NCBI GenBank assembly: GCA_024239075.1
Contig: JANBVI010000044.1
Coordinates: 121,251 to 185,250 of the forward strand
Direction: 5' to 3'
DNA: 64,000 bases
Origin: Fischerella sp. CENA71
GTDB taxonomy: Bacteria > Cyanobacteriota > Cyanobacteriia > Cyanobacteriales > Nostocaceae
Shown: one piece after another, positions 1-64,000 of the stretch
How the letters are laid out: every line of letters starts with the position of its first letter
Position numbering within the stretch: position 1 is the stretch's first letter
Position numbers and translations under genes: made by a program
The notes under the pieces: generated by a model
What the model saw: the letters and a program-made list of their open reading frames with translations, nothing else
Database searches by the model: none
Told to the model about the DNA's origin: nothing

Positions 1-532
1 AATATTTGGCATCTTCTGGTAGTAATATCGTAAATTGTTTGCGTCCGATAATTTGAAAAAAAATATTGTTAGTCAATAGACAATCAAAATGTAATGGTGT
101 AATACTATTAGATGAACCTAAGAAAAACTGACAATAACGCCACCACTTGTACCAGTACCATTTTGGTAAATAATCAAACGGAAATGGTTGAACATCTTCT
201 ATTAAAGAAGGTATTAAGCTAAATAAAGGTAAGTCATGACAATATGGCGGTAGAGGATTATTTTGAGGGTCTGTTTGATAAGTTTCTATTAGTTCTATAT
301 AACTTGTCATTGTCAAACGACATATATCAATTTTCTTATTACTAAATTTCTTGGCGTAAATATTTAGTGCGGGGGATAAATTTTTGAAAGAATTTAATGA
401 CCATTTATCAAAGCCACGCCAATTAGAAATTAATCCAGAGATTATGACTGGTTTAGCTAATTCAACATAATTTTTATGAAATTCATCACTTGATAGTTTA
501 TATCTTCTGTCTATTTCTGATGAAATGATCAT
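1..532 (-). CDS. JmjC/cupin-8-like oxygenase, 3' end outside window
   Basis: An open frame runs from an ATG at 532-530 to the left edge without a stop; 177 residues are visible. The sequence has the look of the cupin_8/JmjC family: an N-terminal stretch with KPVIISGLISNW (about residues 27-38) and the metal-ligand motif HFD at about 148-150 inside TPLHFD, followed by a FFQIIGRKQF segment typical of the jelly-roll core. Family members are Fe(II)/2-oxoglutarate hydroxylases; the second metal His would lie beyond the window. AAGGA stands about 9 bases before the ATG and overlaps the end of the preceding condensation-domain gene (11 bases between stop and start), so it is probably the next gene of the NRPS operon and a candidate tailoring hydroxylase. 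The substrate cannot be told. Confidence 0.75.
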   Translation of the reverse strand, partial: MIISSEIDRRYKLSSDEFHKNYVELAKPVIISGLISNWRGFDKWSLNSFKNLSPALNIYAKKFSNKKIDICRLTMTSYIELIETYQTDPQNNPLPPYCHDLPLFSLIPSLIEDVQPFPFDYLPKWYWYKWWRYCQFFLGSSNSITPLHFDCLLTNNIFFQIIGRKQFTILLPEDAKY

Positions 533-543
533 ACTTTATTTCC

Positions 544-1947
544 TTAAAATATTGAAGCGAGTTGCCAGTTAAATGATGCTTCTTTTTCTAAAGTTGTTGA
601 TATTTGCTGTTGGTGTGGTGTTGAGAATGATAAGTCTTTGATTTGAAGATTATGATTAGTTATTATTGCCTGTAGCAAGATTTCAAAATCAGTTAGGATT
701 CCGGTAATTGTAGTAATATCAAATCTATAATTGTCATAGGAAATTGCTACTATAATTTCTGATTCTGGATAAATAACTAAATTTAAAGGGTAGTTATTTC
801 TGTAATAAATTCCAGTTGCTTCAAATGCTATATTACCTGTCCAATTTTCTGCAAATTCACTAACTGGAAAGTTTTCAACTACAACAATAGTTTCAAACAA
901 TGGTAAATTTCGTGGTATTTCACTCCAACCTTGAATTTGTGTCAGTGGAGTGTATTCATGCTGACGCGTTTCTACTAATTGAATCTGAAAATCTTGTAAC
1001 CATGACAACAAATATTGCTCTGGATTTATTTTGACGTTGATTGGTAAAGTATTTATAAATACACCAACCATTGATTCTACTTCTGCTAAATCTACTGGTC
1101 TTCCCGTTACAGTACATCCATAGATTATATTATGGCGACAAGTATATCGACTCAGGAGAATAGACCAAATTCCATTAACTAATGTGGCAAGAGTAAAATG
1201 ATTTTGCGTAGCAAAAGATAGTAGTGATTTTGTAATTTCTTTTGAGAGTTTAATTCTCTCTTCATCATACCTTTCTTTCTGCTTATGTGATTGGTTATTT
1301 TCTAGGTAAGTTAGAGGAGTTGATGCTTTTATTCCTTGTAGCTCTTGTCGCCAAAAGCTTTCAGTCTTAGCTATATTTTGTTGCTGTAACCAGTCGATAT
1401 AATTTCTAAAAGGACGGGCTGGCAGTAATTTTATTTCTTTGGATTCACAAAGTGTAGTGTAAATTTTTAAACATTCCTCTAATATTATTGGGCCAGACCA
1501 TCCATCGATGATGATATGGTGATTACTCCAAATAAATTCATAGCGATCGCCAGCAAGACGAATCAAAGTTAAACGCATTAAACATGGTTGCGAAAAATCA
1601 AAACATAATTGGCGATCGCTCTCGAGAAATGATTTTAATTGCTCTTGTTGTTTTGCTGGTTCGATATCACGCCAATCATATTGATTCAAGCTAATTTTTA
1701 CTTTTTTATAGACAACTTGTAACGGGTTATCAATGTCTTCCCAATAAAATCCTGTACGTAATATTGTATGTCTATCTACTACTTGTTGCCATGCTTGTTC
1801 AAAAGCCTCTATATTTGGATGACCATGTAAAGTTAAGGTGTGGTGAAAGAAGTATAATGCTGATTCACTCGCATACAAACAGTGAAATAGCATACCCTTT
1901 TGGACTGGTGTAAGTTCATATATATCTTCGACATTTTCTGTTTTCAT
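544..1947 (-). CDS. Stand-alone NRPS condensation domain protein
   Basis: A 467-residue protein consisting of one condensation domain. It opens with VEDIYELTPVQKGMLFHCL, the usual start of a C domain and of acceptor docking (COM) helices, and carries an intact HHxxxDG motif (HHIIIDGWS, about residues 143-151). It ends shortly after the C domain, with no adenylation or carrier domain. Its closest look-alike in the window is the first C domain of the 12352-17007 protein, which also follows an epimerase-terminated protein, so a D-acceptor/L-donor (DCL-like) type is likely. Its ATG overlaps the TGA of the upstream PKS gene by four bases (ATGA), implying translational coupling. Probable role: form the peptide bond between the T-E terminus of the PKS module and the next, off-window, carrier. 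Confidence in the domain is high; the role is inferred. Confidence 0.9.
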   Translation of the reverse strand: MKTENVEDIYELTPVQKGMLFHCLYASESALYFFHHTLTLHGHPNIEAFEQAWQQVVDRHTILRTGFYWEDIDNPLQVVYKKVKISLNQYDWRDIEPAKQQEQLKSFLESDRQLCFDFSQPCLMRLTLIRLAGDRYEFIWSNHHIIIDGWSGPIILEECLKIYTTLCESKEIKLLPARPFRNYIDWLQQQNIAKTESFWRQELQGIKASTPLTYLENNQSHKQKERYDEERIKLSKEITKSLLSFATQNHFTLATLVNGIWSILLSRYTCRHNIIYGCTVTGRPVDLAEVESMVGVFINTLPINVKINPEQYLLSWLQDFQIQLVETRQHEYTPLTQIQGWSEIPRNLPLFETIVVVENFPVSEFAENWTGNIAFEATGIYYRNNYPLNLVIYPESEIIVAISYDNYRFDITTITGILTDFEILLQAIITNHNLQIKDLSFSTPHQQQISTTLEKEASFNWQLASIF

Positions 1948-4900
1948 TGTGCTTGTTTACCACCTAGTTGGTTAATTTTTGCCAGAAATTTATCTAAGTC
2001 TTGTTGGTTCAAGTTAGCTCTAGGAAAGTCGGAAGGTGTATATTTTTCTGCTGACAAAGACTGACAATGAGCAATTATGCTTCGTATAACTTCAATATAA
2101 CTTGCTGCTAAAGTTTCAATTGTTTCTCGCCGATGAACTGCTGTATTGTAAATCCAATTAAGTTGCAGTTGTTTTTGAACAATAATTCCGTTTATTTCCA
2201 GTAAGTAAAATCGATTTTTATTTGTACTTTGACTGAGTTTTATAGACTGATCAGTGTAATTAAATAAAGATGACTGTGATATTACAGGGTCAAAATTACC
2301 TAAATAGTTAAAATTGACTTGAGGTTGAGGGCAAGATTTTAACTTTGAATTTATTTCTGGATTATTGCTGATATAGCGCAGTATATCGTATCCAATACCT
2401 TTATTTGGAATTTTACGTAAATACTCTTTGACTGCGATTAATGCATTTCCTAGATCACAAGCTTCTGTGATATCTAAAATTACTGGAAAGCAAGTTGTAA
2501 ATAAACCAACTGTACGAGAGAAAGATATGTCTTTGGAATTTTTGAAAACTATATCTCGACCATTATCTTCAACATCTACCCATAGTTGCTGCTCTCCCGT
2601 CCACTTTGCAAAAGTTTGGATTAAAGCTGTTAGTAGAATATAGATTATTTCGGTATTATAAGCTTTGTTAACATTTTTTATTAAGGCTTGAGTTGCTGTT
2701 TTATCTAGAGAGACTGATACTATGTCACTATTCGCTACTATATTTTCATTTGCAGAATAGTCAACAGGTAGACTATGGAAAGGTATTTGGGATTTTGCTA
2801 ACCAGTAGTCCTGCTCATGCACCATTTCGGAAGTTTGAGCATACTCTTGAATAGACTGTGTCCACTGCTGGAAAGAAGCGGTTTGATCAGATAATTGTAT
2901 TGCTTCAGATTGACTGAGTTGTTGGTAGACTGTTTGCAAATCTTCTAACAAAATCTGCCAGGAAACAGCATCTACTAAAAGATGGTGAATGGTAATTAGT
3001 AGGTAGTTGTTTTGCTGCGATCGCAATTCAATAAAAGCAACATTTACCAGTAAACCTTCACTGAGGTTAGACTTGCTTTGTATTCCTACAACTGTAGATT
3101 CAAAAGCATGTTGTTGTTCATTTTCTGAAAGTGCAGACAAATTCACATGCTCATATACCATTATATCATTAGTATGAACTTCTATTTGCTGCCATTTAGA
3201 TTCTTTTTGAAGAAAACGCAAACGAAAAACATCATGATGTTCAATTACATATCTGACAGCTTCTTGTAAGATTTTGGGATTGCAGGTTTGTTGTATTTCC
3301 AGTAGTAAAGATTGGTTAAATGAATCTATGTTTGACTGATTTTGAGTTAATAATCGATGCTGAACAGGTGTGAGGTAAACTTCTCCAAGTTTCAAACTAT
3401 TTTTATTTGTTTCAATTACACCTATGGCTGTCACTAATTCAGCAATATTTGGGTGCATAAACATTTGCTGAGAAGTTAATTTCATGCCTAATGTGTTAGC
3501 CTTGGCAACAATTTGAATTGCAAGAATTGAATCTCCTGCCAATTCAAAAAAATTGTCATGAATACCAATTTTTTCAATACCTAGAAATTGTTGCCAAATG
3601 TCAGCTAGAGTCTGTTCAAATTTGTTACGAGGCGCAACATAAGCATTTGCTAAGTTTGGACGTGGATGGCTGGATTTTGAAATATTTGTTTTTGATGTCT
3701 GTGATATTAATGCTAATTCTTTTTCGAGATAATTGAAAGAATTATTATGCTCAATTACTGTTTGAAAGTCTTGCGTTGACACAATAACATGAGGTAAGCT
3801 ACTGAACAAAATGCGATTAAAAGCTTCGGCACCTTCTTGAGATAATATTCCTTTTTTGAGTTCCTGTTCACGTTGGAGCTTTAATTGTTCAGGTAGCTCT
3901 GTCTCTACTGCCATTCCTACATCTTGCCAAGAACCCCAATTTATTGCCACTGTATATTGGTCAGATTTAGAAGTACAATAATCTGCATAAACATCCAAAA
4001 ATGCATTAGCGGCACAATAATCTACCTGTCCAAATTCACTCAAAATAGAACTTTGAGATGAACAAAGTACTAAGAAATCTAAATTAATATTTTTTGATTT
4101 TAAAATTTCTTTTAATACTAATGTTCCTTGGATTTTTGGTGCAAATACACTATTTGCTATATCCTCTGTTTTTAGTTGAATTATACCACCGCCAGCAATC
4201 CCTGCTGCATGGATAACACCATTGATTTGACCAAATTTTTCTAAAGCTTCAGTAACAACTATCTGCATTTCTTCGTAGCTGGCAACATCGGCACTTTTAA
4301 CCTCAACTTCTGATCCTAACTCTGTAAATTCAAGTATTTTGTTGATTTTGCGACTAACCGAATCTTTACTATCATGTGCTTCTAACCATTGTTTCCAGTG
4401 CGATCGCTCAGGTAATCCCTTTCTACCAATTAAAATTAACTTAGCTTGTACTGTCTTTACTAAATGTTCTGCTAGGACCAAACCTATACCACCAAGTCCA
4501 CCAGTAATTAAGTAAACTCCTCCTTTTTTTAACTTAGTTTTACCTAAAATATCTTTATCTAAACGGATAGGTTCAAAGCTTTGAACCCAGCGATGATGTC
4601 CACGATAAGCAAGTATATTTTCAGTTTGCTGTGTTTTCAGTTCCGTAATCAGATAATCTATCAATTTCTCTGTTGATGGAATATTTGTACTAGGGATGAC
4701 TACATCAATCAGACAGGAATTAACATTTGGATATTCTTTGGGAATTATTTTACAAGGTCCCAATATCGTTGCTTTCTCTGGACATAACTTTTCATCACCG
4801 ATAACATTATGCACATTATTAGTGACAACTCTCAGTTTCAGAAAATCGCTGATATTTCGTTTTCCAAAAGCCTGGATACAATAAAGTAAACTCCAAAAAC

Positions 4901-7900
4901 CGAGATTTTGGCACTTTTCAAAACTTTGTGCTAATCCATCACAAGTTAAAGTATCATTTGGTGTAATGCTCCAAAAATGAGCAATAGCATTTGGAATTAA
5001 ACTCTGTTTGTGGAGTTCTTGCAGCAAAGTATCATAGTCATTTTTTTGCTGAGGGTTAATAGTATATGTATATTTGTGCAGTTGAGTAAATTTCTCTGCA
5101 ACTCTAACTGTAATAATATATTGACTCTGCTGTGCTAGTCGTTTTGCAACTGCATCTCCCACACCATAATCATCTACAAAAACTAACCAACGGCTGTTTT
5201 TCTCAGTTACAAATTCTTTTTGTTGGAAGAACTCAAGAGGTGTAGATTGTTTCCAGATTGGGATATAAAACCAATCAGCAATATTTGGTTTTTTCCCTAA
5301 TGATTCTTGGGATATCGTTGATAATGAAGTTTCAGAGTTAGCCTCAATCCAATAACGCTGACGCTCAAAAGGATAGGTTGGTAAACTCACATGTCTGCGT
5401 TGCTCATGAGCATAAAAGCCTGTCCAGTTAATTTGCAATCCTGTGAGCCAAAGCCGAGAAAGAGTATTGAGCAAAAATGCCACATCAGAAACTTGTTCCT
5501 GGGGATGTCGCAGCGAAGTCAGCGCCAGAATCTGTGAAAGCAACTGCCGTTTTACTAGGGTAGTTAATGTTCGTCCCGGGCCAACTTCCAAAAATATTCG
5601 CTCCGGCTGTTGTAACAGTTCGGCGATTCCCTCGTTAAACAATACAGGTTGGCGTAGATGTCTAGCCCAGTAATCAGCGTCAGTCGCCTGCTCTGCTGTC
5701 ATCCAAGTTCCAGTGAGGTTAGATATAAAAGGTATTTGAGGTGGTTTTAGGTTAATTTCTCTAACATGCCGTACAAATGGCTCTAAAATCGACTCCATCA
5801 TCTGGGAATGAAAAGCATGAGATGTATGCAGTCGCCGACAATCCACACCTTGCTCAATTAAACGATTTTGTAATGCTTCTATCGCATTCGTAGCACCAGA
5901 AACCACACAAAGCGACGGAGCATTGCTTGCTGCTAAAGAAAGTTCTGAACCCAACATTGGTTGTATTTCTTGAGCAGAAATAGAAACAGAAAGCATCGAT
6001 CCAGATTCAGTTTGTTGCATTAGTCGTCCACGAATTACGACTAAATTCAACGCTTCTTCTAAAGAAAAAACACCCGAAATACAAGCAGCTACATACTCGC
6101 CAATGCTGTGACCAATCATTGCTTGTGGATGCACACCCCATGCCATCCAAAGTTTAGCCAGAGCATATTCAATCACAAATAATGCAGGTTGCGTTAAGAA
6201 AGTTTGTTGAAGTTCTGTTTGTGTAGTTTTTAAATTTGAGGGATAAAGTATCTGTTTGAGGTCTAAGTTTAAATGTGGTTTTAGTAATTTACAGCAATCA
6301 TCAATTTGTTGCCGAAAAATCAGTTCTGTTTCATATAATTCCCGCCCCATGTTTACATACTGCGCTCCCTGTCCGGGAAACATAAATATGAAGGGATGGT
6401 TACGAGTTTCGGAAAAATTACTCCAAACTCCTTGTTTATCTGGATCTGTGAGTGTTGTTATAGCGTCTTCAGTATTTCGACATAGCAACACTCGACGATA
6501 GTTAAAATTTCGCCGACCAACTTGCAAAGTATAAGCAACATCAGCCAGGTTAATATCAGAATGCTGTACTAAATAATTCGCAAGATTATTTGTAGCAGAT
6601 TCCAAAGCCGTTGGAGTTTTTGCAGAAATAAATAATAACTGCCAAGGGCGCGATTGTAGAGACGCGCCATGACACGTCTCTAGAACGGTCGCTTCTTCTA
6701 AAATTACATGGGCATTAGTACCGCCAATACCAAAAGAACTAACTCCTGCACGTCTAGGATGTTTGTCTGTTTTCCATTCAGAAAGTTTATTATTAACATA
6801 AAATGGGCTGTTGGCAAAATCAATCTGAGGATTTGGCTGCTCAAAATGCAGACTGGGAGGAATTTGTTTATATTTTAGAGCTAAGACTGTTTTAATTAAA
6901 CCTGCAACACCAGCAGCTGCATCTAAATGCCCAATATTTGTTTTTAGAGAACCAATTGCACAGAAGTTTTTCTTTTTTGTACTTCTTTGAAATGCCTGTA
7001 TCAACGCAGCAATTTCAATCGGATCTCCTAAACAAGTTCCGGTTCCATGAGCTTCAATATAAGTTATTGTTTCTGCGTCTACCTCTGCAACAACTTGAGC
7101 AGTTTTAATAACTTTTGCTTGACTTTCGATGCGGGGAGCTGTGTAGCTAACTTTGTTTGATCCGTCATTATTAATAGCAGAACCTTTAATCACAGCATGG
7201 ATAACATCTCTATCATTTAAGGTATCTTCTAATCTTTTCAAAACAACAATTCCGACACCTTCTCCAGTCACAGTCCCCTGTGCTTTAGCATCAAAGGCAC
7301 GACAATGTCCATCAGGAGAATTAATACCTCCTTCGTTATAAATATAGCCAGATTTTCTGAAGGCGCTAATAGAAACACCGCCAACTAAAGCCATATCACA
7401 TTCACCGTTTAGCAAACTTTGGCAAGCTAAATGTACGGCTACTAATGAGGTTGAGCAAGCTGTTTGAACTGTATAGCTAGGGCCTGTTAAATTAAGTTTG
7501 TAAGAAGTACGTGTAGCTAGGTAATCTTTATCCCCAGCAATTGTTATTTGACGTTCGTCTGTAGAGTTTCTAATATTTTGATTTAAATAAATGTTTAGTA
7601 AATAACCGCTTAAGCTAGAACCAGCAAAAACACCTATAGAACCATTGTATGTTTCAGAGTTATACCCTGCGTTTTCTAAAGCTTCCCAAGCACATTCTAA
7701 AAAAATTCGGTGTTGGGGATCAGTCATTTCTGCATCTCTAGGATTAAAACCAAAAAAAGCAGCATCAAACAATTCTGCATCTTCTATAACAGCATTAGCT
7801 TTAACATAATTGGGTTGACTGATAAGTTTTGCATCTATTCCTGATGCTAATAATTCTTCATCACTAAAAAAAGATATTGATTCTATACTATTTTGTAGAT

Positions 7901-8006
7901 TATGCCAAAACTCATCAATATTTTTAGCTCCTGGAAATCTTCCTGCTAACCCAATAATTGCTATTTCTGAGCCGTTGGTTAAATATGGTTTTTTTGGAAT
8001 ATTCAT
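1944..8006 (-). CDS. Hybrid PKS module KS-AT-KR-T with C-terminal epimerase-type domain
   Basis: A 2020-residue type I PKS module. Domains: ketosynthase (about 14-440) with active-site Cys184 in TACSTS and the downstream EAHGTGT and NIGHLDAAAG histidines; acyltransferase (about 545-860) with Ser634 in GHSIGEY and HAFHS, the malonyl-CoA-type signature; ketoreductase (about 1155-1420) with GGLGGIG and a VDYCAAN tyrosine; no DH or ER. The carrier (Ser1493 in AGDSI) is of the NRPS type found before epimerases, not a classical PKS ACP. It is followed by an epimerisation-like domain: HHLLVDAVSW at 1674, an E4-like VEDNGRD, RTVGLFTT, IPNKGIGYD and FNYLG. The C-terminus has TPSDF and a short helix, like a donor COM domain. 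It lies 13 bases after the preceding NRPS gene. A PKS module ending in an E domain is unusual, because a ketide has no alpha-amino carbon to epimerise. Confidence 0.92.
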   Translation of the reverse strand: MNIPKKPYLTNGSEIAIIGLAGRFPGAKNIDEFWHNLQNSIESISFFSDEELLASGIDAKLISQPNYVKANAVIEDAELFDAAFFGFNPRDAEMTDPQHRIFLECAWEALENAGYNSETYNGSIGVFAGSSLSGYLLNIYLNQNIRNSTDERQITIAGDKDYLATRTSYKLNLTGPSYTVQTACSTSLVAVHLACQSLLNGECDMALVGGVSISAFRKSGYIYNEGGINSPDGHCRAFDAKAQGTVTGEGVGIVVLKRLEDTLNDRDVIHAVIKGSAINNDGSNKVSYTAPRIESQAKVIKTAQVVAEVDAETITYIEAHGTGTCLGDPIEIAALIQAFQRSTKKKNFCAIGSLKTNIGHLDAAAGVAGLIKTVLALKYKQIPPSLHFEQPNPQIDFANSPFYVNNKLSEWKTDKHPRRAGVSSFGIGGTNAHVILEEATVLETCHGASLQSRPWQLLFISAKTPTALESATNNLANYLVQHSDINLADVAYTLQVGRRNFNYRRVLLCRNTEDAITTLTDPDKQGVWSNFSETRNHPFIFMFPGQGAQYVNMGRELYETELIFRQQIDDCCKLLKPHLNLDLKQILYPSNLKTTQTELQQTFLTQPALFVIEYALAKLWMAWGVHPQAMIGHSIGEYVAACISGVFSLEEALNLVVIRGRLMQQTESGSMLSVSISAQEIQPMLGSELSLAASNAPSLCVVSGATNAIEALQNRLIEQGVDCRRLHTSHAFHSQMMESILEPFVRHVREINLKPPQIPFISNLTGTWMTAEQATDADYWARHLRQPVLFNEGIAELLQQPERIFLEVGPGRTLTTLVKRQLLSQILALTSLRHPQEQVSDVAFLLNTLSRLWLTGLQINWTGFYAHEQRRHVSLPTYPFERQRYWIEANSETSLSTISQESLGKKPNIADWFYIPIWKQSTPLEFFQQKEFVTEKNSRWLVFVDDYGVGDAVAKRLAQQSQYIITVRVAEKFTQLHKYTYTINPQQKNDYDTLLQELHKQSLIPNAIAHFWSITPNDTLTCDGLAQSFEKCQNLGFWSLLYCIQAFGKRNISDFLKLRVVTNNVHNVIGDEKLCPEKATILGPCKIIPKEYPNVNSCLIDVVIPSTNIPSTEKLIDYLITELKTQQTENILAYRGHHRWVQSFEPIRLDKDILGKTKLKKGGVYLITGGLGGIGLVLAEHLVKTVQAKLILIGRKGLPERSHWKQWLEAHDSKDSVSRKINKILEFTELGSEVEVKSADVASYEEMQIVVTEALEKFGQINGVIHAAGIAGGGIIQLKTEDIANSVFAPKIQGTLVLKEILKSKNINLDFLVLCSSQSSILSEFGQVDYCAANAFLDVYADYCTSKSDQYTVAINWGSWQDVGMAVETELPEQLKLQREQELKKGILSQEGAEAFNRILFSSLPHVIVSTQDFQTVIEHNNSFNYLEKELALISQTSKTNISKSSHPRPNLANAYVAPRNKFEQTLADIWQQFLGIEKIGIHDNFFELAGDSILAIQIVAKANTLGMKLTSQQMFMHPNIAELVTAIGVIETNKNSLKLGEVYLTPVQHRLLTQNQSNIDSFNQSLLLEIQQTCNPKILQEAVRYVIEHHDVFRLRFLQKESKWQQIEVHTNDIMVYEHVNLSALSENEQQHAFESTVVGIQSKSNLSEGLLVNVAFIELRSQQNNYLLITIHHLLVDAVSWQILLEDLQTVYQQLSQSEAIQLSDQTASFQQWTQSIQEYAQTSEMVHEQDYWLAKSQIPFHSLPVDYSANENIVANSDIVSVSLDKTATQALIKNVNKAYNTEIIYILLTALIQTFAKWTGEQQLWVDVEDNGRDIVFKNSKDISFSRTVGLFTTCFPVILDITEACDLGNALIAVKEYLRKIPNKGIGYDILRYISNNPEINSKLKSCPQPQVNFNYLGNFDPVISQSSLFNYTDQSIKLSQSTNKNRFYLLEINGIIVQKQLQLNWIYNTAVHRRETIETLAASYIEVIRSIIAHCQSLSAEKYTPSDFPRANLNQQDLDKFLAKINQLGGKQAQ

Positions 8007-8019
8007 TATTTATTAATCC

Positions 8020-11000
8020 TTAATTATTTTCAACTGATTTCATTTTTTGGAGACGTTTTTTCTGTTGCACTTTACCAGCTGAAATTTTCTCTGTTGGAAT
8101 ATCGTTTTCCTGTAAAGAAGCTGTTTGATTTTGATATTGACTTAAATACTCTGCCAAATCATAAATCGTAGGATATCTAAATAAATCAAGAGTCGATAAT
8201 TCCACTTTTAATATTTTCTGCAATTGGCTGTGAACTGTAACTAAAAGTAATGAATGACCGCCAATTTCAAAGAAATTATCATGAATACCTATCTTTTCTA
8301 GATTCAAAGCTTTTTGCCAAACTGAAGCTATTGTTTTTTCTAACTCAGTTTGTGGTACTAGATAAGCAACTTCTAAATCTGGACGCAGAGCATCTGGTTT
8401 CGGCAATGCTCGACGATCTACCTTGCCATTAGATGTTAAAGGTAACGCTTCTAATATCATAAATGCTGTTGGTAGTATATAGTCAAGCAATTTATTTTGC
8501 AAGAAGCGTCGTAGTTCAGGAATTGTTAATGTTTTGTTTGGATAGAGAGTTATGTAAGCTATTAAATTTTGATTTCCAGGTTGATCTTCCCGAACAATAA
8601 CTACACTTGCAGATACTGATGGATGTTGATTGATAACTGCTTCAATTTCTCCTAATTCAACACGGAAACCTCGGATTTTGATTTGATTATCAATTCTACC
8701 GATATACTCAATATCTCCACTTGGTAGAAAGCGAGCTAAATCACCTGTTTTGTAAAGGCGATCGCCTTCTTGTTTACTAAAGGGATTGGGAATAAATTTA
8801 ACGGCTGTTAATTCTGCTTTGTTTAAATAACCTCTAGCTAATCCAATCCCACCGATGTGCAATTCACCCACTACACCTGTTGGTACTGGTTGTAAATATT
8901 GGTCTAGAATGTATGACTGAGTATTAGCAATTGGTCTACCAATAGGTATAGAACCTGAATCATGCTTCCCAATTGGTACTTGATAAACACAACAGCCTAC
9001 TACTGTTTCTGTTGGACCGTATTCGTTGACTAATATCGTATCTGGAGCTACATCTTGCCAGAAGATGATACTTTCAGCTAATAAATTTTCGCCACCAATA
9101 ATAAACTCTCTAGTTTTATTAGCGATCTCTTCTTTGGATAACTGTTGCTTCAACAAATCTAAGTGAGCGGGGGTAATTTTCACTAAACTTAAATTAGAGC
9201 TTTTCTTTAAAGCTTGAGAAAGGGTTTCAATACCTTGTTCTTCTGATAGTAATTCTACTGTGCGACCAACTAATAAAGGTGAAAAAAGACTAGTGATTGT
9301 TAAATCAAAACCCAAAGGAGAGTGAACTAAAGTTCCAACTCCTTGTTCTACTGCATATCTTTGGGTACACCAATTTAGGTAGTTAACTAATCCTTGATGG
9401 GGAATTAACGTTCCTTTGGGTTGACCAGTGGAACCAGAGGTGTAAATAACGTAGGCTAAATTTAAGGTGGTTGTCGTAGTAATTAAATTCTCATTTTTTT
9501 GTTGATTGATAATTTCCCAATCACTATCTATACAAATAACTTGAATTTGATTTGTAGAAAAATCCGTCATTAAATGCTGTTGCGTCACCAGCACAGACAT
9601 TTGAGAGTCATTTAGTATAAAGCTTTTTCTTGCTAAGGGGTAGTTAGGCTCAATCGGTACATAAGCACCACCTGCTTTTAAGATACCTAAAAGTGCAATT
9701 AACATTAAAGGTGTACGTTCAACACAAATTCCTACCAATACTTCTGGTTTGACACCTAATTTTTGTAGGTAGTGAGCTAGGTGGTTTGCACGAGTATTTA
9801 ATTCTTGGTAGGTTAGTTGCTGATTTTGATAAATCACAGCAATGTTATCTGGAGTGCGATCGCACTGTTCTTCAAACCAATGATGGATGCATTTGTGCTG
9901 TAGCTCTTCTGTTTTAGTATTATTGGATGCAATTAATAATTTTTCTCGCTCTTCTTCACTGAAGATATCCAACCGTGCGATCGCTAAAGAAGGGTTATTA
10001 ATAACGCTATTTAACAAACTTTTCCATTGACTTGCCAAACGTTGAATATCTTCTTTACAGAAAAGTTTAGCATCATAGTGAAATCCTACTTTAATTAGAT
10101 CATTTTGTGTATGGATACAAGAAAGTTTAATTTTAAATCTATCAAAGCAGACATAATGTTGATAAATGTTAAATACTACTTCATTGTCATCATAATTATT
10201 AACTAGTTTTTCAAAATCAAAACAGAATGGTAAAAATAGTTCTTCTTCGTCACTTGCATTTGTTTTTTTTAATAAATTCCAATTAAAACTGTCTTGCCAT
10301 TCCAGCATCTCATCTGTTAACTTATTAACCTGCACTAAAGTTTCAGTGAATGTATGATTTGCCTGCATTTCATAAACAAACGGTAAATATTTAGCAAATA
10401 AACCTAGTGCTGTTTTTAATTCTTCATAGTTGCGACCATCACAGCCTACACCGAAAATTAAATTTGATTGTCCAGTCAGACGCCAAAATAAGATTTGCCA
10501 GCAAGTAAGAAAAAATCTATCTATCGAAATTTGATATTGTTGGACAATTTCTTCAATCTTAGTCAGTAAATCTCTGGAAATTACTAATTTAATAACTTCA
10601 GGTTCAAATTCTGATTTCTGAAAGAAAGAATCCTCAAAAGGAAGCTTTAATTTGTCCAGTACCGAAAAATCTATTTGTTGCCAGTAACTTGTTCTTATTG
10701 TAGTCTCTTCTGTCTCAAGTAATTCATTTTGCCACGTAGCAACATCAGCATATTGTAGTGGTTCTTCATCTAGTTCTATATTTTGCAAACATGCACTATA
10801 ATACTGACTAATTTCATAAATAAGATTATTTAAGGTTTTAAAATCAGCACAAAGTGATGGTAGATTTACAAATAAAATGTATTTTTTTGAAAAAATATTT
10901 ATCAATTCAAATTTTAATTCTTGACCGATAGACTGTTGCTTAAATTTGTTAAATAAAACTTTTACCTCTTCCTCTTGAGAATATTTATTTCCTAAAATAT

Positions 11001-11256
11001 CTTCATTTAAATATATATCTCTCTTAGTATTTATCACTTGTATAGGTATCTTAAAACCAGGTGGGCGATAAAAAGTTGTGCGAAGAATTTCATTTCTAGC
11101 AATAACTTGGGATAATGCTTTTTGTAATATCTCTAATTTGACATCTCCTTCAATCAGAATCGCACATTGAGTCCGATAAAAATTACCACCTTGCTGTACT
11201 AACCAAAGATGTTTTTGTTGAGGAGATAATGGAAAACCCTGAATTTTTTCTTGCAT
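8020..11256 (-). CDS. NRPS module: degenerate C-like (interface-type) domain, A (Asn-like code), T
   Basis: A 1078-residue NRPS. Residues 1-430 fold like a condensation domain, but the catalytic HHxxxDG is replaced by LPSLCAD (132-138), so it should not form peptide bonds. Such domains are known beside stand-alone beta-hydroxylases as 'interface' domains that recruit the oxygenase to a carrier-bound residue. The adenylation domain (about 470-960) has YTSGSTGQPKG, YGPTET and NGKVDRRAL; by aligning to GrsA I read the ten-residue code DLTKIGEVGK, one change from the Asn code I recall (DLTKLGEVGK). The carrier has Ser1002 in GGHSL. The tail is basic. It follows the SyrP-like oxygenase by 104 bases and precedes the PKS by 13. 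The missing condensation activity is presumably supplied by the trailing C domain of the 12352-17007 protein. Confidence 0.9.
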   Translation of the reverse strand: MQEKIQGFPLSPQQKHLWLVQQGGNFYRTQCAILIEGDVKLEILQKALSQVIARNEILRTTFYRPPGFKIPIQVINTKRDIYLNEDILGNKYSQEEEVKVLFNKFKQQSIGQELKFELINIFSKKYILFVNLPSLCADFKTLNNLIYEISQYYSACLQNIELDEEPLQYADVATWQNELLETEETTIRTSYWQQIDFSVLDKLKLPFEDSFFQKSEFEPEVIKLVISRDLLTKIEEIVQQYQISIDRFFLTCWQILFWRLTGQSNLIFGVGCDGRNYEELKTALGLFAKYLPFVYEMQANHTFTETLVQVNKLTDEMLEWQDSFNWNLLKKTNASDEEELFLPFCFDFEKLVNNYDDNEVVFNIYQHYVCFDRFKIKLSCIHTQNDLIKVGFHYDAKLFCKEDIQRLASQWKSLLNSVINNPSLAIARLDIFSEEEREKLLIASNNTKTEELQHKCIHHWFEEQCDRTPDNIAVIYQNQQLTYQELNTRANHLAHYLQKLGVKPEVLVGICVERTPLMLIALLGILKAGGAYVPIEPNYPLARKSFILNDSQMSVLVTQQHLMTDFSTNQIQVICIDSDWEIINQQKNENLITTTTTLNLAYVIYTSGSTGQPKGTLIPHQGLVNYLNWCTQRYAVEQGVGTLVHSPLGFDLTITSLFSPLLVGRTVELLSEEQGIETLSQALKKSSNLSLVKITPAHLDLLKQQLSKEEIANKTREFIIGGENLLAESIIFWQDVAPDTILVNEYGPTETVVGCCVYQVPIGKHDSGSIPIGRPIANTQSYILDQYLQPVPTGVVGELHIGGIGLARGYLNKAELTAVKFIPNPFSKQEGDRLYKTGDLARFLPSGDIEYIGRIDNQIKIRGFRVELGEIEAVINQHPSVSASVVIVREDQPGNQNLIAYITLYPNKTLTIPELRRFLQNKLLDYILPTAFMILEALPLTSNGKVDRRALPKPDALRPDLEVAYLVPQTELEKTIASVWQKALNLEKIGIHDNFFEIGGHSLLLVTVHSQLQKILKVELSTLDLFRYPTIYDLAEYLSQYQNQTASLQENDIPTEKISAGKVQQKKRLQKMKSVENN

Positions 11257-11360
11257 TGTTGTTACTAAAAGAAAAATTATTAACGTAAACTTACATCAAC
11301 AAAGATTACAGATGACTAATAACCAATTATCAAACACTAGTTAGCGTTATCTGTGGCGAC

Positions 11361-12377
11361 TTAACTAAAACTGATTAATTCGCCCATCGCCACAAAAAGC
11401 TTACGTTCTCCCACATAGGGATTGCGTCCATGAGCAGTCAAGACATTATCTAGCAATAATATGTCTCCTCGTTCCCAAGGGAAAGAAACTTCTAATCTCT
11501 GATATAATTCACATATTTCTAACATTGTAGAGTCTTCAATGGGAGTACCATCTCCGTAATAGCAATTTCGCGGTAAATTTTCTATTTTAAAAGTTGATAA
11601 TAGTGATTCACGAGTTTGTTTGTTTAAACAAGCTAAATGCCAATGTTGTGCTTGATTAAACCAGGAATTTTCACCTATTTGAGGATGTTTAACTACAGCT
11701 GGGCGAATAGAAATAGTTCTCAAGCCACCATCTTTTTTCCATTCAAAATCAATTAAATTTCTTTGACAAATATTTTCTACATCTGATCTATTTTGAGTTT
11801 GAAAAACTGTTTGCCAATCAAGCCCTAAACCATTTCCATAATTACGAACATACATAACTTGCTTTTCAATAAATTCTTCTCTAATTTTGGGTTTTAGGAG
11901 TTGAAATACCTTACGACTATCAACTATTGGAGTTTCTCCTCCTTGCTGTGCAGGTTGACGACAGCCGAACAAAATTTTTCTAGGCCATTGATGATTAAAA
12001 GAATTCTCGTTATGCCATAACAACTTACTATCAGCAGGGTAAAAAACTGGAGTATAAACCTTACCACTTACCGTTTCACGGGGGTGTTCACCATTTTCAT
12101 TAAATAGCTCTGAGCAAACTGCTAGACAAAATCTTTCAAATACGGCTGCTGTACTAATATTAAATCCTTTAAAAAGGATAGCACCATGTTTGATTAAATT
12201 TGTATCTATAAATTCTCGGTTTGCCTCCGCCCAATCTACTATATCAACATCTAATATAGATGGTTTGATAACTAATGGTAGAGTTTGCTCATCTCCAAAG
12301 TTATCTATTTTGATTACTTCAGTTTGTAAATTGATAGATTTTCTAGCAATTTTAGGGATTATTTTTACCTGTTTCAT
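11361..12377 (-). CDS. SyrP/TauD-family Fe(II)/2-oxoglutarate oxygenase, probable amino-acyl beta-hydroxylase
   Basis: About 338 residues from the ATG at 12377; a TTG four codons upstream is a weaker alternative. It belongs to the TauD/TfdA fold and resembles SyrP-type NRPS tailoring hydroxylases, with LLWHNENSFNH (H-x-E of the facial triad), QPAQQGGETPIVDSR, and the distal His in TAHGRN followed by the 2OG-binding Arg in GERKLF. SyrP-type enzymes hydroxylate the beta-carbon of a carrier-bound Asp-type residue. The gene overlaps the end of the upstream C-A-T-C gene by 26 bases and lies directly before the gene whose first domain is a degenerate interface-like C domain with an Asn-type A domain. 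The natural reading is formation of 3-hydroxy-Asn on that carrier. Halogenase activity is unlikely because the acidic ligand (Glu) is present. Substrate and stereochemistry are inferred. Confidence 0.87.
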   Translation of the reverse strand: MKQVKIIPKIARKSINLQTEVIKIDNFGDEQTLPLVIKPSILDVDIVDWAEANREFIDTNLIKHGAILFKGFNISTAAVFERFCLAVCSELFNENGEHPRETVSGKVYTPVFYPADSKLLWHNENSFNHQWPRKILFGCRQPAQQGGETPIVDSRKVFQLLKPKIREEFIEKQVMYVRNYGNGLGLDWQTVFQTQNRSDVENICQRNLIDFEWKKDGGLRTISIRPAVVKHPQIGENSWFNQAQHWHLACLNKQTRESLLSTFKIENLPRNCYYGDGTPIEDSTMLEICELYQRLEVSFPWERGDILLLDNVLTAHGRNPYVGERKLFVAMGELISFS

Positions 12378-15300
12378 GTTTATCTTCAACTTCGCTGATA
12401 ATTTGAATTGCTCTTCGCTTAATCAGATTTAATTTTTGCTGATATTTCTCTTTGCGATTTTCTTTTTGCTTTAATTGATATTCTTTATCTGATTTTATAA
12501 GAATTTCTTCTAGTTCATTTAATCTAATAGCAGGATTCACCACAACTTGAGATAAAATAGTTTCAAAGTTATTTGATAACCGCGCTATGCTGTTAGCATC
12601 AAATAAGTCTTTGTTATATTTTAATAGCCCAACTATTCCTTGCTCAGTATCTGTTAGTTCTAGAAGGAGATCAAATCTTGCTACTGTATGTTCTAAATCA
12701 TTTAAACGAGTCAAATTTAAATCTGAAATTGCTAAATCATGTGTTGGAGCATTTTGTAGAATAAATTTGACTTGAAATAGAGGAGTTTGGTTTAAATCTC
12801 TTTTAGGATTCAGAGTGCTAACTAGTTTCTCGAATGGTAAATCTTGGTGAGCATAGGCTTCTAAACAAACTTGACGTACTTGTTGCAAAAATTCACTAAA
12901 AGTAGGATTATCGAATAAATTGCTACGCAATACCAATTGATTAACAAAAAATCCAATTAAATTCTCTATTTCAATTTTATTACGGTTAGCAATATCAGTA
13001 CCAACAACAATATCTTTATCACCTGTATACCAATATAGCAAAACCTTAAACGCTGCGAGTAGCGTCATAAATAATGTGGTTCCCAGGCTATCACCTAGCT
13101 TTTTAATTCCCTGAGACAGTGTCTGAGAAAGTCTCAGAATTTGCCTTTCTTCTTCAGAAATTTTCACTTTTGAAGATTGATGAATTTTAGGTAGTCGTAA
13201 AACTGGTAAATTATCTCCTAACTGTTTTTTCCAATATTTAAGTAAAGTATCGAGTACCTCATTCTCTAACCAATTTCGTTGCCAATTAGCAAAGTCTACA
13301 TACTGAATATTTACCTCTGGAAGTGGTGAATAATTACCACTAGAAAAAGCTTTGTAAAGTAGTGATAATTCTTGGATAAACACTCCTTCTGACCAAGCAT
13401 CAAAGATAATATGATGCATCGTTATCAACAAAATGTATTCCCTATTTTTTAATCGTAAAAGAGTTAATCGTAACAAGGGAACTTGTGTTAAATCAAATGG
13501 TTGTTGGTAATTTGCTAGTCTTAATCTTTGTATCTCAGCTTCACGTTCAGTATCAGGTAAATGTTGTAAATCTACTATTGATAAAGGTATCTCTAAAGCA
13601 GAAGCGATGATTTGAACAGGTTGTCCATTTACATTTTGGAAACATGTTCGTAAAATTTCGTGTCTTCGTGCTATCTCATTAATGCTTTGCTCTAAAGCTT
13701 TGACATTGAGCGAACCTTTTAATAATACTGCACTAGAACCATTGTAAGTATATGATTTTCGGTTTAATTGGTGCAGAAACCATAATCTTTGTTGTGCAAA
13801 AGATAGAGGTAGTGCTATCTCTCGTGAAACTCGTTCAATTGGTGGAATGAATTTAGCAGCTTCATTTTTATCACTAATACTTTTGGCTAATTTTGCTATT
13901 GTCGGTAATTCAAAAACTTGGCGTAGTGGTAACTCAATATTAAATATTTTCTGAATGCGGGATATAACTTGGGTTGCTAAGAGTGAGTGTCCACCCAATT
14001 CAAAAAAGTTGTCGTTGATTCCTATATTTTTGAAACCAAGTACTTGCATCCAGATAGTTGTCAACTGTTTTTCAACAGTCGTCTGAGGTGCAACATAGGT
14101 TTCTTCAACTTCTGAACGTATTGTATCAAGTGCTGGTAGCGCCTTACGGTCAACCTTGCGATTAGGTGTGAGTGGAAGTGAATCTAATGTGACAAAATTT
14201 GTTGGTATCATGTAGCTTGGTAACTTTGATTCTAGGAAGCTACGCAGTTGAGAAAGAATAAATCTTTGTTCAATTTCACCAACAAGATAAGCAATCAAAC
14301 GTTGCTCTCCAGAGGAATCATTGCGAGCTACAACTACATTTTCTCGCACCCCAGAATATTGGCTGATAACAGCTTCAATTTCCCCCAGTTCAATCCGAAA
14401 ACCACGTATTTTAACTTGATGGTCAATCCGACCTATATACTCAATTTCTCCATTCGGTAAATAGCGCCCTAAATCTCCAGTTTGATATAAACTTTTCCCT
14501 GGTTGTTTACTAAACGGGTGAGGTATAAATTTCTCTGCTGTCAACTCAGGACGATTGAAATAACCACGAGCCAATCCTTCTCCACCGATATGCAATTGTC
14601 CGACTACACCTACAGGTACTAATTGATTGTATTGGTCTAAGATGTAAAGCTCGGTGTTAGCGATCGCATGACTAATTGGTATGAGCTGACCCTGAGCTTT
14701 CACCGCAGATGCTGCTGACCAAATAGTGGTTTCGGTCGGACCATACATATTCCACAAACTACCACACCGCTCTAATAATTGATTGGCTAAGTGTCTAGGT
14801 AGAGCTTCGCCACCACAAAGAATCTTTAATTGCTGATTACCACTCCAATTTGCTGTTACAAGTAATTGCCAAGTCGCTGGTGTCGCTTGTACAACTGTTG
14901 CTTTTGAGTCTGTCATTTTTGCTGACAATTGTATTGGGTCTGAAGCTACTTCTCGGCTTGCAATGACCAAGCGACCACCGACTACGATTGGTAGAAAAAG
15001 TTCTAAAGCTGCAATATCAAACGAATATGTTGTGACTGCTAGTAAGGTATCATTTTGGCTGAACCCTGGCGTTTGTTTCATCGAGGATAAAAAGTTACTC
15101 AAGGCTCGATGGGGTATTTGTACACCTTTGGGTTTACCTGTGGAACCAGAGGTATAGATAATATATGCTAGGTTGTCTGTTGTCAGTTCACACAATAAGT
15201 TTTCTTGGCTTTGTTCGCCTATCAATTGGTCATCTGTATCTAAACAAACAACTTGAGCTTTGTGTTGCGGTATTGCTTTTAACAGAGATGTTTGAGTTAG

Positions 15301-17007
15301 TAATACTGAGGCTTTGGCGTCTTCTAAAATAAATTCTAATCGCTCTTTCGGATAGCTTGGATCTAATGGTATGTATGCACCACCTGCTTTGAGAATACCC
15401 AAAAGTCCGATGACCATATCGAGCGAGCGCTCTACACAAATCCCCACCAATACTTCTGGTTTTACTCCCAGTGAGCGTAAATAATGTCCTAGTTGATTTG
15501 CTCTGGCGTTGAGTTTCCTGTATGTTAATTGTTGGTCTTCAAATACTACTGCAATTGCATCTGGTGTTTTTTCTACCTGTGCTTCTAATAACTCATGAAT
15601 ACACTGTTGAGGATATTTAGCCTGAGTCTGGTTCCACTCCACGAGCAACTGACGTTGCTCAGATTCTGTCAACAGTGGTAATTCTGACAAACGCTGCTGT
15701 GGATTAGTTACCATACCCTCTAGTAAAGTCTGCAAATGTCCCAGCATCCGAGTGAGAGTATCAATGTTAAAGCGATCGCCATCATCGGAAGTAATCTTGA
15801 GCAACAATTCTTCACCAGGAATCACAGTCAGGGTAATCGGATAGTTAGTCTTTTCAAACCCATGAAAATCCTTGATCTGCAAATCTATATCGCTCTGCTG
15901 TAAGGAAGCATCTATAGGATAGTTCTCAAAAACTATAATACTTTCAAACAAAGATAAACTTTTGGGAACTTCGCTCCATCCTTGGATTTTTACTAATGGA
16001 CAATACTCGTATTGGCGTACCTCTACTAGTTGATCTTTAATTTTTTCTAGCCAAGGCAAAATAAATTCTTCAGGTGGTACTTTTACTCTAATCGGCAATG
16101 TATTAATTAACAGCCCTACCATCGACTCGATTTTAGCTAAAGTCGCAGAACGACCAGAAGTTACAGCTCCAAAAACTACGTCCTCCTGACCACTGTAGCG
16201 GCTCAATAGCAAAGCCCAAGCACCCTGTACTAGAGTATTGAGTGTTAATTGGTGTTGCATTGCGAACTGTCGCAGTGCTGCTGTTGTGACTACAGAAAGC
16301 TTTACTTGTTGCTCATGATAGCTATCGGTTTGAGTCAGTAGTTTTTTAGTTAGTTTATTTACTGATATCTGTGTTGGAGTAGTAAAGCCTCTAAGCGTCT
16401 GTTGCCAGAAAGCCTCAGCTTCAGATAGACTTTGTTGCTGTAGCCAGACAATATAATCTCGATATGGGCGAATAGGTTCTAAGCATATATCCTGATTCTT
16501 GGTAAAAGCTTTGTAATAATTAATTACTTCCTTAAAAACTAAGGCAGTAGACCAGCCATCTAACAACAGATGATGATTACTCCAGGTAAAGTTATAAGAG
16601 TTCTCCGAAAGTTGAACCAGTGTTAGACGCATCAATGGTGGGTGGGTCAATTTAAAGCCACTAGAGCGATCGCTCTGCCAAAAAAGCTGTAATTTTTGTT
16701 GTTGTTCTTCTAAAGATAAATGTTGCCAGTTATACTCCTCCCACGGTAGAGATACCTGTCGATGAACAATTTGTACTGGTTCTTTTAAGCCTTCCCAAAT
16801 AAAGCAGGTTCGTAGAATTGCATGTCGTTCTACAACATATTGCCATGCGCGACGGAATGCTGTAATGTTGAGTTTTCCTTCGAGAGTCCAGCTTAATTGT
16901 TCAAAATAGACGCTAGATTTTGAGTCTGCAAGACTATGGAAGAGAATACCCTGCTGCATAGGCGAGAGGGGATAAAACTCTTCAATGTTTTTGTTTTTCA
17001 CACCCAT
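12352..17007 (-). CDS. NRPS C-A-T-C (Gly-like adenylation code)
   Basis: A 1551-residue NRPS. First C domain (about 10-440) with NHHLLLDGWS at 144-153 and an acceptor-COM-like start (EEFYPLSPMQQGILFHSL); adenylation domain (about 480-960) with YTSGSTGKPKG near 616 and YGPTET; carrier Ser1008 in GGHSL; second C domain (about 1055-1490) with an intact HHxxxD (HHIIFDAWS, from His1198). The A-domain code reads DILQLGMIWK, one position from the Gly code I recall (DILQLGLIWK). The last 55 residues are Lys/Glu-rich and helical, probably docking. The start is one base after the stop of the FAAL-NRPS. The trailing C domain is unusual for a protein end and fits with the next module lacking a competent C domain. 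Two stretches of the A domain are nearly identical in DNA to the truncated NRPS at the right edge. Confidence 0.93.
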   Translation of the reverse strand: MGVKNKNIEEFYPLSPMQQGILFHSLADSKSSVYFEQLSWTLEGKLNITAFRRAWQYVVERHAILRTCFIWEGLKEPVQIVHRQVSLPWEEYNWQHLSLEEQQQKLQLFWQSDRSSGFKLTHPPLMRLTLVQLSENSYNFTWSNHHLLLDGWSTALVFKEVINYYKAFTKNQDICLEPIRPYRDYIVWLQQQSLSEAEAFWQQTLRGFTTPTQISVNKLTKKLLTQTDSYHEQQVKLSVVTTAALRQFAMQHQLTLNTLVQGAWALLLSRYSGQEDVVFGAVTSGRSATLAKIESMVGLLINTLPIRVKVPPEEFILPWLEKIKDQLVEVRQYEYCPLVKIQGWSEVPKSLSLFESIIVFENYPIDASLQQSDIDLQIKDFHGFEKTNYPITLTVIPGEELLLKITSDDGDRFNIDTLTRMLGHLQTLLEGMVTNPQQRLSELPLLTESEQRQLLVEWNQTQAKYPQQCIHELLEAQVEKTPDAIAVVFEDQQLTYRKLNARANQLGHYLRSLGVKPEVLVGICVERSLDMVIGLLGILKAGGAYIPLDPSYPKERLEFILEDAKASVLLTQTSLLKAIPQHKAQVVCLDTDDQLIGEQSQENLLCELTTDNLAYIIYTSGSTGKPKGVQIPHRALSNFLSSMKQTPGFSQNDTLLAVTTYSFDIAALELFLPIVVGGRLVIASREVASDPIQLSAKMTDSKATVVQATPATWQLLVTANWSGNQQLKILCGGEALPRHLANQLLERCGSLWNMYGPTETTIWSAASAVKAQGQLIPISHAIANTELYILDQYNQLVPVGVVGQLHIGGEGLARGYFNRPELTAEKFIPHPFSKQPGKSLYQTGDLGRYLPNGEIEYIGRIDHQVKIRGFRIELGEIEAVISQYSGVRENVVVARNDSSGEQRLIAYLVGEIEQRFILSQLRSFLESKLPSYMIPTNFVTLDSLPLTPNRKVDRKALPALDTIRSEVEETYVAPQTTVEKQLTTIWMQVLGFKNIGINDNFFELGGHSLLATQVISRIQKIFNIELPLRQVFELPTIAKLAKSISDKNEAAKFIPPIERVSREIALPLSFAQQRLWFLHQLNRKSYTYNGSSAVLLKGSLNVKALEQSINEIARRHEILRTCFQNVNGQPVQIIASALEIPLSIVDLQHLPDTEREAEIQRLRLANYQQPFDLTQVPLLRLTLLRLKNREYILLITMHHIIFDAWSEGVFIQELSLLYKAFSSGNYSPLPEVNIQYVDFANWQRNWLENEVLDTLLKYWKKQLGDNLPVLRLPKIHQSSKVKISEEERQILRLSQTLSQGIKKLGDSLGTTLFMTLLAAFKVLLYWYTGDKDIVVGTDIANRNKIEIENLIGFFVNQLVLRSNLFDNPTFSEFLQQVRQVCLEAYAHQDLPFEKLVSTLNPKRDLNQTPLFQVKFILQNAPTHDLAISDLNLTRLNDLEHTVARFDLLLELTDTEQGIVGLLKYNKDLFDANSIARLSNNFETILSQVVVNPAIRLNELEEILIKSDKEYQLKQKENRKEKYQQKLNLIKRRAIQIISEVEDKHETGKNNP
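14130..14421. repeat. Near-identical block shared with 63709-64000
   Basis: About 291 bases encoding the end of the A domain match 63710-64000 with only two visible differences (T/C in the tagcttgg-aac stretch and C/T in the caatcaaa-g stretch). On the right the match is cut only by the window edge. Neighbouring A domains in this window are much less alike, so this is a recent duplication or gene conversion rather than general family similarity. Confidence 0.92.
15521..15707. repeat. Near-identical block shared with 61932-62118
   Basis: About 187 bases at the C-to-A linker and A-domain start match 61932-62118 with one visible difference (acgagc versus acaagc). Identity ends abruptly on both sides: at the GGATTAG word on one side and, on the other, exactly where the right-hand NRPS loses its A domain. 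Confidence 0.92.
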
Positions 17008-17008
17008 G

Positions 17009-20000
17009 TTACATATCTCTCATAGCTGCTGTAATAGCATCGAGATCGGTTTGATCCCATTGGCTTTGCTTAAACTCTGCGAAATCGGAAGGAGTAAAAC
17101 TACCTGCATCCTGAGACTGACAATGAGCAATGAGCGATCGCAATGCTTTAATAAAGTTTTGAGCAAGTACTTCAATCGTGGTTTGGAGATGCACTTTGTT
17201 GCTGTAAGACCAGTTCACTTCCAGATTTCCCTGATAAATACCACTATTAATTTCCAGTAAGTGAGTTCTTTTACTTCTTAAACTGCGAGTGGAACCAGTG
17301 GTTCCCTGCACTAAGTTAAACAAAGATGATTCTGGTAAAAGTTGATCGAATTGTCCTAAATAGTTAAAAATTACTTCAGCCTTTGACAAAGAAAATTGCT
17401 CGTTTACTCCTTGAGCCCGATTTAGATAGCGCAGTAATCCATAGCCTATACCTCGATTTGGAATTGCTCGTAGCTGCTCTTTAATCGACTTTAGAGCTGT
17501 TCCTTGATCTCTGGTATTTTCAAGATTTAGATGTACAGGAAATATAGTTGTGAACCAACCTACAGTCCTTGATAAATCCACATCCTCAAAAATCTCTTCT
17601 CGTCCATGTCCTTCTAAATCAATGAGAAAAGAACTTTCTCCTGTCCATTCGTTAAATGTTTGTATAAGTGCTGTTAATAATACATCATTAATTTGTGTTC
17701 GGTAAGCTGCTGATACTTGTTGTAGTAAAGTTTGAGTTTCTTCGACAGACAGCGATACCGATACAACAGAACTAGTTTTTTCTAGATTATGTTCACCAGG
17801 AAAATCTCTTGGTATAGGCGAAACCAATTGATGTTGTGTTGTCAGCCAAAAGTCTAGCTCTGAAAGTAGTGTTGAAGATTGTGCATATTTCTGTAGACAG
17901 TCAGACCATTGTTTGTAAGAAGTTGTTTTGGGCGGCAAATTTATTGCTTTACCTTGACTAATTTGCTGATAAGCTGTTTGAAAATCTTCAATTAAAATTC
18001 GCCAAGAAACACCATCAACAACTAAATGGTGAATAATCCAAAGCAAGCGGTTAGGTTGATTTTCACCCAAATTGAACAGCGCAACCCAAAATAACGGCCC
18101 TTGTGAGAGATTTAAGCTAGCTTGCAGTTTATTAGTCACTGCTTCTATTGCTTGTGCTTGTTTATCTTTTGGTAATGCTGAAAAATCGAAGCATGTTAAT
18201 GGTATGAGATCATCAGGACTAGCGATTAGTGCTTGAGTACTAGATTCCTCCTGGATAATTCGTAAACGCAGAACATCATGATGTTTTTGTAGAGACTCTA
18301 GGATTTTCTCTAAGAGTACTGGGTTAAGGTTCTGCTTGCTTTCTAACAACACTGACTGATTCCAGTGGTGTGGTTCTGGTTGATTTTGTTGTAAAAACCA
18401 CTGCTGAATAGGGGTTAGTTCCAACAAACCAGTTACTAACATCTGCTCGGCTGAGATTTTTTTGGTTGTTCCAGCTACAACCGCTAGTTGAGCAATTGTT
18501 TGATATTGAAACAATTGTTTAGTAGTCAGATTTAACCCAAGTTGGTTAGCTTTAAATATTACTTGCAAGCTCAGGATAGAATCTCCACCTAATGTAAAAA
18601 AGTTATCATTTATACCTATTTTTTCTAAACCTAATACCTCTGTCCAGATAGCAGCTAACTGTTTTTCAACACTTGTTCTTGGTTCAACAAAGGTTTCTTT
18701 GAGTTCTAAATGTAATGTATCAGGTGCTTTTAATGCTTTGCGATCAACCTTACCATTTGGTGTGAGTGGTAATGAATCTAATATTACAAAAGCTACTGGA
18801 ATCATGTAGCTTGGTAACTTTGATTCTAGAAAGTCACGTAGTTCAGGAATTATCAGTGTTTGTGCTTTTTGGGGAACTATATAGGCGACTAAACGTTTAG
18901 AATCTGCTGAATCTTCACGTACTACAACCACAGCTTCTCGGACTGCGAGATGTTGATTGATAACTGCTTCAATTTCTCCGAGTTCAATACGGAAACCCCG
19001 TAGCTTAATTTGGTTATCAATACGACCAATGTATTCTATCTCTCCATTTGGTAGATAGCGGGCTAAATCTCCTGTTTTGTACAACCGTTCTCCTGTCTGA
19101 TTTGTGTAGGGATTGGGAATAAATTTATCTGCGGTCAGTTCTGCTTTGTTGAGATATCCACGAGCTAAACCTGCACCGCCGATATACAACATACCAGGTA
19201 CACCTACAGGAACAGGTTGTAAATTTTTATCCAACAAATAGGTCTGGGTGTTGTGAATCGGACAACCAATAGGTGGAGTGGTGGTAGCACCTTTCTGTAT
19301 CCAAGCAAAAGTTGAATAGGTTGTATCTTCAGAAGGACCATATAAGTTAAAGACTCGTTGTATATTATTTTGCTGATAAAGTTGTTGTACAAGTTGATTC
19401 TGAAGTGGTTCGCCTGCGATATTTACAGTATGTACAGAAGTTGGAATGCTATCAGTTCTTAGTAACTGTGAAATTACACTTGGGACAGTATTAATTAAGG
19501 TTATATTACCGGCTTTTGCCAAAGTTGATAAATGTAGTGCATTCTCGATAAAGATGACCTGACCACCGCAACACAGAGGAACAAACATCTCAAATACAGA
19601 AAGGTCAAAGCAAATTGAAGTTGAAGCTAAAATTCTTTGTTTGGCTTCAACTCCAAAAGTTTTGTTTGCCCAATCCAACATTGCAACTGTGCTACTGTGT
19701 TTAATCATCACACCTTTGGGTTTGCCTGTGGAACCAGAGGTGTAGATGACATAAGCTAGGTTGTCAGTAGTTACTTCAGAGAATATATTTTCCTGGTTTT
19801 GTTGAGCTACCAGGTGGTAATCAGTATCTAAACAAACAACCTGAGCTTTGTGTTGAGGAATTTGTTCTAGAAGCGACGCTTGAGTGAGCAACACTGATGC
19901 TTGGGCGTCTTCTAATATAAATTCCAACCGTTCTTTTGGATAGTTAGGATCTAGTGGAATATATGCGCCACCTGCTTTGAGAATGGCTAATAGTCCAATG

Positions 20001-23000
20001 ACCATATCGAGCTTACGCTCTAGACAAATCCCTACCAATACTTCTGGTTTGACTCCTAATTCTTCCAAATAATGCGCTAGTTGATTTGCTCTAGCGTTGA
20101 GTTCGCGATAGGTTAATTGCTGATTTGCAAATACCACTGCAACTGCATTTGGTGTTTTTTCTACTTGTGCTTCAAACAGTTGATGAATGGAGTTATCTTG
20201 AGGATAGTCTGTTTTGGTATCATTCCACTCAATTAATAACTGTCGTAGTTCAGGTGGCGTTAGTAATTGCAAATCTGAGATGCGTTGCTTTGAATTCCTA
20301 ACTATACCTTCCAGTAAAGTTTGGAAATGTCCCAGCATCCGAGTAATGGTATCTGCATTAAATAAATCCGTGTTGTACTCGCAAGTAGCAATTAACCCTT
20401 GCTGGGAGTCCTCCATAAACAAGGTCAAATCAAACTTAGATGTGCTGTTGTACACTTCCTCATAACTAACCGATATATCTGCTAGATTGAGATTGGGTTT
20501 TGGCACATTTTGCAGAACGAACATCACCTGAAAGAGTGGGTTGTAGCTCAAGTCTCTGCTTGGTTGTAGTTCTTCTACTAATTTTTCAAAAGGTAAGTCT
20601 TGATGAACATAAGCTTCTAAAGCAGTTGACTTCACCTGCGCTAACAACTCCTGAAAACTCAGATCGTCAGAAAGATTTGTACGCAACACTAAAACATTGA
20701 TAAAAAATCCTATTAATGATTCGATTTCTGCTCTGTTACGATTGGCAATTGGTGAACCAACTAAAATATCAGTTTGACCTGTGTAGCGATACAGCAAGAT
20801 TTTGAAGGCTGTAAGCAAGGTCATAAATAGAGTTACTCCCTGCTGACGGCTCAATTTCTTGAGTTTTTTAGTCAGGGTTGGGGAAAGAACTGATTTCGCT
20901 TGAGCGCCTTTGAAGGTTTGAACTGACGATCGCGGACGGTCAGTTGGTAAATTTAGTACAGGAAGTTCACCGCTCAACTTTTGTTTCCAATAGGTCAATA
21001 ATGGTTGAATGCGATCGCTCTCGCCATTCAGCCATTGTTGTTGCCAATTGACAAAATCTCTATACTGAATAGGTAATTCCGCAAGTGGTGAAAGTTCGCC
21101 ACTAGCAAATGCTTTATAAAGCGCAGTTAGTTCTTTGATGAAAACACCGATAGACCAACCATCTGCAATTATATGATGAAAACTCACAATTAAATGATAA
21201 TTTTTATCATTTAATTGTAAAATTTTAGTACGTATAAGCGATTCAGCAGATAAATCAAAGGGTTGCTGTGCTAATTCCCTAGCCAAATGTTGTGCTGTGC
21301 TATTGCGTTCATTTTCTGGTAGTGAGCGTAAGTCTTCAACTGCCAAAGTTAAAGGTACAGCTTGATTGATGACTTGCACAGATTGTCCATCTACCACTGT
21401 AAAGCTTGTGCGTAATACTTCGTGTCGTCTAATAATTTCGTTCAGACTATCTTCTAAGACAGCTAGGTTAACACAGCCTGTGAACTGAATAACTATAGGA
21501 ATATTGTATGTAGGAGCATCGGGATTTAACTGGTTGATAAACCATAATCCTTGCTGATCAAAAGATAGAGGATAAATAGATGTATATGTATTTTGTTGTT
21601 GAGTATGTTGAGTCAGAGATAGTGAGGGTAGTCCATCTGTCGTCATTTGAGCAAGGATTTTAGTGACGAGCGATCGCACATTCATCCCTGCAAAGAAGTC
21701 TGCTACCGATACTTCTATTTCCAAGTCAACTTCAATCTGGTTTTTCAACTCAAATACTTTTAAAGAATCAAGTCCGAGAGTACCTAATGGTTCTTGAGGA
21801 TTAATCTTATCTGCTGTAATTACCAGTACTCCTGCCAACAGTTCAATTAGATATGATTCTAAAAGTGGTTGACATTCCCGTGGAGAAAGCGCCAAAAGTT
21901 CAGAACGCTGTAATTGAGTTTCTTTTATTGCAATATTACTATTTTTGAGAATATTGCTTGCAACTACATTGAGTTCACCCTGCTCAAACCGAGCACGAGT
22001 AGCACGTCTTTGAATCTTACCACTAGAAGTTTTAGGAATGCTACCTGGTTTAATCAAGACTACACCATAAACTTGTACCTCATGTTCTTCAGTAACCGCC
22101 TGACGAATTGCAGAAATTACTTCTTCTAAATTTGGCTTGGCGCGAAACTCCAATTCTTGTACAATTACCAGCCGTTCTTCATGATTAACTTCGACTGTAA
22201 ATGCTGCACCAGCACCAGAACGTAATGATGGATGACTGCGTTCTGCGGTTGATTCTATATCTTGCGGATAAAGATTTCGACCACGAATAATAATTAAGTC
22301 TTTGGCTCTTCCTGTAATGAAAAGCTCGCCATTCTGTAAAAACCCTAAATCTCCTGTCCGCAAGAATGGCCCTTTACCTGTGTCTGATAAATAAGCGTGG
22401 AAGGTTTCTTTTGTCTGTTGGGGACGATTCCAATAACCTTGACCAACACTCGGCCCAGATACCCAGATTTCTCCGATTTCATTCAGTTTACAACTACTGA
22501 GTGTTTCTGAATTGGCAATGACTACCTCTTGTTCTGGTATAACTCGACCACAACTGACAAAATGATAAGCATCTTCATCTTGAGCAGATGATTCTACTAC
22601 GCGATGGAATTCTAATGCAGATTTTGCGACTGTTTTGATAGTTGGTACTGTTAGCTTCTCTACACCAGAAATCATCAGAGTTGTTTCCGCCATTCCATAA
22701 CAAGGATAGAAGGCTTGTTTCCGAAAACCACACTCAGCAAAAGCTTCTGCAAACCTTTCTAAAGTATCATACCGAATCGGTTCAGCACCGTTAAATGCTA
22801 CACTCCAACTACTCAAATCAAGAGTTTGTTTTTGTTCAGGTGTAATTTTTTGAGTACATAATTCATAGGCAAAGTTGGGAGCGCCACTTGTTGTACCTTG
22901 ATAGCGAGAAATAGCTTGCAACCAACGATAAGGACGTTGCAGAAAAGAAGCTGGAGGCATTAAGATGCAGGGGAAACCTCCATACAAAGGTTGCAATATT

Positions 23001-23692
23001 CCGCCAATCAGACCCATATCATGGTAAGTCGGCAACCATGAGATAAACTTACTTTCGGCTGAATGCTCCATGAATTGGTAAGTCGTGGCAGCATTATGTA
23101 TTAAATTTCCATGACTAATCATGACACCCTTGGGTGTGCCTGTAGAACCAGAGGTATATTGCAGAAAAGCTTGGGTATCTTGAGCAATAGAGGGTGCTTG
23201 CCAAGTGTCTTCTATTCCCAGAGCAAGATTATCAGTGGTTAACCATTGCAAAGATTCTACATCAGTTTTTTGTGTCATTAAAGACCGCACTGTAGATACA
23301 ATTTCTGTTGTCGTCAGAGCGATCGCTGCTTGTGCATCTGTGGAGATTGCTTTGATTCTTGGTGTATTGCGCTCATTTCGAGGCGGATATGCAGTTACCG
23401 CCACGACTCCCGCGTATAAGCAACCAAAAAAAGCGACTAAAAAATCTAGCCCTGGGGGATAGAGTAGTAAAGCCCGTTCTCCAGCCAAACCCAATGCTTG
23501 TAACTGAGCAGCTACTCGACGCGATCGCCTATCTAGTTCTTGATAGGTTAATGTTGCTTTTTCTGTTTCCCCATCTAATAAAAAGGTAAAAGCATTTCTA
23601 TCTGGCTGCGTAGAGCTTCTGAGGCGCAGTAATTCGACGACTGTAGAAAAATCACCCCAATGATCACAGAAGCTATGAGAAAATTTACTCAT
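17009..23692 (-). CDS. Lipopeptide starter NRPS: FAAL-ACP-C-A-T-E (Ala-like code)
   Basis: A 2227-residue starter enzyme. Residues 1-585 are a fatty acyl-AMP ligase (YTSGSTGTPKG at 179-189, then a Gly-Met-Ala-Glu core and a SSGKIQRR-type tail), which activates a free fatty acid as acyl-AMP. An ACP follows (Ser643 in GLDSL); a C domain (HHIIADGWS from 839); an adenylation domain (YTSGSTGKPKG near 1316, YGPSED) whose code I read as DLFNNALTYK, identical to an Ala code I recall; a carrier (Ser1705 in GGDSI, the form preceding epimerases); and an E domain with PIQQWF, HHLVVDGVSW (1888), EGHGRE and RTVGWFTT, all apparently intact. The C-terminus (TPSDF plus helix) resembles a donor COM domain. Predicted action: load a fatty acid and join it to Ala, then epimerise to D-Ala. 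First gene of the operon; about 1.1 kb divergent from the TonB-dependent receptor. Confidence 0.94.
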   Translation of the reverse strand: MSKFSHSFCDHWGDFSTVVELLRLRSSTQPDRNAFTFLLDGETEKATLTYQELDRRSRRVAAQLQALGLAGERALLLYPPGLDFLVAFFGCLYAGVVAVTAYPPRNERNTPRIKAISTDAQAAIALTTTEIVSTVRSLMTQKTDVESLQWLTTDNLALGIEDTWQAPSIAQDTQAFLQYTSGSTGTPKGVMISHGNLIHNAATTYQFMEHSAESKFISWLPTYHDMGLIGGILQPLYGGFPCILMPPASFLQRPYRWLQAISRYQGTTSGAPNFAYELCTQKITPEQKQTLDLSSWSVAFNGAEPIRYDTLERFAEAFAECGFRKQAFYPCYGMAETTLMISGVEKLTVPTIKTVAKSALEFHRVVESSAQDEDAYHFVSCGRVIPEQEVVIANSETLSSCKLNEIGEIWVSGPSVGQGYWNRPQQTKETFHAYLSDTGKGPFLRTGDLGFLQNGELFITGRAKDLIIIRGRNLYPQDIESTAERSHPSLRSGAGAAFTVEVNHEERLVIVQELEFRAKPNLEEVISAIRQAVTEEHEVQVYGVVLIKPGSIPKTSSGKIQRRATRARFEQGELNVVASNILKNSNIAIKETQLQRSELLALSPRECQPLLESYLIELLAGVLVITADKINPQEPLGTLGLDSLKVFELKNQIEVDLEIEVSVADFFAGMNVRSLVTKILAQMTTDGLPSLSLTQHTQQQNTYTSIYPLSFDQQGLWFINQLNPDAPTYNIPIVIQFTGCVNLAVLEDSLNEIIRRHEVLRTSFTVVDGQSVQVINQAVPLTLAVEDLRSLPENERNSTAQHLARELAQQPFDLSAESLIRTKILQLNDKNYHLIVSFHHIIADGWSIGVFIKELTALYKAFASGELSPLAELPIQYRDFVNWQQQWLNGESDRIQPLLTYWKQKLSGELPVLNLPTDRPRSSVQTFKGAQAKSVLSPTLTKKLKKLSRQQGVTLFMTLLTAFKILLYRYTGQTDILVGSPIANRNRAEIESLIGFFINVLVLRTNLSDDLSFQELLAQVKSTALEAYVHQDLPFEKLVEELQPSRDLSYNPLFQVMFVLQNVPKPNLNLADISVSYEEVYNSTSKFDLTLFMEDSQQGLIATCEYNTDLFNADTITRMLGHFQTLLEGIVRNSKQRISDLQLLTPPELRQLLIEWNDTKTDYPQDNSIHQLFEAQVEKTPNAVAVVFANQQLTYRELNARANQLAHYLEELGVKPEVLVGICLERKLDMVIGLLAILKAGGAYIPLDPNYPKERLEFILEDAQASVLLTQASLLEQIPQHKAQVVCLDTDYHLVAQQNQENIFSEVTTDNLAYVIYTSGSTGKPKGVMIKHSSTVAMLDWANKTFGVEAKQRILASTSICFDLSVFEMFVPLCCGGQVIFIENALHLSTLAKAGNITLINTVPSVISQLLRTDSIPTSVHTVNIAGEPLQNQLVQQLYQQNNIQRVFNLYGPSEDTTYSTFAWIQKGATTTPPIGCPIHNTQTYLLDKNLQPVPVGVPGMLYIGGAGLARGYLNKAELTADKFIPNPYTNQTGERLYKTGDLARYLPNGEIEYIGRIDNQIKLRGFRIELGEIEAVINQHLAVREAVVVVREDSADSKRLVAYIVPQKAQTLIIPELRDFLESKLPSYMIPVAFVILDSLPLTPNGKVDRKALKAPDTLHLELKETFVEPRTSVEKQLAAIWTEVLGLEKIGINDNFFTLGGDSILSLQVIFKANQLGLNLTTKQLFQYQTIAQLAVVAGTTKKISAEQMLVTGLLELTPIQQWFLQQNQPEPHHWNQSVLLESKQNLNPVLLEKILESLQKHHDVLRLRIIQEESSTQALIASPDDLIPLTCFDFSALPKDKQAQAIEAVTNKLQASLNLSQGPLFWVALFNLGENQPNRLLWIIHHLVVDGVSWRILIEDFQTAYQQISQGKAINLPPKTTSYKQWSDCLQKYAQSSTLLSELDFWLTTQHQLVSPIPRDFPGEHNLEKTSSVVSVSLSVEETQTLLQQVSAAYRTQINDVLLTALIQTFNEWTGESSFLIDLEGHGREEIFEDVDLSRTVGWFTTIFPVHLNLENTRDQGTALKSIKEQLRAIPNRGIGYGLLRYLNRAQGVNEQFSLSKAEVIFNYLGQFDQLLPESSLFNLVQGTTGSTRSLRSKRTHLLEINSGIYQGNLEVNWSYSNKVHLQTTIEVLAQNFIKALRSLIAHCQSQDAGSFTPSDFAEFKQSQWDQTDLDAITAAMRDM

Positions 23693-24102
23693 TTTTATTT
23701 CAACTCAACACCATATACAAATTATTTTCTCATCCGATGATCAATCAAATATTGTCTTCAAAAATCCTATAAATTCCTTGATTTTTCCATAAAAAATTGC
23801 ATAAGAGATATAATGAGGCACGATGTTAAAAAAAACTGATAACATATTTTTTTGCCTGAAAAATCTAAAAATTGATTTGTGCTAGGATTTTTAATTCTTA
23901 AAATCGATGCACTCATTTGAAGTTCGACTGTCATAAAAACTCCAACATTCTCACTTGCTTTTCCTGGAAGTTCTATGCTATTTTCTAGCCACTGCTATTC
24001 ATTCTTTTATAAGTAATTTATTAACTGTACGTCCTGCTTTTGGCTGAGAGTAAATATTCCGGACGTGTCTAAATAATAAGGTGTTATTCTTAGTCAAATT
24101 AA

Positions 24103-24153
24103 ATCTTTGTAATTGAGCAGCTATTCAACGCGATGCCTATCTAATTCTTGAGC
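24103..24153 (-). pseudogene. Decayed fragment of FAAL coding sequence
   Basis: On the minus strand this stretch reads like a degraded copy of the FAAL segment around residues 51-67 (QELDRRSRRVAAQLQA), with an in-frame stop and several substitutions. It aligns by eye to 23496-23546 of the adjacent intact gene over about 50 bases. It is likely a leftover of an earlier or duplicated FAAL start. It is short, so chance cannot be excluded entirely. Confidence 0.5.
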
Positions 24154-24734
24154 GGAATTCAGGAGTCAGGAGTAAGCAAGGCTTATTATCTAGGTTGTAG
24201 ACCAAAATACTGAACCTCACTAACTTGCAATCCATCGTAATTAGTTCAGCCAACCACTTAGATTGTGCAAACGCTGATATACAGTGATTTCTTTGGAGAA
24301 AATCTGAGTTAATGCAAGTAATTTTTATTTATCTTTGATTACACTAACGAGAATAAGTAGCTTTAGCAAGAGAGTTTTTATAGATATTAATTATTAATTA
24401 TTTTTTTACCATTAGTTTTATTTATTAAAATGATTAATCTTTTTTTCATTTATAGAGACGCGAAATTAGCCTGCGCCAAGCAAGTTACGCGCATCCGTTG
24501 GGATAACGAAAAATCTTCAGGGTGATATCCCTGATTTGCCAGATGTATCTTTGAGAATCTTCATACCTTTTAATCTTTTTCCATGTCACCGTTTCAATCC
24601 CTGCTCTTTATTTGTCAAGCAACTATCTGGATTAAGAGTAATTACTATTTGGTATCCATACCTAAATAAAAAAGATTATTAATTGTCTTGTGTGTTGTGT
24701 CACTCCATAATATGATTCAATTAACCTAAACTAA

Positions 24735-24761
24735 ATGACAATAATTTGCAAAATTCGTCAT
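24735..24761. promoter_or_regulatory. Possible operator: ATGAC-N17-GTCAT inverted repeat
   Basis: ATGAC at 24735-24739 and GTCAT at 24757-24761 form a spaced dyad about 50 bases before the receptor start, around an AT-rich core. This is a plausible position for an iron-responsive operator. It does not match the classical Fur consensus well, so the assignment is only suggestive. Confidence 0.2.
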
Positions 24762-24809
24762 TATGTCTTCAAGTACAGGCCAGTAGTGTGATTGAGTGAA
24801 AGCGGATAA

Positions 24810-27614
24810 ATGAAGTTAGATAGATTTTTTCAAAGCCTGCTGCTGACAGGTGTGGTTGTTATTTTTGTAAGCACTCCTGTTAAAGCTCAGGATGCAAGAG
24901 AGGATATTCAAGGCCGATCTTCTATCCAAACGTCAGGGAAATCTACATTAGATAAAAAGATTACATCTACAGGAAAATCTCCGAGATTAGCCTCAAATAG
25001 TGGAAAAACTAGACTCCAAAAGTCTCAGATTGCAAGTTCACAGCAAAGAGCAAAGTCGGATAAAAAAACTAAAAATATTCCTCATCTCCGCGAAATCCAA
25101 CTTCCCGCTACTAATGCTCAAAGGTTAGTACAGTCACCAACACCAACTAACCTTCCTAACACAGAACAAAGAAGTGGGGGGCAAGTCATACCAATTACGG
25201 GAGTAAAAGCAAATCCTACACAGACAGGTATTGAGGTAATTTTAGAAACACCTGTTGGAGAACAATTGCAAGTTACAAATCGCAGTACAGGTAATAATTT
25301 TATTGCAGATGTGTCTGGTGGGCAATTGCGCTTACCTTCGGGTGAGTCATTTGTATTTCGTTCAGAAAAACCACTGGCGGGTATTACTGAAATAATAGTT
25401 ACAAATATTAATGCTAATACTGTACGAGTGACAGTGGTAGGTGAAAAGGCTTTGCCAGCCGTTGAGTTATTTGATGATAGTGTAGGGTTGGTTTTTGGTG
25501 TAAATTCCGCTACAACAGCAACGCAGCCACCACAGCAGCCTGAAACACCACAAGCTCAAGAACCACAAAATCAGACACCAGAAGAAGAACCAACAGCACA
25601 ACAAGATCAGGATGAGCCGATTGAATTAGTAGTGACGGGAGAGCAAGATGGGTATAGCGTCACAGATACTACCACCGGAACAAGAACCGATACACCTTTG
25701 CGTGACATTCCTCAATCAATTCAGGTGGTACCACAACAAGTGTTACGTGACCAGCAAGTTACCCGCCTAGAAGATGCGCTGAGAAATGTTACTGGCGTCA
25801 ATCAATCTTTTAATTTTGGTCCACTTAACTTTTTTACAATTCGCGGATTTGATGCGACAGCGACTAATTTTCTTAGGGATGGGCTAATTGATCCTTTGGC
25901 TGGAGAAGTGACTGAACTTTCCAGTGTTGAACAAGTTGAAGTTCTCAAAGGACCTGCATCAGTGTTATTTGGTTTGGGTAATCCTGGAGGAGTCATCAAT
26001 ATAGTATCTAAACGTCCATTAAGCGATCGCTTTGAATCCATCGATGCAACCGTTGGCAGTTATAGTTACTATCGAGGTGCAATTGATTTATCGGGACCGT
26101 TAAATGACTCGAAGACAGTCTTGTATCGTTTCAATACAGCCTACAGAAATTCAGGTAGTTTTATCGATTTCTATAATGGTGAAAACTTTAATATATCGCC
26201 TGTAGTCAGTGTAGCTATTGGTGATAAAACTAACCTAACTTTAGAGGGAGAATACATCAGTACAAGAGATTCTTACGCATCTGGTGTACCTGTTGTGGGG
26301 AGTGTATTATCCAATCCCAATGGTGAAGTATCCCGTCATCGCAACTTTGGTGAACCTTCTGATGAATTTGAACAAATAATTACAAGAGTTGGATACAAAC
26401 TAGAACACAAATTTAGCGATAACTGGTCATTAAACAATGCTTTTCGGTTCAGCTATCGTGATTACAGCGATAAACTGACGATTCCTTCAACCTTGGATGC
26501 AGATAATCGAACTTTTAATCGTACTTATCGAGAATACGAACTGGAAAATAAAAATTATGCTCTGACAACAAATCTGATTGGTAAATTCTCCACGGGTTCA
26601 ATTCAGCATCAGCTCCTATTTGGAGTTGATTTGAATCGTTTTGAAAACTTCTCACCAAAATATCTCGAACGCCAAGCAGCAGCAATTGATATCTTTAATC
26701 CTACATATGGTCAACCACCAGGTGAGATTACTTTCGATGAGTTTAGCGATCGCTCCCGCACAAACTCTTTAGGAATTTATTTGCAAGACCAAATTGCACT
26801 GACTGATGGCTTGAAGTTGTTGTTAGGTGGACGGTTTGATACTTTTGACCGAAAATATGAAGATTTCACCAATGACACAGAAAGTAGTGGATCAGATAGT
26901 GCATTCAGCCCCCGGTTTGGGATTGTCTATCAACCCATCCCTGCGGTCTCACTATATGCTAGTTATACGCGTTCGTTTACTCCACCAAGCGGTACATTCT
27001 TTTTTGGCGTTGACTCTTCCTTCGAGCCAGAAGAAGGTACTCAGTACGAAGTTGGAGTAAAGGCTGATTTGAATGATCGCCTTTCAGCAACACTAGCATT
27101 CTTTGATTTGACCCGTACTAATGTTTCAACAGAAGACCCCAAGAATCCAGGCTTTTCCATCCAAGTAGGTGAGCAGAATAGCCGAGGTATTGAACTGAAT
27201 CTTGCAGGCGAAATTTTGCCGGGATGGAATATTTTTGCAGGCTATGCTTATACCGATGCACGGATCACTGAAGATAATACCTATGAAGTTGGCAACCGAT
27301 TACCAAATACCGCGGAGCATTCTGCCAATTTATGGACAACCTATCAAATTCAAGCAGGGAATTTACAAGGTTTAGGGTTTGGTTTAGGTTTGTTTTTTGT
27401 AGGCGATCGTGCTGGAGATTTGGATAATAGTTACGATGTACCTAGTTATGTTCGGACTGATGCAAGTATTTTCTATAACAGAGATAGATTTAGAGTTGCA
27501 CTCAACTTCAAAAATCTATTTGATGTAGATTATTTTGAAAGTGCAATTAATTCTAACCGTGTTTACTACGGACAGCCATTCACAGTGCAAGGAACTGTTT
27601 CTTGGCAGTTTTAA
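24810..27614 (+). CDS. TonB-dependent siderophore receptor with AMIN domain
   Basis: A 934-residue outer-membrane receptor. Signal peptide at residues 1-26 (hydrophobic core, then VKAQD); a low-complexity Ser/Thr/Lys/Gln stretch; an AMIN domain (about 130-230, GVKANPTQTGIEVILETP), a module often found on cyanobacterial TonB-dependent receptors; a Gln/Glu/Pro linker; a plug domain from about 275 (TDTPLRDIPQSIQVVPQQVL, then VEQVEVLKGPASVLFG and GNPGGVINIVSKRP); then a 22-strand-type barrel ending in an aromatic C-terminus (VQGTVSWQF). The PQSIQVVP and GxVNIVSKRP words are typical of ferric-siderophore (FhuA/FpvA-like) receptors. It is transcribed away from the lipopeptide NRPS operon and followed by siderophore-binding proteins, so import of the ferric complex made by region 1 is the natural inference. 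No TonB or ExbBD is in the window. Confidence 0.93.
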   Translation: MKLDRFFQSLLLTGVVVIFVSTPVKAQDAREDIQGRSSIQTSGKSTLDKKITSTGKSPRLASNSGKTRLQKSQIASSQQRAKSDKKTKNIPHLREIQLPATNAQRLVQSPTPTNLPNTEQRSGGQVIPITGVKANPTQTGIEVILETPVGEQLQVTNRSTGNNFIADVSGGQLRLPSGESFVFRSEKPLAGITEIIVTNINANTVRVTVVGEKALPAVELFDDSVGLVFGVNSATTATQPPQQPETPQAQEPQNQTPEEEPTAQQDQDEPIELVVTGEQDGYSVTDTTTGTRTDTPLRDIPQSIQVVPQQVLRDQQVTRLEDALRNVTGVNQSFNFGPLNFFTIRGFDATATNFLRDGLIDPLAGEVTELSSVEQVEVLKGPASVLFGLGNPGGVINIVSKRPLSDRFESIDATVGSYSYYRGAIDLSGPLNDSKTVLYRFNTAYRNSGSFIDFYNGENFNISPVVSVAIGDKTNLTLEGEYISTRDSYASGVPVVGSVLSNPNGEVSRHRNFGEPSDEFEQIITRVGYKLEHKFSDNWSLNNAFRFSYRDYSDKLTIPSTLDADNRTFNRTYREYELENKNYALTTNLIGKFSTGSIQHQLLFGVDLNRFENFSPKYLERQAAAIDIFNPTYGQPPGEITFDEFSDRSRTNSLGIYLQDQIALTDGLKLLLGGRFDTFDRKYEDFTNDTESSGSDSAFSPRFGIVYQPIPAVSLYASYTRSFTPPSGTFFFGVDSSFEPEEGTQYEVGVKADLNDRLSATLAFFDLTRTNVSTEDPKNPGFSIQVGEQNSRGIELNLAGEILPGWNIFAGYAYTDARITEDNTYEVGNRLPNTAEHSANLWTTYQIQAGNLQGLGFGLGLFFVGDRAGDLDNSYDVPSYVRTDASIFYNRDRFRVALNFKNLFDVDYFESAINSNRVYYGQPFTVQGTVSWQF

Positions 27615-27638
27615 AGATCGATTGAAATAATTTCAATG

Positions 27639-27662
27639 GGGCAAATTATTCAAATTTTGCCC
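27639..27662 (+). terminator. Candidate terminator after the receptor gene
   Basis: GGGCAAA (27639-27645) and TTTGCCC (27656-27662) form a 7-bp stem with a 10-base loop followed by TTTA, 24 bases after the stop. A perfect ATTGAAAT-A-ATTTCAAT palindrome lies just before it (27621-27637). The U tract is short, so termination may be partial. Confidence 0.5.
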
Positions 27663-27757
27663 TTTATGATTTACTGCTTAAATAATTGCTAAAAGGAGAA
27701 TAAAATATTTTTATAAAGAACAAATATATCAAATTATTTATATTTGGTATTCATCAC

Positions 27758-28024
27758 TTGCCTATCATCAAGAATCAAAAAGATTACAGCCTAACATTGA
27801 GTATTGAAGCATTATATAAATATGATGCTGATATTATATTTGTTATAAACTATGCAAAAACGCCTCCGTCACATTATTTGCAACATCCTCTTTGGGCTTT
27901 ACTAAAAGCTGTCAAAAATAAACGAGTATATGAGGTAAAACCAGATGTATGGGCAACTTTTGGTCCTTTGGGAGCAAACAGAATACTTGATGACTTTTTT
28001 AAATACCTCGTCAACAAACCCTAA
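27758..28024 (+). pseudogene. Truncated FecB-type siderophore-binding protein (C-terminal third)
   Basis: The frame encodes only the last lobe of an iron-siderophore binding protein: SIEALYKYDADIIFVI, then HPLWALLKAVKNKRVYEV and a tail ending FFKYLVNKP. The next gene ends in the very similar FKYLVNTP, so the two are paralogues. The N-terminal two thirds and the lipobox are absent. The only starts are a TTG at 27758 or an ATT at 27707 behind an AAGGAG. Best read as the remnant of a tandem duplication; a functional short protein is unlikely. Confidence 0.72.
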
Positions 28025-28053
28025 CTCATGACTAAACACATCCAATTTCTCTG

Positions 28054-29031
28054 ATGAAAAAAGTAAGTTGTATAATAATCATATTTATTCTTGCTAGTCT
28101 AACAACTTTTCTGTTTTCTGCTTGTAGTCAAAAGTTAGCAGAATATCAAAGTAATTTAGGTGACTTATCTCATCAAACTGACTGTCGAATAATTGAGCAT
28201 TTAGTAGAAAAAACTTGTGTTCCTCAAAATCCTCAACGTATTATTTCCTTGCATGTAGCTACCTTGGGAAATTTACTTAGTCTTGGGATTAAACCAATAG
28301 CAAGTGTAACTGGATTTCAAAAAACTGATTTTCCTAAATATCTTGAAAATAAGATAAATGGAATTGAATGGGTGGGAGGAACCACTCAACCTAATCTAGA
28401 AAAAATATTAAAACTTAAACCGGATTTAATTATCAATTTGAGTGATGATCAAAGTATTTATCCTCTACTTTCAAAAATTGCTCCAACTGTACAAACTGGT
28501 TGGGAAGGTCCCAATGAATGGAAAGAACATTTTAGTTTTGTTGCTAAAGTCTTAGGAAGAGAAGATACTTATCAACAAGCATGGGATCATTATTATCAGC
28601 GAATTAAAGAATTTAAAGCAGCTTTGGGCGATCGCTATCAAAATCAAAAATTTTCTTATGTCTATATTGAAGATAGTAGTAACCCTATATTTATTAGCGA
28701 ACTAAAAAATGTGTTTGCTGGCTCAATACTAAATGATGCTGGTTTGCAACGTACAGAACTACAAAATGTTATGAGTTCAAATGGATACATTTTTATTCCT
28801 GAAGAAGAACTATCGAAGATAGATGGTGACGTTATATTTATAGGAATTGATGAGGACAGTGATCAGAAATCATTTAACAAAATCAAACAAAAGCCACTAT
28901 GGAAGACACTTAAAGCTGTTCAAGAAAATCATGTATACATTGTCAACAAATCAACTTGGAGAGAATCAAACTTAATTGCAGCTGATGCAGTAATTGATGA
29001 TTTATTCAAATACCTCGTCAATACTCCTTAA
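28054..29031 (+). CDS. Iron-siderophore ABC transporter substrate-binding lipoprotein (FecB/FatB type)
   Basis: A 325-residue lipoprotein. Residues 1-24 form a signal with a lipobox ending FLFSAC at the modified Cys. The mature part has the class III binding-protein layout: PQRIISLHVATLGNLLSLGIKPIASV at the start of the N-lobe, KLKPDLIINLS, a long connecting helix (FVAKVLGREDTYQQAW), then the C-lobe ending FKYLVNTP. Such proteins carry ferric siderophores from the outer-membrane receptor to a FecCD permease, which is encoded about 6 kb away (35468-38340). It sits between a truncated paralogue and a DUF1636-like gene in one direction, probably an operon with the receptor. Ligand unknown. Confidence 0.9.
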   Translation: MKKVSCIIIIFILASLTTFLFSACSQKLAEYQSNLGDLSHQTDCRIIEHLVEKTCVPQNPQRIISLHVATLGNLLSLGIKPIASVTGFQKTDFPKYLENKINGIEWVGGTTQPNLEKILKLKPDLIINLSDDQSIYPLLSKIAPTVQTGWEGPNEWKEHFSFVAKVLGREDTYQQAWDHYYQRIKEFKAALGDRYQNQKFSYVYIEDSSNPIFISELKNVFAGSILNDAGLQRTELQNVMSSNGYIFIPEEELSKIDGDVIFIGIDEDSDQKSFNKIKQKPLWKTLKAVQENHVYIVNKSTWRESNLIAADAVIDDLFKYLVNTP

Positions 29032-29035
29032 TTTT

Positions 29036-29413
29036 ATGTCAAAACATACGCTATTTGTCTGCAAATCTTGTCACCGTTCATTTAAAAGACGACCCAAAAA
29101 TCCACCTTTCGATGGCGATATTTTAATTGACCAACTAAATAATTTATGTGCTGAAAAATTTTCTTCTGAAGAAATTGAAATTCAGGCTGTTGAATGTTTA
29201 TGGGCTTGCAAACAAGGCTGTGTTGTGGCTGTATCAAGTCATGAGAAACCCACCTATCTATTTATCAATCTTTCTCCAGAAAAAAGTGCATCAGCATTAA
29301 TGGAATTTATACAAATGTATATCAAAAGCTGTAAAGGAGCTTTCGCTTGGGAACAGCTTCCTAAACTTTTAAAGTCTGCGATTTTTACCCAAATTCCACC
29401 GATAAAATCATAA
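29036..29413 (+). CDS. DUF1636-like cysteine-rich metal-binding protein
   Basis: About 125 residues from the ATG at 29036, five bases after the binding-protein stop; an upstream ATG at 28994 would overlap that gene and add 14 unrelated residues. Features: CKSC near the N-terminus, then CLWACKQGC in the middle, an arrangement like thioredoxin-fold 2Fe-2S ferredoxins, and a hydrophobic C-terminal helix. I recognise it as DUF1636-like; members are often beside metal-uptake or cobalamin genes, but no biochemical role is established to my knowledge. Here it is translationally close to a siderophore-binding protein, so a role in iron release, sensing or storage is a guess. Confidence 0.7.
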   Translation: MSKHTLFVCKSCHRSFKRRPKNPPFDGDILIDQLNNLCAEKFSSEEIEIQAVECLWACKQGCVVAVSSHEKPTYLFINLSPEKSASALMEFIQMYIKSCKGAFAWEQLPKLLKSAIFTQIPPIKS

Positions 29414-29433
29414 TTTGAAATAATTAGGTAATT

Positions 29434-29481
29434 AGCGATCGCACTGATTTCGTTTCCGAAATATATTCTTGAGCGATCGCT
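29434..29481. terminator. HIP1-pair inverted repeat between convergent genes
   Basis: Two HIP1 octamers (29435-29442 and 29473-29480), each flanked so that AGCGATCGC and GCGATCGCT can pair, lie between the convergent DUF1636-like and ABC exporter genes; the second is followed by TTCTTTTT. It may act as a bidirectional terminator, though HIP1 is a general cyanobacterial repeat and pairing may be incidental. Confidence 0.35.
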
Positions 29482-29514
29482 TCTTTTTGATTTACCTAAA
29501 TTCAGCAGAGCTTT

Positions 29515-31329
29515 CTATTTTATGCCTGACTGTACCCGCCATAAATTAGTATAAATTCCATTCTTCTCCAGCAATTCATTATGGGTTCCCGATTCAACCA
29601 ATTTCCCATATTCCATCACATAAATACAATTAGCATTGCGGATGGTGGAAAGACGATGAGCGATCGCGATCGTTGTTCGATTAACTGTTATTCTTTCTAG
29701 AGAACGTTGAATAGCGGCTTCCGTTTCATTATCAACTGCTGATGTGGCTTCATCTAAAACTAATATCGGCGGATTTTTTAACACAGCTCTGGCGATCGCA
29801 ATTCTTTGGCGTTGTCCACCAGATAATTTTTGTCCGCGCTCGCCAACTATAGTCTCATAACCTTGGGGTAGCTGCATAATAAAATCATGGGCTTCCGCAA
29901 TTTTCGCAGCTGCAATTATTCGTTCATCCGTAGCATCAAAAGTTCCATAGGCAATATTTTCAGCAACAGTACCATGAAATAAGAATACATCCTGACTGAC
30001 TAAGCCGATACTGCGACGCAAATCACCTAAATTTAATTCCTGGATATCAATACCATCAATAGTAATTCTTCCTGAAGAGATATCATAAAATCGCAATAAT
30101 AATTTCACTAAAGTACTTTTACCGGAACCTGTAGAACCAACAATTGCTGTAGTTTTACCTGCCGGGATATGTAAGGATAAATTTTTAATTACTGGCTCTC
30201 TATCATGATAAGCAAAAGTGACTTGTTGGAAATCAATTTCTCCACGTACTTGTTCAACAGGTAAATATTTATTTCCTGAAGTAATATTACTGGGAGCATC
30301 TAATAAATCCATGATGCGATTGGTAGAAGCCATTGATCTTTGATATTTATCAAATATTTCTCCTAATTCTACTAATGGCCACAATAATCTCTGTATTAAA
30401 ACGAGTAGAACACTGAAACTACCAATAGATAACTTACCAGCATAGGTCGCCATACCTCCCCAAAATAGTAAAGCTGTAAAGCCTACTAAAATTAACATTC
30501 TAATCAAAGGATTAAATGCAGCAGAAAGTTTAATTGCTTTAGTGTTACTTTTTCTATATGCTTCGCTTTCTCCAGCAAATCTAGCGCTTTCATAAGCTTC
30601 AGCAGTAAAACTTTTAATTGTATTAATACCACTGAGGTTATTAGCCAATCTTGAATTGAGAAAACCTACCCTTTCTCGCACTTCTGCATAACGATCTTCC
30701 AGCAGCTTTTGATAAGTAAAAGAACCCCAAAGAATCAACGGCATTGGTAATAATGTCGCTAATGTAATCGCAGGAGGTAAAATCCAAAAAGCGCCACAAG
30801 TTAAAATAATCACTGAGGTGGTAATTTGGATAATTTCATTAGCAACAAAATTTAAGAAATCTTCCAATCGGTTGATATCATCATTCAAAATCGACATCAA
30901 ACTGCCAGTACTACTTTCTTCAAAGTAAGCTGAATCTAATTCTTGTACATGATTGTACGTATTTAAGCGTAAATTATGTTGGATATTTTGAGCTAAATTA
31001 CGCCAAAGAGTACTATATGCATACTCAGAAGCAGATTCTAGTATCCAAATAATGATAGTGACAACTGAAAGCAGTAAAAATTGCCAAAATATATCTTTTA
31101 TACCCAACTTAGCAATTACAGAATCTTGCTGCTTGACTAAAATATCCACCGCCACACCAATTAACCAAGGTGGTGCTAAATCTAAAATCGTATTAATGAT
31201 AGAAAATAATGTTGCTTGCCAAATTTGTTGGCGATATTGACTTCCATAGTTTAGCAAGCGTTGTAAAGGATAGGCTGAATTCTTACGCTTATTAGATACT
31301 CTAAAAGATTTCTTTGATGTTATTGCCAC
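29515..31329 (-). CDS. ABC exporter, fused membrane and ATPase domains
   Basis: A 604-residue half-transporter: six membrane segments (about 40-320; e.g. FLLLSVVTIIIWILES, ILTCGAFWILPPAITLATLL) and an ATPase domain with Walker [26 protein letters not shown], Walker B ILVLDEATSA and the H-loop IAHRLST. The start is a GTG at 31329. The type is the MsbA/multidrug family, homodimeric, moving lipids, peptides or drugs out of the cytoplasm. Its place among siderophore genes and opposite the lipopeptide NRPS operon makes export of the acyl-peptide product a reasonable hypothesis, but the sequence alone cannot separate this from a lipid or drug exporter. Confidence 0.85.
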   Translation of the reverse strand: MAITSKKSFRVSNKRKNSAYPLQRLLNYGSQYRQQIWQATLFSIINTILDLAPPWLIGVAVDILVKQQDSVIAKLGIKDIFWQFLLLSVVTIIIWILESASEYAYSTLWRNLAQNIQHNLRLNTYNHVQELDSAYFEESSTGSLMSILNDDINRLEDFLNFVANEIIQITTSVIILTCGAFWILPPAITLATLLPMPLILWGSFTYQKLLEDRYAEVRERVGFLNSRLANNLSGINTIKSFTAEAYESARFAGESEAYRKSNTKAIKLSAAFNPLIRMLILVGFTALLFWGGMATYAGKLSIGSFSVLLVLIQRLLWPLVELGEIFDKYQRSMASTNRIMDLLDAPSNITSGNKYLPVEQVRGEIDFQQVTFAYHDREPVIKNLSLHIPAGKTTAIVGSTGSGKSTLVKLLLRFYDISSGRITIDGIDIQELNLGDLRRSIGLVSQDVFLFHGTVAENIAYGTFDATDERIIAAAKIAEAHDFIMQLPQGYETIVGERGQKLSGGQRQRIAIARAVLKNPPILVLDEATSAVDNETEAAIQRSLERITVNRTTIAIAHRLSTIRNANCIYVMEYGKLVESGTHNELLEKNGIYTNLWRVQSGIK

Positions 31330-31581
31330 GACTGTTTATTGTTTGTAGTTACGTGATTGATACGATACTTACAACGAACACCTTAATGCTGAATTCATAA
31401 ATTACTCCTTTCTAGAGTAGCAGCTTATGCTAACAAATGATAGTAATTCTCAAAAATCAGAAAAGAAACGATAATAAATAAAGGCTTACGCAAAAATTCT
31501 CGGAAACTCTTATCTCTAACCTTTGTGTCTAAATTTTCCCTTGACCTGTGCGCAAATTTCTCACTATATAAATATTCCATC

Positions 31582-31735
31582 ATGAAATTAGTGAAACATC
31601 AAAATTTTCACCATATTACACGCAATGTCTGGATTTTGGGCTTGGTTAGCCTGTTGACAGATATTAGCACTAAGATGATTGATTCTATTTTGCCCCTATT
31701 TCTTGCGATTGCTCAAATAAATTGTATATATTTGA
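31582..31735 (+). pseudogene. N-terminal fragment of an MFS transporter
   Basis: From an ATG at 31582 the frame reads NVWILGLVSLLTDISTKMID and SILPLFL, the first transmembrane helix and loop of a major facilitator protein, then ends within a few codons where a short inverted-repeat element begins. Nothing further of the MFS gene is seen. A dead fragment, apparently cut by the element at 31736-31847. Confidence 0.65.
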
Positions 31736-31847
31736 GGCGTTGCATAATTGCGGGATGATTTTGGAATTTGCATAAAAAATAATCACCGTGTCATCGCATC
31801 TCCCCGTCTCCGTGTCAGCCTAAATCATCCCCTTATTCAGCAACGCC
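31736..31847. mobile_element. MITE-like element, 112 bp, with 27-bp terminal inverted repeats
   Basis: The ends GGCGTTGC...GGGATGATTT (31736-31762) and the reverse complement at 31821-31847 match at 22 of 27 positions. The inside is non-coding and includes a C-rich CCCCGTCTCCGTGTC stretch. The size and structure fit a non-autonomous transposon. Similar TTTGA words lie on each side, but no exact target duplication is clear. Confidence 0.55.
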
Positions 31848-32077
31848 AGATTTGATTCCTGTTCAACCTGAGATTTTCAGTTACACGGTACTCGACTAAA
31901 AATTAATAAGTCGCAACTTGGGTTAAAATGTATAGAAATTTGGCTTTATCCACTAAGCTACTAGTATCACTAAAAGTAAAATTTTAGACAACAATTACTA
32001 AACGTTTTGATAGAAAGTGGATACAGGATGGAGTGCGTTTACCGTAATGTTCCTCTAGATAAAGAGACCGAAATCTC

Positions 32078-33061
32078 ATGGATTTTCGACGGAATTCGCT
32101 TGTCGCTCAATCTTTGTCGCCTACACCAGCCCGTACCATCAAGCTCCCGTATTTAGCTACTCTACGCCCCAGGCAGTGGACAAAAAACCTAGTAGTATTC
32201 GCAGCACCCTTGTTTGCATTTAGCATCAACCTTTCATCTCTCTTGGGTAGCCTGCTGGCATTTTTAGTTTTTTGTTGTACATCTAGTAGTTTCTACCTGT
32301 TGAATGACATTGCGGATGTAAAATCTGACCGTCAGCATCCTGTGAAGTGTCAACGTCCCATCGCTGCCGGATTAGTGAGTATCCCAATTGCATGTGGGAT
32401 GGCATTGATTCTTATAACAAGCGCTCTAACTATTAGCTGGCTGCGTTCACCTGCGCTAGGTGCAACCATTACTGCTTATTCCATCTTACAAATAACCTAT
32501 AATTTGCGACTCAAACGCATGGTGATTTTGGATATTGGGGTGATTGCGACTGGGTTTGTGCTGCGAGCTTATGCAGGTGCGGCTGCCACCAACATTGTTT
32601 TATCGCCTTGGTTTTTGATGTGTACAGCGATGCTGGCGCTGTTTTTGGCGATTGAAAAACGCAAAGCCGAATTACGTTTAACAAACGTCCAAGGTGTTAA
32701 GCCCCGTGCTGTCCTCAAACGCTACTCTTTACCATTACTTACCCGCATGGAGAATATAGTCACTACAGGCACAGTTGTCAGCTATGCTCTTTGGAGTTCA
32801 GGCCCTCACATGCGTGGTGCTTCCACCTCCTGGATGTTACTGACTTTGCCCTTTGTGTTATATGGGATTTTTCGCTACCAGCTCCTCAGTGATCCAGAGG
32901 AAATTGCCCGTCGTACTGACATCGGTGTTGAACAAGGTGGATGCAGCGAACGACCAGAAGAAATTCTCTTGAAGGACTTGTCAATTCTGGTAACTGTCGG
33001 TGGTTGGGTTTTTACCTGTCTTGTTATTCTTTGGTTGAAACATCGAGGCTGGATCGAGTAA
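32078..33061 (+). CDS. UbiA-family prenyltransferase, similar to decaprenyl-phosphate phosphoribosyltransferase
   Basis: A 327-residue integral membrane protein. The start LATLRPRQWTKNLVVFAAPLFA is typical of the UbiA subgroup that moves phosphoribose onto polyprenyl phosphate (Rv3806c-like). The first Asp-rich motif is NDIADVKSDRQHP and several hydrophobic helices follow. The second Asp motif is less obvious by eye. It is followed by a methyltransferase and a GT-C type membrane glycosyltransferase in the same direction, suggesting polyprenyl-linked sugar metabolism for envelope glycans rather than siderophore work. A weak AAGAGA precedes the ATG at 32078. Confidence 0.78.
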   Translation: MDFRRNSLVAQSLSPTPARTIKLPYLATLRPRQWTKNLVVFAAPLFAFSINLSSLLGSLLAFLVFCCTSSSFYLLNDIADVKSDRQHPVKCQRPIAAGLVSIPIACGMALILITSALTISWLRSPALGATITAYSILQITYNLRLKRMVILDIGVIATGFVLRAYAGAAATNIVLSPWFLMCTAMLALFLAIEKRKAELRLTNVQGVKPRAVLKRYSLPLLTRMENIVTTGTVVSYALWSSGPHMRGASTSWMLLTLPFVLYGIFRYQLLSDPEEIARRTDIGVEQGGCSERPEEILLKDLSILVTVGGWVFTCLVILWLKHRGWIE

Positions 33062-33098
33062 ATCTTACGCCTGAAGAAATCAGCAATTAAGGTGTCTG

Positions 33099-33776
33099 TT
33101 GAGGATTTACAACTTTCAATCTAAAGATTTTTTTTGTATGAATTCTTTGAGTCTCTTCCGCGCACTTAAATTACCGTGTCAAAAAATGTCTGGTCTTGCT
33201 GCACTCAAGACAGGCTATCGCCCATTTATTTGTCCCCTTGATTTGGTTCTTTCAGAGATTCCTGAAGGTGCAAGTCTTTATGATATTGGCTGTGGAACTG
33301 GAGCATTACTCTATCTTGCGTTAAAATTCCGGTTCGTTACAGTTGCTCATGGTTATGATATTTCGCGTCAAGCAGTGAAAGCTTCTAAAGCTTTTGAAAT
33401 CGAACCTCAGAGATTTCAAGTAGAACTCTTGCACCCAGAGGAAACTCCTCCGAATCTGTCTGGATATGACACCGTAACTATGATTGATGTTCTCCATCAC
33501 ATTCCTTTGAAACGGCAAAATGATTTTATACGAAAAACTATCGCCACTATGGATTCAGGAGCGAAGTTAATTATTAAAGACATAGAAGCATCGAAAATTT
33601 TCGGTTCTTGTATGAATCAGCTTCATGACTTGTTACTAGCTAGGGAATGGGTTCACCAACATAGCTCTAAAGATATTGTTCAGGTTTTACAATCAACAGC
33701 AGCAATTGTTAGCCAACCGATTCTGTGTTGGACTCTTTGGTATCCACATTTTCAGGTTGTGGCATTAGTTCCTTAA
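33099..33776 (+). CDS. SAM-dependent methyltransferase
   Basis: 225 residues from a TTG at 33099 (AAGG seven bases upstream); an ATG at 33138 is the alternative. It has the class I SAM-binding motif LYDIGCGTGALL, an acidic end of strand 2 (GYDIS) and a DVLHHIP motif 4/post-strand segment, as in small-molecule or lipid methyltransferases. The substrate is unknown. It lies 37 bases after the UbiA gene and before a polyprenyl-sugar-dependent glycosyltransferase, so the three probably belong together. Confidence 0.82.
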   Translation: MRIYNFQSKDFFCMNSLSLFRALKLPCQKMSGLAALKTGYRPFICPLDLVLSEIPEGASLYDIGCGTGALLYLALKFRFVTVAHGYDISRQAVKASKAFEIEPQRFQVELLHPEETPPNLSGYDTVTMIDVLHHIPLKRQNDFIRKTIATMDSGAKLIIKDIEASKIFGSCMNQLHDLLLAREWVHQHSSKDIVQVLQSTAAIVSQPILCWTLWYPHFQVVALVP

Positions 33777-33922
33777 GGTATGATTGGCATTTGTGCGATC
33801 GCTTTTGCCAGGATTCCCTAAAATAAGATGCAAATTTTGATTTTTTCAAAGATGATTTTGAAGAAAATCCCTACCAATAGTTTGAAAGATTTATTTAAGA
33901 AAATGGAACAAGGAGCGTTTAA

Positions 33923-35467
33923 ATGAAAAATATAATCAAATTTTGGCATTCAATAGAGCCTAATCATAAGAAATATTTCAGCGTCTTCCTATTTTTTTGG
34001 GCCTTATTTGCTCTAACTAACAATGGATGGGATTCTTCAGAAGGTAGGTATGCTTATTTAGTTGCAGAACAAATTGTTAAACATGGACACTTAGGATTTG
34101 ATGTACAGCCTATACCCGGAGTTTTTGTAGAAGCACCAAATGGAAGAATATATGCTGCACACGAGATTGGAAATGCACTGTTCTTAATACCTACCGCATT
34201 TTTTAACCTTGTAATAGAAAATATTTTGTCAAATTTTATCAGTGACAAAAAATTTATAACTATAATTCAACAGTTCATAGTTTCCTTCCAAGGTGGAGTC
34301 TATTCTGCACTAACTGCAACTACTTTCTTTGGAATTTTACGTGTTGGATTTTCTCTACAAGTTATTACAAGTTTTCTAGCAACTCTATGTTTAGCTTTAA
34401 CTACCTATTTCTGGACTTACTCTAGAGAATTATACGATACTGTATTATCTACAACATTCTTAACTCTATCTTTCTTATTTTTATTAAACTATAAACAGAG
34501 TAATAAGTGGTGGCATTTAGTAACCAGTTTTATTTTCTTAGGACTGGGCTTTATTACCAGAATTTCTATGATTTTAGCAATAGTGACTTCTTTCTTTTAC
34601 CTGATTCTTATCACTAAATCAGTCACAAAGTTAACAAGAAGAATATCTATTGGATTATTTACACTCTTACCTTTTGTTTTGTGGCAGTTTTGGTATAACA
34701 ATTTAAGAACAGGCATTTTTTATGTTTCTCCTGTTCAAACAGAAAAATACATAAGTACCAACTCTTTAGATGGCAATCTCATTATAGGTTTAGCTGGACT
34801 TTTGTTGAGTCCTGGCAAAAGTATTTTTATTTATGCACCACTACTGATTTTATCAGTATTTCTATTTTATAAATTTTATAGGGAACAAAAGAAAGAGGCT
34901 ATGTATGTTTTAGTGCTTACTGTACTCTGGTTTTTGCTACATGCAAGGTTAAGGAATTGGTATGGCGCTTGGGGATGGGGACCTCGTCACTTAATTACCA
35001 TTTTACCTATTATGTTTATTCCCTTTGCTGTCAATATAGAATATGTTTGGAAAAATGCAAAATTAAAAATATATAGTATTTTTCTGGCTGGATTTGGCTT
35101 TATTATTTCGTTGTCTTCGATTATCTCAAATTGGTATTTTAGATTAAAATTAGCAGAAAAAAATGGAATGGCTAGCGATGATTTCTTCATTTGGAGTTTT
35201 TGGAATAGTCAAGCAATAGATATGCTAAAAGCTGCCATAGGAAATATATATCGGATTTTTACTCAATCACCACCGTTAGAAATAGCAGGAACTCCTGCAA
35301 TCAATAGCTATTGTAGTAGTACTGTATATGTTTGGGCTAATATGATGCTCTATTTTGGCATCCCTTGGTATGCTATGGCGTTTTTAGTCGCTCCTTTGCT
35401 GTTAATAATGTACCTATCCTTACGCTCCATTTTGAGTAGAAGTATCATATCTATTGATGTTAGTTAA
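33923..35467 (+). CDS. GT-C fold membrane glycosyltransferase (PMT/ArnT-like)
   Basis: A 514-residue protein with about 11-12 transmembrane helices. The first loop NNGWDSSEGRYAYLVAEQIV carries the acidic catalytic motif of GT-C enzymes, followed by another loop with AAHEIGNALFLIPTAFF. These enzymes move a sugar from a polyprenyl-phosphate carrier to an acceptor on the outer face of the membrane. AAGGAGCG precedes the ATG by about 9 bases. Its stop codon directly abuts the stop of the convergent ATPase gene (35465-35467 against 35468-35470). The donor may be the product of the UbiA gene upstream (inference). Confidence 0.75.
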   Translation: MKNIIKFWHSIEPNHKKYFSVFLFFWALFALTNNGWDSSEGRYAYLVAEQIVKHGHLGFDVQPIPGVFVEAPNGRIYAAHEIGNALFLIPTAFFNLVIENILSNFISDKKFITIIQQFIVSFQGGVYSALTATTFFGILRVGFSLQVITSFLATLCLALTTYFWTYSRELYDTVLSTTFLTLSFLFLLNYKQSNKWWHLVTSFIFLGLGFITRISMILAIVTSFFYLILITKSVTKLTRRISIGLFTLLPFVLWQFWYNNLRTGIFYVSPVQTEKYISTNSLDGNLIIGLAGLLLSPGKSIFIYAPLLILSVFLFYKFYREQKKEAMYVLVLTVLWFLLHARLRNWYGAWGWGPRHLITILPIMFIPFAVNIEYVWKNAKLKIYSIFLAGFGFIISLSSIISNWYFRLKLAEKNGMASDDFFIWSFWNSQAIDMLKAAIGNIYRIFTQSPPLEIAGTPAINSYCSSTVYVWANMMLYFGIPWYAMAFLVAPLLLIMYLSLRSILSRSIISIDVS

Positions 35468-36268
35468 TTAACACAAATTTCCTTTTCCCTTGCGTCCTAT
35501 TGGTACACACATGGGCGTTTCTACAACAGGATCGCTGACAATACGACACTGCAAACCAAAAACCTCTTGAACCATTTCTTGAGTCATGACTTGGGTTGGT
35601 TCCCCAGCAGCAAAAATGCGACCATCTTTGACAGCAATTAAGTAATCAGCATAACGACACGCCTGATTTAAATCATGCAACACCATCACAATTGTTCGTC
35701 CTTGAGTTTGGTTTAATTCATACAACAAATCTAAAATTTCTATCTGGTGCGCCAAATCCAAAAAAGTAGTCGGCTCATCCAAAAGTAAAATATCTGTATC
35801 CTGCGCCAGCGCCATTGCAATCCAAGCTCGCTGTCGTTGTCCACCAGATAAAGTATCTAATGCTCGATCTGCCAACTTCAATAAATTTGTAATTTCTAGC
35901 GCCTGCTGTACAATTTTTTCATCTTTGACTGACCATTGCTGTAACCAATTTTGATAAGGGTAACGTCCTTGTGCTACCAAATCTCGCACTGTTAAACCTT
36001 CCGGTGCTATTGGGCTTTGTGGCAAAATACCCAACTGCTGCGCTACTTCTTTGGTGGAAAGATTAAAAATAGATGTTCCGTCAAGATATACAGTACCGCT
36101 ACAGGGTTTAAGCAATCTTGCTAAACCCCGGAGTAAAGTTGATTTACCACAACCATTAGCACCAACTAAAGCACTAATTTGTCCGGCGGGAATTGCCAAA
36201 TTCAGGTCACGAATAATCGTCGCACCATCGTAAGCTAAAGATAGACTTTTGGTTGACAGTCCTTTCAT
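35468..36268 (-). CDS. FecE-type ferric siderophore ABC transporter ATPase
   Basis: 266 residues: Walker [10 protein letters not shown], signature [17 protein letters not shown], Walker B ILLLDEPT, and the H-loop VLHDLNQ. The AWIAMALAQ wording and size are those of FecE/FhuC/BtuD-like ATPases that drive siderophore or vitamin B12 import. It is the last gene of a three-gene set, three bases behind the permease gene. Cytoplasmic partner of the two permeases upstream. Confidence 0.92.
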
Positions 36269-36271
36269 AAG

Positions 36272-37312
36272 TTACTTTTTACGATTACGAATTAATAAAT
36301 ACAGAAAATAAGGAGCGCCAACAGCAGCAGTTACCACCCCACAAGGAAGTTCAATAGGTGCAAACAATGTTCGTCCAAAAAAATCTGCCATCACAACAAT
36401 CATTCCTCCCAAAAGTGCTGCGGTAGGAATTAACCCTTCATGGTTTGGGCCTACTAATTGTCTTCCTATATGGGGTGCAATTAAACCAATAAAACTAATA
36501 TTTCCAGCGGTGGCGACTGATGCACCTGCTAAGGCTACACCTACTAGGACTAATAAACCACGTTGCCACTCTACCTGACTACCTAGACCTTTGGCGACAT
36601 CATCTCCTAAATTTAAAGCGTTTAAATGCCTTGCTAATGTCAAAGCCAATGGTACGAAAATAACTAACCAGGGTAATAAAGAAAATACTTGTTCACTTGT
36701 GCGTCCATAAACACTTCCAGCCAACCAAACCAAAGCAGCACTAACGTCATAAATATTCCCAAAGGTAATCATCAAGCTGGTGAAAGCAGTGGCGATCGCA
36801 GATAAACCAATACCCATCAAAATTAACAAAATCGGCGAACTACCTTTATTCCAAGCCAGCAAGTAAATTAAAACAGCCATCAACAAAGCACCAGCAAAGG
36901 CTGACAAGGGCAAAGTGTAAAAGGGTACTGATGGAAATAAAATAATCACTGCCACTGCTGCCAAATTTGCCCCAGCATTGATACCAATAATACTAGGATC
37001 AGCCAATGGATTGCGTGTCAGCCCTTGAAATATAGTCCCAGAAATTGCCAGCCCCACTCCTACCATAAAAGCGATAAGGGTACGGGGTAGACGTAGGTTA
37101 TGAATCACAAAAGCATAATCTGGGTTTCCTGTATCTATGCCGAATACAGTTTTGACAATATCCAAAGGTGAAATAGGATATTCACCCCGCCCTAAATTCA
37201 TCACCATCGCTAATGCGATCGCTACTACCAAACATAGCAGTATTAGTGGTACACGTCGGTCGATACGGAAAGATATCGCCTGAGAACGGATGACTAGCCA
37301 ATCAAAACTCAT
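36272..37312 (-). CDS. FecD-type siderophore ABC transporter permease
   Basis: 346 residues, with about ten membrane helices of the FecCD family: LRLPRTLIAFMVGVGLAISGTIFQGLTRNPLADPSIIGINAGANLA is the hallmark region, and GNISFIGLIAPHIGRQLVGPNH the loop contacting the ATPase. The ATG overlaps the TGA of the upstream permease by four bases (ATGA), as usual in these operons. Pairs with the next permease to form the heterodimeric channel for ferric-siderophore uptake. Confidence 0.92.
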   Translation of the reverse strand: MSFDWLVIRSQAISFRIDRRVPLILLCLVVAIALAMVMNLGRGEYPISPLDIVKTVFGIDTGNPDYAFVIHNLRLPRTLIAFMVGVGLAISGTIFQGLTRNPLADPSIIGINAGANLAAVAVIILFPSVPFYTLPLSAFAGALLMAVLIYLLAWNKGSSPILLILMGIGLSAIATAFTSLMITFGNIYDVSAALVWLAGSVYGRTSEQVFSLLPWLVIFVPLALTLARHLNALNLGDDVAKGLGSQVEWQRGLLVLVGVALAGASVATAGNISFIGLIAPHIGRQLVGPNHEGLIPTAALLGGMIVVMADFFGRTLFAPIELPCGVVTAAVGAPYFLYLLIRNRKK

Positions 37313-38340
37313 TTTTTCACCTTTGACTTAGCCAAGTATACGAAAAAGGGAGCGCCAACCAGTGCTGTCATTACACCTACAGGTAATTCCTGCGGTTTGA
37401 ACAACACACGAGCGCCAATATCTGCAACGAGAACTAAAATTGCTCCCACAATTGCCGAATAAGGCAAAATCCAACGATAATCGGCTTTAATGAAAAATCT
37501 GACAATGTGAGGAACGACTAAGCCAATAAAACCTATTGGCCCTGCAAGCGATACTGAACTTCCTGCTAGTAAAACAACACTGATTGCGGTAATTATTTTG
37601 ATCAAAGCTGTCTGTTGACCTAAGCCTTTGGCAACATCTTCACCCAGACTCATGGTAGTAATCTGTCTACCAAGGGTAAAGGCAACTATTAGTCCAATCG
37701 TGACGAAAGGCAATGCTTGTAAGAGGATGTTAGTATCTCGACCTGCTAATGAACCAGCTAACCAAAATCTAATTTCTTCTAAAGTGCGTTGACTGACGAT
37801 GAGAATAGCAGTAGTTAGGGAATAAATCAGAGCCGTCAGTGCTGCGCCTGCTACTGTTAGATTTAGTGGGGTAGCTCCTCCTCGTCCTAAAGAACCAAGA
37901 AAGTAAACTAACATTGCTGTGACTCCTGCCCCCAAAAAAGCCACAATGGTTAGGACACTCAAGGACGAACTACCCAAAACGAAAACTGTTACAACTACAG
38001 CCAGTGCGGCTCCTGATTCAATTCCCAAAATTCCTGGATCTGCTAGGGGGTTGCGTGTCAAACCTTGCATTAACGCTCCGGATACTGCAAGGGCTGATCC
38101 CACAAGCATCGCAATCAGCGATCGCGGTAATCTGACACTCTGGATTACTAGATGTTCATAGGAACCATCAAAGCTGACAAAGGATGCCAAAATCTTATCC
38201 AGAGGTATTTCTGCTGCACCTAGTGTGACGCTATACACCAAACAGATGAGTAGGAGTATTAGTCCCAGAACTAAACCTACTAAGGATGTTATTGGGGGTG
38301 TTTTCCAGCCTCTAGGTAATGCTGTAGTTGTTTTTGTCAT
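37309..38340 (-). CDS. FecC-type siderophore ABC transporter permease
   Basis: 343 residues, FecCD family, with VRLPRSLIAMLVGSALAVSGALMQGLTRNPLADPGILGIESGAAL and the coupling segment GPIGFIGLVVPHIVRF. First gene of the fecCDE-like operon. The operon lacks its own binding protein; the nearest FecB-type proteins are at 28054-29031 and the relic before it. The substrate, ferric siderophore, follows from family and setting. Confidence 0.92.
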   Translation of the reverse strand: MTKTTTALPRGWKTPPITSLVGLVLGLILLLICLVYSVTLGAAEIPLDKILASFVSFDGSYEHLVIQSVRLPRSLIAMLVGSALAVSGALMQGLTRNPLADPGILGIESGAALAVVVTVFVLGSSSLSVLTIVAFLGAGVTAMLVYFLGSLGRGGATPLNLTVAGAALTALIYSLTTAILIVSQRTLEEIRFWLAGSLAGRDTNILLQALPFVTIGLIVAFTLGRQITTMSLGEDVAKGLGQQTALIKIITAISVVLLAGSSVSLAGPIGFIGLVVPHIVRFFIKADYRWILPYSAIVGAILVLVADIGARVLFKPQELPVGVMTALVGAPFFVYLAKSKVKK

Positions 38341-38643
38341 GCTGGTGCTGGTTATTTGTTTTTTTAGTCGCCACTCTCAATATTTAACTGCTTTTTAATC
38401 AGTAAATTGATAATATTTCTTGATAAATTTATATATACATTACATTATTTTGGAGAACATGTAGCTAATTCCTGATTTTTATATTTATATAGGAATCAAA
38501 CATACCGTTCAAGCTTTGATATTATTTCTCAATAAAGTGGTATTGTTAGATCAACCTGAATCTGCCTTGTAATTTGTCAATAGTATTCAAAGGAAACGAG
38601 GAACTCTTAAAAAGGAAACCCACGGAATTCTGGGGAGACAGCG
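38341..38643. promoter_or_regulatory. Divergent promoter region of fecCDE-like and fetAB-like operons
   Basis: About 300 AT-rich bases with no gene. It must carry promoters in both directions. GATAAT followed twelve bases later by GATAAA near 38409-38427 recalls half-sites of a Fur box, but there is no full match, so the iron-dependent control is likely only from context. GGGGAGA just before 38644 is the ribosome binding site of the rightward gene. Confidence 0.35.
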
Positions 38644-39345
38644 ATGAAAGAGCGACTTACCAAAAACCAGACTACTGAGCTAGAACCGTCTCCCAACAAA
38701 CCTATTCTCTGTGTACAAAACTTGGGTCGAATCATTGAGAAAAGCTGGATGTGGAGCAATTTAAGTTTTCAGTTATTTGCTGGGGAACAAGTAGCAGTGG
38801 TAGGTGCTTCTGGATCTGGTAAAAGCTTGCTCCTACGAGCATTAGCTGGTCTCGATCCAGTACAGGCAGGGCAAATTATTTTTCAGGGACAGCCTATTAA
38901 CTCCTACTTTATGCCTACCTATCGTTCCCAAATCATCTACTTGCATCAGCGACCAGCCCTTTGGGAAGGAACCGTAGAGGAAAATCTCCAGCAAGTTTAC
39001 CGATTAGCAGTTCACCGCCATCAAGTTTACAACCGCGAGTTGATTCTAAATTATCTGCATCTTTTACAGAAAACGCCTGAATTTTTGCAGCGTCCGGTGA
39101 GTGCTCTTTCTGGTGGTGAAGCGCAGATAGTCGCTTTTTTGCGAGCTTTGCAACTTTCACCTTCTGTACTGCTATTAGACGAACCGACTGCCTCACTGGA
39201 TGCGATCACTGCTCAAAGTTTAGAGGCTTTAGTTACAGTTTGGCAAAATGAACAACCTTACAGGGCATATTTTTGGACAAGTCATGATCCTACGCAGTTG
39301 GAACGTGTTACCAACCGCCAAATTACCCTAAAGGAAAAAGACTAA
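38644..39345 (+). CDS. FetA/YbbL-like ABC transporter ATPase
   Basis: 233 residues: Walker A GASGSGKSLLLRALAGLDP, a signature of SGGEAQIVAFLRALQ, Walker B VLLLDEPTASLD, and the H-loop SHDP. The partner is the UPF0014 permease gene, whose ATG shares one base with this gene's TAA. In Escherichia coli the FetA-FetB pair exports iron and protects against peroxide stress. A strong GGGGAGA lies ahead of the ATG. In this locus it would balance siderophore-driven import, if the family function holds. Confidence 0.82.
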   Translation: MKERLTKNQTTELEPSPNKPILCVQNLGRIIEKSWMWSNLSFQLFAGEQVAVVGASGSGKSLLLRALAGLDPVQAGQIIFQGQPINSYFMPTYRSQIIYLHQRPALWEGTVEENLQQVYRLAVHRHQVYNRELILNYLHLLQKTPEFLQRPVSALSGGEAQIVAFLRALQLSPSVLLLDEPTASLDAITAQSLEALVTVWQNEQPYRAYFWTSHDPTQLERVTNRQITLKEKD

Positions 39346-40136
39346 TGGAAACCAATTATATCCAGATTAGTTATGGACAATTGGCTTTGGCGACTTTGTT
39401 TATTGTCGTCAATATAGGTCTTTCTTTTAGTCTGCGGTTGGGACTGGAACAGACTCTGGGGATAGCCTCACTACGGATGGTAGTACAGTTGTTGCTAGTG
39501 GGGTACATATTGCAGTGGGTGTTTACTCTGAGCAATCCTATATTGATCATACTTTTGGCTTTGGGCATGACAATTATTGCTGGTGTGTCTAGTGTCAACC
39601 GTACGCGTAGGCGATTTGATGGTATTTATTTGAACAATTTTGTTTCGCTTTTGAGCGGTTCATTTTTAGTGACTGGGATAATAGTTAGTGGTATTCTGCG
39701 TGTACAGCCTTGGTACGAGCCTCAGTATCTGATTCCACTTTTAGGTATGGTCTTAGGTAATGCCCTGACTGGTACATCTTTGAGTTTAGATCGGTTTATG
39801 GAAGATTTAACCAGTCGGCGCTTTGAAATAGAAGCGTTACTGGCTCTTGGCGCGACTCGTTGGGAAGCTGCACATCAAACTATTAGAGAAGCTCTCAGAA
39901 CAGGAATGATTCCTACTATTAATTCAATGATGGTGATGGGATTAGTTAGCCTACCAGGAATGATGACTGGTCAAATTCTCGCTGGGGCAAATCCTAGTGA
40001 TGCCATCCGCTACCAAATTGTAATTATTTTTGCACAGGCAGCAGGAGTGGCAATCGCCACAATGGGTGTTGTCATCTTGGCTTTTCTTATTCTGTTTAAT
40101 CTAAATCACCAGCTTACAGATTTATTACGTAAATAA
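39345..40136 (+). CDS. FetB/YbbM-like (UPF0014) permease
   Basis: 263 residues, about seven hydrophobic helices. It has the UPF0014 hallmark run MVLGNALTGTSLSLDRF, then EALLALGATRWEAAHQTIREALRTGMIPTINSMMVMGLVSLPGMMTGQIL. It overlaps the ATPase gene by one base (TAATG), so the two are co-translated. In E. coli the homologue exports iron. Family assignment is firm; the transported metal here is inferred. Confidence 0.88.
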   Translation: METNYIQISYGQLALATLFIVVNIGLSFSLRLGLEQTLGIASLRMVVQLLLVGYILQWVFTLSNPILIILLALGMTIIAGVSSVNRTRRRFDGIYLNNFVSLLSGSFLVTGIIVSGILRVQPWYEPQYLIPLLGMVLGNALTGTSLSLDRFMEDLTSRRFEIEALLALGATRWEAAHQTIREALRTGMIPTINSMMVMGLVSLPGMMTGQILAGANPSDAIRYQIVIIFAQAAGVAIATMGVVILAFLILFNLNHQLTDLLRK

Positions 40137-40214
40137 AAATAACAAATTACAAAGGACAAATGATGATTATGCAGTTTCAGTCATTAGGCGTCACATCTGC
40201 ACATGGTGGTGTGA

Positions 40215-42320
40215 ATGAGAATTAATATTTTACTCAGGGTTTACAAAAGCAAATCTAGACGTGTTTTACCCTTAATACTCAGTTTAATAATGGTTTTGTT
40301 TGTAAGCAGCCAGACTATAGCCGTACCAACAAAATCCACAGAGATATTATGGGATACTTTTGGCGTACCGCATATATACGGGAAAGATAACCAGAGCGCA
40401 TTTTATGCCTTCGGTTGGTCGCAAATGCAAAGTCATGGAAATTTGCTTTTACGTCTCTATGGTCAAGCACGAGGACGGGCAGCTGAGTACTGGGGAGAGG
40501 AATACACACAGTCAGACCAATGGGTACTGACGACGGGAATACCAGAACGCGCTCGTACTTGGTATAAGGCACAGAATCCTACTTTTCGCAGTTATCTTGA
40601 TGCTTTTGCGGCTGGGATCAATGCTTATGCTTCCCAAAATCCGAAGTTGATTGATGATGAAGTAGAGGTGGTGCTACCAGTCAAGCCGGAAGATGTCATG
40701 GCTCACCTACATCGGGTACTCAATTTCACCTTTGTGGTCAATCCAGAGCAAGTATTAGGCTTAAGCAAAGAAAAATTGCAAGCAGGATCGAATGGTTGGG
40801 CGATCGCACCAAGTCATTCTACCAGTGGCAAGGCAATGCTCTTGGCAAACCCGCACCTACCTTGGTCAGATTTATTTTTGTGGTATGAAGCCCAGATCAC
40901 CGCACCAGGAATTGATGCTTACGGAGCAACACTCGTGGGTATTCCTGTATTGGCGATCGCATTTAACAACAACTTAGGCTGGACTCACACTGTTAACACC
41001 TACGATGGCTGGGATGTTTATGAACTGACATTGGTAGGTAGAGGTTATCGCTTTGATCACAAAGTTCGTAACTTCCAGACAAAAACCCTCTCGCTAAAAG
41101 TAAAGCAGAAAGATGGCTCCTTGCAAGAACAACCATTAGTAGTGAAAAGTTCTGTTCATGGACCTGTAGTCACCGAGAAAAATGGTAAAGCCTTGGTACT
41201 GAGAGTAGCAGGTCTTGACCGACCAGGTGTACTCCAGCAGTGGTGGGATATGGCACGTTCCCAAAACCTCAAGCAATTTGAAACCGCACTCAAGCGCCTA
41301 CAACTATCGATGTTTACGGTAATGTACGCGGATAGAGAAGGGCATATCATGCACCTATTCAACGGTCAAGTTCCGGTACGTTCTCAAGGTGATTTTGCAT
41401 ATTGGCAAGGTGTGATCCCTGGTGATACATCCAAAACCTTATGGACAAAAATTCATCCTTACCAAGATTTACCACGTATAGTTGATCCTAAAAGTGGCTG
41501 GTTGCAAAATACAAACGATCCACCTTGGACAACTACATTTCCAGTCGCGATTAATCCAGAGAATTACCCGCCTTACATGGCTCCTCGTTTTATGGATTTC
41601 CGCTCACAAAGTTCTGTAAGAATGTTGGCTGAGGATAAAAAAATATCTTTTGATGAAATGGTTGCATACAAGCACTCTACCCGGATGGAATTGGCTGATC
41701 GGATTTTGGATGATTTAATCCCAGCTGCACGCAAGTATGGTAATGATTTAGGACAGCGAGCAGCTAGTGTCTTAGAAGCCTGGGATCGCCAAGCCAATGC
41801 AGAGAGTCGGGGAGGAGTACTGTTTGCTTCTTGGGTGCAACAGATGGACTTAGATAAAACTTTTAGTAAACCTTGGAGTGAAAAATCTCCCCGTACCACA
41901 CCCGATGGTTTAGCTAATCCTCAAAGCGCAGTTGCAACACTCCAAGCGGTAGCAGCACAGCTAGAAAAGACCTATGGAAAGATGGATGTAGCTTGGGGGG
42001 ATGTTTTCCGACTACGGTTGGGTGATATGGATTTGCCTGGTAATGGTGGGGATGGTAACTTAGGAATTTTTCGTACAGTCGATTTTGCCCCTAGTCAAAA
42101 GGGTCAGTTTCAAGCAGTTGCAGGAGATTCCTATGTTGCTGCAATTGAATTTTCTAACCCAGTACGAGCGATGGCATTAACTAGCTATGGTAATGCAACT
42201 CAACCCGGATCACCCCACATAGGTGATCAGTTACAGATGTTCGCCAACAAAAAGTTGCGTCCTGTGTGGCGATCGCGCTCAGATATTATTGCCCATCTAG
42301 AAGAACGTAAAGTATTCTAG
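40215..42320 (+). CDS. Secreted penicillin-acylase-family Ntn hydrolase (AHL/lipopeptide acylase candidate)
   Basis: A 701-residue precursor. An N-terminal signal segment (about 14-36: [22 protein letters not shown]) is followed by the alpha chain, [28 protein letters not shown], then the self-processing site [12 protein letters not shown] with catalytic Ser192 becoming the N-terminus of the beta chain. Further family marks: [18 protein letters not shown] and the TNDPPW stretch with its Asn. Cyanobacterial relatives include the AHL acylase AiiC of Anabaena. In pseudomonads the relative PvdQ removes the fatty acid from a siderophore precursor in the periplasm. Next to a FAAL-started NRPS and siderophore genes, a PvdQ-like role is attractive but unproven. 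Codon use is like its neighbours. Confidence 0.85.
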
Positions 42321-42374
42321 AGAATTCTAAAAAGGTCGGGTAACATTGGGGTGTCACCACCCTGTAGTCCCCTA

Positions 42375-42408
42375 AGAACGGAACGTGACTGTTACCAATC
42401 ATTCCGCT
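42375..42408 (-). ncRNA. Group II intron domain V (3' end relic)
   Basis: Read on the minus strand, this is a 34-nt hairpin with the full anatomy of domain V: an 8-bp lower stem starting GAGCGGAA (the AGC triad) paired to TTCCGTTC, a two-nt bulge, an upper stem of six pairs, and a GTAA (GNRA) tetraloop. Domain-VI-like sequence follows (GGGTG-GTGA-CACCC, to about 42345). It sits just downstream of a decayed maturase tail on the same strand. The 5' part of the intron is not in the window. Confidence 0.85.
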
Positions 42409-42450
42409 CAAGTCTCAGTAACTTCCCAGTCGTGTGCTATAGAAGAGGCT

Positions 42451-42724
42451 TTTACCTTTTTAGACTTGTTGCTGTACAGGCTTGATGTAACCACACTAAG
42501 TTGTGAGCGCGAGTCATCGCCGCCCTTATGCACCAGAGTTTTATGATGTAGATGCAGTGGTTCACCATTGTAGATAGACTCGCCACATACTTACTGGACA
42601 AGAGTGCCCTTGTTTTTCTGCCACTTTGAGATAGAAACTACCCTTGGCAATCGGGTTTTACCGAATTTGGTGGCTCTATCTGCCCAATATTTTTGCAATG
42701 TAGGGTCATCAGGTGAATTTTTCC
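42451..42724 (-). pseudogene. Group II intron maturase C-terminus with HNH domain, broken
   Basis: From 42724 downward the frame reads RKNSPDDPTLQKYWADRATKFGK, then KWQKNKGTLVQ, a stop, VCGESIYNGEPLHLHH, a frameshift and AHNLVWLHQACTATSLKR. This is the usual end of cyanobacterial group II intron reverse transcriptases (HNH endonuclease). The stop, the frameshift and the loss of everything upstream where an IS begins at 42725 show it is dead. It ends about 45 bases before domain V, as expected for a domain IV ORF. Confidence 0.82.
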
Positions 42725-42807
42725 GGGTGAACGAAAAAAGGTGTGGGAGAGTAGTTAGCGGGCGTCTTACACTAACATAGCTAAAATGCCATGCAACCAA
42801 ACTAGCC

Positions 42808-43398
42808 ATGAACAACCTCCAATCAATTCTGTCTCACATCAATGACACACTCAAATACTTACCGGAGTGTCACCACTTAGAAGAATTTGTAAGCGAATTC
42901 TACAGTATTTGGCTAACATTAGGTAATTTTGTGCAACAAAGCTTGTTACAAGGCTTAATTGAAGAGAAGGAAGCCGAATACTCACATCCGAGAACTAAAC
43001 GAGAAAATGGCTACCAATGGTATTAGAATTAGCCTGTGCCTTGGGAGTCAGTAGTGAATTTCCGCTCTTTTCACTCTTTGTTTCAAAAATGGACAACGCT
43101 AAATTTGACACAAAAAACCTTAGCTAATCAAGTAGAAAAGGTAGGAAATCAACTACAAAGCCAAGAATTTAAAGTTGAATGTGATCACAGTTGTCAGTAG
43201 ATAATTTAGAGTCAGAGCAAGCAGATTTATTATATGTGGGAGTTTATGGAGTCATGACTCCCTTGAATCAAAAACAAGGATATAAAGAAGCAAAAGTTGG
43301 TGTAATTTTTTGGAATAAAGACCATCAAAAAGTTGGTAAAAAAAGAGGTGTGATCCGGCAAAGAGAATATGTAGCTACTAGTCAGCCAAGAAAATTAT
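42808..43398 (+). pseudogene. ISKra4-family transposase fragments
   Basis: An N-terminal piece from the ATG at 42808 (LEEFVSEFYSIWLTLGNFVQ, ending RENGYQWY stop) and a later piece with YVGVYGVMTPLNQKQGYKEA and KVGVIFWNKDHQKVG, with stops between. The second piece is the catalytic region of ISKra4 transposases. A C-terminal remnant in the same direction (ELGLNDLVKEATRYQKSDES) resumes beyond the IS630 insertion, around 43932-43995. Non-functional. Confidence 0.72.
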
Positions 43399-43927
43399 GA
43401 CAGGTGTAAATCAGGATAGAATCGTTGAAATTTGACTCTGGCATCTGAAGCTGCAAAACGCCAATCCATCAATTTTAGCTTTATTAATTCTAGGCTAACT
43501 AATCTATCAGCCAACAATTGCATTGTCCAACTTTCGCGTCCAGTCGGTGGAGTACTACAAGCAGTTGCAATTAAGAAAGCTTCTGTTTCTGGAGCCAGTT
43601 TTTTATCTCTTCCCTTACGTGAACGCTCATTTAATGCTAGTTCTACACCTTCTTCTAAGTATCTCTGGCGTGTACGATGAACTGTTGATTCTCCTACCAT
43701 CAGCATGTCTGCCATCGCTTCATCTCAATAACCTTCATTTGCTAAAAGTAAAATCTGCGCTCTTTTGAATATACGAGCGGAATTTTTACCTTTTTTGGTT
43801 CAATCCAATAGCTTATCTTGTTCTTCTTGGGTTAAGTTAACAGTATATTTAGCTGACATACTTGAAAATGAGTTTTTATACCATTATTTCACCACTAGAT
43901 AAACCTGTCAAAATAATTTTGGTTGAC
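43381..43927 (-). mobile_element. IS630-like element remnant with TA target duplication
   Basis: Inverted repeats GTCAGCCAAGAAAATTATGA (43381 on) and, read from 43927 inward, GTCAACCAAAATTATTTTGA, both followed by CAGGT, are bordered by TA on each side (43379-43380 and 43928-43929), as expected of the IS630/Tc1 group. At about 547 bp it holds only the N-terminal part of the transposase (43395-43861, minus): SAKYTVNLTQEEQDKLLD stop, ARIFKRAQILLLANEGY stop, then MADMLMVGESTVHRTRQRYL and the RSRKGRDKKL region. Two stops and the missing DDE half make it inactive. Confidence 0.8.
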
Positions 43928-44274
43928 TACTAGAGCTAGGACTAAATGACCTAGTTAAAGAAGCTACAAGATATCAGAAATCTGATGAGAGTTAAAATTT
44001 ATCTTAGTCAGAGCTTGGTTAGCTGATGACATCCGCTAACTATTTTCTCTTCCCCACACTTTTTTCGTTCACCCCATCAGACTTCGCAGTTTGATACCAC
44101 TCAAAATAATTCTTCGTTTAGCACCCCATGTTTGAACATCTTACCGCATAAATACTAGACAGTAATTTTCTTTGGTTTTTTTAATGCTAAACCTTGAAAA
44201 GGAATTATGTATATTTATTTAGGCGATCGCATTACCAGCTAACAACAGCAGTCACGTCATCATGTTCCCTATTC

Positions 44275-45411
44275 TCAAGACAGAGCATTTTCCAAATCAG
44301 CTTGCAAGTCTAATACATTCTCAATTCCTACAGAAAGGCGGATTAAATTATCATTAATTCCCCGCTTATATCGTTCTGCGTCTGGTAAAGAACCATGAGT
44401 CATTTTTGCAGGATAACAAAGTAGTGACTCTACACCTCCTAAACTTTCTGCTAGTAAAAACAGCTTGAGCCGCGAAGCAAATTTTTCAACCTCTGCAAAA
44501 CCACCTTTTAATTCCAAACTAATCATTCCTCCAAAGCCTGACATTTGTGCTTTTGCCAGTTGATGTTGTGGGTGACTTGGTAAACCTGGATAATAAATTC
44601 GCTGGACTTGAGGATGCTGTTCTAAAAATTGAGCTAAAAACAAAGCATTTTTTTCATGTTCTCGCATTCTCACTGCCAGAGTTTTAATTCCTCGCAGTAC
44701 TAGCCAACTATCAAAGGGACTAGGAACCGCCCCGATCGCATTTTGATAAAATTTCAGTTCGGTGTATAGCTGCTCGTTCGATGTCACAACTGCACCACCA
44801 ATAATATCGCTGTGTCCTCCTAGATATTTGGTAGTACTGTGAACTACAATATCAGCACCTAATTCCAGTGGTCTTTGAAAATAAGGGCTAGCAAAGGTGT
44901 TATCAACTACTAGAATGATATTGCGTTGACGAGCAATACTTGCTAGTGCAGCAATATCAATGATTTTTAATAATGGATTGGTGGGAGTTTCGATCCAAAT
45001 TAGTTTGGTATTGGATTGAATAGCATTTTCAAAGTTATTAATATCATCAATATCTACATAGGTGGTTGTCACGCTCCAATTTTTTACCACCCGTTCTAAC
45101 AAACGATAAGTACCACCATATAAATCATCACCAGCAACAATATGGTCGCCGCTTTTAAGCAGACTTAACACGGTAGTAGTGGCAGCTAATCCAGAGGCAA
45201 ACGCCAAACCGAATGTTGCACTTTCAATAGCAGCTAAAGCTTCTTCTAAGGCATTACGGGTGGGATTTGCGGTGCGAGAATATTCATATCCTTTGTGCTG
45301 ACCTATTGCTTCTTGCTGGTATGTAGAAGTCAAATAAATAGGAACAATCACAGCACCAGTTTGTGGATCTGATTGTTGACCTTCATGAATTGCTTTGGTT
45401 TCAAATTCCAT
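44275..45411 (-). CDS. Cystathionine gamma-synthase/gamma-lyase, PLP-dependent
   Basis: 378 residues of the Cys/Met-metabolism PLP enzyme family: TSTYQQEAIGQHKGYEYSRTANPTR near the start, SGLAATTTVLSLLKSGDH, the PLP lysine in VVHSTTKYLGGHSD, and a C-terminal LIRLSVGIENVLDL. It overlaps the upstream beta-synthase gene by 11 bases. Together the pair would convert homocysteine plus serine to cystathionine and then to cysteine (reverse transsulfuration), which makes gamma-lyase the likelier role; gamma-synthase cannot be excluded from sequence alone. Confidence 0.88.
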   Translation of the reverse strand: MEFETKAIHEGQQSDPQTGAVIVPIYLTSTYQQEAIGQHKGYEYSRTANPTRNALEEALAAIESATFGLAFASGLAATTTVLSLLKSGDHIVAGDDLYGGTYRLLERVVKNWSVTTTYVDIDDINNFENAIQSNTKLIWIETPTNPLLKIIDIAALASIARQRNIILVVDNTFASPYFQRPLELGADIVVHSTTKYLGGHSDIIGGAVVTSNEQLYTELKFYQNAIGAVPSPFDSWLVLRGIKTLAVRMREHEKNALFLAQFLEQHPQVQRIYYPGLPSHPQHQLAKAQMSGFGGMISLELKGGFAEVEKFASRLKLFLLAESLGGVESLLCYPAKMTHGSLPDAERYKRGINDNLIRLSVGIENVLDLQADLENALS

Positions 45412-46786
45412 TGTTTTCCCTTAATTCATTTTGGTTTTGACTAATCCAATATCTAATTAAATCGGCTCTGGTAATTAATCCAATGGGGACACCATGCCGC
45501 ATAATAATAATTCCTGTAGTCCCCGATAATAGCACTCGATAAGCTTCTGCAATATCTACTTCTTCATCGAGAATTGGTAGCGGTTTACCCATAACTGCTA
45601 AAACTTGCTGGTTAGAAAAATTAATACCATCATGGAGAAATTTCATCAAAGATGCTTCATTGAGACTACCAACTACATGATTATTATCAATTACAGGTAA
45701 CTGGGATATATTCAGCTTTTGTAACAGACTTGTAGCTTGGCTCAGAGTATCGCTAGAACTAACAGCAACCAAAGAGGGAAAATCAGTTTTTTGCAGCAGA
45801 ATTTCACCAATTTTTATAGTTTTTACTGTTTTTCCTTCCCAAAAACCATTTTCCTGCATCCAGGCATCAGAGTAGATTTTATTAATGTAGTTTCTGCCTG
45901 TATCTGGTAATAGCACCACGATATACTTTGGCTGTGATAACCTAACTGCATACTTGATTGCGGCGGCTACCACTGTACCACAAGAACCTCCTACCAATAA
46001 GCCTTCCTCCCTGGCCAGACGACGTGCCATATTAAAAGACTCTTTATCGCCGACTCGAATCATTTCATCGACTAATTGACGATTAAAAGTCTTAGGAATA
46101 AAGTCTTCTCCTATGCCTTCAACCTTATAAGACTTAGGGCTATCTCCTGACAGAATAGAACCTTCTGGATCTGCACCAATAATTACAATATTTGGGTTTT
46201 GTTCTTTGAGATATTTAGCAACTCCTGAAATTGTCCCACCTGTCCCCATACCTGCAACAAAAACTTCTACTTTACCTTGACTATCTGACCAAATTTCTGG
46301 TCCAGTAGTTAAGTAATGAGCTAAAGGATTATTCGAGTTTTCAAATTGATTTGGTCTGTAGGTTCCTGGGATTTCTTTAGCGAGTCTTTCTGCTACACCG
46401 TTATAACTTTCTGGTGAGTCAGGTGCTACAGATGCGGGAGTAACTACTACTTCTGCACCATAAGCTTTGAGCAGGTTAATTTTATCCTGGCTCATCTTAT
46501 CGGGCATGACAAAAATACACCGATATTTTTTGACTGCGGCAATTAGTGCCAGTCCTACACCAGTATTACCTGCGGTAGCTTCAATAATAGTTCCTCCCGG
46601 CTGTAATTGACCTGTTTTTTCTGCTTCTTCTATCATTGCCAGAGCAATTCTATCTTTGGTACTTCCACCAGGATTCAGATATTCTACTTTGGCGTAAATA
46701 GTAGATTGAATATTTTCGGTTACTCTATTGAGTCTGACTAATGGAGTTTTACCAATTGCTTGCAAGATATTTTCGTGAGTAGCCAT
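45401..46786 (-). CDS. Cystathionine beta-synthase with C-terminal CBS pair
   Basis: 461 residues. The fold-type II PLP core (1-320) shows GKTPLVRLN, the PLP lysine in GGSTKDRIALAMI, the TAGNTG loop and GTGGTISGVAKYL. Two CBS domains follow (about 335-455; SLVAVSSSDTLSQATSLLQ and PIGLITRADLIRYW), the regulatory layout of true beta-synthases rather than plain cysteine synthases. GAGGAG stands before the ATG. First gene of the two-gene sulfur operon. A decayed aminotransferase lies just upstream on the same strand. Confidence 0.9.
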   Translation of the reverse strand: MATHENILQAIGKTPLVRLNRVTENIQSTIYAKVEYLNPGGSTKDRIALAMIEEAEKTGQLQPGGTIIEATAGNTGVGLALIAAVKKYRCIFVMPDKMSQDKINLLKAYGAEVVVTPASVAPDSPESYNGVAERLAKEIPGTYRPNQFENSNNPLAHYLTTGPEIWSDSQGKVEVFVAGMGTGGTISGVAKYLKEQNPNIVIIGADPEGSILSGDSPKSYKVEGIGEDFIPKTFNRQLVDEMIRVGDKESFNMARRLAREEGLLVGGSCGTVVAAAIKYAVRLSQPKYIVVLLPDTGRNYINKIYSDAWMQENGFWEGKTVKTIKIGEILLQKTDFPSLVAVSSSDTLSQATSLLQKLNISQLPVIDNNHVVGSLNEASLMKFLHDGINFSNQQVLAVMGKPLPILDEEVDIAEAYRVLLSGTTGIIIMRHGVPIGLITRADLIRYWISQNQNELRENNGI

Positions 46787-46887
46787 ATTTACTCCTCGTC
46801 AGTGATGAAAATGTGGTGTTATTGATCTTTCATGATGATGAATTCAGAGATGTTACAGCAGACACAGAGAAGATATAGAAATTGGCG

Positions 46888-47190
46888 TTATGGTGTGGGT
46901 TTTAAGATTGGCTGTAGTTTTACCAATCTCTCACCTGCTGCTTGTAGTGTTTCAGGTTGTTTGCTAAAGCAAAAGCGGATGAATGAATGCCCTTTCTCTG
47001 GTTGGCTGAAAAAGCTGGAACCGGGAACTACAGCAACACCAATTTCCTTAATTAAATAATTAGTGAATTCAATATCAGTTTTCTAGCCAAATTTGGAAAT
47101 ATCAGCAAAGACGTAGTAAACCCCTTTGGGAACAAAATAGGGAATACCAACCCGAAAAGTTAATTTAAAACGTAAACGCGATCGTGCCAA
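46888..47190 (-). pseudogene. C-terminal relic of a class I aminotransferase
   Basis: On the minus strand the reading is FRVGIPYFVPKGVYYVFAD, ISKFG, a TAG stop, then KTDIEFTNYLIKEIGVAVVP and GSSFFSQPEKGHSFIRFCFS, ending KPTP stop. This is the last domain of a fold-type I aminotransferase (kynurenine/methionine aminotransferase-like). The N-terminal two thirds, with the PLP lysine, are missing and there is an in-frame stop. It lies upstream of the beta-synthase gene in the same direction, so it may once have been part of a sulfur amino acid operon. Confidence 0.75.
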
Positions 47191-47459
47191 CCAAAACCTC
47201 CTGCTCGCACAGGAGGGAAGCAGTCTAGATTTGTCCACAAGCAACAAAGGGTTAACCTGTGTAAATTAGTCTATAGAGCAAAAATAAAAGCAATCTAAGC
47301 GCTTTGTCTGGTTTTTATTACATATGCTCTACGTCTAACAATGGCGATCAGCGATCGCGCTAAGGGATCTCCAAAAAATAAAATTCCCTTAAGTCGAGGC
47401 GCGCTCTTCAGGCGAAAGCGCGCTCGAAGGTGGGAAGGCGCCAAAATATTTTTAAGTAG

Positions 47460-47777
47460 TTATGCAAAATTAATTATATATTTATCTCCAAAGTTCCGAA
47501 AGATATTTTCCACTGCTTCAACTAAACTCTCCCAACTAGAGTATGCATCTATTTGCAGCCACTGATATTTAATAAAACGCCACAATCTCTCAATGATGTT
47601 TAACTCCGGAGAGTAGGTAGGTAAGAAGAAAAGAGTTAACCCTTTGTCTTTCCATTCTTCTTGTTTATCGAGCAGTGCATTACTTGTATGAATTGAAGAA
47701 TTGTCTATAACTAATACAGTCTGATTTTTTAAGGTTTCACAAAATTTATCAATACAAGCGTATACCATATGTACCAC
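47460..47777 (-). pseudogene. IS630-family transposase, C-terminal DDE half
   Basis: A 105-residue frame with VLVIDNSSIHTS and LFFLPTYSPELNIIERLWRF, the second and third catalytic regions of IS630/Tc1 transposases. The N-terminal half is absent. It abuts a relic that looks like the beginning of another gene (47843-47998), suggesting the IS landed in that gene. A GCGCGC-rich palindrome lies nearby (about 47399-47428). Confidence 0.8.
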
Positions 47778-47842
47778 ACATGGCAGTCGTTTCCAGCGTC
47801 AAAAAAGTGGGAGCAAACAAAATTGATCAGGTTATTACACAC

Positions 47843-47998
47843 TTATATCCGAAAAAATAATCCAGGAACCTCATTTAGTCCAAAAACTATTAATGCATCC
47901 CAGTCTAACTTTTCTGCTGCGATGGCAACCGGAACAAAAACTAGCAAACCGATTGAAATTAGGTTTTTAGTTTGTATATTTTTGAGTATGTCTGACAT
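47843..47998 (-). pseudogene. N-terminal membrane fragment, possibly of a Ca2+/H+ exchanger
   Basis: An ATG at 47998 opens a 51-codon frame: ILKNIQTKNLISIGLLVFVP, VAIAAEKLDWDALIVFGL, then an unrelated tail at the junction with IS630 sequence. The hydrophobic helix followed by a DWDALIVF segment recalls the start of cyanobacterial CAX-type exchangers. The likeness is modest and the function should not be relied on. Confidence 0.35.
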
Positions 47999-48001
47999 CA
48001 G

Positions 48002-48910
48002 TATATAGCTCTAATTAATGATTATTTGGCACAAACTATCGCTTAACTAATTGAAAAAACTCCACAATCAAAGTAATTTTCTTGTTGTGTAAGAATTAGG
48101 GATCTCGGTGAAAATAAAATGTCGCTGCCCTATCAAATATATTTTGGCTCAACACAAGGACTGGTGGACGTTGCGCCCACGCCCGAAAACGCGAGGGCAC
48201 CGACATTTTCCGCCCGAGGATTGGCCTAAGCCGACCAAATCCAATGGATTTTGGTAAAAGTAAGATTTTTGACTGGAAGCTTTCTCAGGCAAGCTTTTCG
48301 AGAGTTAAGTGGCGGCAAATGTCAAGCTCGCTGATCTCACCCCAATTTGCAAGCACAAACGGTGAAATATTTAGCTACAGGTAATGCCATTCGAGCCGTA
48401 GAAATTGGGCTGCAACTGATTGGAAATCCAGGTTTATCTAAAAAAATCCGCTTGAAAGACATTATCGAGATGTTCTTTGTAGCCGTATCCATACACCCCA
48501 AAATGATGTGATTTGTTCGTCTTTAGGTAAGTCGGCATTGGGCATTAAAAGTTAAAAATATAAAATTCATCACAAATTACCTGCCCATCTCATCCATAAT
48601 CCCGCAGCTGTGGAAATTTACTAGCTTGTCTCCCAGAAGCGTAAATGCTGCTGTGGTTGGGAACTAGTGGAGACGGCCTGGGCAACTGAAGCCCTCTTTT
48701 AATTATTTATTTTACAATACTTAATGTTAGATAAGCTAATAATTAGTATTTCATGGTATTCTGATTTACAGTAAATACTTTTTTGTATCTATGATGTGTA
48801 AGCTGTATCTGCTGAGTAAGATTGCTACATAATGTGGTAATTCGATTGCCAAGCAGCAGCATCCCAGTTCTGCTGTGCTATTAACCTTACTTATAGTTCG
48901 GTTATTTCAT
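48002..48910. other. Gene-poor stretch with unrecognised coding relics
   Basis: About 900 bases without an intact gene. One plus-strand open stretch at 48347-48511 reads QTVKYLATGNAIRAVEIGLQ, LIGNPGLSKKIRLKDIIEMF and ends at TGA with no plausible start. It looks protein-like, but I do not recognise it. A small GGGC-N7-GCCC hairpin before TCTTTT near 48680-48700 could end a rightward transcript. The rest shows no clear signal. Confidence 0.4.
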
Positions 48911-49041
48911 TCCTTGTAGAGCAATTAGTGGGCTTCTGCAAGGAAGTAGGGTGCTGAGAGAGCATTCCATTATGACATCAGTGTCTGGCAAAAGGTGAAT
49001 GCCCCAGAGGCTGACACCTGTACCTCGAAGCTCTATGGGGA
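48911..49041 (+). ncRNA. Candidate structured RNA / leader, family unassigned
   Basis: A closing stem of 12 pairs joins TCCTTGTAGAGC (48911-48922) and GCTCTATGGGGA (49030-49041), with three G-U pairs. Inside are: a hairpin CTTCT-GCAA-GGAAG with a GNRA tetraloop (48933-48946); a hairpin GTGCT-GAGAG-AGCAT (48951-48965); and an arm CAGTGTC (48979-48985) pairing with GACAC-bulge-TG (49013-49020), with a further GGC/GCC helix inside. Such nested pairing looks designed. It lies about 215 bases upstream of the flavin monooxygenase gene. It does not match TPP, SAM-I, cobalamin or guanidine-I riboswitch cores. The strand could be either. Confidence 0.4.
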
Positions 49042-49255
49042 AAGAATTTTATCAATCTGTATCTGAATATGAATATTTTTTGGGCTGATGTCAGCGGTTG
49101 CAAGCCTAATACTGTCGTCTTTTCATAACTCACTTGCTACGAAGCCACAAGCGTTTGATCAAATAACTGAAGTTACATGAAAAGGCATTAGCTAGAAGCA
49201 AATCAGCGATGCCTTCGGTAGCTGGGCTAACGCACTATAGACAAGAAAAAAGCAT

Positions 49256-50620
49256 ATGAGCAAAACACGTAAGTTTCGTTTAGGTGCATTTATTCAAGCC
49301 ACGGGACATCATGTGTCTGGATGGCGACACCCTGATTCACAAATAGATGCTGGGTTGAATTTCGAGCATTACAAAGAAATTACCCAGACAGCCGAACGCG
49401 GCTTATTTGATGCAGTTTTTCTAGCAGATAGCCCAGGAGTTTGGGGTGGCGCTCCCGAAACTCAAAGTCGCAATGGTAAGATTGTTCATTTTGAGCCGGT
49501 TACTCTCTTCTCTGCTTTGTCTTCAGTGACTCAAAACATCGGCTTCATAGCCACCGCCTCGACTACATACGAAGAACCCTACACCCTTGCACGTAAGTTT
49601 GCCTCTCTAGACTACTTGAGTAAGGGACGAGCCGGATGGAATGTAGTCACCACAGGCAATGATAATGCCGCAGCTAATTTTGGACTTGAGCATCACCCAG
49701 AACATAGCCAGCGTTATGAACGCGCTGAAGAGTTTGTGGAAGTCGTGAAAGGACTGTGGGATAGTTGGGAAGATGATGCCTTTATCCGTGACAGAGAATC
49801 TGGGATTTATTTCGATCCAGACAAGCTACATATACTCAATCACAAAGGCAAACATTTTTCTGTCAAAGGCCCTTTGAACGTCGGTCGTCCGCCCCAAGGT
49901 TACCCAGTGATTGTGCAGGCAGGAGCCTCCGAAGTTGGACGGGACTTGGCAGCGCGTACTGCCGAGGTGATATTCACCGCCAATCAAACCCTAGCTGATG
50001 CACAGGAATTTTATGCTGACGTCAAAGGTAGGCTGGCGCAATATGGGCGATCACCAGACGATCTAAAAATCATGCCTGGCGCTTTTCCAATTATTGGCCG
50101 TACCGAATCAGAAGCGCAGGAAAAATACGAATTTCTGCAATCGTTGATCCATCCTGATGTCGCCTGGGGTATTTTGAAAAACTATTACAAAGGTGTGGAT
50201 CTATCAAAATATTCCCTAGATGATCTGGCTCCCGAATTGCCCAGTGACACCAACAACAACAAGAGTCGTCTCAAACTAGTCAAGGATCTAGCTACTCGTG
50301 GCAATTTAACCCTGCGCCAGTTGTATCTCTCTCTTGCGACAGCAAGAGGTCATCGCACCATACTTGGTACTCCCGAAAGCATTGCCGACCAATTAGAGGA
50401 ATGGTTTAACAACGGTGCGGCAGACGGCTTTAATATCATGCCGCCAATACTACCTACAGGGTTGGATGACTTCGTTAACCTAGTCATTCCCATTCTCCAG
50501 AAACGCGGACTGTTCCGTACCGAATACGAGGGCAGTACCTTGCGTGAAAACCTTGGTCTGCGTCGTCCCGGCAATCGTTTTGCTGCTAAAAAAGCGGATG
50601 AAAGATTGGTGTTGGCTTAA
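49256..50620 (+). CDS. LLM-class FMN-dependent monooxygenase (NtaA/SnaA/DszA type)
   Basis: 454 residues, full length for the family. It begins KFRLGAFIQATGHHVSGWRH and has FDAVFLADSPGVWG, ASTTYEEPYTLARKFASLD, the RAGWNVVTTGND segment and GYPVIVQAGASEVGRDLAAR. These are marks of the nitrilotriacetate/pristinamycin/dibenzothiophene-sulfone monooxygenase branch of bacterial luciferase-like enzymes, which use FMNH2 from a separate reductase to open C-N or C-S bonds. No flavin reductase is next to it. First gene of the plus-strand catabolic locus. The substrate is unknown. Confidence 0.9.
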   Translation: MSKTRKFRLGAFIQATGHHVSGWRHPDSQIDAGLNFEHYKEITQTAERGLFDAVFLADSPGVWGGAPETQSRNGKIVHFEPVTLFSALSSVTQNIGFIATASTTYEEPYTLARKFASLDYLSKGRAGWNVVTTGNDNAAANFGLEHHPEHSQRYERAEEFVEVVKGLWDSWEDDAFIRDRESGIYFDPDKLHILNHKGKHFSVKGPLNVGRPPQGYPVIVQAGASEVGRDLAARTAEVIFTANQTLADAQEFYADVKGRLAQYGRSPDDLKIMPGAFPIIGRTESEAQEKYEFLQSLIHPDVAWGILKNYYKGVDLSKYSLDDLAPELPSDTNNNKSRLKLVKDLATRGNLTLRQLYLSLATARGHRTILGTPESIADQLEEWFNNGAADGFNIMPPILPTGLDDFVNLVIPILQKRGLFRTEYEGSTLRENLGLRRPGNRFAAKKADERLVLA

Positions 50621-50666
50621 TTGAAGAAGGCACGAGGCAGATGGCAGAAGGAACAAGTTTTATTCG

Positions 50667-50702
50667 GTAGGGTGCGTTAGCCTACGACATAACACACCCT
50701 AC
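50667..50702. repeat. Palindromic repeat (possible terminator)
   Basis: GTAGGGTGCGTTA (50667-50679) and TAACACACCCTAC (50690-50702) are inverted with one mismatch around a 10-base loop. This GTAGGGTGCGTTA family is common between genes of cyanobacteria. It lies after the flavin monooxygenase stop. The rest of 50621-50903 shows nothing else clear. Confidence 0.7.
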
Positions 50703-50903
50703 GATTTGGGGTGATTAGCTCATTTACGTGTAGTCGGCTTTTAGAGAAAGAGCATTAAATACTCAGCATTCGGTAATTAGGACTGTTCACCGATGGCTAA
50801 ACCATACCTTTTGAAACGTGCTTTTTGTAGATCCCCTCCGGTTTAAAGTGTGCCTGATGTTCTACATAGCCTGAAAATCTTAGCCAAAAATAAGGAAAGA
50901 AAC

Positions 50904-52442
50904 ATGACTGAATATAGCCGATTGAAGACTTCGCCCTCCGCCGCCATCAGAGCAACTCTGGATTATCCAGTAATTGACACCGATGTTCACACCAATGATT
51001 TCACCCCAGTTCTTGAGGATTACATCGCTAATTACGGTGGTGCAAAACTTGTAGACGAATTACGCAAGGCAGAATCTTCTCGTCTCAACTCCAAGAGCAA
51101 CGGTAAAGACTGGTATCAACAAACTCTTGAAGAACGTCAATATAACCGCACAATTCGCTCCCCTTGGTGGGCGAGAGTCACCCGCAATACTCTAGATCTC
51201 GCTACTTACACCCTCCCTGCATTGCTCTATGAACGTCAGGCAGAGCAGGGATCAGACTATTCGGTGCTCTTTCCCAATAATGTCTTAGCACCAGCTGGGG
51301 CCAGTCCAGAAAATCGTCAAGCACTGCAACGGGCGGTCAATCACTATCATGCTGATATCTATCGCAAATATAGCGATCGCCTTACAGTAGTAGCTGGTAT
51401 CCCCATGACTACCCCTCAAGAAGCGATTGAGGAGTTAGAGTTTGCCGTCAAAACGCTGGGCTTGAAGGTGATTAATATTCCTGGTGGTGTGAAGCGACCA
51501 ATTAAGGCGATCGCTGATAAGTATCCAGCAGATAAATTTCCCGAAATTGCCAAGCATGCTTCTTACATAGACTTTTACGGATTAGATAGTGAATACGACT
51601 ACGATCCCTTCTGGGCGAAGGTTGTCGAACTAGGTGTGCCCGTTACTACCCATTACGGCAGTCAAGGTTGGACTGGGCGCTCCTCCATCAGTAACTACAT
51701 GAACAACCATATTGGTCACTTTGCCGATGGTTCCCAAGCATTTGCCAAGGCGCTGTTTTTTGGCGGTGTGACCAAGCGTTTTCCACAGTTGCGCGTAGCT
51801 ATGCTTGAAGGTGGTGCGGATTGGGGCGCTCATGTCTATATTCATTTAGTAGATCGTTTCTCCAAGCGCAATATCAAAGCACTGCAAAACTACAATCCAG
51901 ATCTCACCAATGCTTCGGAGCTATTTGAGTTATTTGAACGCTTCGGTGGCGAAATTACTCAAGGGTATTCCCTCAGCAAAGAAGAACTGACTAAGAGCGT
52001 ACTAGGTTCTTCCTTCAGCCGTCATAGCCGTCAACCAGTTGGTAGCGAACTGGAAGATTTTGCCGCAGCAGGGATTGAAAAAATTGAAGATATCCGCGAT
52101 CGCTGGGTAAATAATTTCTTCTTTGGTTCCGAGTCCGACGACCGCACTATCGCAGCAGCATTCAACGACAAAGCCAATCCCTTGGGTGTCAAGATCAACG
52201 CCATCTATTCCTCAGATGTTGGTCACTGGGATGTACCCGATCTCACTGCTCCCCTAGCAGAAAGCTGGAATCTCGTGAAAGAAGGCGTGATTTCTGAAGC
52301 CGATTTCAAGGCCTATGTCTTCACTAATCCCTATAAGTTTTACACCGAAGCCAACCCCGACTTCTTCAAGGGTACGGCTATTGAATCCAAGGTAAGTAAC
52401 ATTGAATCCCCGCAAGTGGATAAGAGCTTGGTAGGAGTGTAA
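50904..52442 (+). CDS. Amidohydrolase family protein (COG2159-like)
   Basis: About 512 residues from the ATG at 50904, chosen because AAGGAAAG stands six bases ahead; a GTG at 50850 would add 18 odd residues. The TIM-barrel metal-hydrolase/decarboxylase fold shows VIDTDVHTND (first metal motif), YRKYSDRLTVVAGIPMTTPQEA, a central THYGSQGW His, LEGGADWGAHVYIHL and a late SDVGHWDVPD with the catalytic-type Asp. Relatives hydrolyse or decarboxylate small ring or amide compounds. It follows the LLM monooxygenase and precedes an FAD monooxygenase, so it probably processes the same substrate. Confidence 0.87.
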   Translation: MTEYSRLKTSPSAAIRATLDYPVIDTDVHTNDFTPVLEDYIANYGGAKLVDELRKAESSRLNSKSNGKDWYQQTLEERQYNRTIRSPWWARVTRNTLDLATYTLPALLYERQAEQGSDYSVLFPNNVLAPAGASPENRQALQRAVNHYHADIYRKYSDRLTVVAGIPMTTPQEAIEELEFAVKTLGLKVINIPGGVKRPIKAIADKYPADKFPEIAKHASYIDFYGLDSEYDYDPFWAKVVELGVPVTTHYGSQGWTGRSSISNYMNNHIGHFADGSQAFAKALFFGGVTKRFPQLRVAMLEGGADWGAHVYIHLVDRFSKRNIKALQNYNPDLTNASELFELFERFGGEITQGYSLSKEELTKSVLGSSFSRHSRQPVGSELEDFAAAGIEKIEDIRDRWVNNFFFGSESDDRTIAAAFNDKANPLGVKINAIYSSDVGHWDVPDLTAPLAESWNLVKEGVISEADFKAYVFTNPYKFYTEANPDFFKGTAIESKVSNIESPQVDKSLVGV

Positions 52443-52448
52443 AAGGTG

Positions 52449-52483
52449 AAGGGGAAGGAATTAAAGGTTTTTCCCTTCCCCTT
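52449..52483. repeat. Short hairpin between genes
   Basis: AAGGGGAAGG (52449-52458) pairs perfectly with CCTTCCCCTT (52474-52483) around a 15-base loop. It lies between the amidohydrolase and FAD monooxygenase genes. No T-run follows, so it is more likely an mRNA-processing or repeat hairpin than a strong terminator. Confidence 0.5.
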
Positions 52484-52548
52484 GCTTCTCCCCCTGTCCC
52501 TTATTCCCACTCGTGAAGTCCCACCTTCACCTTCTAACGGAGATCCAC

Positions 52549-53991
52549 ATGACAACAACAACTGACCCCGATTTTGGCGCTCGCGAGGCACTACGCCTAA
52601 TCGGTCCCGATCCGGAAAACTGGGTGAGCGATCGCCCAGGCATCGACCACAACGTCACGATAGTAGGTGGTAGCGGCAGCGGTAGTACCTTTGCATTTGC
52701 GCTACGGCGTGCAGGCATTGGTCGCGTGACAGCGATCGATGCGGCTGAGGACGAGGTCCATGCTGGCGTGTGGCTGACGCGAGCGCGAATGAAAAAGCTC
52801 CGCACACCGAAGAACCTACCCGGGCCTGAATTAGGCATCCCGGAACTGTCCTTTCAAGCCTGGTACGAAGCGCGGCACGGTGCTGAGGCCTACGCGGCGA
52901 TCGACCGGATTCCACGAGTGACCTGGGCTGAGTACCTCAGCTGGTATCGGCAGTTTCTCGGCCTCTCAGTTCGGTATCGGACGAAGTTGGTGCGGATCGA
53001 GCCAGCTGAAGAATTCTTCCGCTTGCACCTTGAAGTGGACGGTGCCCCACAAGTGGAGACCACGCGCAAGATTATCTTTGCCAACGGCGTCGCTGGCACT
53101 GGTGGCCCATACATACCTCCAGTACTAGCTAACTTACCACGCACGCTGTATGCACATACCGCCGATGCCATCGATTTTGAAGCACTGCACGGTAAGACTG
53201 TGGCAGTGCTGGGTGCTGCGGCTTCAGCTTTCGACGCAGCAGGGGTAGCGCTGGAATCGGGAGCGAAGGCAGTACACCTGTTCGCACGGCGATCAGCGAT
53301 CGCATCTCTACCAGTGATTCGGGTGCGGGGGTATCCTGGTGCTTACTACAACTATCCACAACTGCCTGATGCCGCTCGCTGGTTCCAGGCTTGGCGCTTT
53401 CGCCAAGTAGGCTCCACACCACCACCTGACGCAATTGAGCGAGCGATCGCCTTTTCTAACTTCCACTTGCACCTGTCTGCACCTTGGAAATCGGCGCAGG
53501 AAAAAGGCGGGCGTATCGTTGCCCAGGTGAACGATGATATTTTCGAGTTTGATTTTGCGATCGCTGGTACTGGCTACTTTGTCGACCCAACAAAGCGACC
53601 CGAACTAGCCGACTTTGCCCAGCACATTGCCCTCTGGCGCGATCGCTACGAGCCACCAGCAGACCAACACGACGACGATTTGGGAACGCACCCCTACCTC
53701 GGTAGCGCCCACGAATACCTAGAGAAGCTACCTGGCACTGCGCCCTACCTGAAAGACATTCACGTATTTAACCCAGCTGGTTTTCTCAGCTTTGGTCTGC
53801 CAATTGGTGACATACCTAGCATTCGCCGCGACGTGCCTGCAATAGTGTCGCGCATCAGCCATGACTTATTTTTCGCCAACTGGGAGCAGCACGAAGCACG
53901 CATCACCAGCGACAACATCGCACCGGACTTTGAAGACTCACTGTACGCCGCAGCAGTGTGGAAACAGCCAGCTAAGGCAGGGGTTACCTAA
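52549..53991 (+). CDS. FAD/NAD(P)-dependent oxidoreductase, monooxygenase-like
   Basis: About 480 residues from the ATG at 52549, which has GGAG eight bases ahead; a GTG at 52513 is less likely. Two Rossmann motifs: NVTIVGGSGSGSTFAFALRR (FAD) and VAVLGAAASAFDAAGVALES (NADP). Between them are a GVWLTRARMKKLRTPKNLPG stretch and an IAGTGYFVD segment later, as in FMO/N-hydroxylating monooxygenases. Probable role: oxygenation of an organic substrate in the same pathway as the LLM enzyme and amidohydrolase. By eye the gene is clearly richer in G+C (many GCG/CGC codons) than its neighbours, which points to acquisition from another genome. Substrate unknown. Confidence 0.8.
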   Translation: MTTTTDPDFGAREALRLIGPDPENWVSDRPGIDHNVTIVGGSGSGSTFAFALRRAGIGRVTAIDAAEDEVHAGVWLTRARMKKLRTPKNLPGPELGIPELSFQAWYEARHGAEAYAAIDRIPRVTWAEYLSWYRQFLGLSVRYRTKLVRIEPAEEFFRLHLEVDGAPQVETTRKIIFANGVAGTGGPYIPPVLANLPRTLYAHTADAIDFEALHGKTVAVLGAAASAFDAAGVALESGAKAVHLFARRSAIASLPVIRVRGYPGAYYNYPQLPDAARWFQAWRFRQVGSTPPPDAIERAIAFSNFHLHLSAPWKSAQEKGGRIVAQVNDDIFEFDFAIAGTGYFVDPTKRPELADFAQHIALWRDRYEPPADQHDDDLGTHPYLGSAHEYLEKLPGTAPYLKDIHVFNPAGFLSFGLPIGDIPSIRRDVPAIVSRISHDLFFANWEQHEARITSDNIAPDFEDSLYAAAVWKQPAKAGVT

Positions 53992-53995
53992 ATGC

Positions 53996-54049
53996 TCGTA
54001 GTAAGGACTTTAGTCCTTGATTATCTAAGCACTAAAGTTTTTACTACGA
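53996..54049. repeat. Imperfect palindromic repeat
   Basis: TCGTAGTAAGGACTTTAGT (53996-54014) and ACTAAAGTTTTTACTACGA (54031-54049) are inverted with two mismatches around 16 bases. This TCGTAGTAAGGACTTTAGTC family is widespread between cyanobacterial genes. It may form a terminator-like hairpin after the FAD oxidoreductase. Confidence 0.75.
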
Positions 54050-54104
54050 AATTTTATGACAAGAATACTTTGCCCCATACCCAAATCATTTAGGAGTTAC
54101 AACT

Positions 54105-54761
54105 ATGCCTGTTGAACACATCAGTAATGGTTCTTTTCCTTATCTTTTCTCATCAGTTGCTGACACTGCCAACAAACCTGCACCTCTGGTGTTGTTTTTG
54201 CACGGAGCGCGCGATCGCGGCAATGATCTAAATGTGTTGCTCAAATGGGGTTTACCTCGTTTCGTGGATGTGTCAAGCTCGTTACCTTATGTCTTTGCAG
54301 CCCCCCAACTTCCTGAAGGACAGACTTGGGTAGAGCGAGAATCAGATGTGATTGCTTTGCTGGATGAATTGATCGCCTCCCAGCCCATCGATCCATCCCG
54401 TGTGATCTTGTCTGGGTTCAGCTTAGGTACGGCTGGGGCTTGGCATATCGCCGCTTCCCATCCTGGACGCTTTGCTGGTTTGGTAGCAGTTTCCGGTCGT
54501 GTCCCCAAGACATTAGAAGAAACCCAACTAGCTGCGCTCAAAGAAATTCCCATCCAGATATTCCAAGGTGGAAAGGACGAAAAACTGCCGATTGAGGATA
54601 CAGAGCAGATTGTCGCTACCTTACGCGGAGTTGGAGGGACAGTAGATTTTACTGTATTGCCTGATGGCGATCATTTTATTGCCGATGAGGTGTACAGCGA
54701 CCCGAAATTGCAACAATGGCTGGTTTCACAGACCCGTGGTAAAACTTCTGTAGCTGTCTGA
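54105..54761 (+). CDS. Alpha/beta hydrolase (phospholipase/carboxylesterase-like)
   Basis: 218 residues. LVLFLHGARDRGND holds the oxyanion strand; Ser is in the nucleophile elbow SGFSLGTAG (GxSxG); Asp in FQGGKDEKLP and His in LPDGDHF complete the triad. There is no signal peptide, so it is cytoplasmic. TAGGAG lies 11 bases before the ATG. It is the fourth gene of the plus-strand locus and probably hydrolyses an ester or thioester intermediate. It could equally be a general esterase. Confidence 0.87.
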   Translation: MPVEHISNGSFPYLFSSVADTANKPAPLVLFLHGARDRGNDLNVLLKWGLPRFVDVSSSLPYVFAAPQLPEGQTWVERESDVIALLDELIASQPIDPSRVILSGFSLGTAGAWHIAASHPGRFAGLVAVSGRVPKTLEETQLAALKEIPIQIFQGGKDEKLPIEDTEQIVATLRGVGGTVDFTVLPDGDHFIADEVYSDPKLQQWLVSQTRGKTSVAV

Positions 54762-54925
54762 GGCGAAATACCCAGAAACTAACTTGCAATCTTCCTTGAG
54801 GTAGATATCTTGCTTGCCTAATATAGCAATAACTTAACATCTGCGTGAGATGACAAATAGAATTATGAACATCATGGTTAATTCCAAGTTCAAACCGAAC
54901 TTCTTCTCCAAAATTCAGTTGACTC

Positions 54926-55159
54926 ATGTCAGACTCTCGCAAAGAAATCAGAATTTGTTTTATTGGTGAATCGTTTGTCAATGGCACAGGCGATCCAGAG
55001 TTTCTGGGTTGGACAGGTAGAGTGTGCCGCCATGCTGAGTCAAAAGGATACGCAATCACCCATTACAACTTGGGGGTGCGGGCTGAGACAAGTCGGTATC
55101 TCAAACGCGGATTAAATTTGCCGAGACTCTGCGTGCCTTTGCGCGTTCCTCTGCGTTGA
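54926..55159 (+). pseudogene. N-terminal fragment of an SGNH/GDSL hydrolase
   Basis: The frame starts with IRICFIGESFVNGTGDPEFL, block I of SGNH esterases (the Ser in GES), then GWTGRVC and YNLGVRAETS. After about 55 residues the likeness ends in repeat-like sequence and a stop; blocks III and V are absent. A truncated relic. The preceding 160 bases (54762-54925) hold nothing I can name. Confidence 0.65.
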
Positions 55160-55189
55160 AAAAAGTTACGAACTTATGCAATGCCTGTA

Positions 55190-55320
55190 CTTAGTTCTGC
55201 AATGGGCTACGCCCCGCCCAAAGAGCGTAAGCGCAAAGCGCAGGCTACGCCAACGCGGAGCCTATCCGCAGGACTTACGGCGATGCTCCCAGAAGGAGCC
55301 GCCCAAAGGGCGATCGCATT
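55190..55320. repeat. GC-rich dispersed-repeat cluster
   Basis: The stretch combines GGCTACGCC, GCGTAAGCGCAAAGCGCA, ACGCGGAGCC and a final GGGCGATCGC HIP1 site, with several short palindromes. It resembles the small dispersed repeats that accumulate between genes in Nostoc-like genomes. It separates the SGNH relic from the aldo/keto reductase relic. Confidence 0.6.
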
Positions 55321-55398
55321 CTCGCATTCTATTTAGAAATTTCAACTGTTTCTCAATTAACTACTTTCAATCAACTATTTTCAATCAACAACATCACT

Positions 55399-55905
55399 AT
55401 GACTTTACCAACTACGAATCTCGGTAAAACTGGATTGACTGTTTCGCGCCTTGTTCTCGGCACCATGACCTTTGGCTTGCAAACTGACGAAGAAACTTCT
55501 AGAGCCATCCTCGACACAGCCGTCGATGCTGGAATTAACTTTCTGGATACAGCCGATGTTTATCCCCTTGGCGGCGGAATTGCTAATGCTGGACGCACCG
55601 AAGAAATCATTGGACGCTGGCTGAAAGGCAAACGCGAACATTTTATACTGGCTACCAAGGCTGTAGGCAAGGTTGGACCTGCACCTTGGGATCAAGGTGC
55701 TTCACGCAAACATCTTTTAGATGCGATCGATGCTTCCCTGAGACGGCTGGGAACCGATTATGTTGATTTGTATCAATTGCACTCTGATGATGCCTCAACC
55801 CCTCTGGATGAGACTTTAGAAGCCTTGGACACCATAGTTCGGGCGACTACGAAACCCAGTTTCAGTTTCATTGCGTTCCATTTCATTTCCTTAAGGAGAC
55901 GCTGA
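55399..55905 (+). pseudogene. Aldo/keto reductase, N-terminal half only
   Basis: Residues 1-150 match the aldo/keto reductase barrel: LGKTGLTVSRLVLGTMTFG, the catalytic Asp/Tyr segment FLDTADVYPLGGG, the Lys in ILATKAVG, and LGTDYVDLYQLHSDD. After DTIVRA the family likeness stops and a short unrelated tail (TTKPSFSFIAFHFISLRRR) leads to a stop. The NADP-binding C-terminal half is missing. The next fragment belongs to another family, so a deletion has joined two genes. Confidence 0.8.
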
Positions 55906-55910
55906 TCTGG

Positions 55911-56276
55911 TTGAAACAGCAAGGCTATTTGTTGGGGATCATCAGTAATGGATTAGGACATTTTCAAGCTCGTGCGATTGATGGATTGGGAATTCGAGAC
56001 TACTTTGATGTCATCTTGATTTCGGAAGTCGAACAAGTCAGAAAACCCCAACCTGAAATTTTTTGGAGAGCCACAAACCGATTAGGCGTAATAGTCCAGG
56101 ACAGCATTTTTATTGGGGATCATCCTGAAGCGGACATCATCGGGGCAAAAAATGCTGGGATGATGGCGATTTGGAAACAGAGTCCACACTGGATGGAGGC
56201 AAAAGAAGCAGATGCAGTCATCAATGAACTGAATGAGATTCCCTCTATTCTTCAAGTCAAGAGTAGAACGCATTAG
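55911..56276 (+). pseudogene. HAD-superfamily hydrolase, C-terminal part
   Basis: From a TTG at 55911 the frame reads LKQQGYLLGIISNGLG (motif II), then ISEVEQVRKPQPEIFWRA (the motif III Lys) and SIFIGDHPEADIIGAKNAGM (motif IV). The N-terminal DxDxT nucleophile and cap are missing, so it cannot be a working phosphatase. It sits directly behind the aldo/keto reductase fragment. TAAGGAG precedes it, so it may still be translated. Confidence 0.78.
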
Positions 56277-56336
56277 CAGACTTACTGAAATCAGTGAAAT
56301 ACTGGCAGATTGTGATGATGTTAGGGAGAAGCTGAA

Positions 56337-58196
56337 GTGATACGACGCGATCGCTGTTCTTTAATCAAAAGTCCTCGTTCATTTCAACCGTTCCAACGTG
56401 CTCCTAGTGCGCCAGACTTACCAGCGACTCCATTTAGGTTCATTTGCTATTTCGTTAACCAGTTCCGTTGGTGGTATGTGGCAATGGTGATCCTGGAGGT
56501 AGTACACGCAACTTGTGGCATTATGTTACCTTATGCCATTGGTGAGATCATTCGGAGTGTAACGCGATCAACAAGCGACAGCAAGCACATTTTTGATGTC
56601 GTGAGGCAACCCGTGATGTTGTTCACCGCTTTGAGTGTAGGTGAAGTGGTATTCGGGCGATCAGCTGGACTTTTGCAAACTATCCTCCACCCGATCCACC
56701 GACAGCACATCGTTCGGTCTCTATATGCCTACTTGCAGCACCATTCACATCGCTACCTAAGCAGTAGTTTTGCTGGGGCTTTGGCACACCGGATTAGCGA
56801 AACCTCTCTGGGTGTCACTCAAACAATGCAAATGATGATTACTGAATTTATGCCAGTAATCATTGTGTATACTGTGGCTACAATGTTACTGTATCGCGCC
56901 TATCCTCCGCTTGCTGCACTCGTAGGGGTGTGGGCAGTTCTCTTCGTCAGTATTTCGTTCTGGCTGGCAACTCGCTGCCGAATATACTCCCGGAAAGCCG
57001 CAGCCGCAAGAAGTGAGACAACTGGCATCATCGTAGACGCAGTCACAAATCTTACCAGTAGCCGACTATTTGCTCGTCTGGGTTTTGAACGACGCTATTT
57101 GAATGAGCAATTGAGGCGTGAACTTAAAGAGGTGAGAAAGTCCAACTGGTACTCGGAGCGAATCCGCTGGTTTCAGTTTATCTCAGCAGCGATTTTGAAA
57201 ATTGGCACCTTGTATTACTCGCTCTCCCTCTGGAGTCAAGGAAAGATTGCTGCTGCTGACTTTGTGGTAGCAACTAGCTTATCGCTGTTAATCATTAGTG
57301 AAGCCCGCAATTTAAGTAAACGCTTTCTAGAATTCTTTGAACACATCGGCAATGTCGCCAATGGTGTCTACACCATTGTTCAACCCCACGAGTTGATTGA
57401 TCGGGAGCAAGCGATCGCTCACCCAATCACCAAGGGTCGCATTGAGTTTCGGCAAGTAAATTTCAATTATTCTTCTGAGAAAAAAGTATTCCACAACCTT
57501 TCTATCACCATCCAACCGGGTCAGCGTGTCGGACTGGTGGGCTTCTCTGGCTCTGGAAAATCCACTTTTGTCAATTTGATTTTGCGTCTGTTTGACCCCC
57601 AATCTGGACAGATTCTTATTGATGGGGTGGATATTCGAGATATGACTCAAGATACCCTCCACGCGCAGATCAGCTTGATTCCCCAAGATCCATCTCTGTT
57701 CCATCGCACGTTACTGGAAAATATTCGTTACGGACGATTGGAAGCAACCGATGAGGAAGTGATCGAAGCAGCACGCAAGGCTTATGCTCACGATTTTATC
57801 GTGCAAATGAAGGAGGGTTATCATTCTTTGGTGGGTGAACGTGGGGTTAAACTCTCCGGAGGACAGAGACAACGCATTGCGATCGCGCGGGTGATCCTCA
57901 AAGATGCACCGATCCTAATCTTAGATGAAGCTACCTCTAGCCTTGATTCCATCACTGAAAAAGTGATCCAAGATACCCTAGATTCAGTAATGCATAGCAA
58001 AACGGTGATTGTAGTAGCTCATCGCTTGTCCACTATCGCCCATCTAGACCGCATTTTAGTGTTTGATCAAGGTCGCATTGTCGAAGATGGTACCCACACC
58101 AAACTCTTGGCAAAGGGTGGTGCTTACTACAGGTTATGGAAAATGCAGGCAGGTGGATTTTTGCCACAAGAAGCCGCTCAAAGTACCAAAGTCTGA
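56337..58196 (+). CDS. ABC exporter, fused membrane and ATPase domains
   Basis: 619 residues from a GTG. The membrane domain (about 35-330) includes YVAMVILEVVHATCGIMLPY and paired helices around 165-205. The ATPase has Walker A GFSGSGKST, IPQDPSLFHRT (Q-loop region), [16 protein letters not shown], Walker B ILILDEATSS and the H-loop VAHRLST. It is a homodimeric exporter of the MsbA/multidrug type. It lies before the flavoprotein/ferredoxin pair in the same direction, with 30 bases to the next start. Cargo unknown; possibly an end product or toxic intermediate of the locus. Confidence 0.87.
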   Translation: MIRRDRCSLIKSPRSFQPFQRAPSAPDLPATPFRFICYFVNQFRWWYVAMVILEVVHATCGIMLPYAIGEIIRSVTRSTSDSKHIFDVVRQPVMLFTALSVGEVVFGRSAGLLQTILHPIHRQHIVRSLYAYLQHHSHRYLSSSFAGALAHRISETSLGVTQTMQMMITEFMPVIIVYTVATMLLYRAYPPLAALVGVWAVLFVSISFWLATRCRIYSRKAAAARSETTGIIVDAVTNLTSSRLFARLGFERRYLNEQLRRELKEVRKSNWYSERIRWFQFISAAILKIGTLYYSLSLWSQGKIAAADFVVATSLSLLIISEARNLSKRFLEFFEHIGNVANGVYTIVQPHELIDREQAIAHPITKGRIEFRQVNFNYSSEKKVFHNLSITIQPGQRVGLVGFSGSGKSTFVNLILRLFDPQSGQILIDGVDIRDMTQDTLHAQISLIPQDPSLFHRTLLENIRYGRLEATDEEVIEAARKAYAHDFIVQMKEGYHSLVGERGVKLSGGQRQRIAIARVILKDAPILILDEATSSLDSITEKVIQDTLDSVMHSKTVIVVAHRLSTIAHLDRILVFDQGRIVEDGTHTKLLAKGGAYYRLWKMQAGGFLPQEAAQSTKV

Positions 58197-58225
58197 ACTT
58201 GACTGTCAACAAGGAGGAAAAGGAA

Positions 58226-59872
58226 TTGCTTACAGCCTATTGCGACACTGAACTACAATTAACTGCTGACGTGCTAGTAATTGGTGGTGGTCCTGCTGCC
58301 GCATGGGCAGCATGGGCAGCCGCAACCCAAGGTGTCAAAGTCATCATTGTTGATAAAGGTTTTCTGGGTACGAGCGGTGCAGCTGCTGCCAGTGGGAATG
58401 GTATCATGGCACCTTCTCCAGAGAATTGGGACAAAGTTTTATCGGAGCGTTATCGCCTAGGAAACAATCTCGCTAACTTACGTTGGATCGAGCGTATGAT
58501 CGAAAAAACTTGGCTCAGTTTGCCCCTAGTGGAAGATTGGGGCTATCGTTTCCCCAAAGAAAATGGGGAATCTGTGCGCCAGAGTTATTATGGTCCGGAA
58601 TATATGCGGATACTTCGCAAAAATCTCTTGCGTGTTGGTGTGCAAATTCTCGACCAAAGTCCTGCTCTAGAGCTTTTACTGGCTGATGACGGCTCAGTAG
58701 CTGGAGCCAGAGGTGTGCAGCGGCAAAATCATCGCACCTATATCGTTCGTGCTAGTGCAGTTGTCCTGGCGAATGGCGGTTGTGCCTTCTTGAGTAAAGC
58801 ATTAGGTTGCAATACCAATACAGGTGATGGACTGTTGATGGCAGTGGAAGCTGGCGGCGAACTCTCTAGTATGGAAGCTTCTAATCACTATGCTATCTCG
58901 ACCGCTTTTAATGCCACAGTCACAAGGGGTGTTCCCTTTGGCTGGGCTAGTTACACCGATGAAGCAGGTAATGATCTTGGTGGCTATATCAATGGTCGTC
59001 GCGACCCATCGTTCCTTCCCAATGCCCTCCTGAAAGGTCCCGTTTATGCTCGTTTGGATCGAGCCACACCTGAAGTCAAAGCAGTGATTGAAAAGTCTCA
59101 TTTCATCGCCTTTCTACCTTATAAAAAAGCAGGCATTGACCCTTATACAGAACGAGTGCCTGTAACACTGGTTTTAGAAGGTACAGTCCGTGGTACAGGC
59201 GGAATTCGGATTGTGAATGATAGTTGCGGTACAAAGGTTCCTGGACTTTACGCTGCCGGTGATGCAGCATCGCGGGAGTTTTTAGCCGGTTTAGCTTCTG
59301 GGGGCGGTGGTCCTAATGCTGCCTGGGCAATCTCCACAGGACAATGGGCAGGAGTTGGTGCAGCCACCTTTGCCAAGAGTCTGGGCGCTCATGCCCATGA
59401 GCGGGTTGCACGTCCTGCTGGTCAAGCTGGATTGCGTTCGCAGTCTCCCGCTTGCGAAACATTCGATAGCGAGGCAATTGTGCGCGGTGTACAAGCCGAG
59501 ATGTTTCCGTTAGAGAAGAATTACTTGCGCTGTGAGCAGAGACTTCTGGATTCCCTCGCCAAATTAGAAACGCTGTGGCAGCAAGTACAAATGAACCCAA
59601 AACAAGATACAGTGCGCGATGTGGAATTTTCTCGTCGAGCTGCGGCTCTGACGGCTGTAGCACGATGGGGATATTTTAGCGCTTTACATCGTACAGAAAC
59701 GCGCAGCGAACATATTCGTGTGGACTATCCCCAAACCGATCCGAATCAGCTTTATTACCAAGCTACAGGCGGCTTAGAAAAACTTTGGGTGAGACGAGAT
59801 TGGATTAAGGAAGCAAGCGCTACACCACCAGTATTAACCACTCAAACCACAGCCTCGGTATCAAAGTTATAG
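58226..59872 (+). CDS. Fumarate-reductase/AprA-like FAD flavoprotein
   Basis: About 548 residues from a TTG at 58226, preferred because AAGGAGG lies eight bases upstream; a longer frame from 58136 would overlap the ABC gene. The FAD-binding start is ADVLVIGGGPAAAWAAWAAA with KVIIVDKGF and TSGAAAASGNG. Other marks are VLANGGCAFLSKALGCNTNT, TGDGLLMAVEAGG, and the flavin-proximal VPGLYAAGDAASREFLAG. This is the succinate dehydrogenase/fumarate reductase/APS-reductase alpha family. The next gene, 13 bases on, encodes a 2[4Fe-4S] ferredoxin, as in AprAB. In this setting it may be a redox pair handling a sulfur or unsaturated substrate. Confidence 0.88.
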   Translation: MLTAYCDTELQLTADVLVIGGGPAAAWAAWAAATQGVKVIIVDKGFLGTSGAAAASGNGIMAPSPENWDKVLSERYRLGNNLANLRWIERMIEKTWLSLPLVEDWGYRFPKENGESVRQSYYGPEYMRILRKNLLRVGVQILDQSPALELLLADDGSVAGARGVQRQNHRTYIVRASAVVLANGGCAFLSKALGCNTNTGDGLLMAVEAGGELSSMEASNHYAISTAFNATVTRGVPFGWASYTDEAGNDLGGYINGRRDPSFLPNALLKGPVYARLDRATPEVKAVIEKSHFIAFLPYKKAGIDPYTERVPVTLVLEGTVRGTGGIRIVNDSCGTKVPGLYAAGDAASREFLAGLASGGGGPNAAWAISTGQWAGVGAATFAKSLGAHAHERVARPAGQAGLRSQSPACETFDSEAIVRGVQAEMFPLEKNYLRCEQRLLDSLAKLETLWQQVQMNPKQDTVRDVEFSRRAAALTAVARWGYFSALHRTETRSEHIRVDYPQTDPNQLYYQATGGLEKLWVRRDWIKEASATPPVLTTQTTASVSKL

Positions 59873-59885
59873 CAGGAGCAGTATC

Positions 59886-60227
59886 ATGATCGAGCTTGTC
59901 AGCCATAAACTCTGTATTAATTGTAATGTTTGCGTCCAAGTATGCCCTACAAATGTCTTTGATGCAGTTCCCAACCAGCCGCCTGCGATCGCCCGCAAGG
60001 AAGACTGTCAAACTTGTTTCATGTGTGAGGCATACTGCCCAGCGGATGCGCTCTATGTTGCGCCGCAATCTCATACCAATGTTGCAGTCAACGAGGATGA
60101 TTTAATTGACAGTGGCATTATGGGTGAATATCGTCGTACCTTGGGTTGGGGATATGGCAGAAAAAACAATAGCGAATTGGATACTGCTCATAAACTGCGC
60201 CAACTGCCGCGCCCCTATCAAAGCTAA
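59886..60227 (+). CDS. 2[4Fe-4S] ferredoxin-like partner subunit (AprB-like)
   Basis: 113 residues with two clusters: CINCNVCVQVCPTNVF (residues 10-25) and CQTCFMCEAYCPADAL (41-56), each CxxCxxCxxxCP. A 50-residue tail contains GEYRRTLGWGYG. It follows the flavoprotein by 13 bases and surely forms an electron-transfer complex with it, analogous to AprB with AprA. Cytoplasmic. Confidence 0.9.
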   Translation: MIELVSHKLCINCNVCVQVCPTNVFDAVPNQPPAIARKEDCQTCFMCEAYCPADALYVAPQSHTNVAVNEDDLIDSGIMGEYRRTLGWGYGRKNNSELDTAHKLRQLPRPYQS

Positions 60228-60298
60228 TTTGGGTGTATTTTCTCACGTTTCAATTCGGATTGCCACATATAGATTAAATTCTAAAAAAAGGAAACTTC

Positions 60299-60370
60299 AT
60301 GTCACAGAAGTCTGATTTGCAAAACCTGCTTTATCCGTATCTCGGCGGACACCTGGCTACTGCTCTCTAA
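60299..60370 (+). CDS. Short ORF (23 codons), unrecognised, possibly truncated
   Basis: ATG at 60299 behind AAAGGAAAC, encoding 23 residues (starts MSQKSDLQNLLYPYLGGHLA) before TAA at 60368-60370, which overlaps the stop of the convergent MFS gene. The good ribosome site and position after the ferredoxin suggest the start of a gene of the same operon that was cut off when the MFS region joined. A free-standing peptide is the alternative. Confidence 0.35.
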   Translation: MSQKSDLQNLLYPYLGGHLATAL

Positions 60371-61617
60371 ACTTGGGCGACAGTAGAACTAGAAAAGCTA
60401 CGTTTGAGTAGGAATACAGCTAAGACGATACCCAAAATAGCCAATACTGTAGTCGGATAGAAGAAGACTGTGTAACTACCGAATATGTCTCTAACTCTTC
60501 CAGCCAGCAAAGTTCCACATAAAGCACCAGCACCATAAGCAGTGAAGACAATGCCATAGTTTTTGGCGTAGTCTGCTGATGAAAATAGGATTAAGGTAGT
60601 GGTAGGAGCGATCGCTAGCCATCCCCCAAAGGAAAAGTAAAATAGGGAAAATGCAACTAAATAGCTAGCTACCGCACCTTGACCTGCTTTCAGCATCATT
60701 AAAGAAGCAATTAATACCAATGTAAAAGACACAATTGCCCCCAACTTAGGACTAAAGCGGTCAGTAAACCAACCAAAAAACAAACGTCCCAAAGCATTAA
60801 ATACGGCAAATAAGGAGACTGTACTAGCTGCTGTTGCCGCATCTAGTTTAATAATTTCTTGGGCTAATGGGCTGGAAATACCAATTGCTGCTAGTCCAGA
60901 GAAGGTGCCGATGGTGTAGCATAGCCACAAGCCGTAAAATCCTTGACTTTGTACCATTGCACCTTGATTGTGGTTAGATACATCGCCAACGTTAGTGGTA
61001 GTTAGATTCCATCCTGCGGGTTTCCAGTCTTGTGGCGGTGTCTTTAATACAGTGGCGATCGCTAAAATAATCGCTGTAAAAGCTACGCCTAAAATCACAA
61101 AAGTCTGCCGCACTCCATAACCATCAATCAGAGATTTGGCTAATGGTGCAGTAATTAACGGCGACAAACCAAAACCAATGACAGTTAAGCCGACAGCAAC
61201 ACCTTTTTTATCAGGAAACCATTTAGCAACAACCGCTAAAGGAACTCCATAAGCTATACCCACACCTACACCTGCAATTACACCGTAGGTAAAAGTCAGC
61301 AATTGTAAGTTGCCATTGATACTCGATAGGATATAACCTAGTCCCACAATCACACCACCAACTGCTGTCACCACACGAGAACCAAAGCGGTTGATGTAAA
61401 AACCAGTAATTGGCATCAATATCGCAAATAGTACTAGCAAAACCGTAAATGGCAATAAACTTTCTGTGGCATTAATGCTCAGTAATTTTTCTAGAGGTTT
61501 TCTGAAAATACTCCAGGAATAGACAGTTCCCAGGCAAAGTAAAACGGTTGCACCAAGGGGAATAAGCAACCATCTACCCTTTTCTGCTGGCATACCAAAA
61601 AGCTGCATATTTTGCAT
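60367..61617 (-). CDS. MFS transporter, oxalate/formate antiporter (OFA) type
   Basis: 416 residues with 12 hydrophobic helices. The start KGRWLLIPLGATVLLCLGTVYSWSIFRKPLEKLL is characteristic of the OFA group, which moves oxalate, formate, lactate or similar carboxylates. A mid-loop precedes the second half and the C-terminus is LKRSFSSSTVAQV. It is convergent with the flavoprotein/ferredoxin genes and followed on the right by a broken NRPS. Substrate unknown; a carboxylate is likely from the family. Confidence 0.82.
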   Translation of the reverse strand: MQNMQLFGMPAEKGRWLLIPLGATVLLCLGTVYSWSIFRKPLEKLLSINATESLLPFTVLLVLFAILMPITGFYINRFGSRVVTAVGGVIVGLGYILSSINGNLQLLTFTYGVIAGVGVGIAYGVPLAVVAKWFPDKKGVAVGLTVIGFGLSPLITAPLAKSLIDGYGVRQTFVILGVAFTAIILAIATVLKTPPQDWKPAGWNLTTTNVGDVSNHNQGAMVQSQGFYGLWLCYTIGTFSGLAAIGISSPLAQEIIKLDAATAASTVSLFAVFNALGRLFFGWFTDRFSPKLGAIVSFTLVLIASLMMLKAGQGAVASYLVAFSLFYFSFGGWLAIAPTTTLILFSSADYAKNYGIVFTAYGAGALCGTLLAGRVRDIFGSYTVFFYPTTVLAILGIVLAVFLLKRSFSSSTVAQV

Positions 61618-61882
61618 CTACTTTATTAGATTATTTTTCCCTTAGTATCTCACCTTTTTGGTTTTACAGATGTATTAACCCTGTTTGGTCACTTTGGGAG
61701 AATGCAATAGCCCAAAGGGTTACGGAGCTTTAGTTTCCAGCTTTGGCTATAAATTTTAGTTTCTATTAGAAAATAAAGCCTCAAATGTTGATGAATATCT
61801 GCGCCAGCATCCAATAAACATCTCCAAAAATAATCAAACCCTTTGTAAAACTAGGTTAGAGGGCATAAATGCAATCATGAAT

Positions 61883-64000
61883 CTATCCCACTAATAGTAG
61901 AAATATGATAATCTGCTGTTGATGAAGGTAATATGTTAATTGTTGGTCTTCAAATACTACTGCAATTGCATCTGGTGTTTTTTCTACCTGTGCTTCTAAT
62001 AACTCATGAATACACTGTTGAGGATATTTAGCCTGAGTCTGGTTCCACTCCACAAGCAACTGACGTTGCTCAGATTCTGTCAACAGTGGTAATTCTGACA
62101 AACGCTGCTGTGGATTAGCAACAATTCCTTCCAGCAACGTTTGCAAATGCTTGACCACCCTTTGTATAGAACTTTTCTCAAATAAAACAGTATTGTATTC
62201 TAAAGTACCAACTAGCCCCTCCTGTGTATCTATCATGTATAGGCTTAAATCAAACTTTGCAGTATTCCTTGTGTCTTCCAGAAGGCTTAAAGTTAAACCA
62301 GGTAATTCTAACGCAGACATTGGTGCATTCTGAAGCACAAACATCACTTGAAATAGTGGTGTATGACTCAAGTCTCGCTCTGGTTGCAGTTCCTCAACTA
62401 ACAACTCAAAGGGTAAATCCTGATGTGCATATGCTCCTAAAGATACTTCTCGTACCCGTTTGAGTAGTTCAGAAAAAGTAGGATTTCCTGCGAAATTAGT
62501 TCTCAATACCAAGGTATTGACAAAAAATCCAATTAATCCTTCTATCTCTGCTCGGTTGCGGTTAGCAATGGGCGAGCCGACCACAATATCTTCGCTACCT
62601 GTATAACGCCATAGCAAAGTTTGGAAAGCTGCCAACAGGGTCATAAATAAGGTAGTTCCCTGCTGACGGCTAAATTTATTTAAGGCAAAAGAGAGCTTAT
62701 CTGATAGCTCAAAAGAGCAGTTTGCACCTCGGAAAGTCTGAATTGCTGGTCTTGGATGGTCAGTAGGTAACTCTAATACTTTTGGCGCGTTCTTTAACTG
62801 CTCAAGCCAGTAAAATATTTGGGTTTTTAGTACTTCTCCTTGTAGCCATTGTCGTTGCCAAGCTGCGAAGTCTACATACTGTATTGGTAGTGCAGGTAAT
62901 GGTGAGGGCTGTTTATTACAGAAAGCTTGGTAAAGTGTTGCCAACTCTTGCACTAGTACACCCATTGACCAACCGTCAGAGACGATGTGATGTATTGTCA
63001 GTAATATTATCTGTTCTTCTTGGTGAAGACGTAATAGTTTTACTCTCAGTAACAAGTCGGTTTTGAGGTCAAAAGGTTTTTGTGCTTCTTGTGAAGCTTG
63101 TTGTTTAACTTCGGTTTGTTGTTGATTTGCAGGTAGGTTACTAATATCAAATATTGGTAATGTGAAAGGCGTCGCTTCAGAGATAACAGCTATTGGTTGC
63201 CCTTCTATTGTCTGGAAATTGGTTCGTAGAGCTTCATGTCGGCTGATAATTGCGTTAAAACTTTGTTGTAGTGCAGCTACATTCAATTGTCCCTTGAGGC
63301 GAACAGCACCAGCAATGTTATAAAAAGAACTATTTGGCTCTAATTGGTCAAGGAACCATAACCGTTGTTGAGCAAATGATAATGGTAATTGTTGCGATCG
63401 CACAATCCGCTCAATGTTTGTTGCTTCAACTACTGAGTCTACCTTAATCGCTTTTTCAATTTCTTTTGCTAATCCAGCTATTGTTGGTTTTTCAAACAAA
63501 TAACGTAAAGGAAGTTCTACTTGAAAAACTTGTCGAATTTGGGAAATGACGCGAGTTGCAATTAATGAATGTCCACCTAATTCAAAGAAATTATGATCAA
63601 TACCTACTTTATCAATGCCAAGCACTTCTGCCCAAATACCTACTAATAAATTCTCAATTGGTGTGGAAGGAGGGATAATACTTGATGATGAGATTTGTGT
63701 TAATTCGGGTGCTGGTAGCGCCTTACGGTCAACCTTGCGATTAGGTGTGAGTGGAAGTGAATCTAATGTGACAAAATTTGTTGGTATCATGTAGCTTGGC
63801 AACTTTGATTCTAGGAAGCTACGCAGTTGAGAAAGAATAAATCTTTGTTCAATTTCACCAACAAGATAAGCAATCAAATGTTGCTCTCCAGAGGAATCAT
63901 TGCGAGCTACAACTACATTTTCTCGCACCCCAGAATATTGGCTGATAACAGCTTCAATTTCCCCCAGTTCAATCCGAAAACCACGTATTTTAACTTGATG
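61883..64000 (-). CDS. Truncated NRPS: ...A(end)-T-C-A(start), broken 3' end; 5' end outside window
   Basis: The frame enters from beyond 64000. Visible: the end of an A domain (NRKVDRKAL), a carrier (ELGGHSLIATR), a full C domain with HHIVSDGWS, and only the first 40 or so residues of a second A domain, ending FEDQQLTY and then a foreign tail LHQQQIIIFLLLVG and stop. All adenylation core motifs of that last domain are missing, and there is no thioesterase. Two DNA blocks are nearly identical to the C-A-T-C gene (12352-17007). The protein would stall after condensation, so this is probably a broken gene, or the end of one cut by rearrangement next to the MFS gene. Confidence 0.88.
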   Translation of the reverse strand, partial: HQVKIRGFRIELGEIEAVISQYSGVRENVVVARNDSSGEQHLIAYLVGEIEQRFILSQLRSFLESKLPSYMIPTNFVTLDSLPLTPNRKVDRKALPAPELTQISSSSIIPPSTPIENLLVGIWAEVLGIDKVGIDHNFFELGGHSLIATRVISQIRQVFQVELPLRYLFEKPTIAGLAKEIEKAIKVDSVVEATNIERIVRSQQLPLSFAQQRLWFLDQLEPNSSFYNIAGAVRLKGQLNVAALQQSFNAIISRHEALRTNFQTIEGQPIAVISEATPFTLPIFDISNLPANQQQTEVKQQASQEAQKPFDLKTDLLLRVKLLRLHQEEQIILLTIHHIVSDGWSMGVLVQELATLYQAFCNKQPSPLPALPIQYVDFAAWQRQWLQGEVLKTQIFYWLEQLKNAPKVLELPTDHPRPAIQTFRGANCSFELSDKLSFALNKFSRQQGTTLFMTLLAAFQTLLWRYTGSEDIVVGSPIANRNRAEIEGLIGFFVNTLVLRTNFAGNPTFSELLKRVREVSLGAYAHQDLPFELLVEELQPERDLSHTPLFQVMFVLQNAPMSALELPGLTLSLLEDTRNTAKFDLSLYMIDTQEGLVGTLEYNTVLFEKSSIQRVVKHLQTLLEGIVANPQQRLSELPLLTESEQRQLLVEWNQTQAKYPQQCIHELLEAQVEKTPDAIAVVFEDQQLTYYLHQQQIIIFLLLVG
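61932..62118. repeat. Near-identical block shared with 15521-15707
   Basis: One visible mismatch in 187 bases. It covers the C-A linker and the first A-domain residues. The block ends exactly where the NRPS frame breaks, marking the rearrangement point. Confidence 0.92.
63709..64000. repeat. Near-identical block shared with 14130-14421
   Basis: Two visible mismatches in about 291 bases, running off the window edge. It covers the end of the A domain up to the linker before the carrier, where identity stops abruptly at the GTGCTGGTAGCG word. Confidence 0.92.

Follow-up and report, generated by a model that had tools for sequence, protein, structure and literature searches.

Cyanochelin B is a cyanochelin-type lipopeptide siderophore whose cluster lies on plasmid AP017310 of Leptolyngbya sp. 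NIES-3755. That cluster resembles the locus described here in having a FAAL start and a PKS/NRPS hybrid line, TauD hydroxylases each followed by a condensation (C) domain without HH and an A-T pair, and divergent TonB receptor, FecB and FecCD genes. Interface domains of beta-hydroxylases are domains of the C superfamily that lack HHxxxDG, precede an A domain and lie next to the hydroxylase gene. Some acylated siderophores are further linked to Ntn hydrolases with a Ser nucleophile, such as PvdQ (pyoverdine) and the marinobactin acylases MhtA and BntA.

The window, a 64,000-bp stretch of Fischerella sp. CENA71 DNA analysed as a whole, contains a verified assembly line that is the first half of a cluster of about 50 kb. 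The cluster extends past the left edge, where a preliminary description had placed more residues. Like the cyanochelin-type siderophore clusters, it combines a FAAL start with a PKS/NRPS hybrid line. The best-supported reading is a new lipopeptide siderophore-type cluster, a predicted variant beside the cyanochelin-type ones, because its HH-less C domain (C*) groups with both of those of cyanochelin B and because receptor and transport genes accompany the cluster in most relatives read. The features that suggest this are sequence features: domain order, A codes, hydroxylase clade, the HH-less interface-type domain, and the linkage of transport and acylase genes in relatives. As predicted from them, what is new here is a cassette of C domain, JmjC hydroxylase, EctB and half-C-A-T, a beta-alanine terminus, and a linked acylase.

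Acyl starter, glycine modules and PKS module

The domain series from FAAL-ACP-C-A-T-E to JmjC, described earlier as colinear, was found entire, with every gene on the minus strand, and the Ala, Gly and Asn codes of its A domains were upheld on code reading. The acyl starter and D-Ala are assigned to 17009–23692 (FAAL-ACP-C-A-T-E, with Ala code DLFNNALTY) from Pfam and NCBIfam matches, the A code and E motifs. FAAL models are the best informative matches for the starter domain, yet they score under their own cut-offs, and the E domain keeps EGHGRE and GWFT. An acyl-D-Asn prodrug was considered from the Asn code at position 1 in Westiellopsis, but this position reads Ala in the window and another code in Komarekiella, and therefore the idea is not general.

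The next protein (12352–17007), previously given as C-A-T-C, does read so (Gly code DILQLGMIW), with its C domain grouping among those that follow E domains, but it is a chimera of two modules, i.e. a collapsed assembly of C-A-T-C-A-T-C. Two modules stand at this position in 5/5 relatives read there, of the Gly-Gly type in Westiellopsis and Pelatocladus and of the Ala-Gly type in Komarekiella and Nostoc B(2019); in Pelatocladus the two A cores are identical across the 150 residues compared. DNA and protein matches located a misplaced inner piece (C-terminal end of A, T, C, N-terminal end of A) at 61932–64000 on the minus strand, ending at the contig end, which is the right edge of the window. 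It is 95.7% identical in DNA to Westiellopsis over 1887 bp and, along 292 bp, 99.3% identical to the Gly A domain of the window itself, with a protein match of 90% over 192 residues. A Gly module was probably lost from its place through assembly. The contig as assembled shows instead a true deletion, with the piece transposed 44 kb away; this is highly improbable, as both breakpoints fall within the repeated A region or at its margin, the piece reaches the contig end, and both modules are in place in all five relatives. The product order proposed earlier therefore stands as to Ala, Gly and Asn and is incomplete otherwise: its Gly is probably Gly-Gly, and the first PKS unit is followed, probably, by Dab, three more PKS modules, of which one has a degenerate AT and another a degenerate KR, and beta-alanine with a TE.

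The PKS module of the window (1944–8006, by domain search and motifs) consists of KS, a malonyl-type AT (GHSIGE/HAFH), KR, T and a degenerate E-like domain. The last had been described as an E domain, but EGHGRE and GWFT are both absent from it. Among domains picked without regard to motif, EGHGRE is kept in 0/6 PKS-linked E copies vs 18 of 19 other E domains, and the lone exception among the latter is the E domain before the same EctB/half-C cassette in genome G375. An embedded PKS module had also been thought unlike the cyanochelins; cyanochelin B itself comes from a PKS/NRPS hybrid, according to the accessible text of PMC12628792.

Two hydroxylases and a probable diaminobutyrate cassette

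A TauD-type Fe(II)/2-oxoglutarate hydroxylase (11361–12389, minus strand; PF02668) retains WHNEN and H320 and precedes a C*-A-T protein (8020–11256, minus strand). The A code of the latter, DLTKIGEVG, vs DLTKIGHVG in both cyanochelin B aspartate domains, bears out the earlier call of Asn rather than Asp. In a tree, relatives of the hydroxylase divide by the code of the partner A domain (60 Asn, 8 Asp), and all 27 coded rows of the window's own clade read Asn. With the NIES-3755 enzymes as stand-ins for the published CyanoBH_Asp1/2 profiles, the window hydroxylase is placed apart from the clades that hold the two enzymes of cyanochelin B. The five A domains for amino acids whose codes were read in the cluster include none of the Asp type that beta-OH-Asp would call for. 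The C* domain lacks HHxxxDG, precedes an A domain next to the hydroxylase gene, and groups with known interface domains: all 12 C* domains downstream of TauD genes (that of the window and 11 others) are without HH and form one group, including both from the cyanochelin B synthetase.

The left part of the window encodes a stand-alone C domain (544–1947, minus strand), which clusters with C domains located after E domains, and the first part of a JmjC/Cupin_8 hydroxylase (2–532, minus strand; complete gene C44:120901–121782), whose best solved relatives are JMJD5. Together with EctB (573.0 against an NCBIfam equivalog cut-off of 552.2) and half-C-A-T, they form a cassette that probably serves hydroxylated diaminobutyrate. 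EctB lies directly upstream of half-C-A in all 8 other genomes with the upstream stretch in view; Nostoc JL34 has one half-C unit without adjacent EctB. The half-C was rejected as a docking domain for JmjC because 8 of the 9 other half-C-A genomes have no JmjC match at E 1e-30. The A code VDWIISLAN is present in the cluster, which also has PanP (613.9, over its equivalog cut-off of 606.1). PanP as a Dab decarboxylase was discarded, the RhbB model giving only 158 against a cut-off of 900.

The A code of the cassette is DIWEMVADD in 6/6 genomes with JmjC, whereas T or S replaces its V in 7/7 JmjC-less cassettes. An Asp-type A domain is found in the fetched stretches of three of these seven; no such domain was read in four JmjC clusters (the window, Komarekiella, Nostoc JL34, and Nostoc NMS8 minus its last module). 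For these reasons it may be, tentatively and against the odds, that this lineage swapped beta-hydroxyaspartate for two other ligands, beta-hydroxyasparagine and diaminobutyrate hydroxylated by JmjC, to which the unreduced last ketide and beta-alanine may add a 3-acyl-piperidinedione, and that it has its own periplasmic tail-removing acylase, unlike the cyanochelin B producer.

Transport genes, acylase and iron regulation

The TonB receptor, FecB, FecCDE-type and exporter genes lie directly beyond the assembly line, as first described. The receptor (24810–27614, plus strand) has an AMIN domain and exceeds the TIGR01783 cut-off for siderophore receptors. Profile matches identify a FecB-type periplasmic binding protein (28054–29031, plus strand), an MsbA-like ABC exporter (29515–31329, minus strand; 82–94% identity in four relatives), a FecE-type ATPase (35468–36268) and two FecCD-type permeases (36272–37312 and 37309–38340), the last three on the minus strand. 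There follow, on the plus strand, a FetA-like ATPase of an iron-export ABC pair (38644–39345; best NCBIfam match FetA, under its cut-off), which adjoins the cluster in Komarekiella too, and a FetB-like permease (UPF0014, 39345–40136; PF03649, with the FetB model under cut-off). UbiA, methyltransferase and PMT_2 genes (32078–35467, plus strand) stand between the exporter and FecE; they are missing there in the three relatives read on both sides (Komarekiella and two Nostoc) and are probably an insertion that does not belong to the system.

In 20 of 24 related genomes no more than 50 kb separates the hydroxylase from a TonB receptor, so that conserved siderophore receptor and uptake genes, as in the cyanochelin-type systems, go with the cluster; no receptor match was found on the cluster's contig in Desmonostoc (G408), nor FecCDE genes beside the cluster in Westiellopsis, where the surrounding stretch that was read spans 115 kb. 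In Komarekiella, a FetAB-acylase-FecCCE-exporter-FecB-TonB cassette occurs together with the complete biosynthetic operon. From Westiellopsis through Komarekiella and Nostoc JL34 to Nostoc NMS8, identity falls from 90 to 77, 66 and 53% for the receptor and from 89 to 77, 48 and 44% for FecB. This divergence tracks module swaps, while identity stays at 81–92% for FecCDE in the three relatives where they were read and at 82–94% for the exporter in four.

At 40215–42320 the plus strand encodes an Ntn acylase of the penicillin amidase family (PF01804) that looks exported. As in PvdQ-type enzymes, the nucleophile is a Ser (Ser192 at the processing site), and the N-terminus is hydrophobic, the signal peptide being judged by eye. 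It scores 688 bits with glutaryl-7-ACA acylase vs 218 bits with PvdQ, and the 256.5 bits with the NCBI PvdQ equivalog fall short of its cut-off of 950. The gene is present in all 24 close relatives vs 33 of 388 class genomes. Of the 18 class genomes with it and a TauD hydroxylase on one contig, 16 have the two within 40 kb of each other; in Westiellopsis it is more than 100 kb from the cluster. The acylase does not come with every cyanobacterial cluster for a beta-hydroxy-acid lipopeptide, as 19 of 43 class genomes with a TauD hydroxylase lack it at E 1e-100. Sixteen of these also lack it at 1e-20, and the remaining three have only distant acylases (27–30%). Nor was it found in G211, a genome that is very probably that of NIES-3755, which makes cyanochelin B. 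A link between cyanochelins and an acylase did not appear in the literature searched, which extends neither to the cyanochelin A paper nor to most subscription journals, and no paper there that names hydroxyasparagine, siderophores and cyanobacteria is titled as one on a siderophore.

Matches to E. coli-type and Anabaena-type 19-mer Fur boxes were no better than chance or shuffles. An 11-base piece of the Anabaena-type motif occurs at 38526, upstream of the Fec permeases, and 13 of 100 shuffles were equally good; iron regulation is therefore not claimed. Separately, a non-coding block at about 24308–24382 is conserved in three relatives and fits no consensus known to us.

Proposed pathway, rival readings and known systems

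The FAAL would load a fatty acid, to which D-Ala, Gly and Gly would be added. The TauD enzyme, bound to the interface domain, would hydroxylate carrier-bound Asn at the beta position, and one ketide unit would follow. Dab made by EctB would come next, 3-hydroxylated by the JmjC enzyme then or beforehand, followed by further ketide units, the last perhaps left as a beta-ketone, and by beta-alanine made by PanP. After release by the TE, a P450 and a methyltransferase may decorate the product, the Ntn acylase may trim or recycle the acyl tail outside the cytoplasm, and the ferric complex would re-enter via the TonB receptor, FecB and FecCDE. We consider it probable, with some reserve, that the line makes an excreted, cyanochelin-like lipopeptide that binds metal, most likely as a siderophore, and is served by a receptor, a binding protein and an ABC permease of its own.

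Points against this reading are the lack of an Asp-type A domain, the separate hydroxylase clade, the exceptions to receptor, FecCDE and acylase linkage given above, and beta-OH-Asn, which to our knowledge is no recognised strong iron ligand. The TonB, FecCD and FecB families also import other metals and B12 complexes; this, with the unusual candidate ligands, would suit a metallophore for another metal, or a signalling or uptake ligand; this is improbable given a receptor over the siderophore-receptor cut-off and transport proteins whose best models, though under cut-offs, are the iron ones. A lipopeptide with antifungal or antibacterial activity, in the manner of laxaphycins or turnercyclamycin, and with neighbouring transport genes that serve another siderophore or self-protective import, is unlikely, if the least so of the alternatives. 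Asn-partnered hydroxylases occur also in Streptomyces, Amycolatopsis and others, and no Fur site rose above chance. Laxaphycin-type peptides contain hydroxyasparagine, for which Cupin_8 hydroxylases have been proposed (accessible text of PMC7524897), and in the accessible text of PMC12971057 the beta-OHAsp lipopeptide turnercyclamycin is named a false positive of the models and peripheral transporters are said to be coincidental at times. However, the transport genes are found again beside homologous clusters in other genera, a test that the coincidental transporters of that text fail, and the receptor divergence that tracks module swaps also argues for the siderophore.

The Asn-paired hydroxylase clade is a candidate for an uncharacterised clade that PMC12971057, in the same text, reports beside transporter genes and outside its rules, and the EctB/half-C/A cassette with optional JmjC is a possible new chelating unit. 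A probable tail hydrolase would accompany some of the lipopeptide siderophore clusters of cyanobacteria and be absent from the genome that probably makes cyanochelin B; tail clipping by some cyanobacteria would bear on who uses iron in mats and biofilms, a question near the cyanochelin B work.

Unlike the window, the cyanochelin B cluster has two A domains of Asp type, its hydroxylases belong to other clades, its product has thiazoline, Phe, Ser and an ethanolamine end (accessible part of its description), and it lacks the acylase; there is no JmjC, EctB or PanP relative in the compared stretches 1–40000 and 80000–98206. Desmonostoc vinosum (G283) and Gloeocapsopsis crepidinum (G037) share with the window a TauD hydroxylase (68–70%) with an Asn-type A domain and an acylase (72–73%) beside the cluster; the former also has PanP (61%) and the latter receptor and FecB relatives. 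They differ from it in an additional fused TauD with an Asp-type A domain, in module order, in EctB-like matches of just 27–28% and in the absence of the half-C. The window acylase shares the Ntn family and Ser nucleophile with PvdQ, MhtA and BntA but is nearer glutaryl-7-ACA acylase, its activity being putative. The scytocyclamide/laxaphycin clusters likewise encode a JmjC-like Cupin_8 enzyme in a cyanobacterial NRPS cluster (accessible text of PMC7524897, compared by description), whereas that of the window lies next to EctB, a Dab-type A domain and siderophore transport genes.

Layout of the cluster and its probable second glycine module

The cluster is transcribed leftward from 23692, and its genes extend past the left edge of the window. 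Inside the window, the domain line-up of the preliminary description was re-found in the same order: FAAL-ACP-C-A-T-E, C-A-T-C, TauD (an Fe(II)/2-oxoglutarate hydroxylase), C*-A-T (C*, an interface-type C-like domain), KS-AT-KR-T-E-like, C and JmjC (a Cupin_8 hydroxylase). The further modules predicted off the left edge were also read there. On the source contig (C44), the JmjC gene (C44:120901-121782) is followed leftward by genes for a class III aminotransferase (C44:119585-120865), a half-C-A-T unit with a half condensation domain (C44:116771-119536), a KS-AT-KR-T module (C44:112094-116749), a PLP decarboxylase (C44:110404-112059), two more KS-AT-KR-T modules (C44:105952-110352 and C44:101310-105929), a methyltransferase (C44:100499-101257), C-A-T-TE (C44:96163-100338) and a P450 (C44:94817-96163), past which come SDR and MATE genes, outside the window. 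A second multi-module NRPS region, with six AMP-binding matches, is present on the same contig (L004-L005, G000:C44:159-21666).

The proposed residue order D-Ala, Gly, 3-OH-Asn stood for D-Ala, Gly and Asn but probably not for a single Gly, as relatives have two modules: Westiellopsis, Pelatocladus, two Komarekiella and Nostoc B(2019) all carry two C-A-T modules ahead of the last C of their second protein, the first of these modules having an Ala code in Komarekiella atlantica. Over the 150 residues printed, no difference separates the two A cores of Pelatocladus, and both match the window's Gly domain; the window's protein crosses from the first to the second Pelatocladus-type module inside the A core. 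When the Pelatocladus inter-core stretch (L049:4120-5529) was compared with the source genome, the end of C44 matched (90% over the last 192 residues), and the remaining 278 query residues were mostly methyltransferase domain. The right end of C44 is the right end of the window (G000:C44:121251-185250), and 61932-64000 on the minus strand is 95.7% to Westiellopsis. Judged from these matches, 61932-64000 (minus) is an inner part of the Gly module that the cluster lacks, placed at the contig end; from about 61932 rightward the contig shows a false neighbourhood, and the genes there are no real neighbours. The actual order in the source is most likely D-Ala-Gly-Gly. In Pelatocladus (L049:3523-5121), a methyltransferase domain is inserted within the first Gly A domain, and an alignment gap shows an insertion of equal size in Westiellopsis, whereas the window piece is continuous and has no such insertion; the two relatives would therefore make N-methyl-Gly at this position and the window plain Gly. 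The position 1 code also differs, being Ala in the window, Asn in Westiellopsis and another in Komarekiella.

An Asn-type hydroxylase clade and its interface domain

The A domains were aligned with MAFFT, and codes were taken at what we regard as the pocket positions of the Ala domain; they read DLFNNALTY (Ala), DILQLGMIW (Gly), DLTKIGEVG, DIWEMVADD and VDWIISLAN. The calibrator was the pair of beta-OH-Asp modules of cyanochelin B, the lipopeptide siderophore of Leptolyngbya sp. NIES-3755, both of which read DLTKIGHVG; with E replacing this H, the code is that of Asn. The structure of cyanochelin B, including the beta-OH-Asp residues, was established by NMR and MS, according to passages of PMC12628792. 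A readable downstream A domain was available for 78 of 115 TauD copies. On a tree of 109 copies (60 Asn-partnered, 8 Asp-partnered), 2 partner switches were needed versus 7.7 in shuffles, with 0 of 500 shuffles as low, although near-copies among the sequences inflate this test. The window's clade consists of 28 rows, 27 cyanobacterial and one from a genome labelled Gracilibacteria, and all 27 coded rows are Asn. The earlier reading of Asn rather than Asp for the hydroxylase-linked A domain was thus upheld, both by DLTKIGEVG versus DLTKIGHVG and across the clade, and the Asn call is therefore a property of a hydroxylase clade. On codes and tree, Asn pairing characterises a clade separate from both cyanochelin B enzymes. 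NRPS-fused, Asn-partnered TauD domains were also seen in Streptomyces, Amycolatopsis and Kutzneria (stretches L080-L098).

The C-like domain preceding the DLTKIGEVG A domain lacks HHxxxDG. The motif is missing from every one of the 12 domains of this kind that follow TauD genes in the set, and a tree of C-terminal lobes unites them in a single group, both of NIES-3755 included. Interface domains were reportedly described for siderophore hydroxylases in a survey of 2019, and by its sequence the window's domain matches them.

The probable Dab cassette, PKS modules and terminus

The class III aminotransferase exceeded the cut-off for EctB, which makes diaminobutyrate (Dab). When the half-C domain was searched against the 388 class genomes, ten genomes (the window's own included) stood apart at 43% identity or more, ordinary C-lobes reaching at most 40% and nearly always at most 35%. 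EctB lies immediately upstream of half-C in all eight of the nine other genomes with the upstream stretch visible; the ninth, G229, has EctB, JmjC and C together on a different contig, and Nostoc JL34 has an extra half-C unit without adjoining EctB. Since the pocket is acidic (E, D, D) and EctB is present, Dab is the likely substrate of half-C-A.

At E 1e-30, the JmjC enzyme was found in 2 of the 388 class genomes, including the source; among the 24 close genomes, 7 have it at 80% identity or more and 3 more at 29–33%. Its closest solved structures are JMJD5, an arginyl C-3 hydroxylase according to a title cited in PMC7524897, and hydroxylation at C-3 of a basic residue is therefore plausible by analogy. 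The half-C-A code has V in all six JmjC genomes (window, Westiellopsis, Komarekiella, Nostoc NMS8, JL34 and G229) and T or S instead in 7/7 coded JmjC-less genomes, an eighth (G371) giving no code (Fisher p 6e-4, uncorrected for kinship). The G229 copy is 52% to the window, about as far as the JmjC-less copies. In Komarekiella, the FAAL gene has a second JmjC-like gene (36%) immediately upstream (L134-L135, G391:C75:169695-170651), and JL34 has a JmjC-like gene at 26%; no second one was found in the FAAL-TonB interval of the window.

In the E-like domain behind the PKS module, EDNGRD replaces EGHGRE and GLFT replaces GWFT. Among E-type domains picked by BLAST, with the motif not used, EGHGRE was retained in 0 of 6 PKS-linked copies versus 18 of 19 others; the lone non-PKS exception, in G375, immediately precedes the same half-C cassette. 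In 6 of 8 JmjC-less cassettes, the stand-alone C is preceded by an NRPS T-E. We infer that the PKS module took the place of an amino-acid module, leaving an E without function.

The AT of one PKS module is degenerate (GDGIGE, HAFH absent, an internal deletion). In the last KR the nucleotide motif is gone (FGGLDNIE), and the final ketide may therefore remain a beta-ketone; in four relatives, the KR of this module is less conserved than the KS (59–83% versus 85–95%). The PLP decarboxylase exceeded the cut-off for PanP, which supplies beta-alanine, and the code of the last A domain, VDWIISLAN, starts with Val-Asp and is one that we take to be of the beta-alanine type. In G229 (L173, G229:C84), a PanP-like decarboxylase and an NRPS share a single open frame, the last A domain reading VDAVFSLAD.

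Transport, acylase and relation to the cyanochelins

In Komarekiella, the complete cluster is adjoined by FetB-FetA-acylase-FecC-FecC-FecE-(339 aa)-exporter-FecB-TonB, of which only TonB, FecB and the exporter adjoin the Westiellopsis cluster. In 20 of 24 genomes, no more than 50 kb separates the Asn-clade hydroxylase from a TonB receptor; among the four exceptions, Gloeocapsopsis has a receptor at 35%, two have none on their hydroxylase contigs (each <50 kb), and Desmonostoc gave no receptor match on the cluster contig. Receptor and FecB are most diverged where N-terminal modules are swapped (Nostoc JL34 and NMS8), and FecCDE and the exporter are nearly constant in such relatives, as expected if the receptor tracks its ligand. 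A FetA/FetB-like iron-export pair (38644-40136) lies immediately ahead of the acylase and adjoins the cluster in Komarekiella too. Between the FAAL and TonB genes, a non-coding block (24308-24382) is conserved in Westiellopsis, Komarekiella and Nostoc JL34; it is possibly a shared regulator site, and fits no known consensus.

The acylase occurs in 33 and the TauD hydroxylase in 43 of the 388 class genomes, with both in 24, the source included (Fisher p 1.8e-19). Within the window's own family, 8/8 hydroxylase genomes have the acylase versus 1/16 others (p 1.2e-5). All 24 close genomes carry it. Acylase and TauD are on the same contig in 18 of 24 genomes and at most 40 kb apart in 16; in a seventeenth, they may be near each other across a circle's origin. 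The acylase is not a general companion of the hydroxylase, being missing in 19 of the 43 TauD genomes, in 16 of them also at E 1e-20. One class genome without a match at E 1e-20, G211, is very probably NIES-3755, because its two TauD copies have the same positions as on the cyanochelin B plasmid AP017310 and zero distance in the tree. Passages of PMC12628792 describe cyanochelin B as isolated bearing an acyl chain, which fits an acylase-free producer. In the window's group, the acylase may trim the product during uptake, recycle it or mature it in a PvdQ-like way; it is closer to glutaryl-7-ACA acylase than to PvdQ.

According to PMC12971057, further hydroxylase clades co-occur with transporters and were omitted there for want of evidence; the window's Asn clade may be one of these. 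As the cluster appears cyanochelin-like in its working but lacks the defining residue of the family, we file it as a cyanochelin variant and candidate siderophore.
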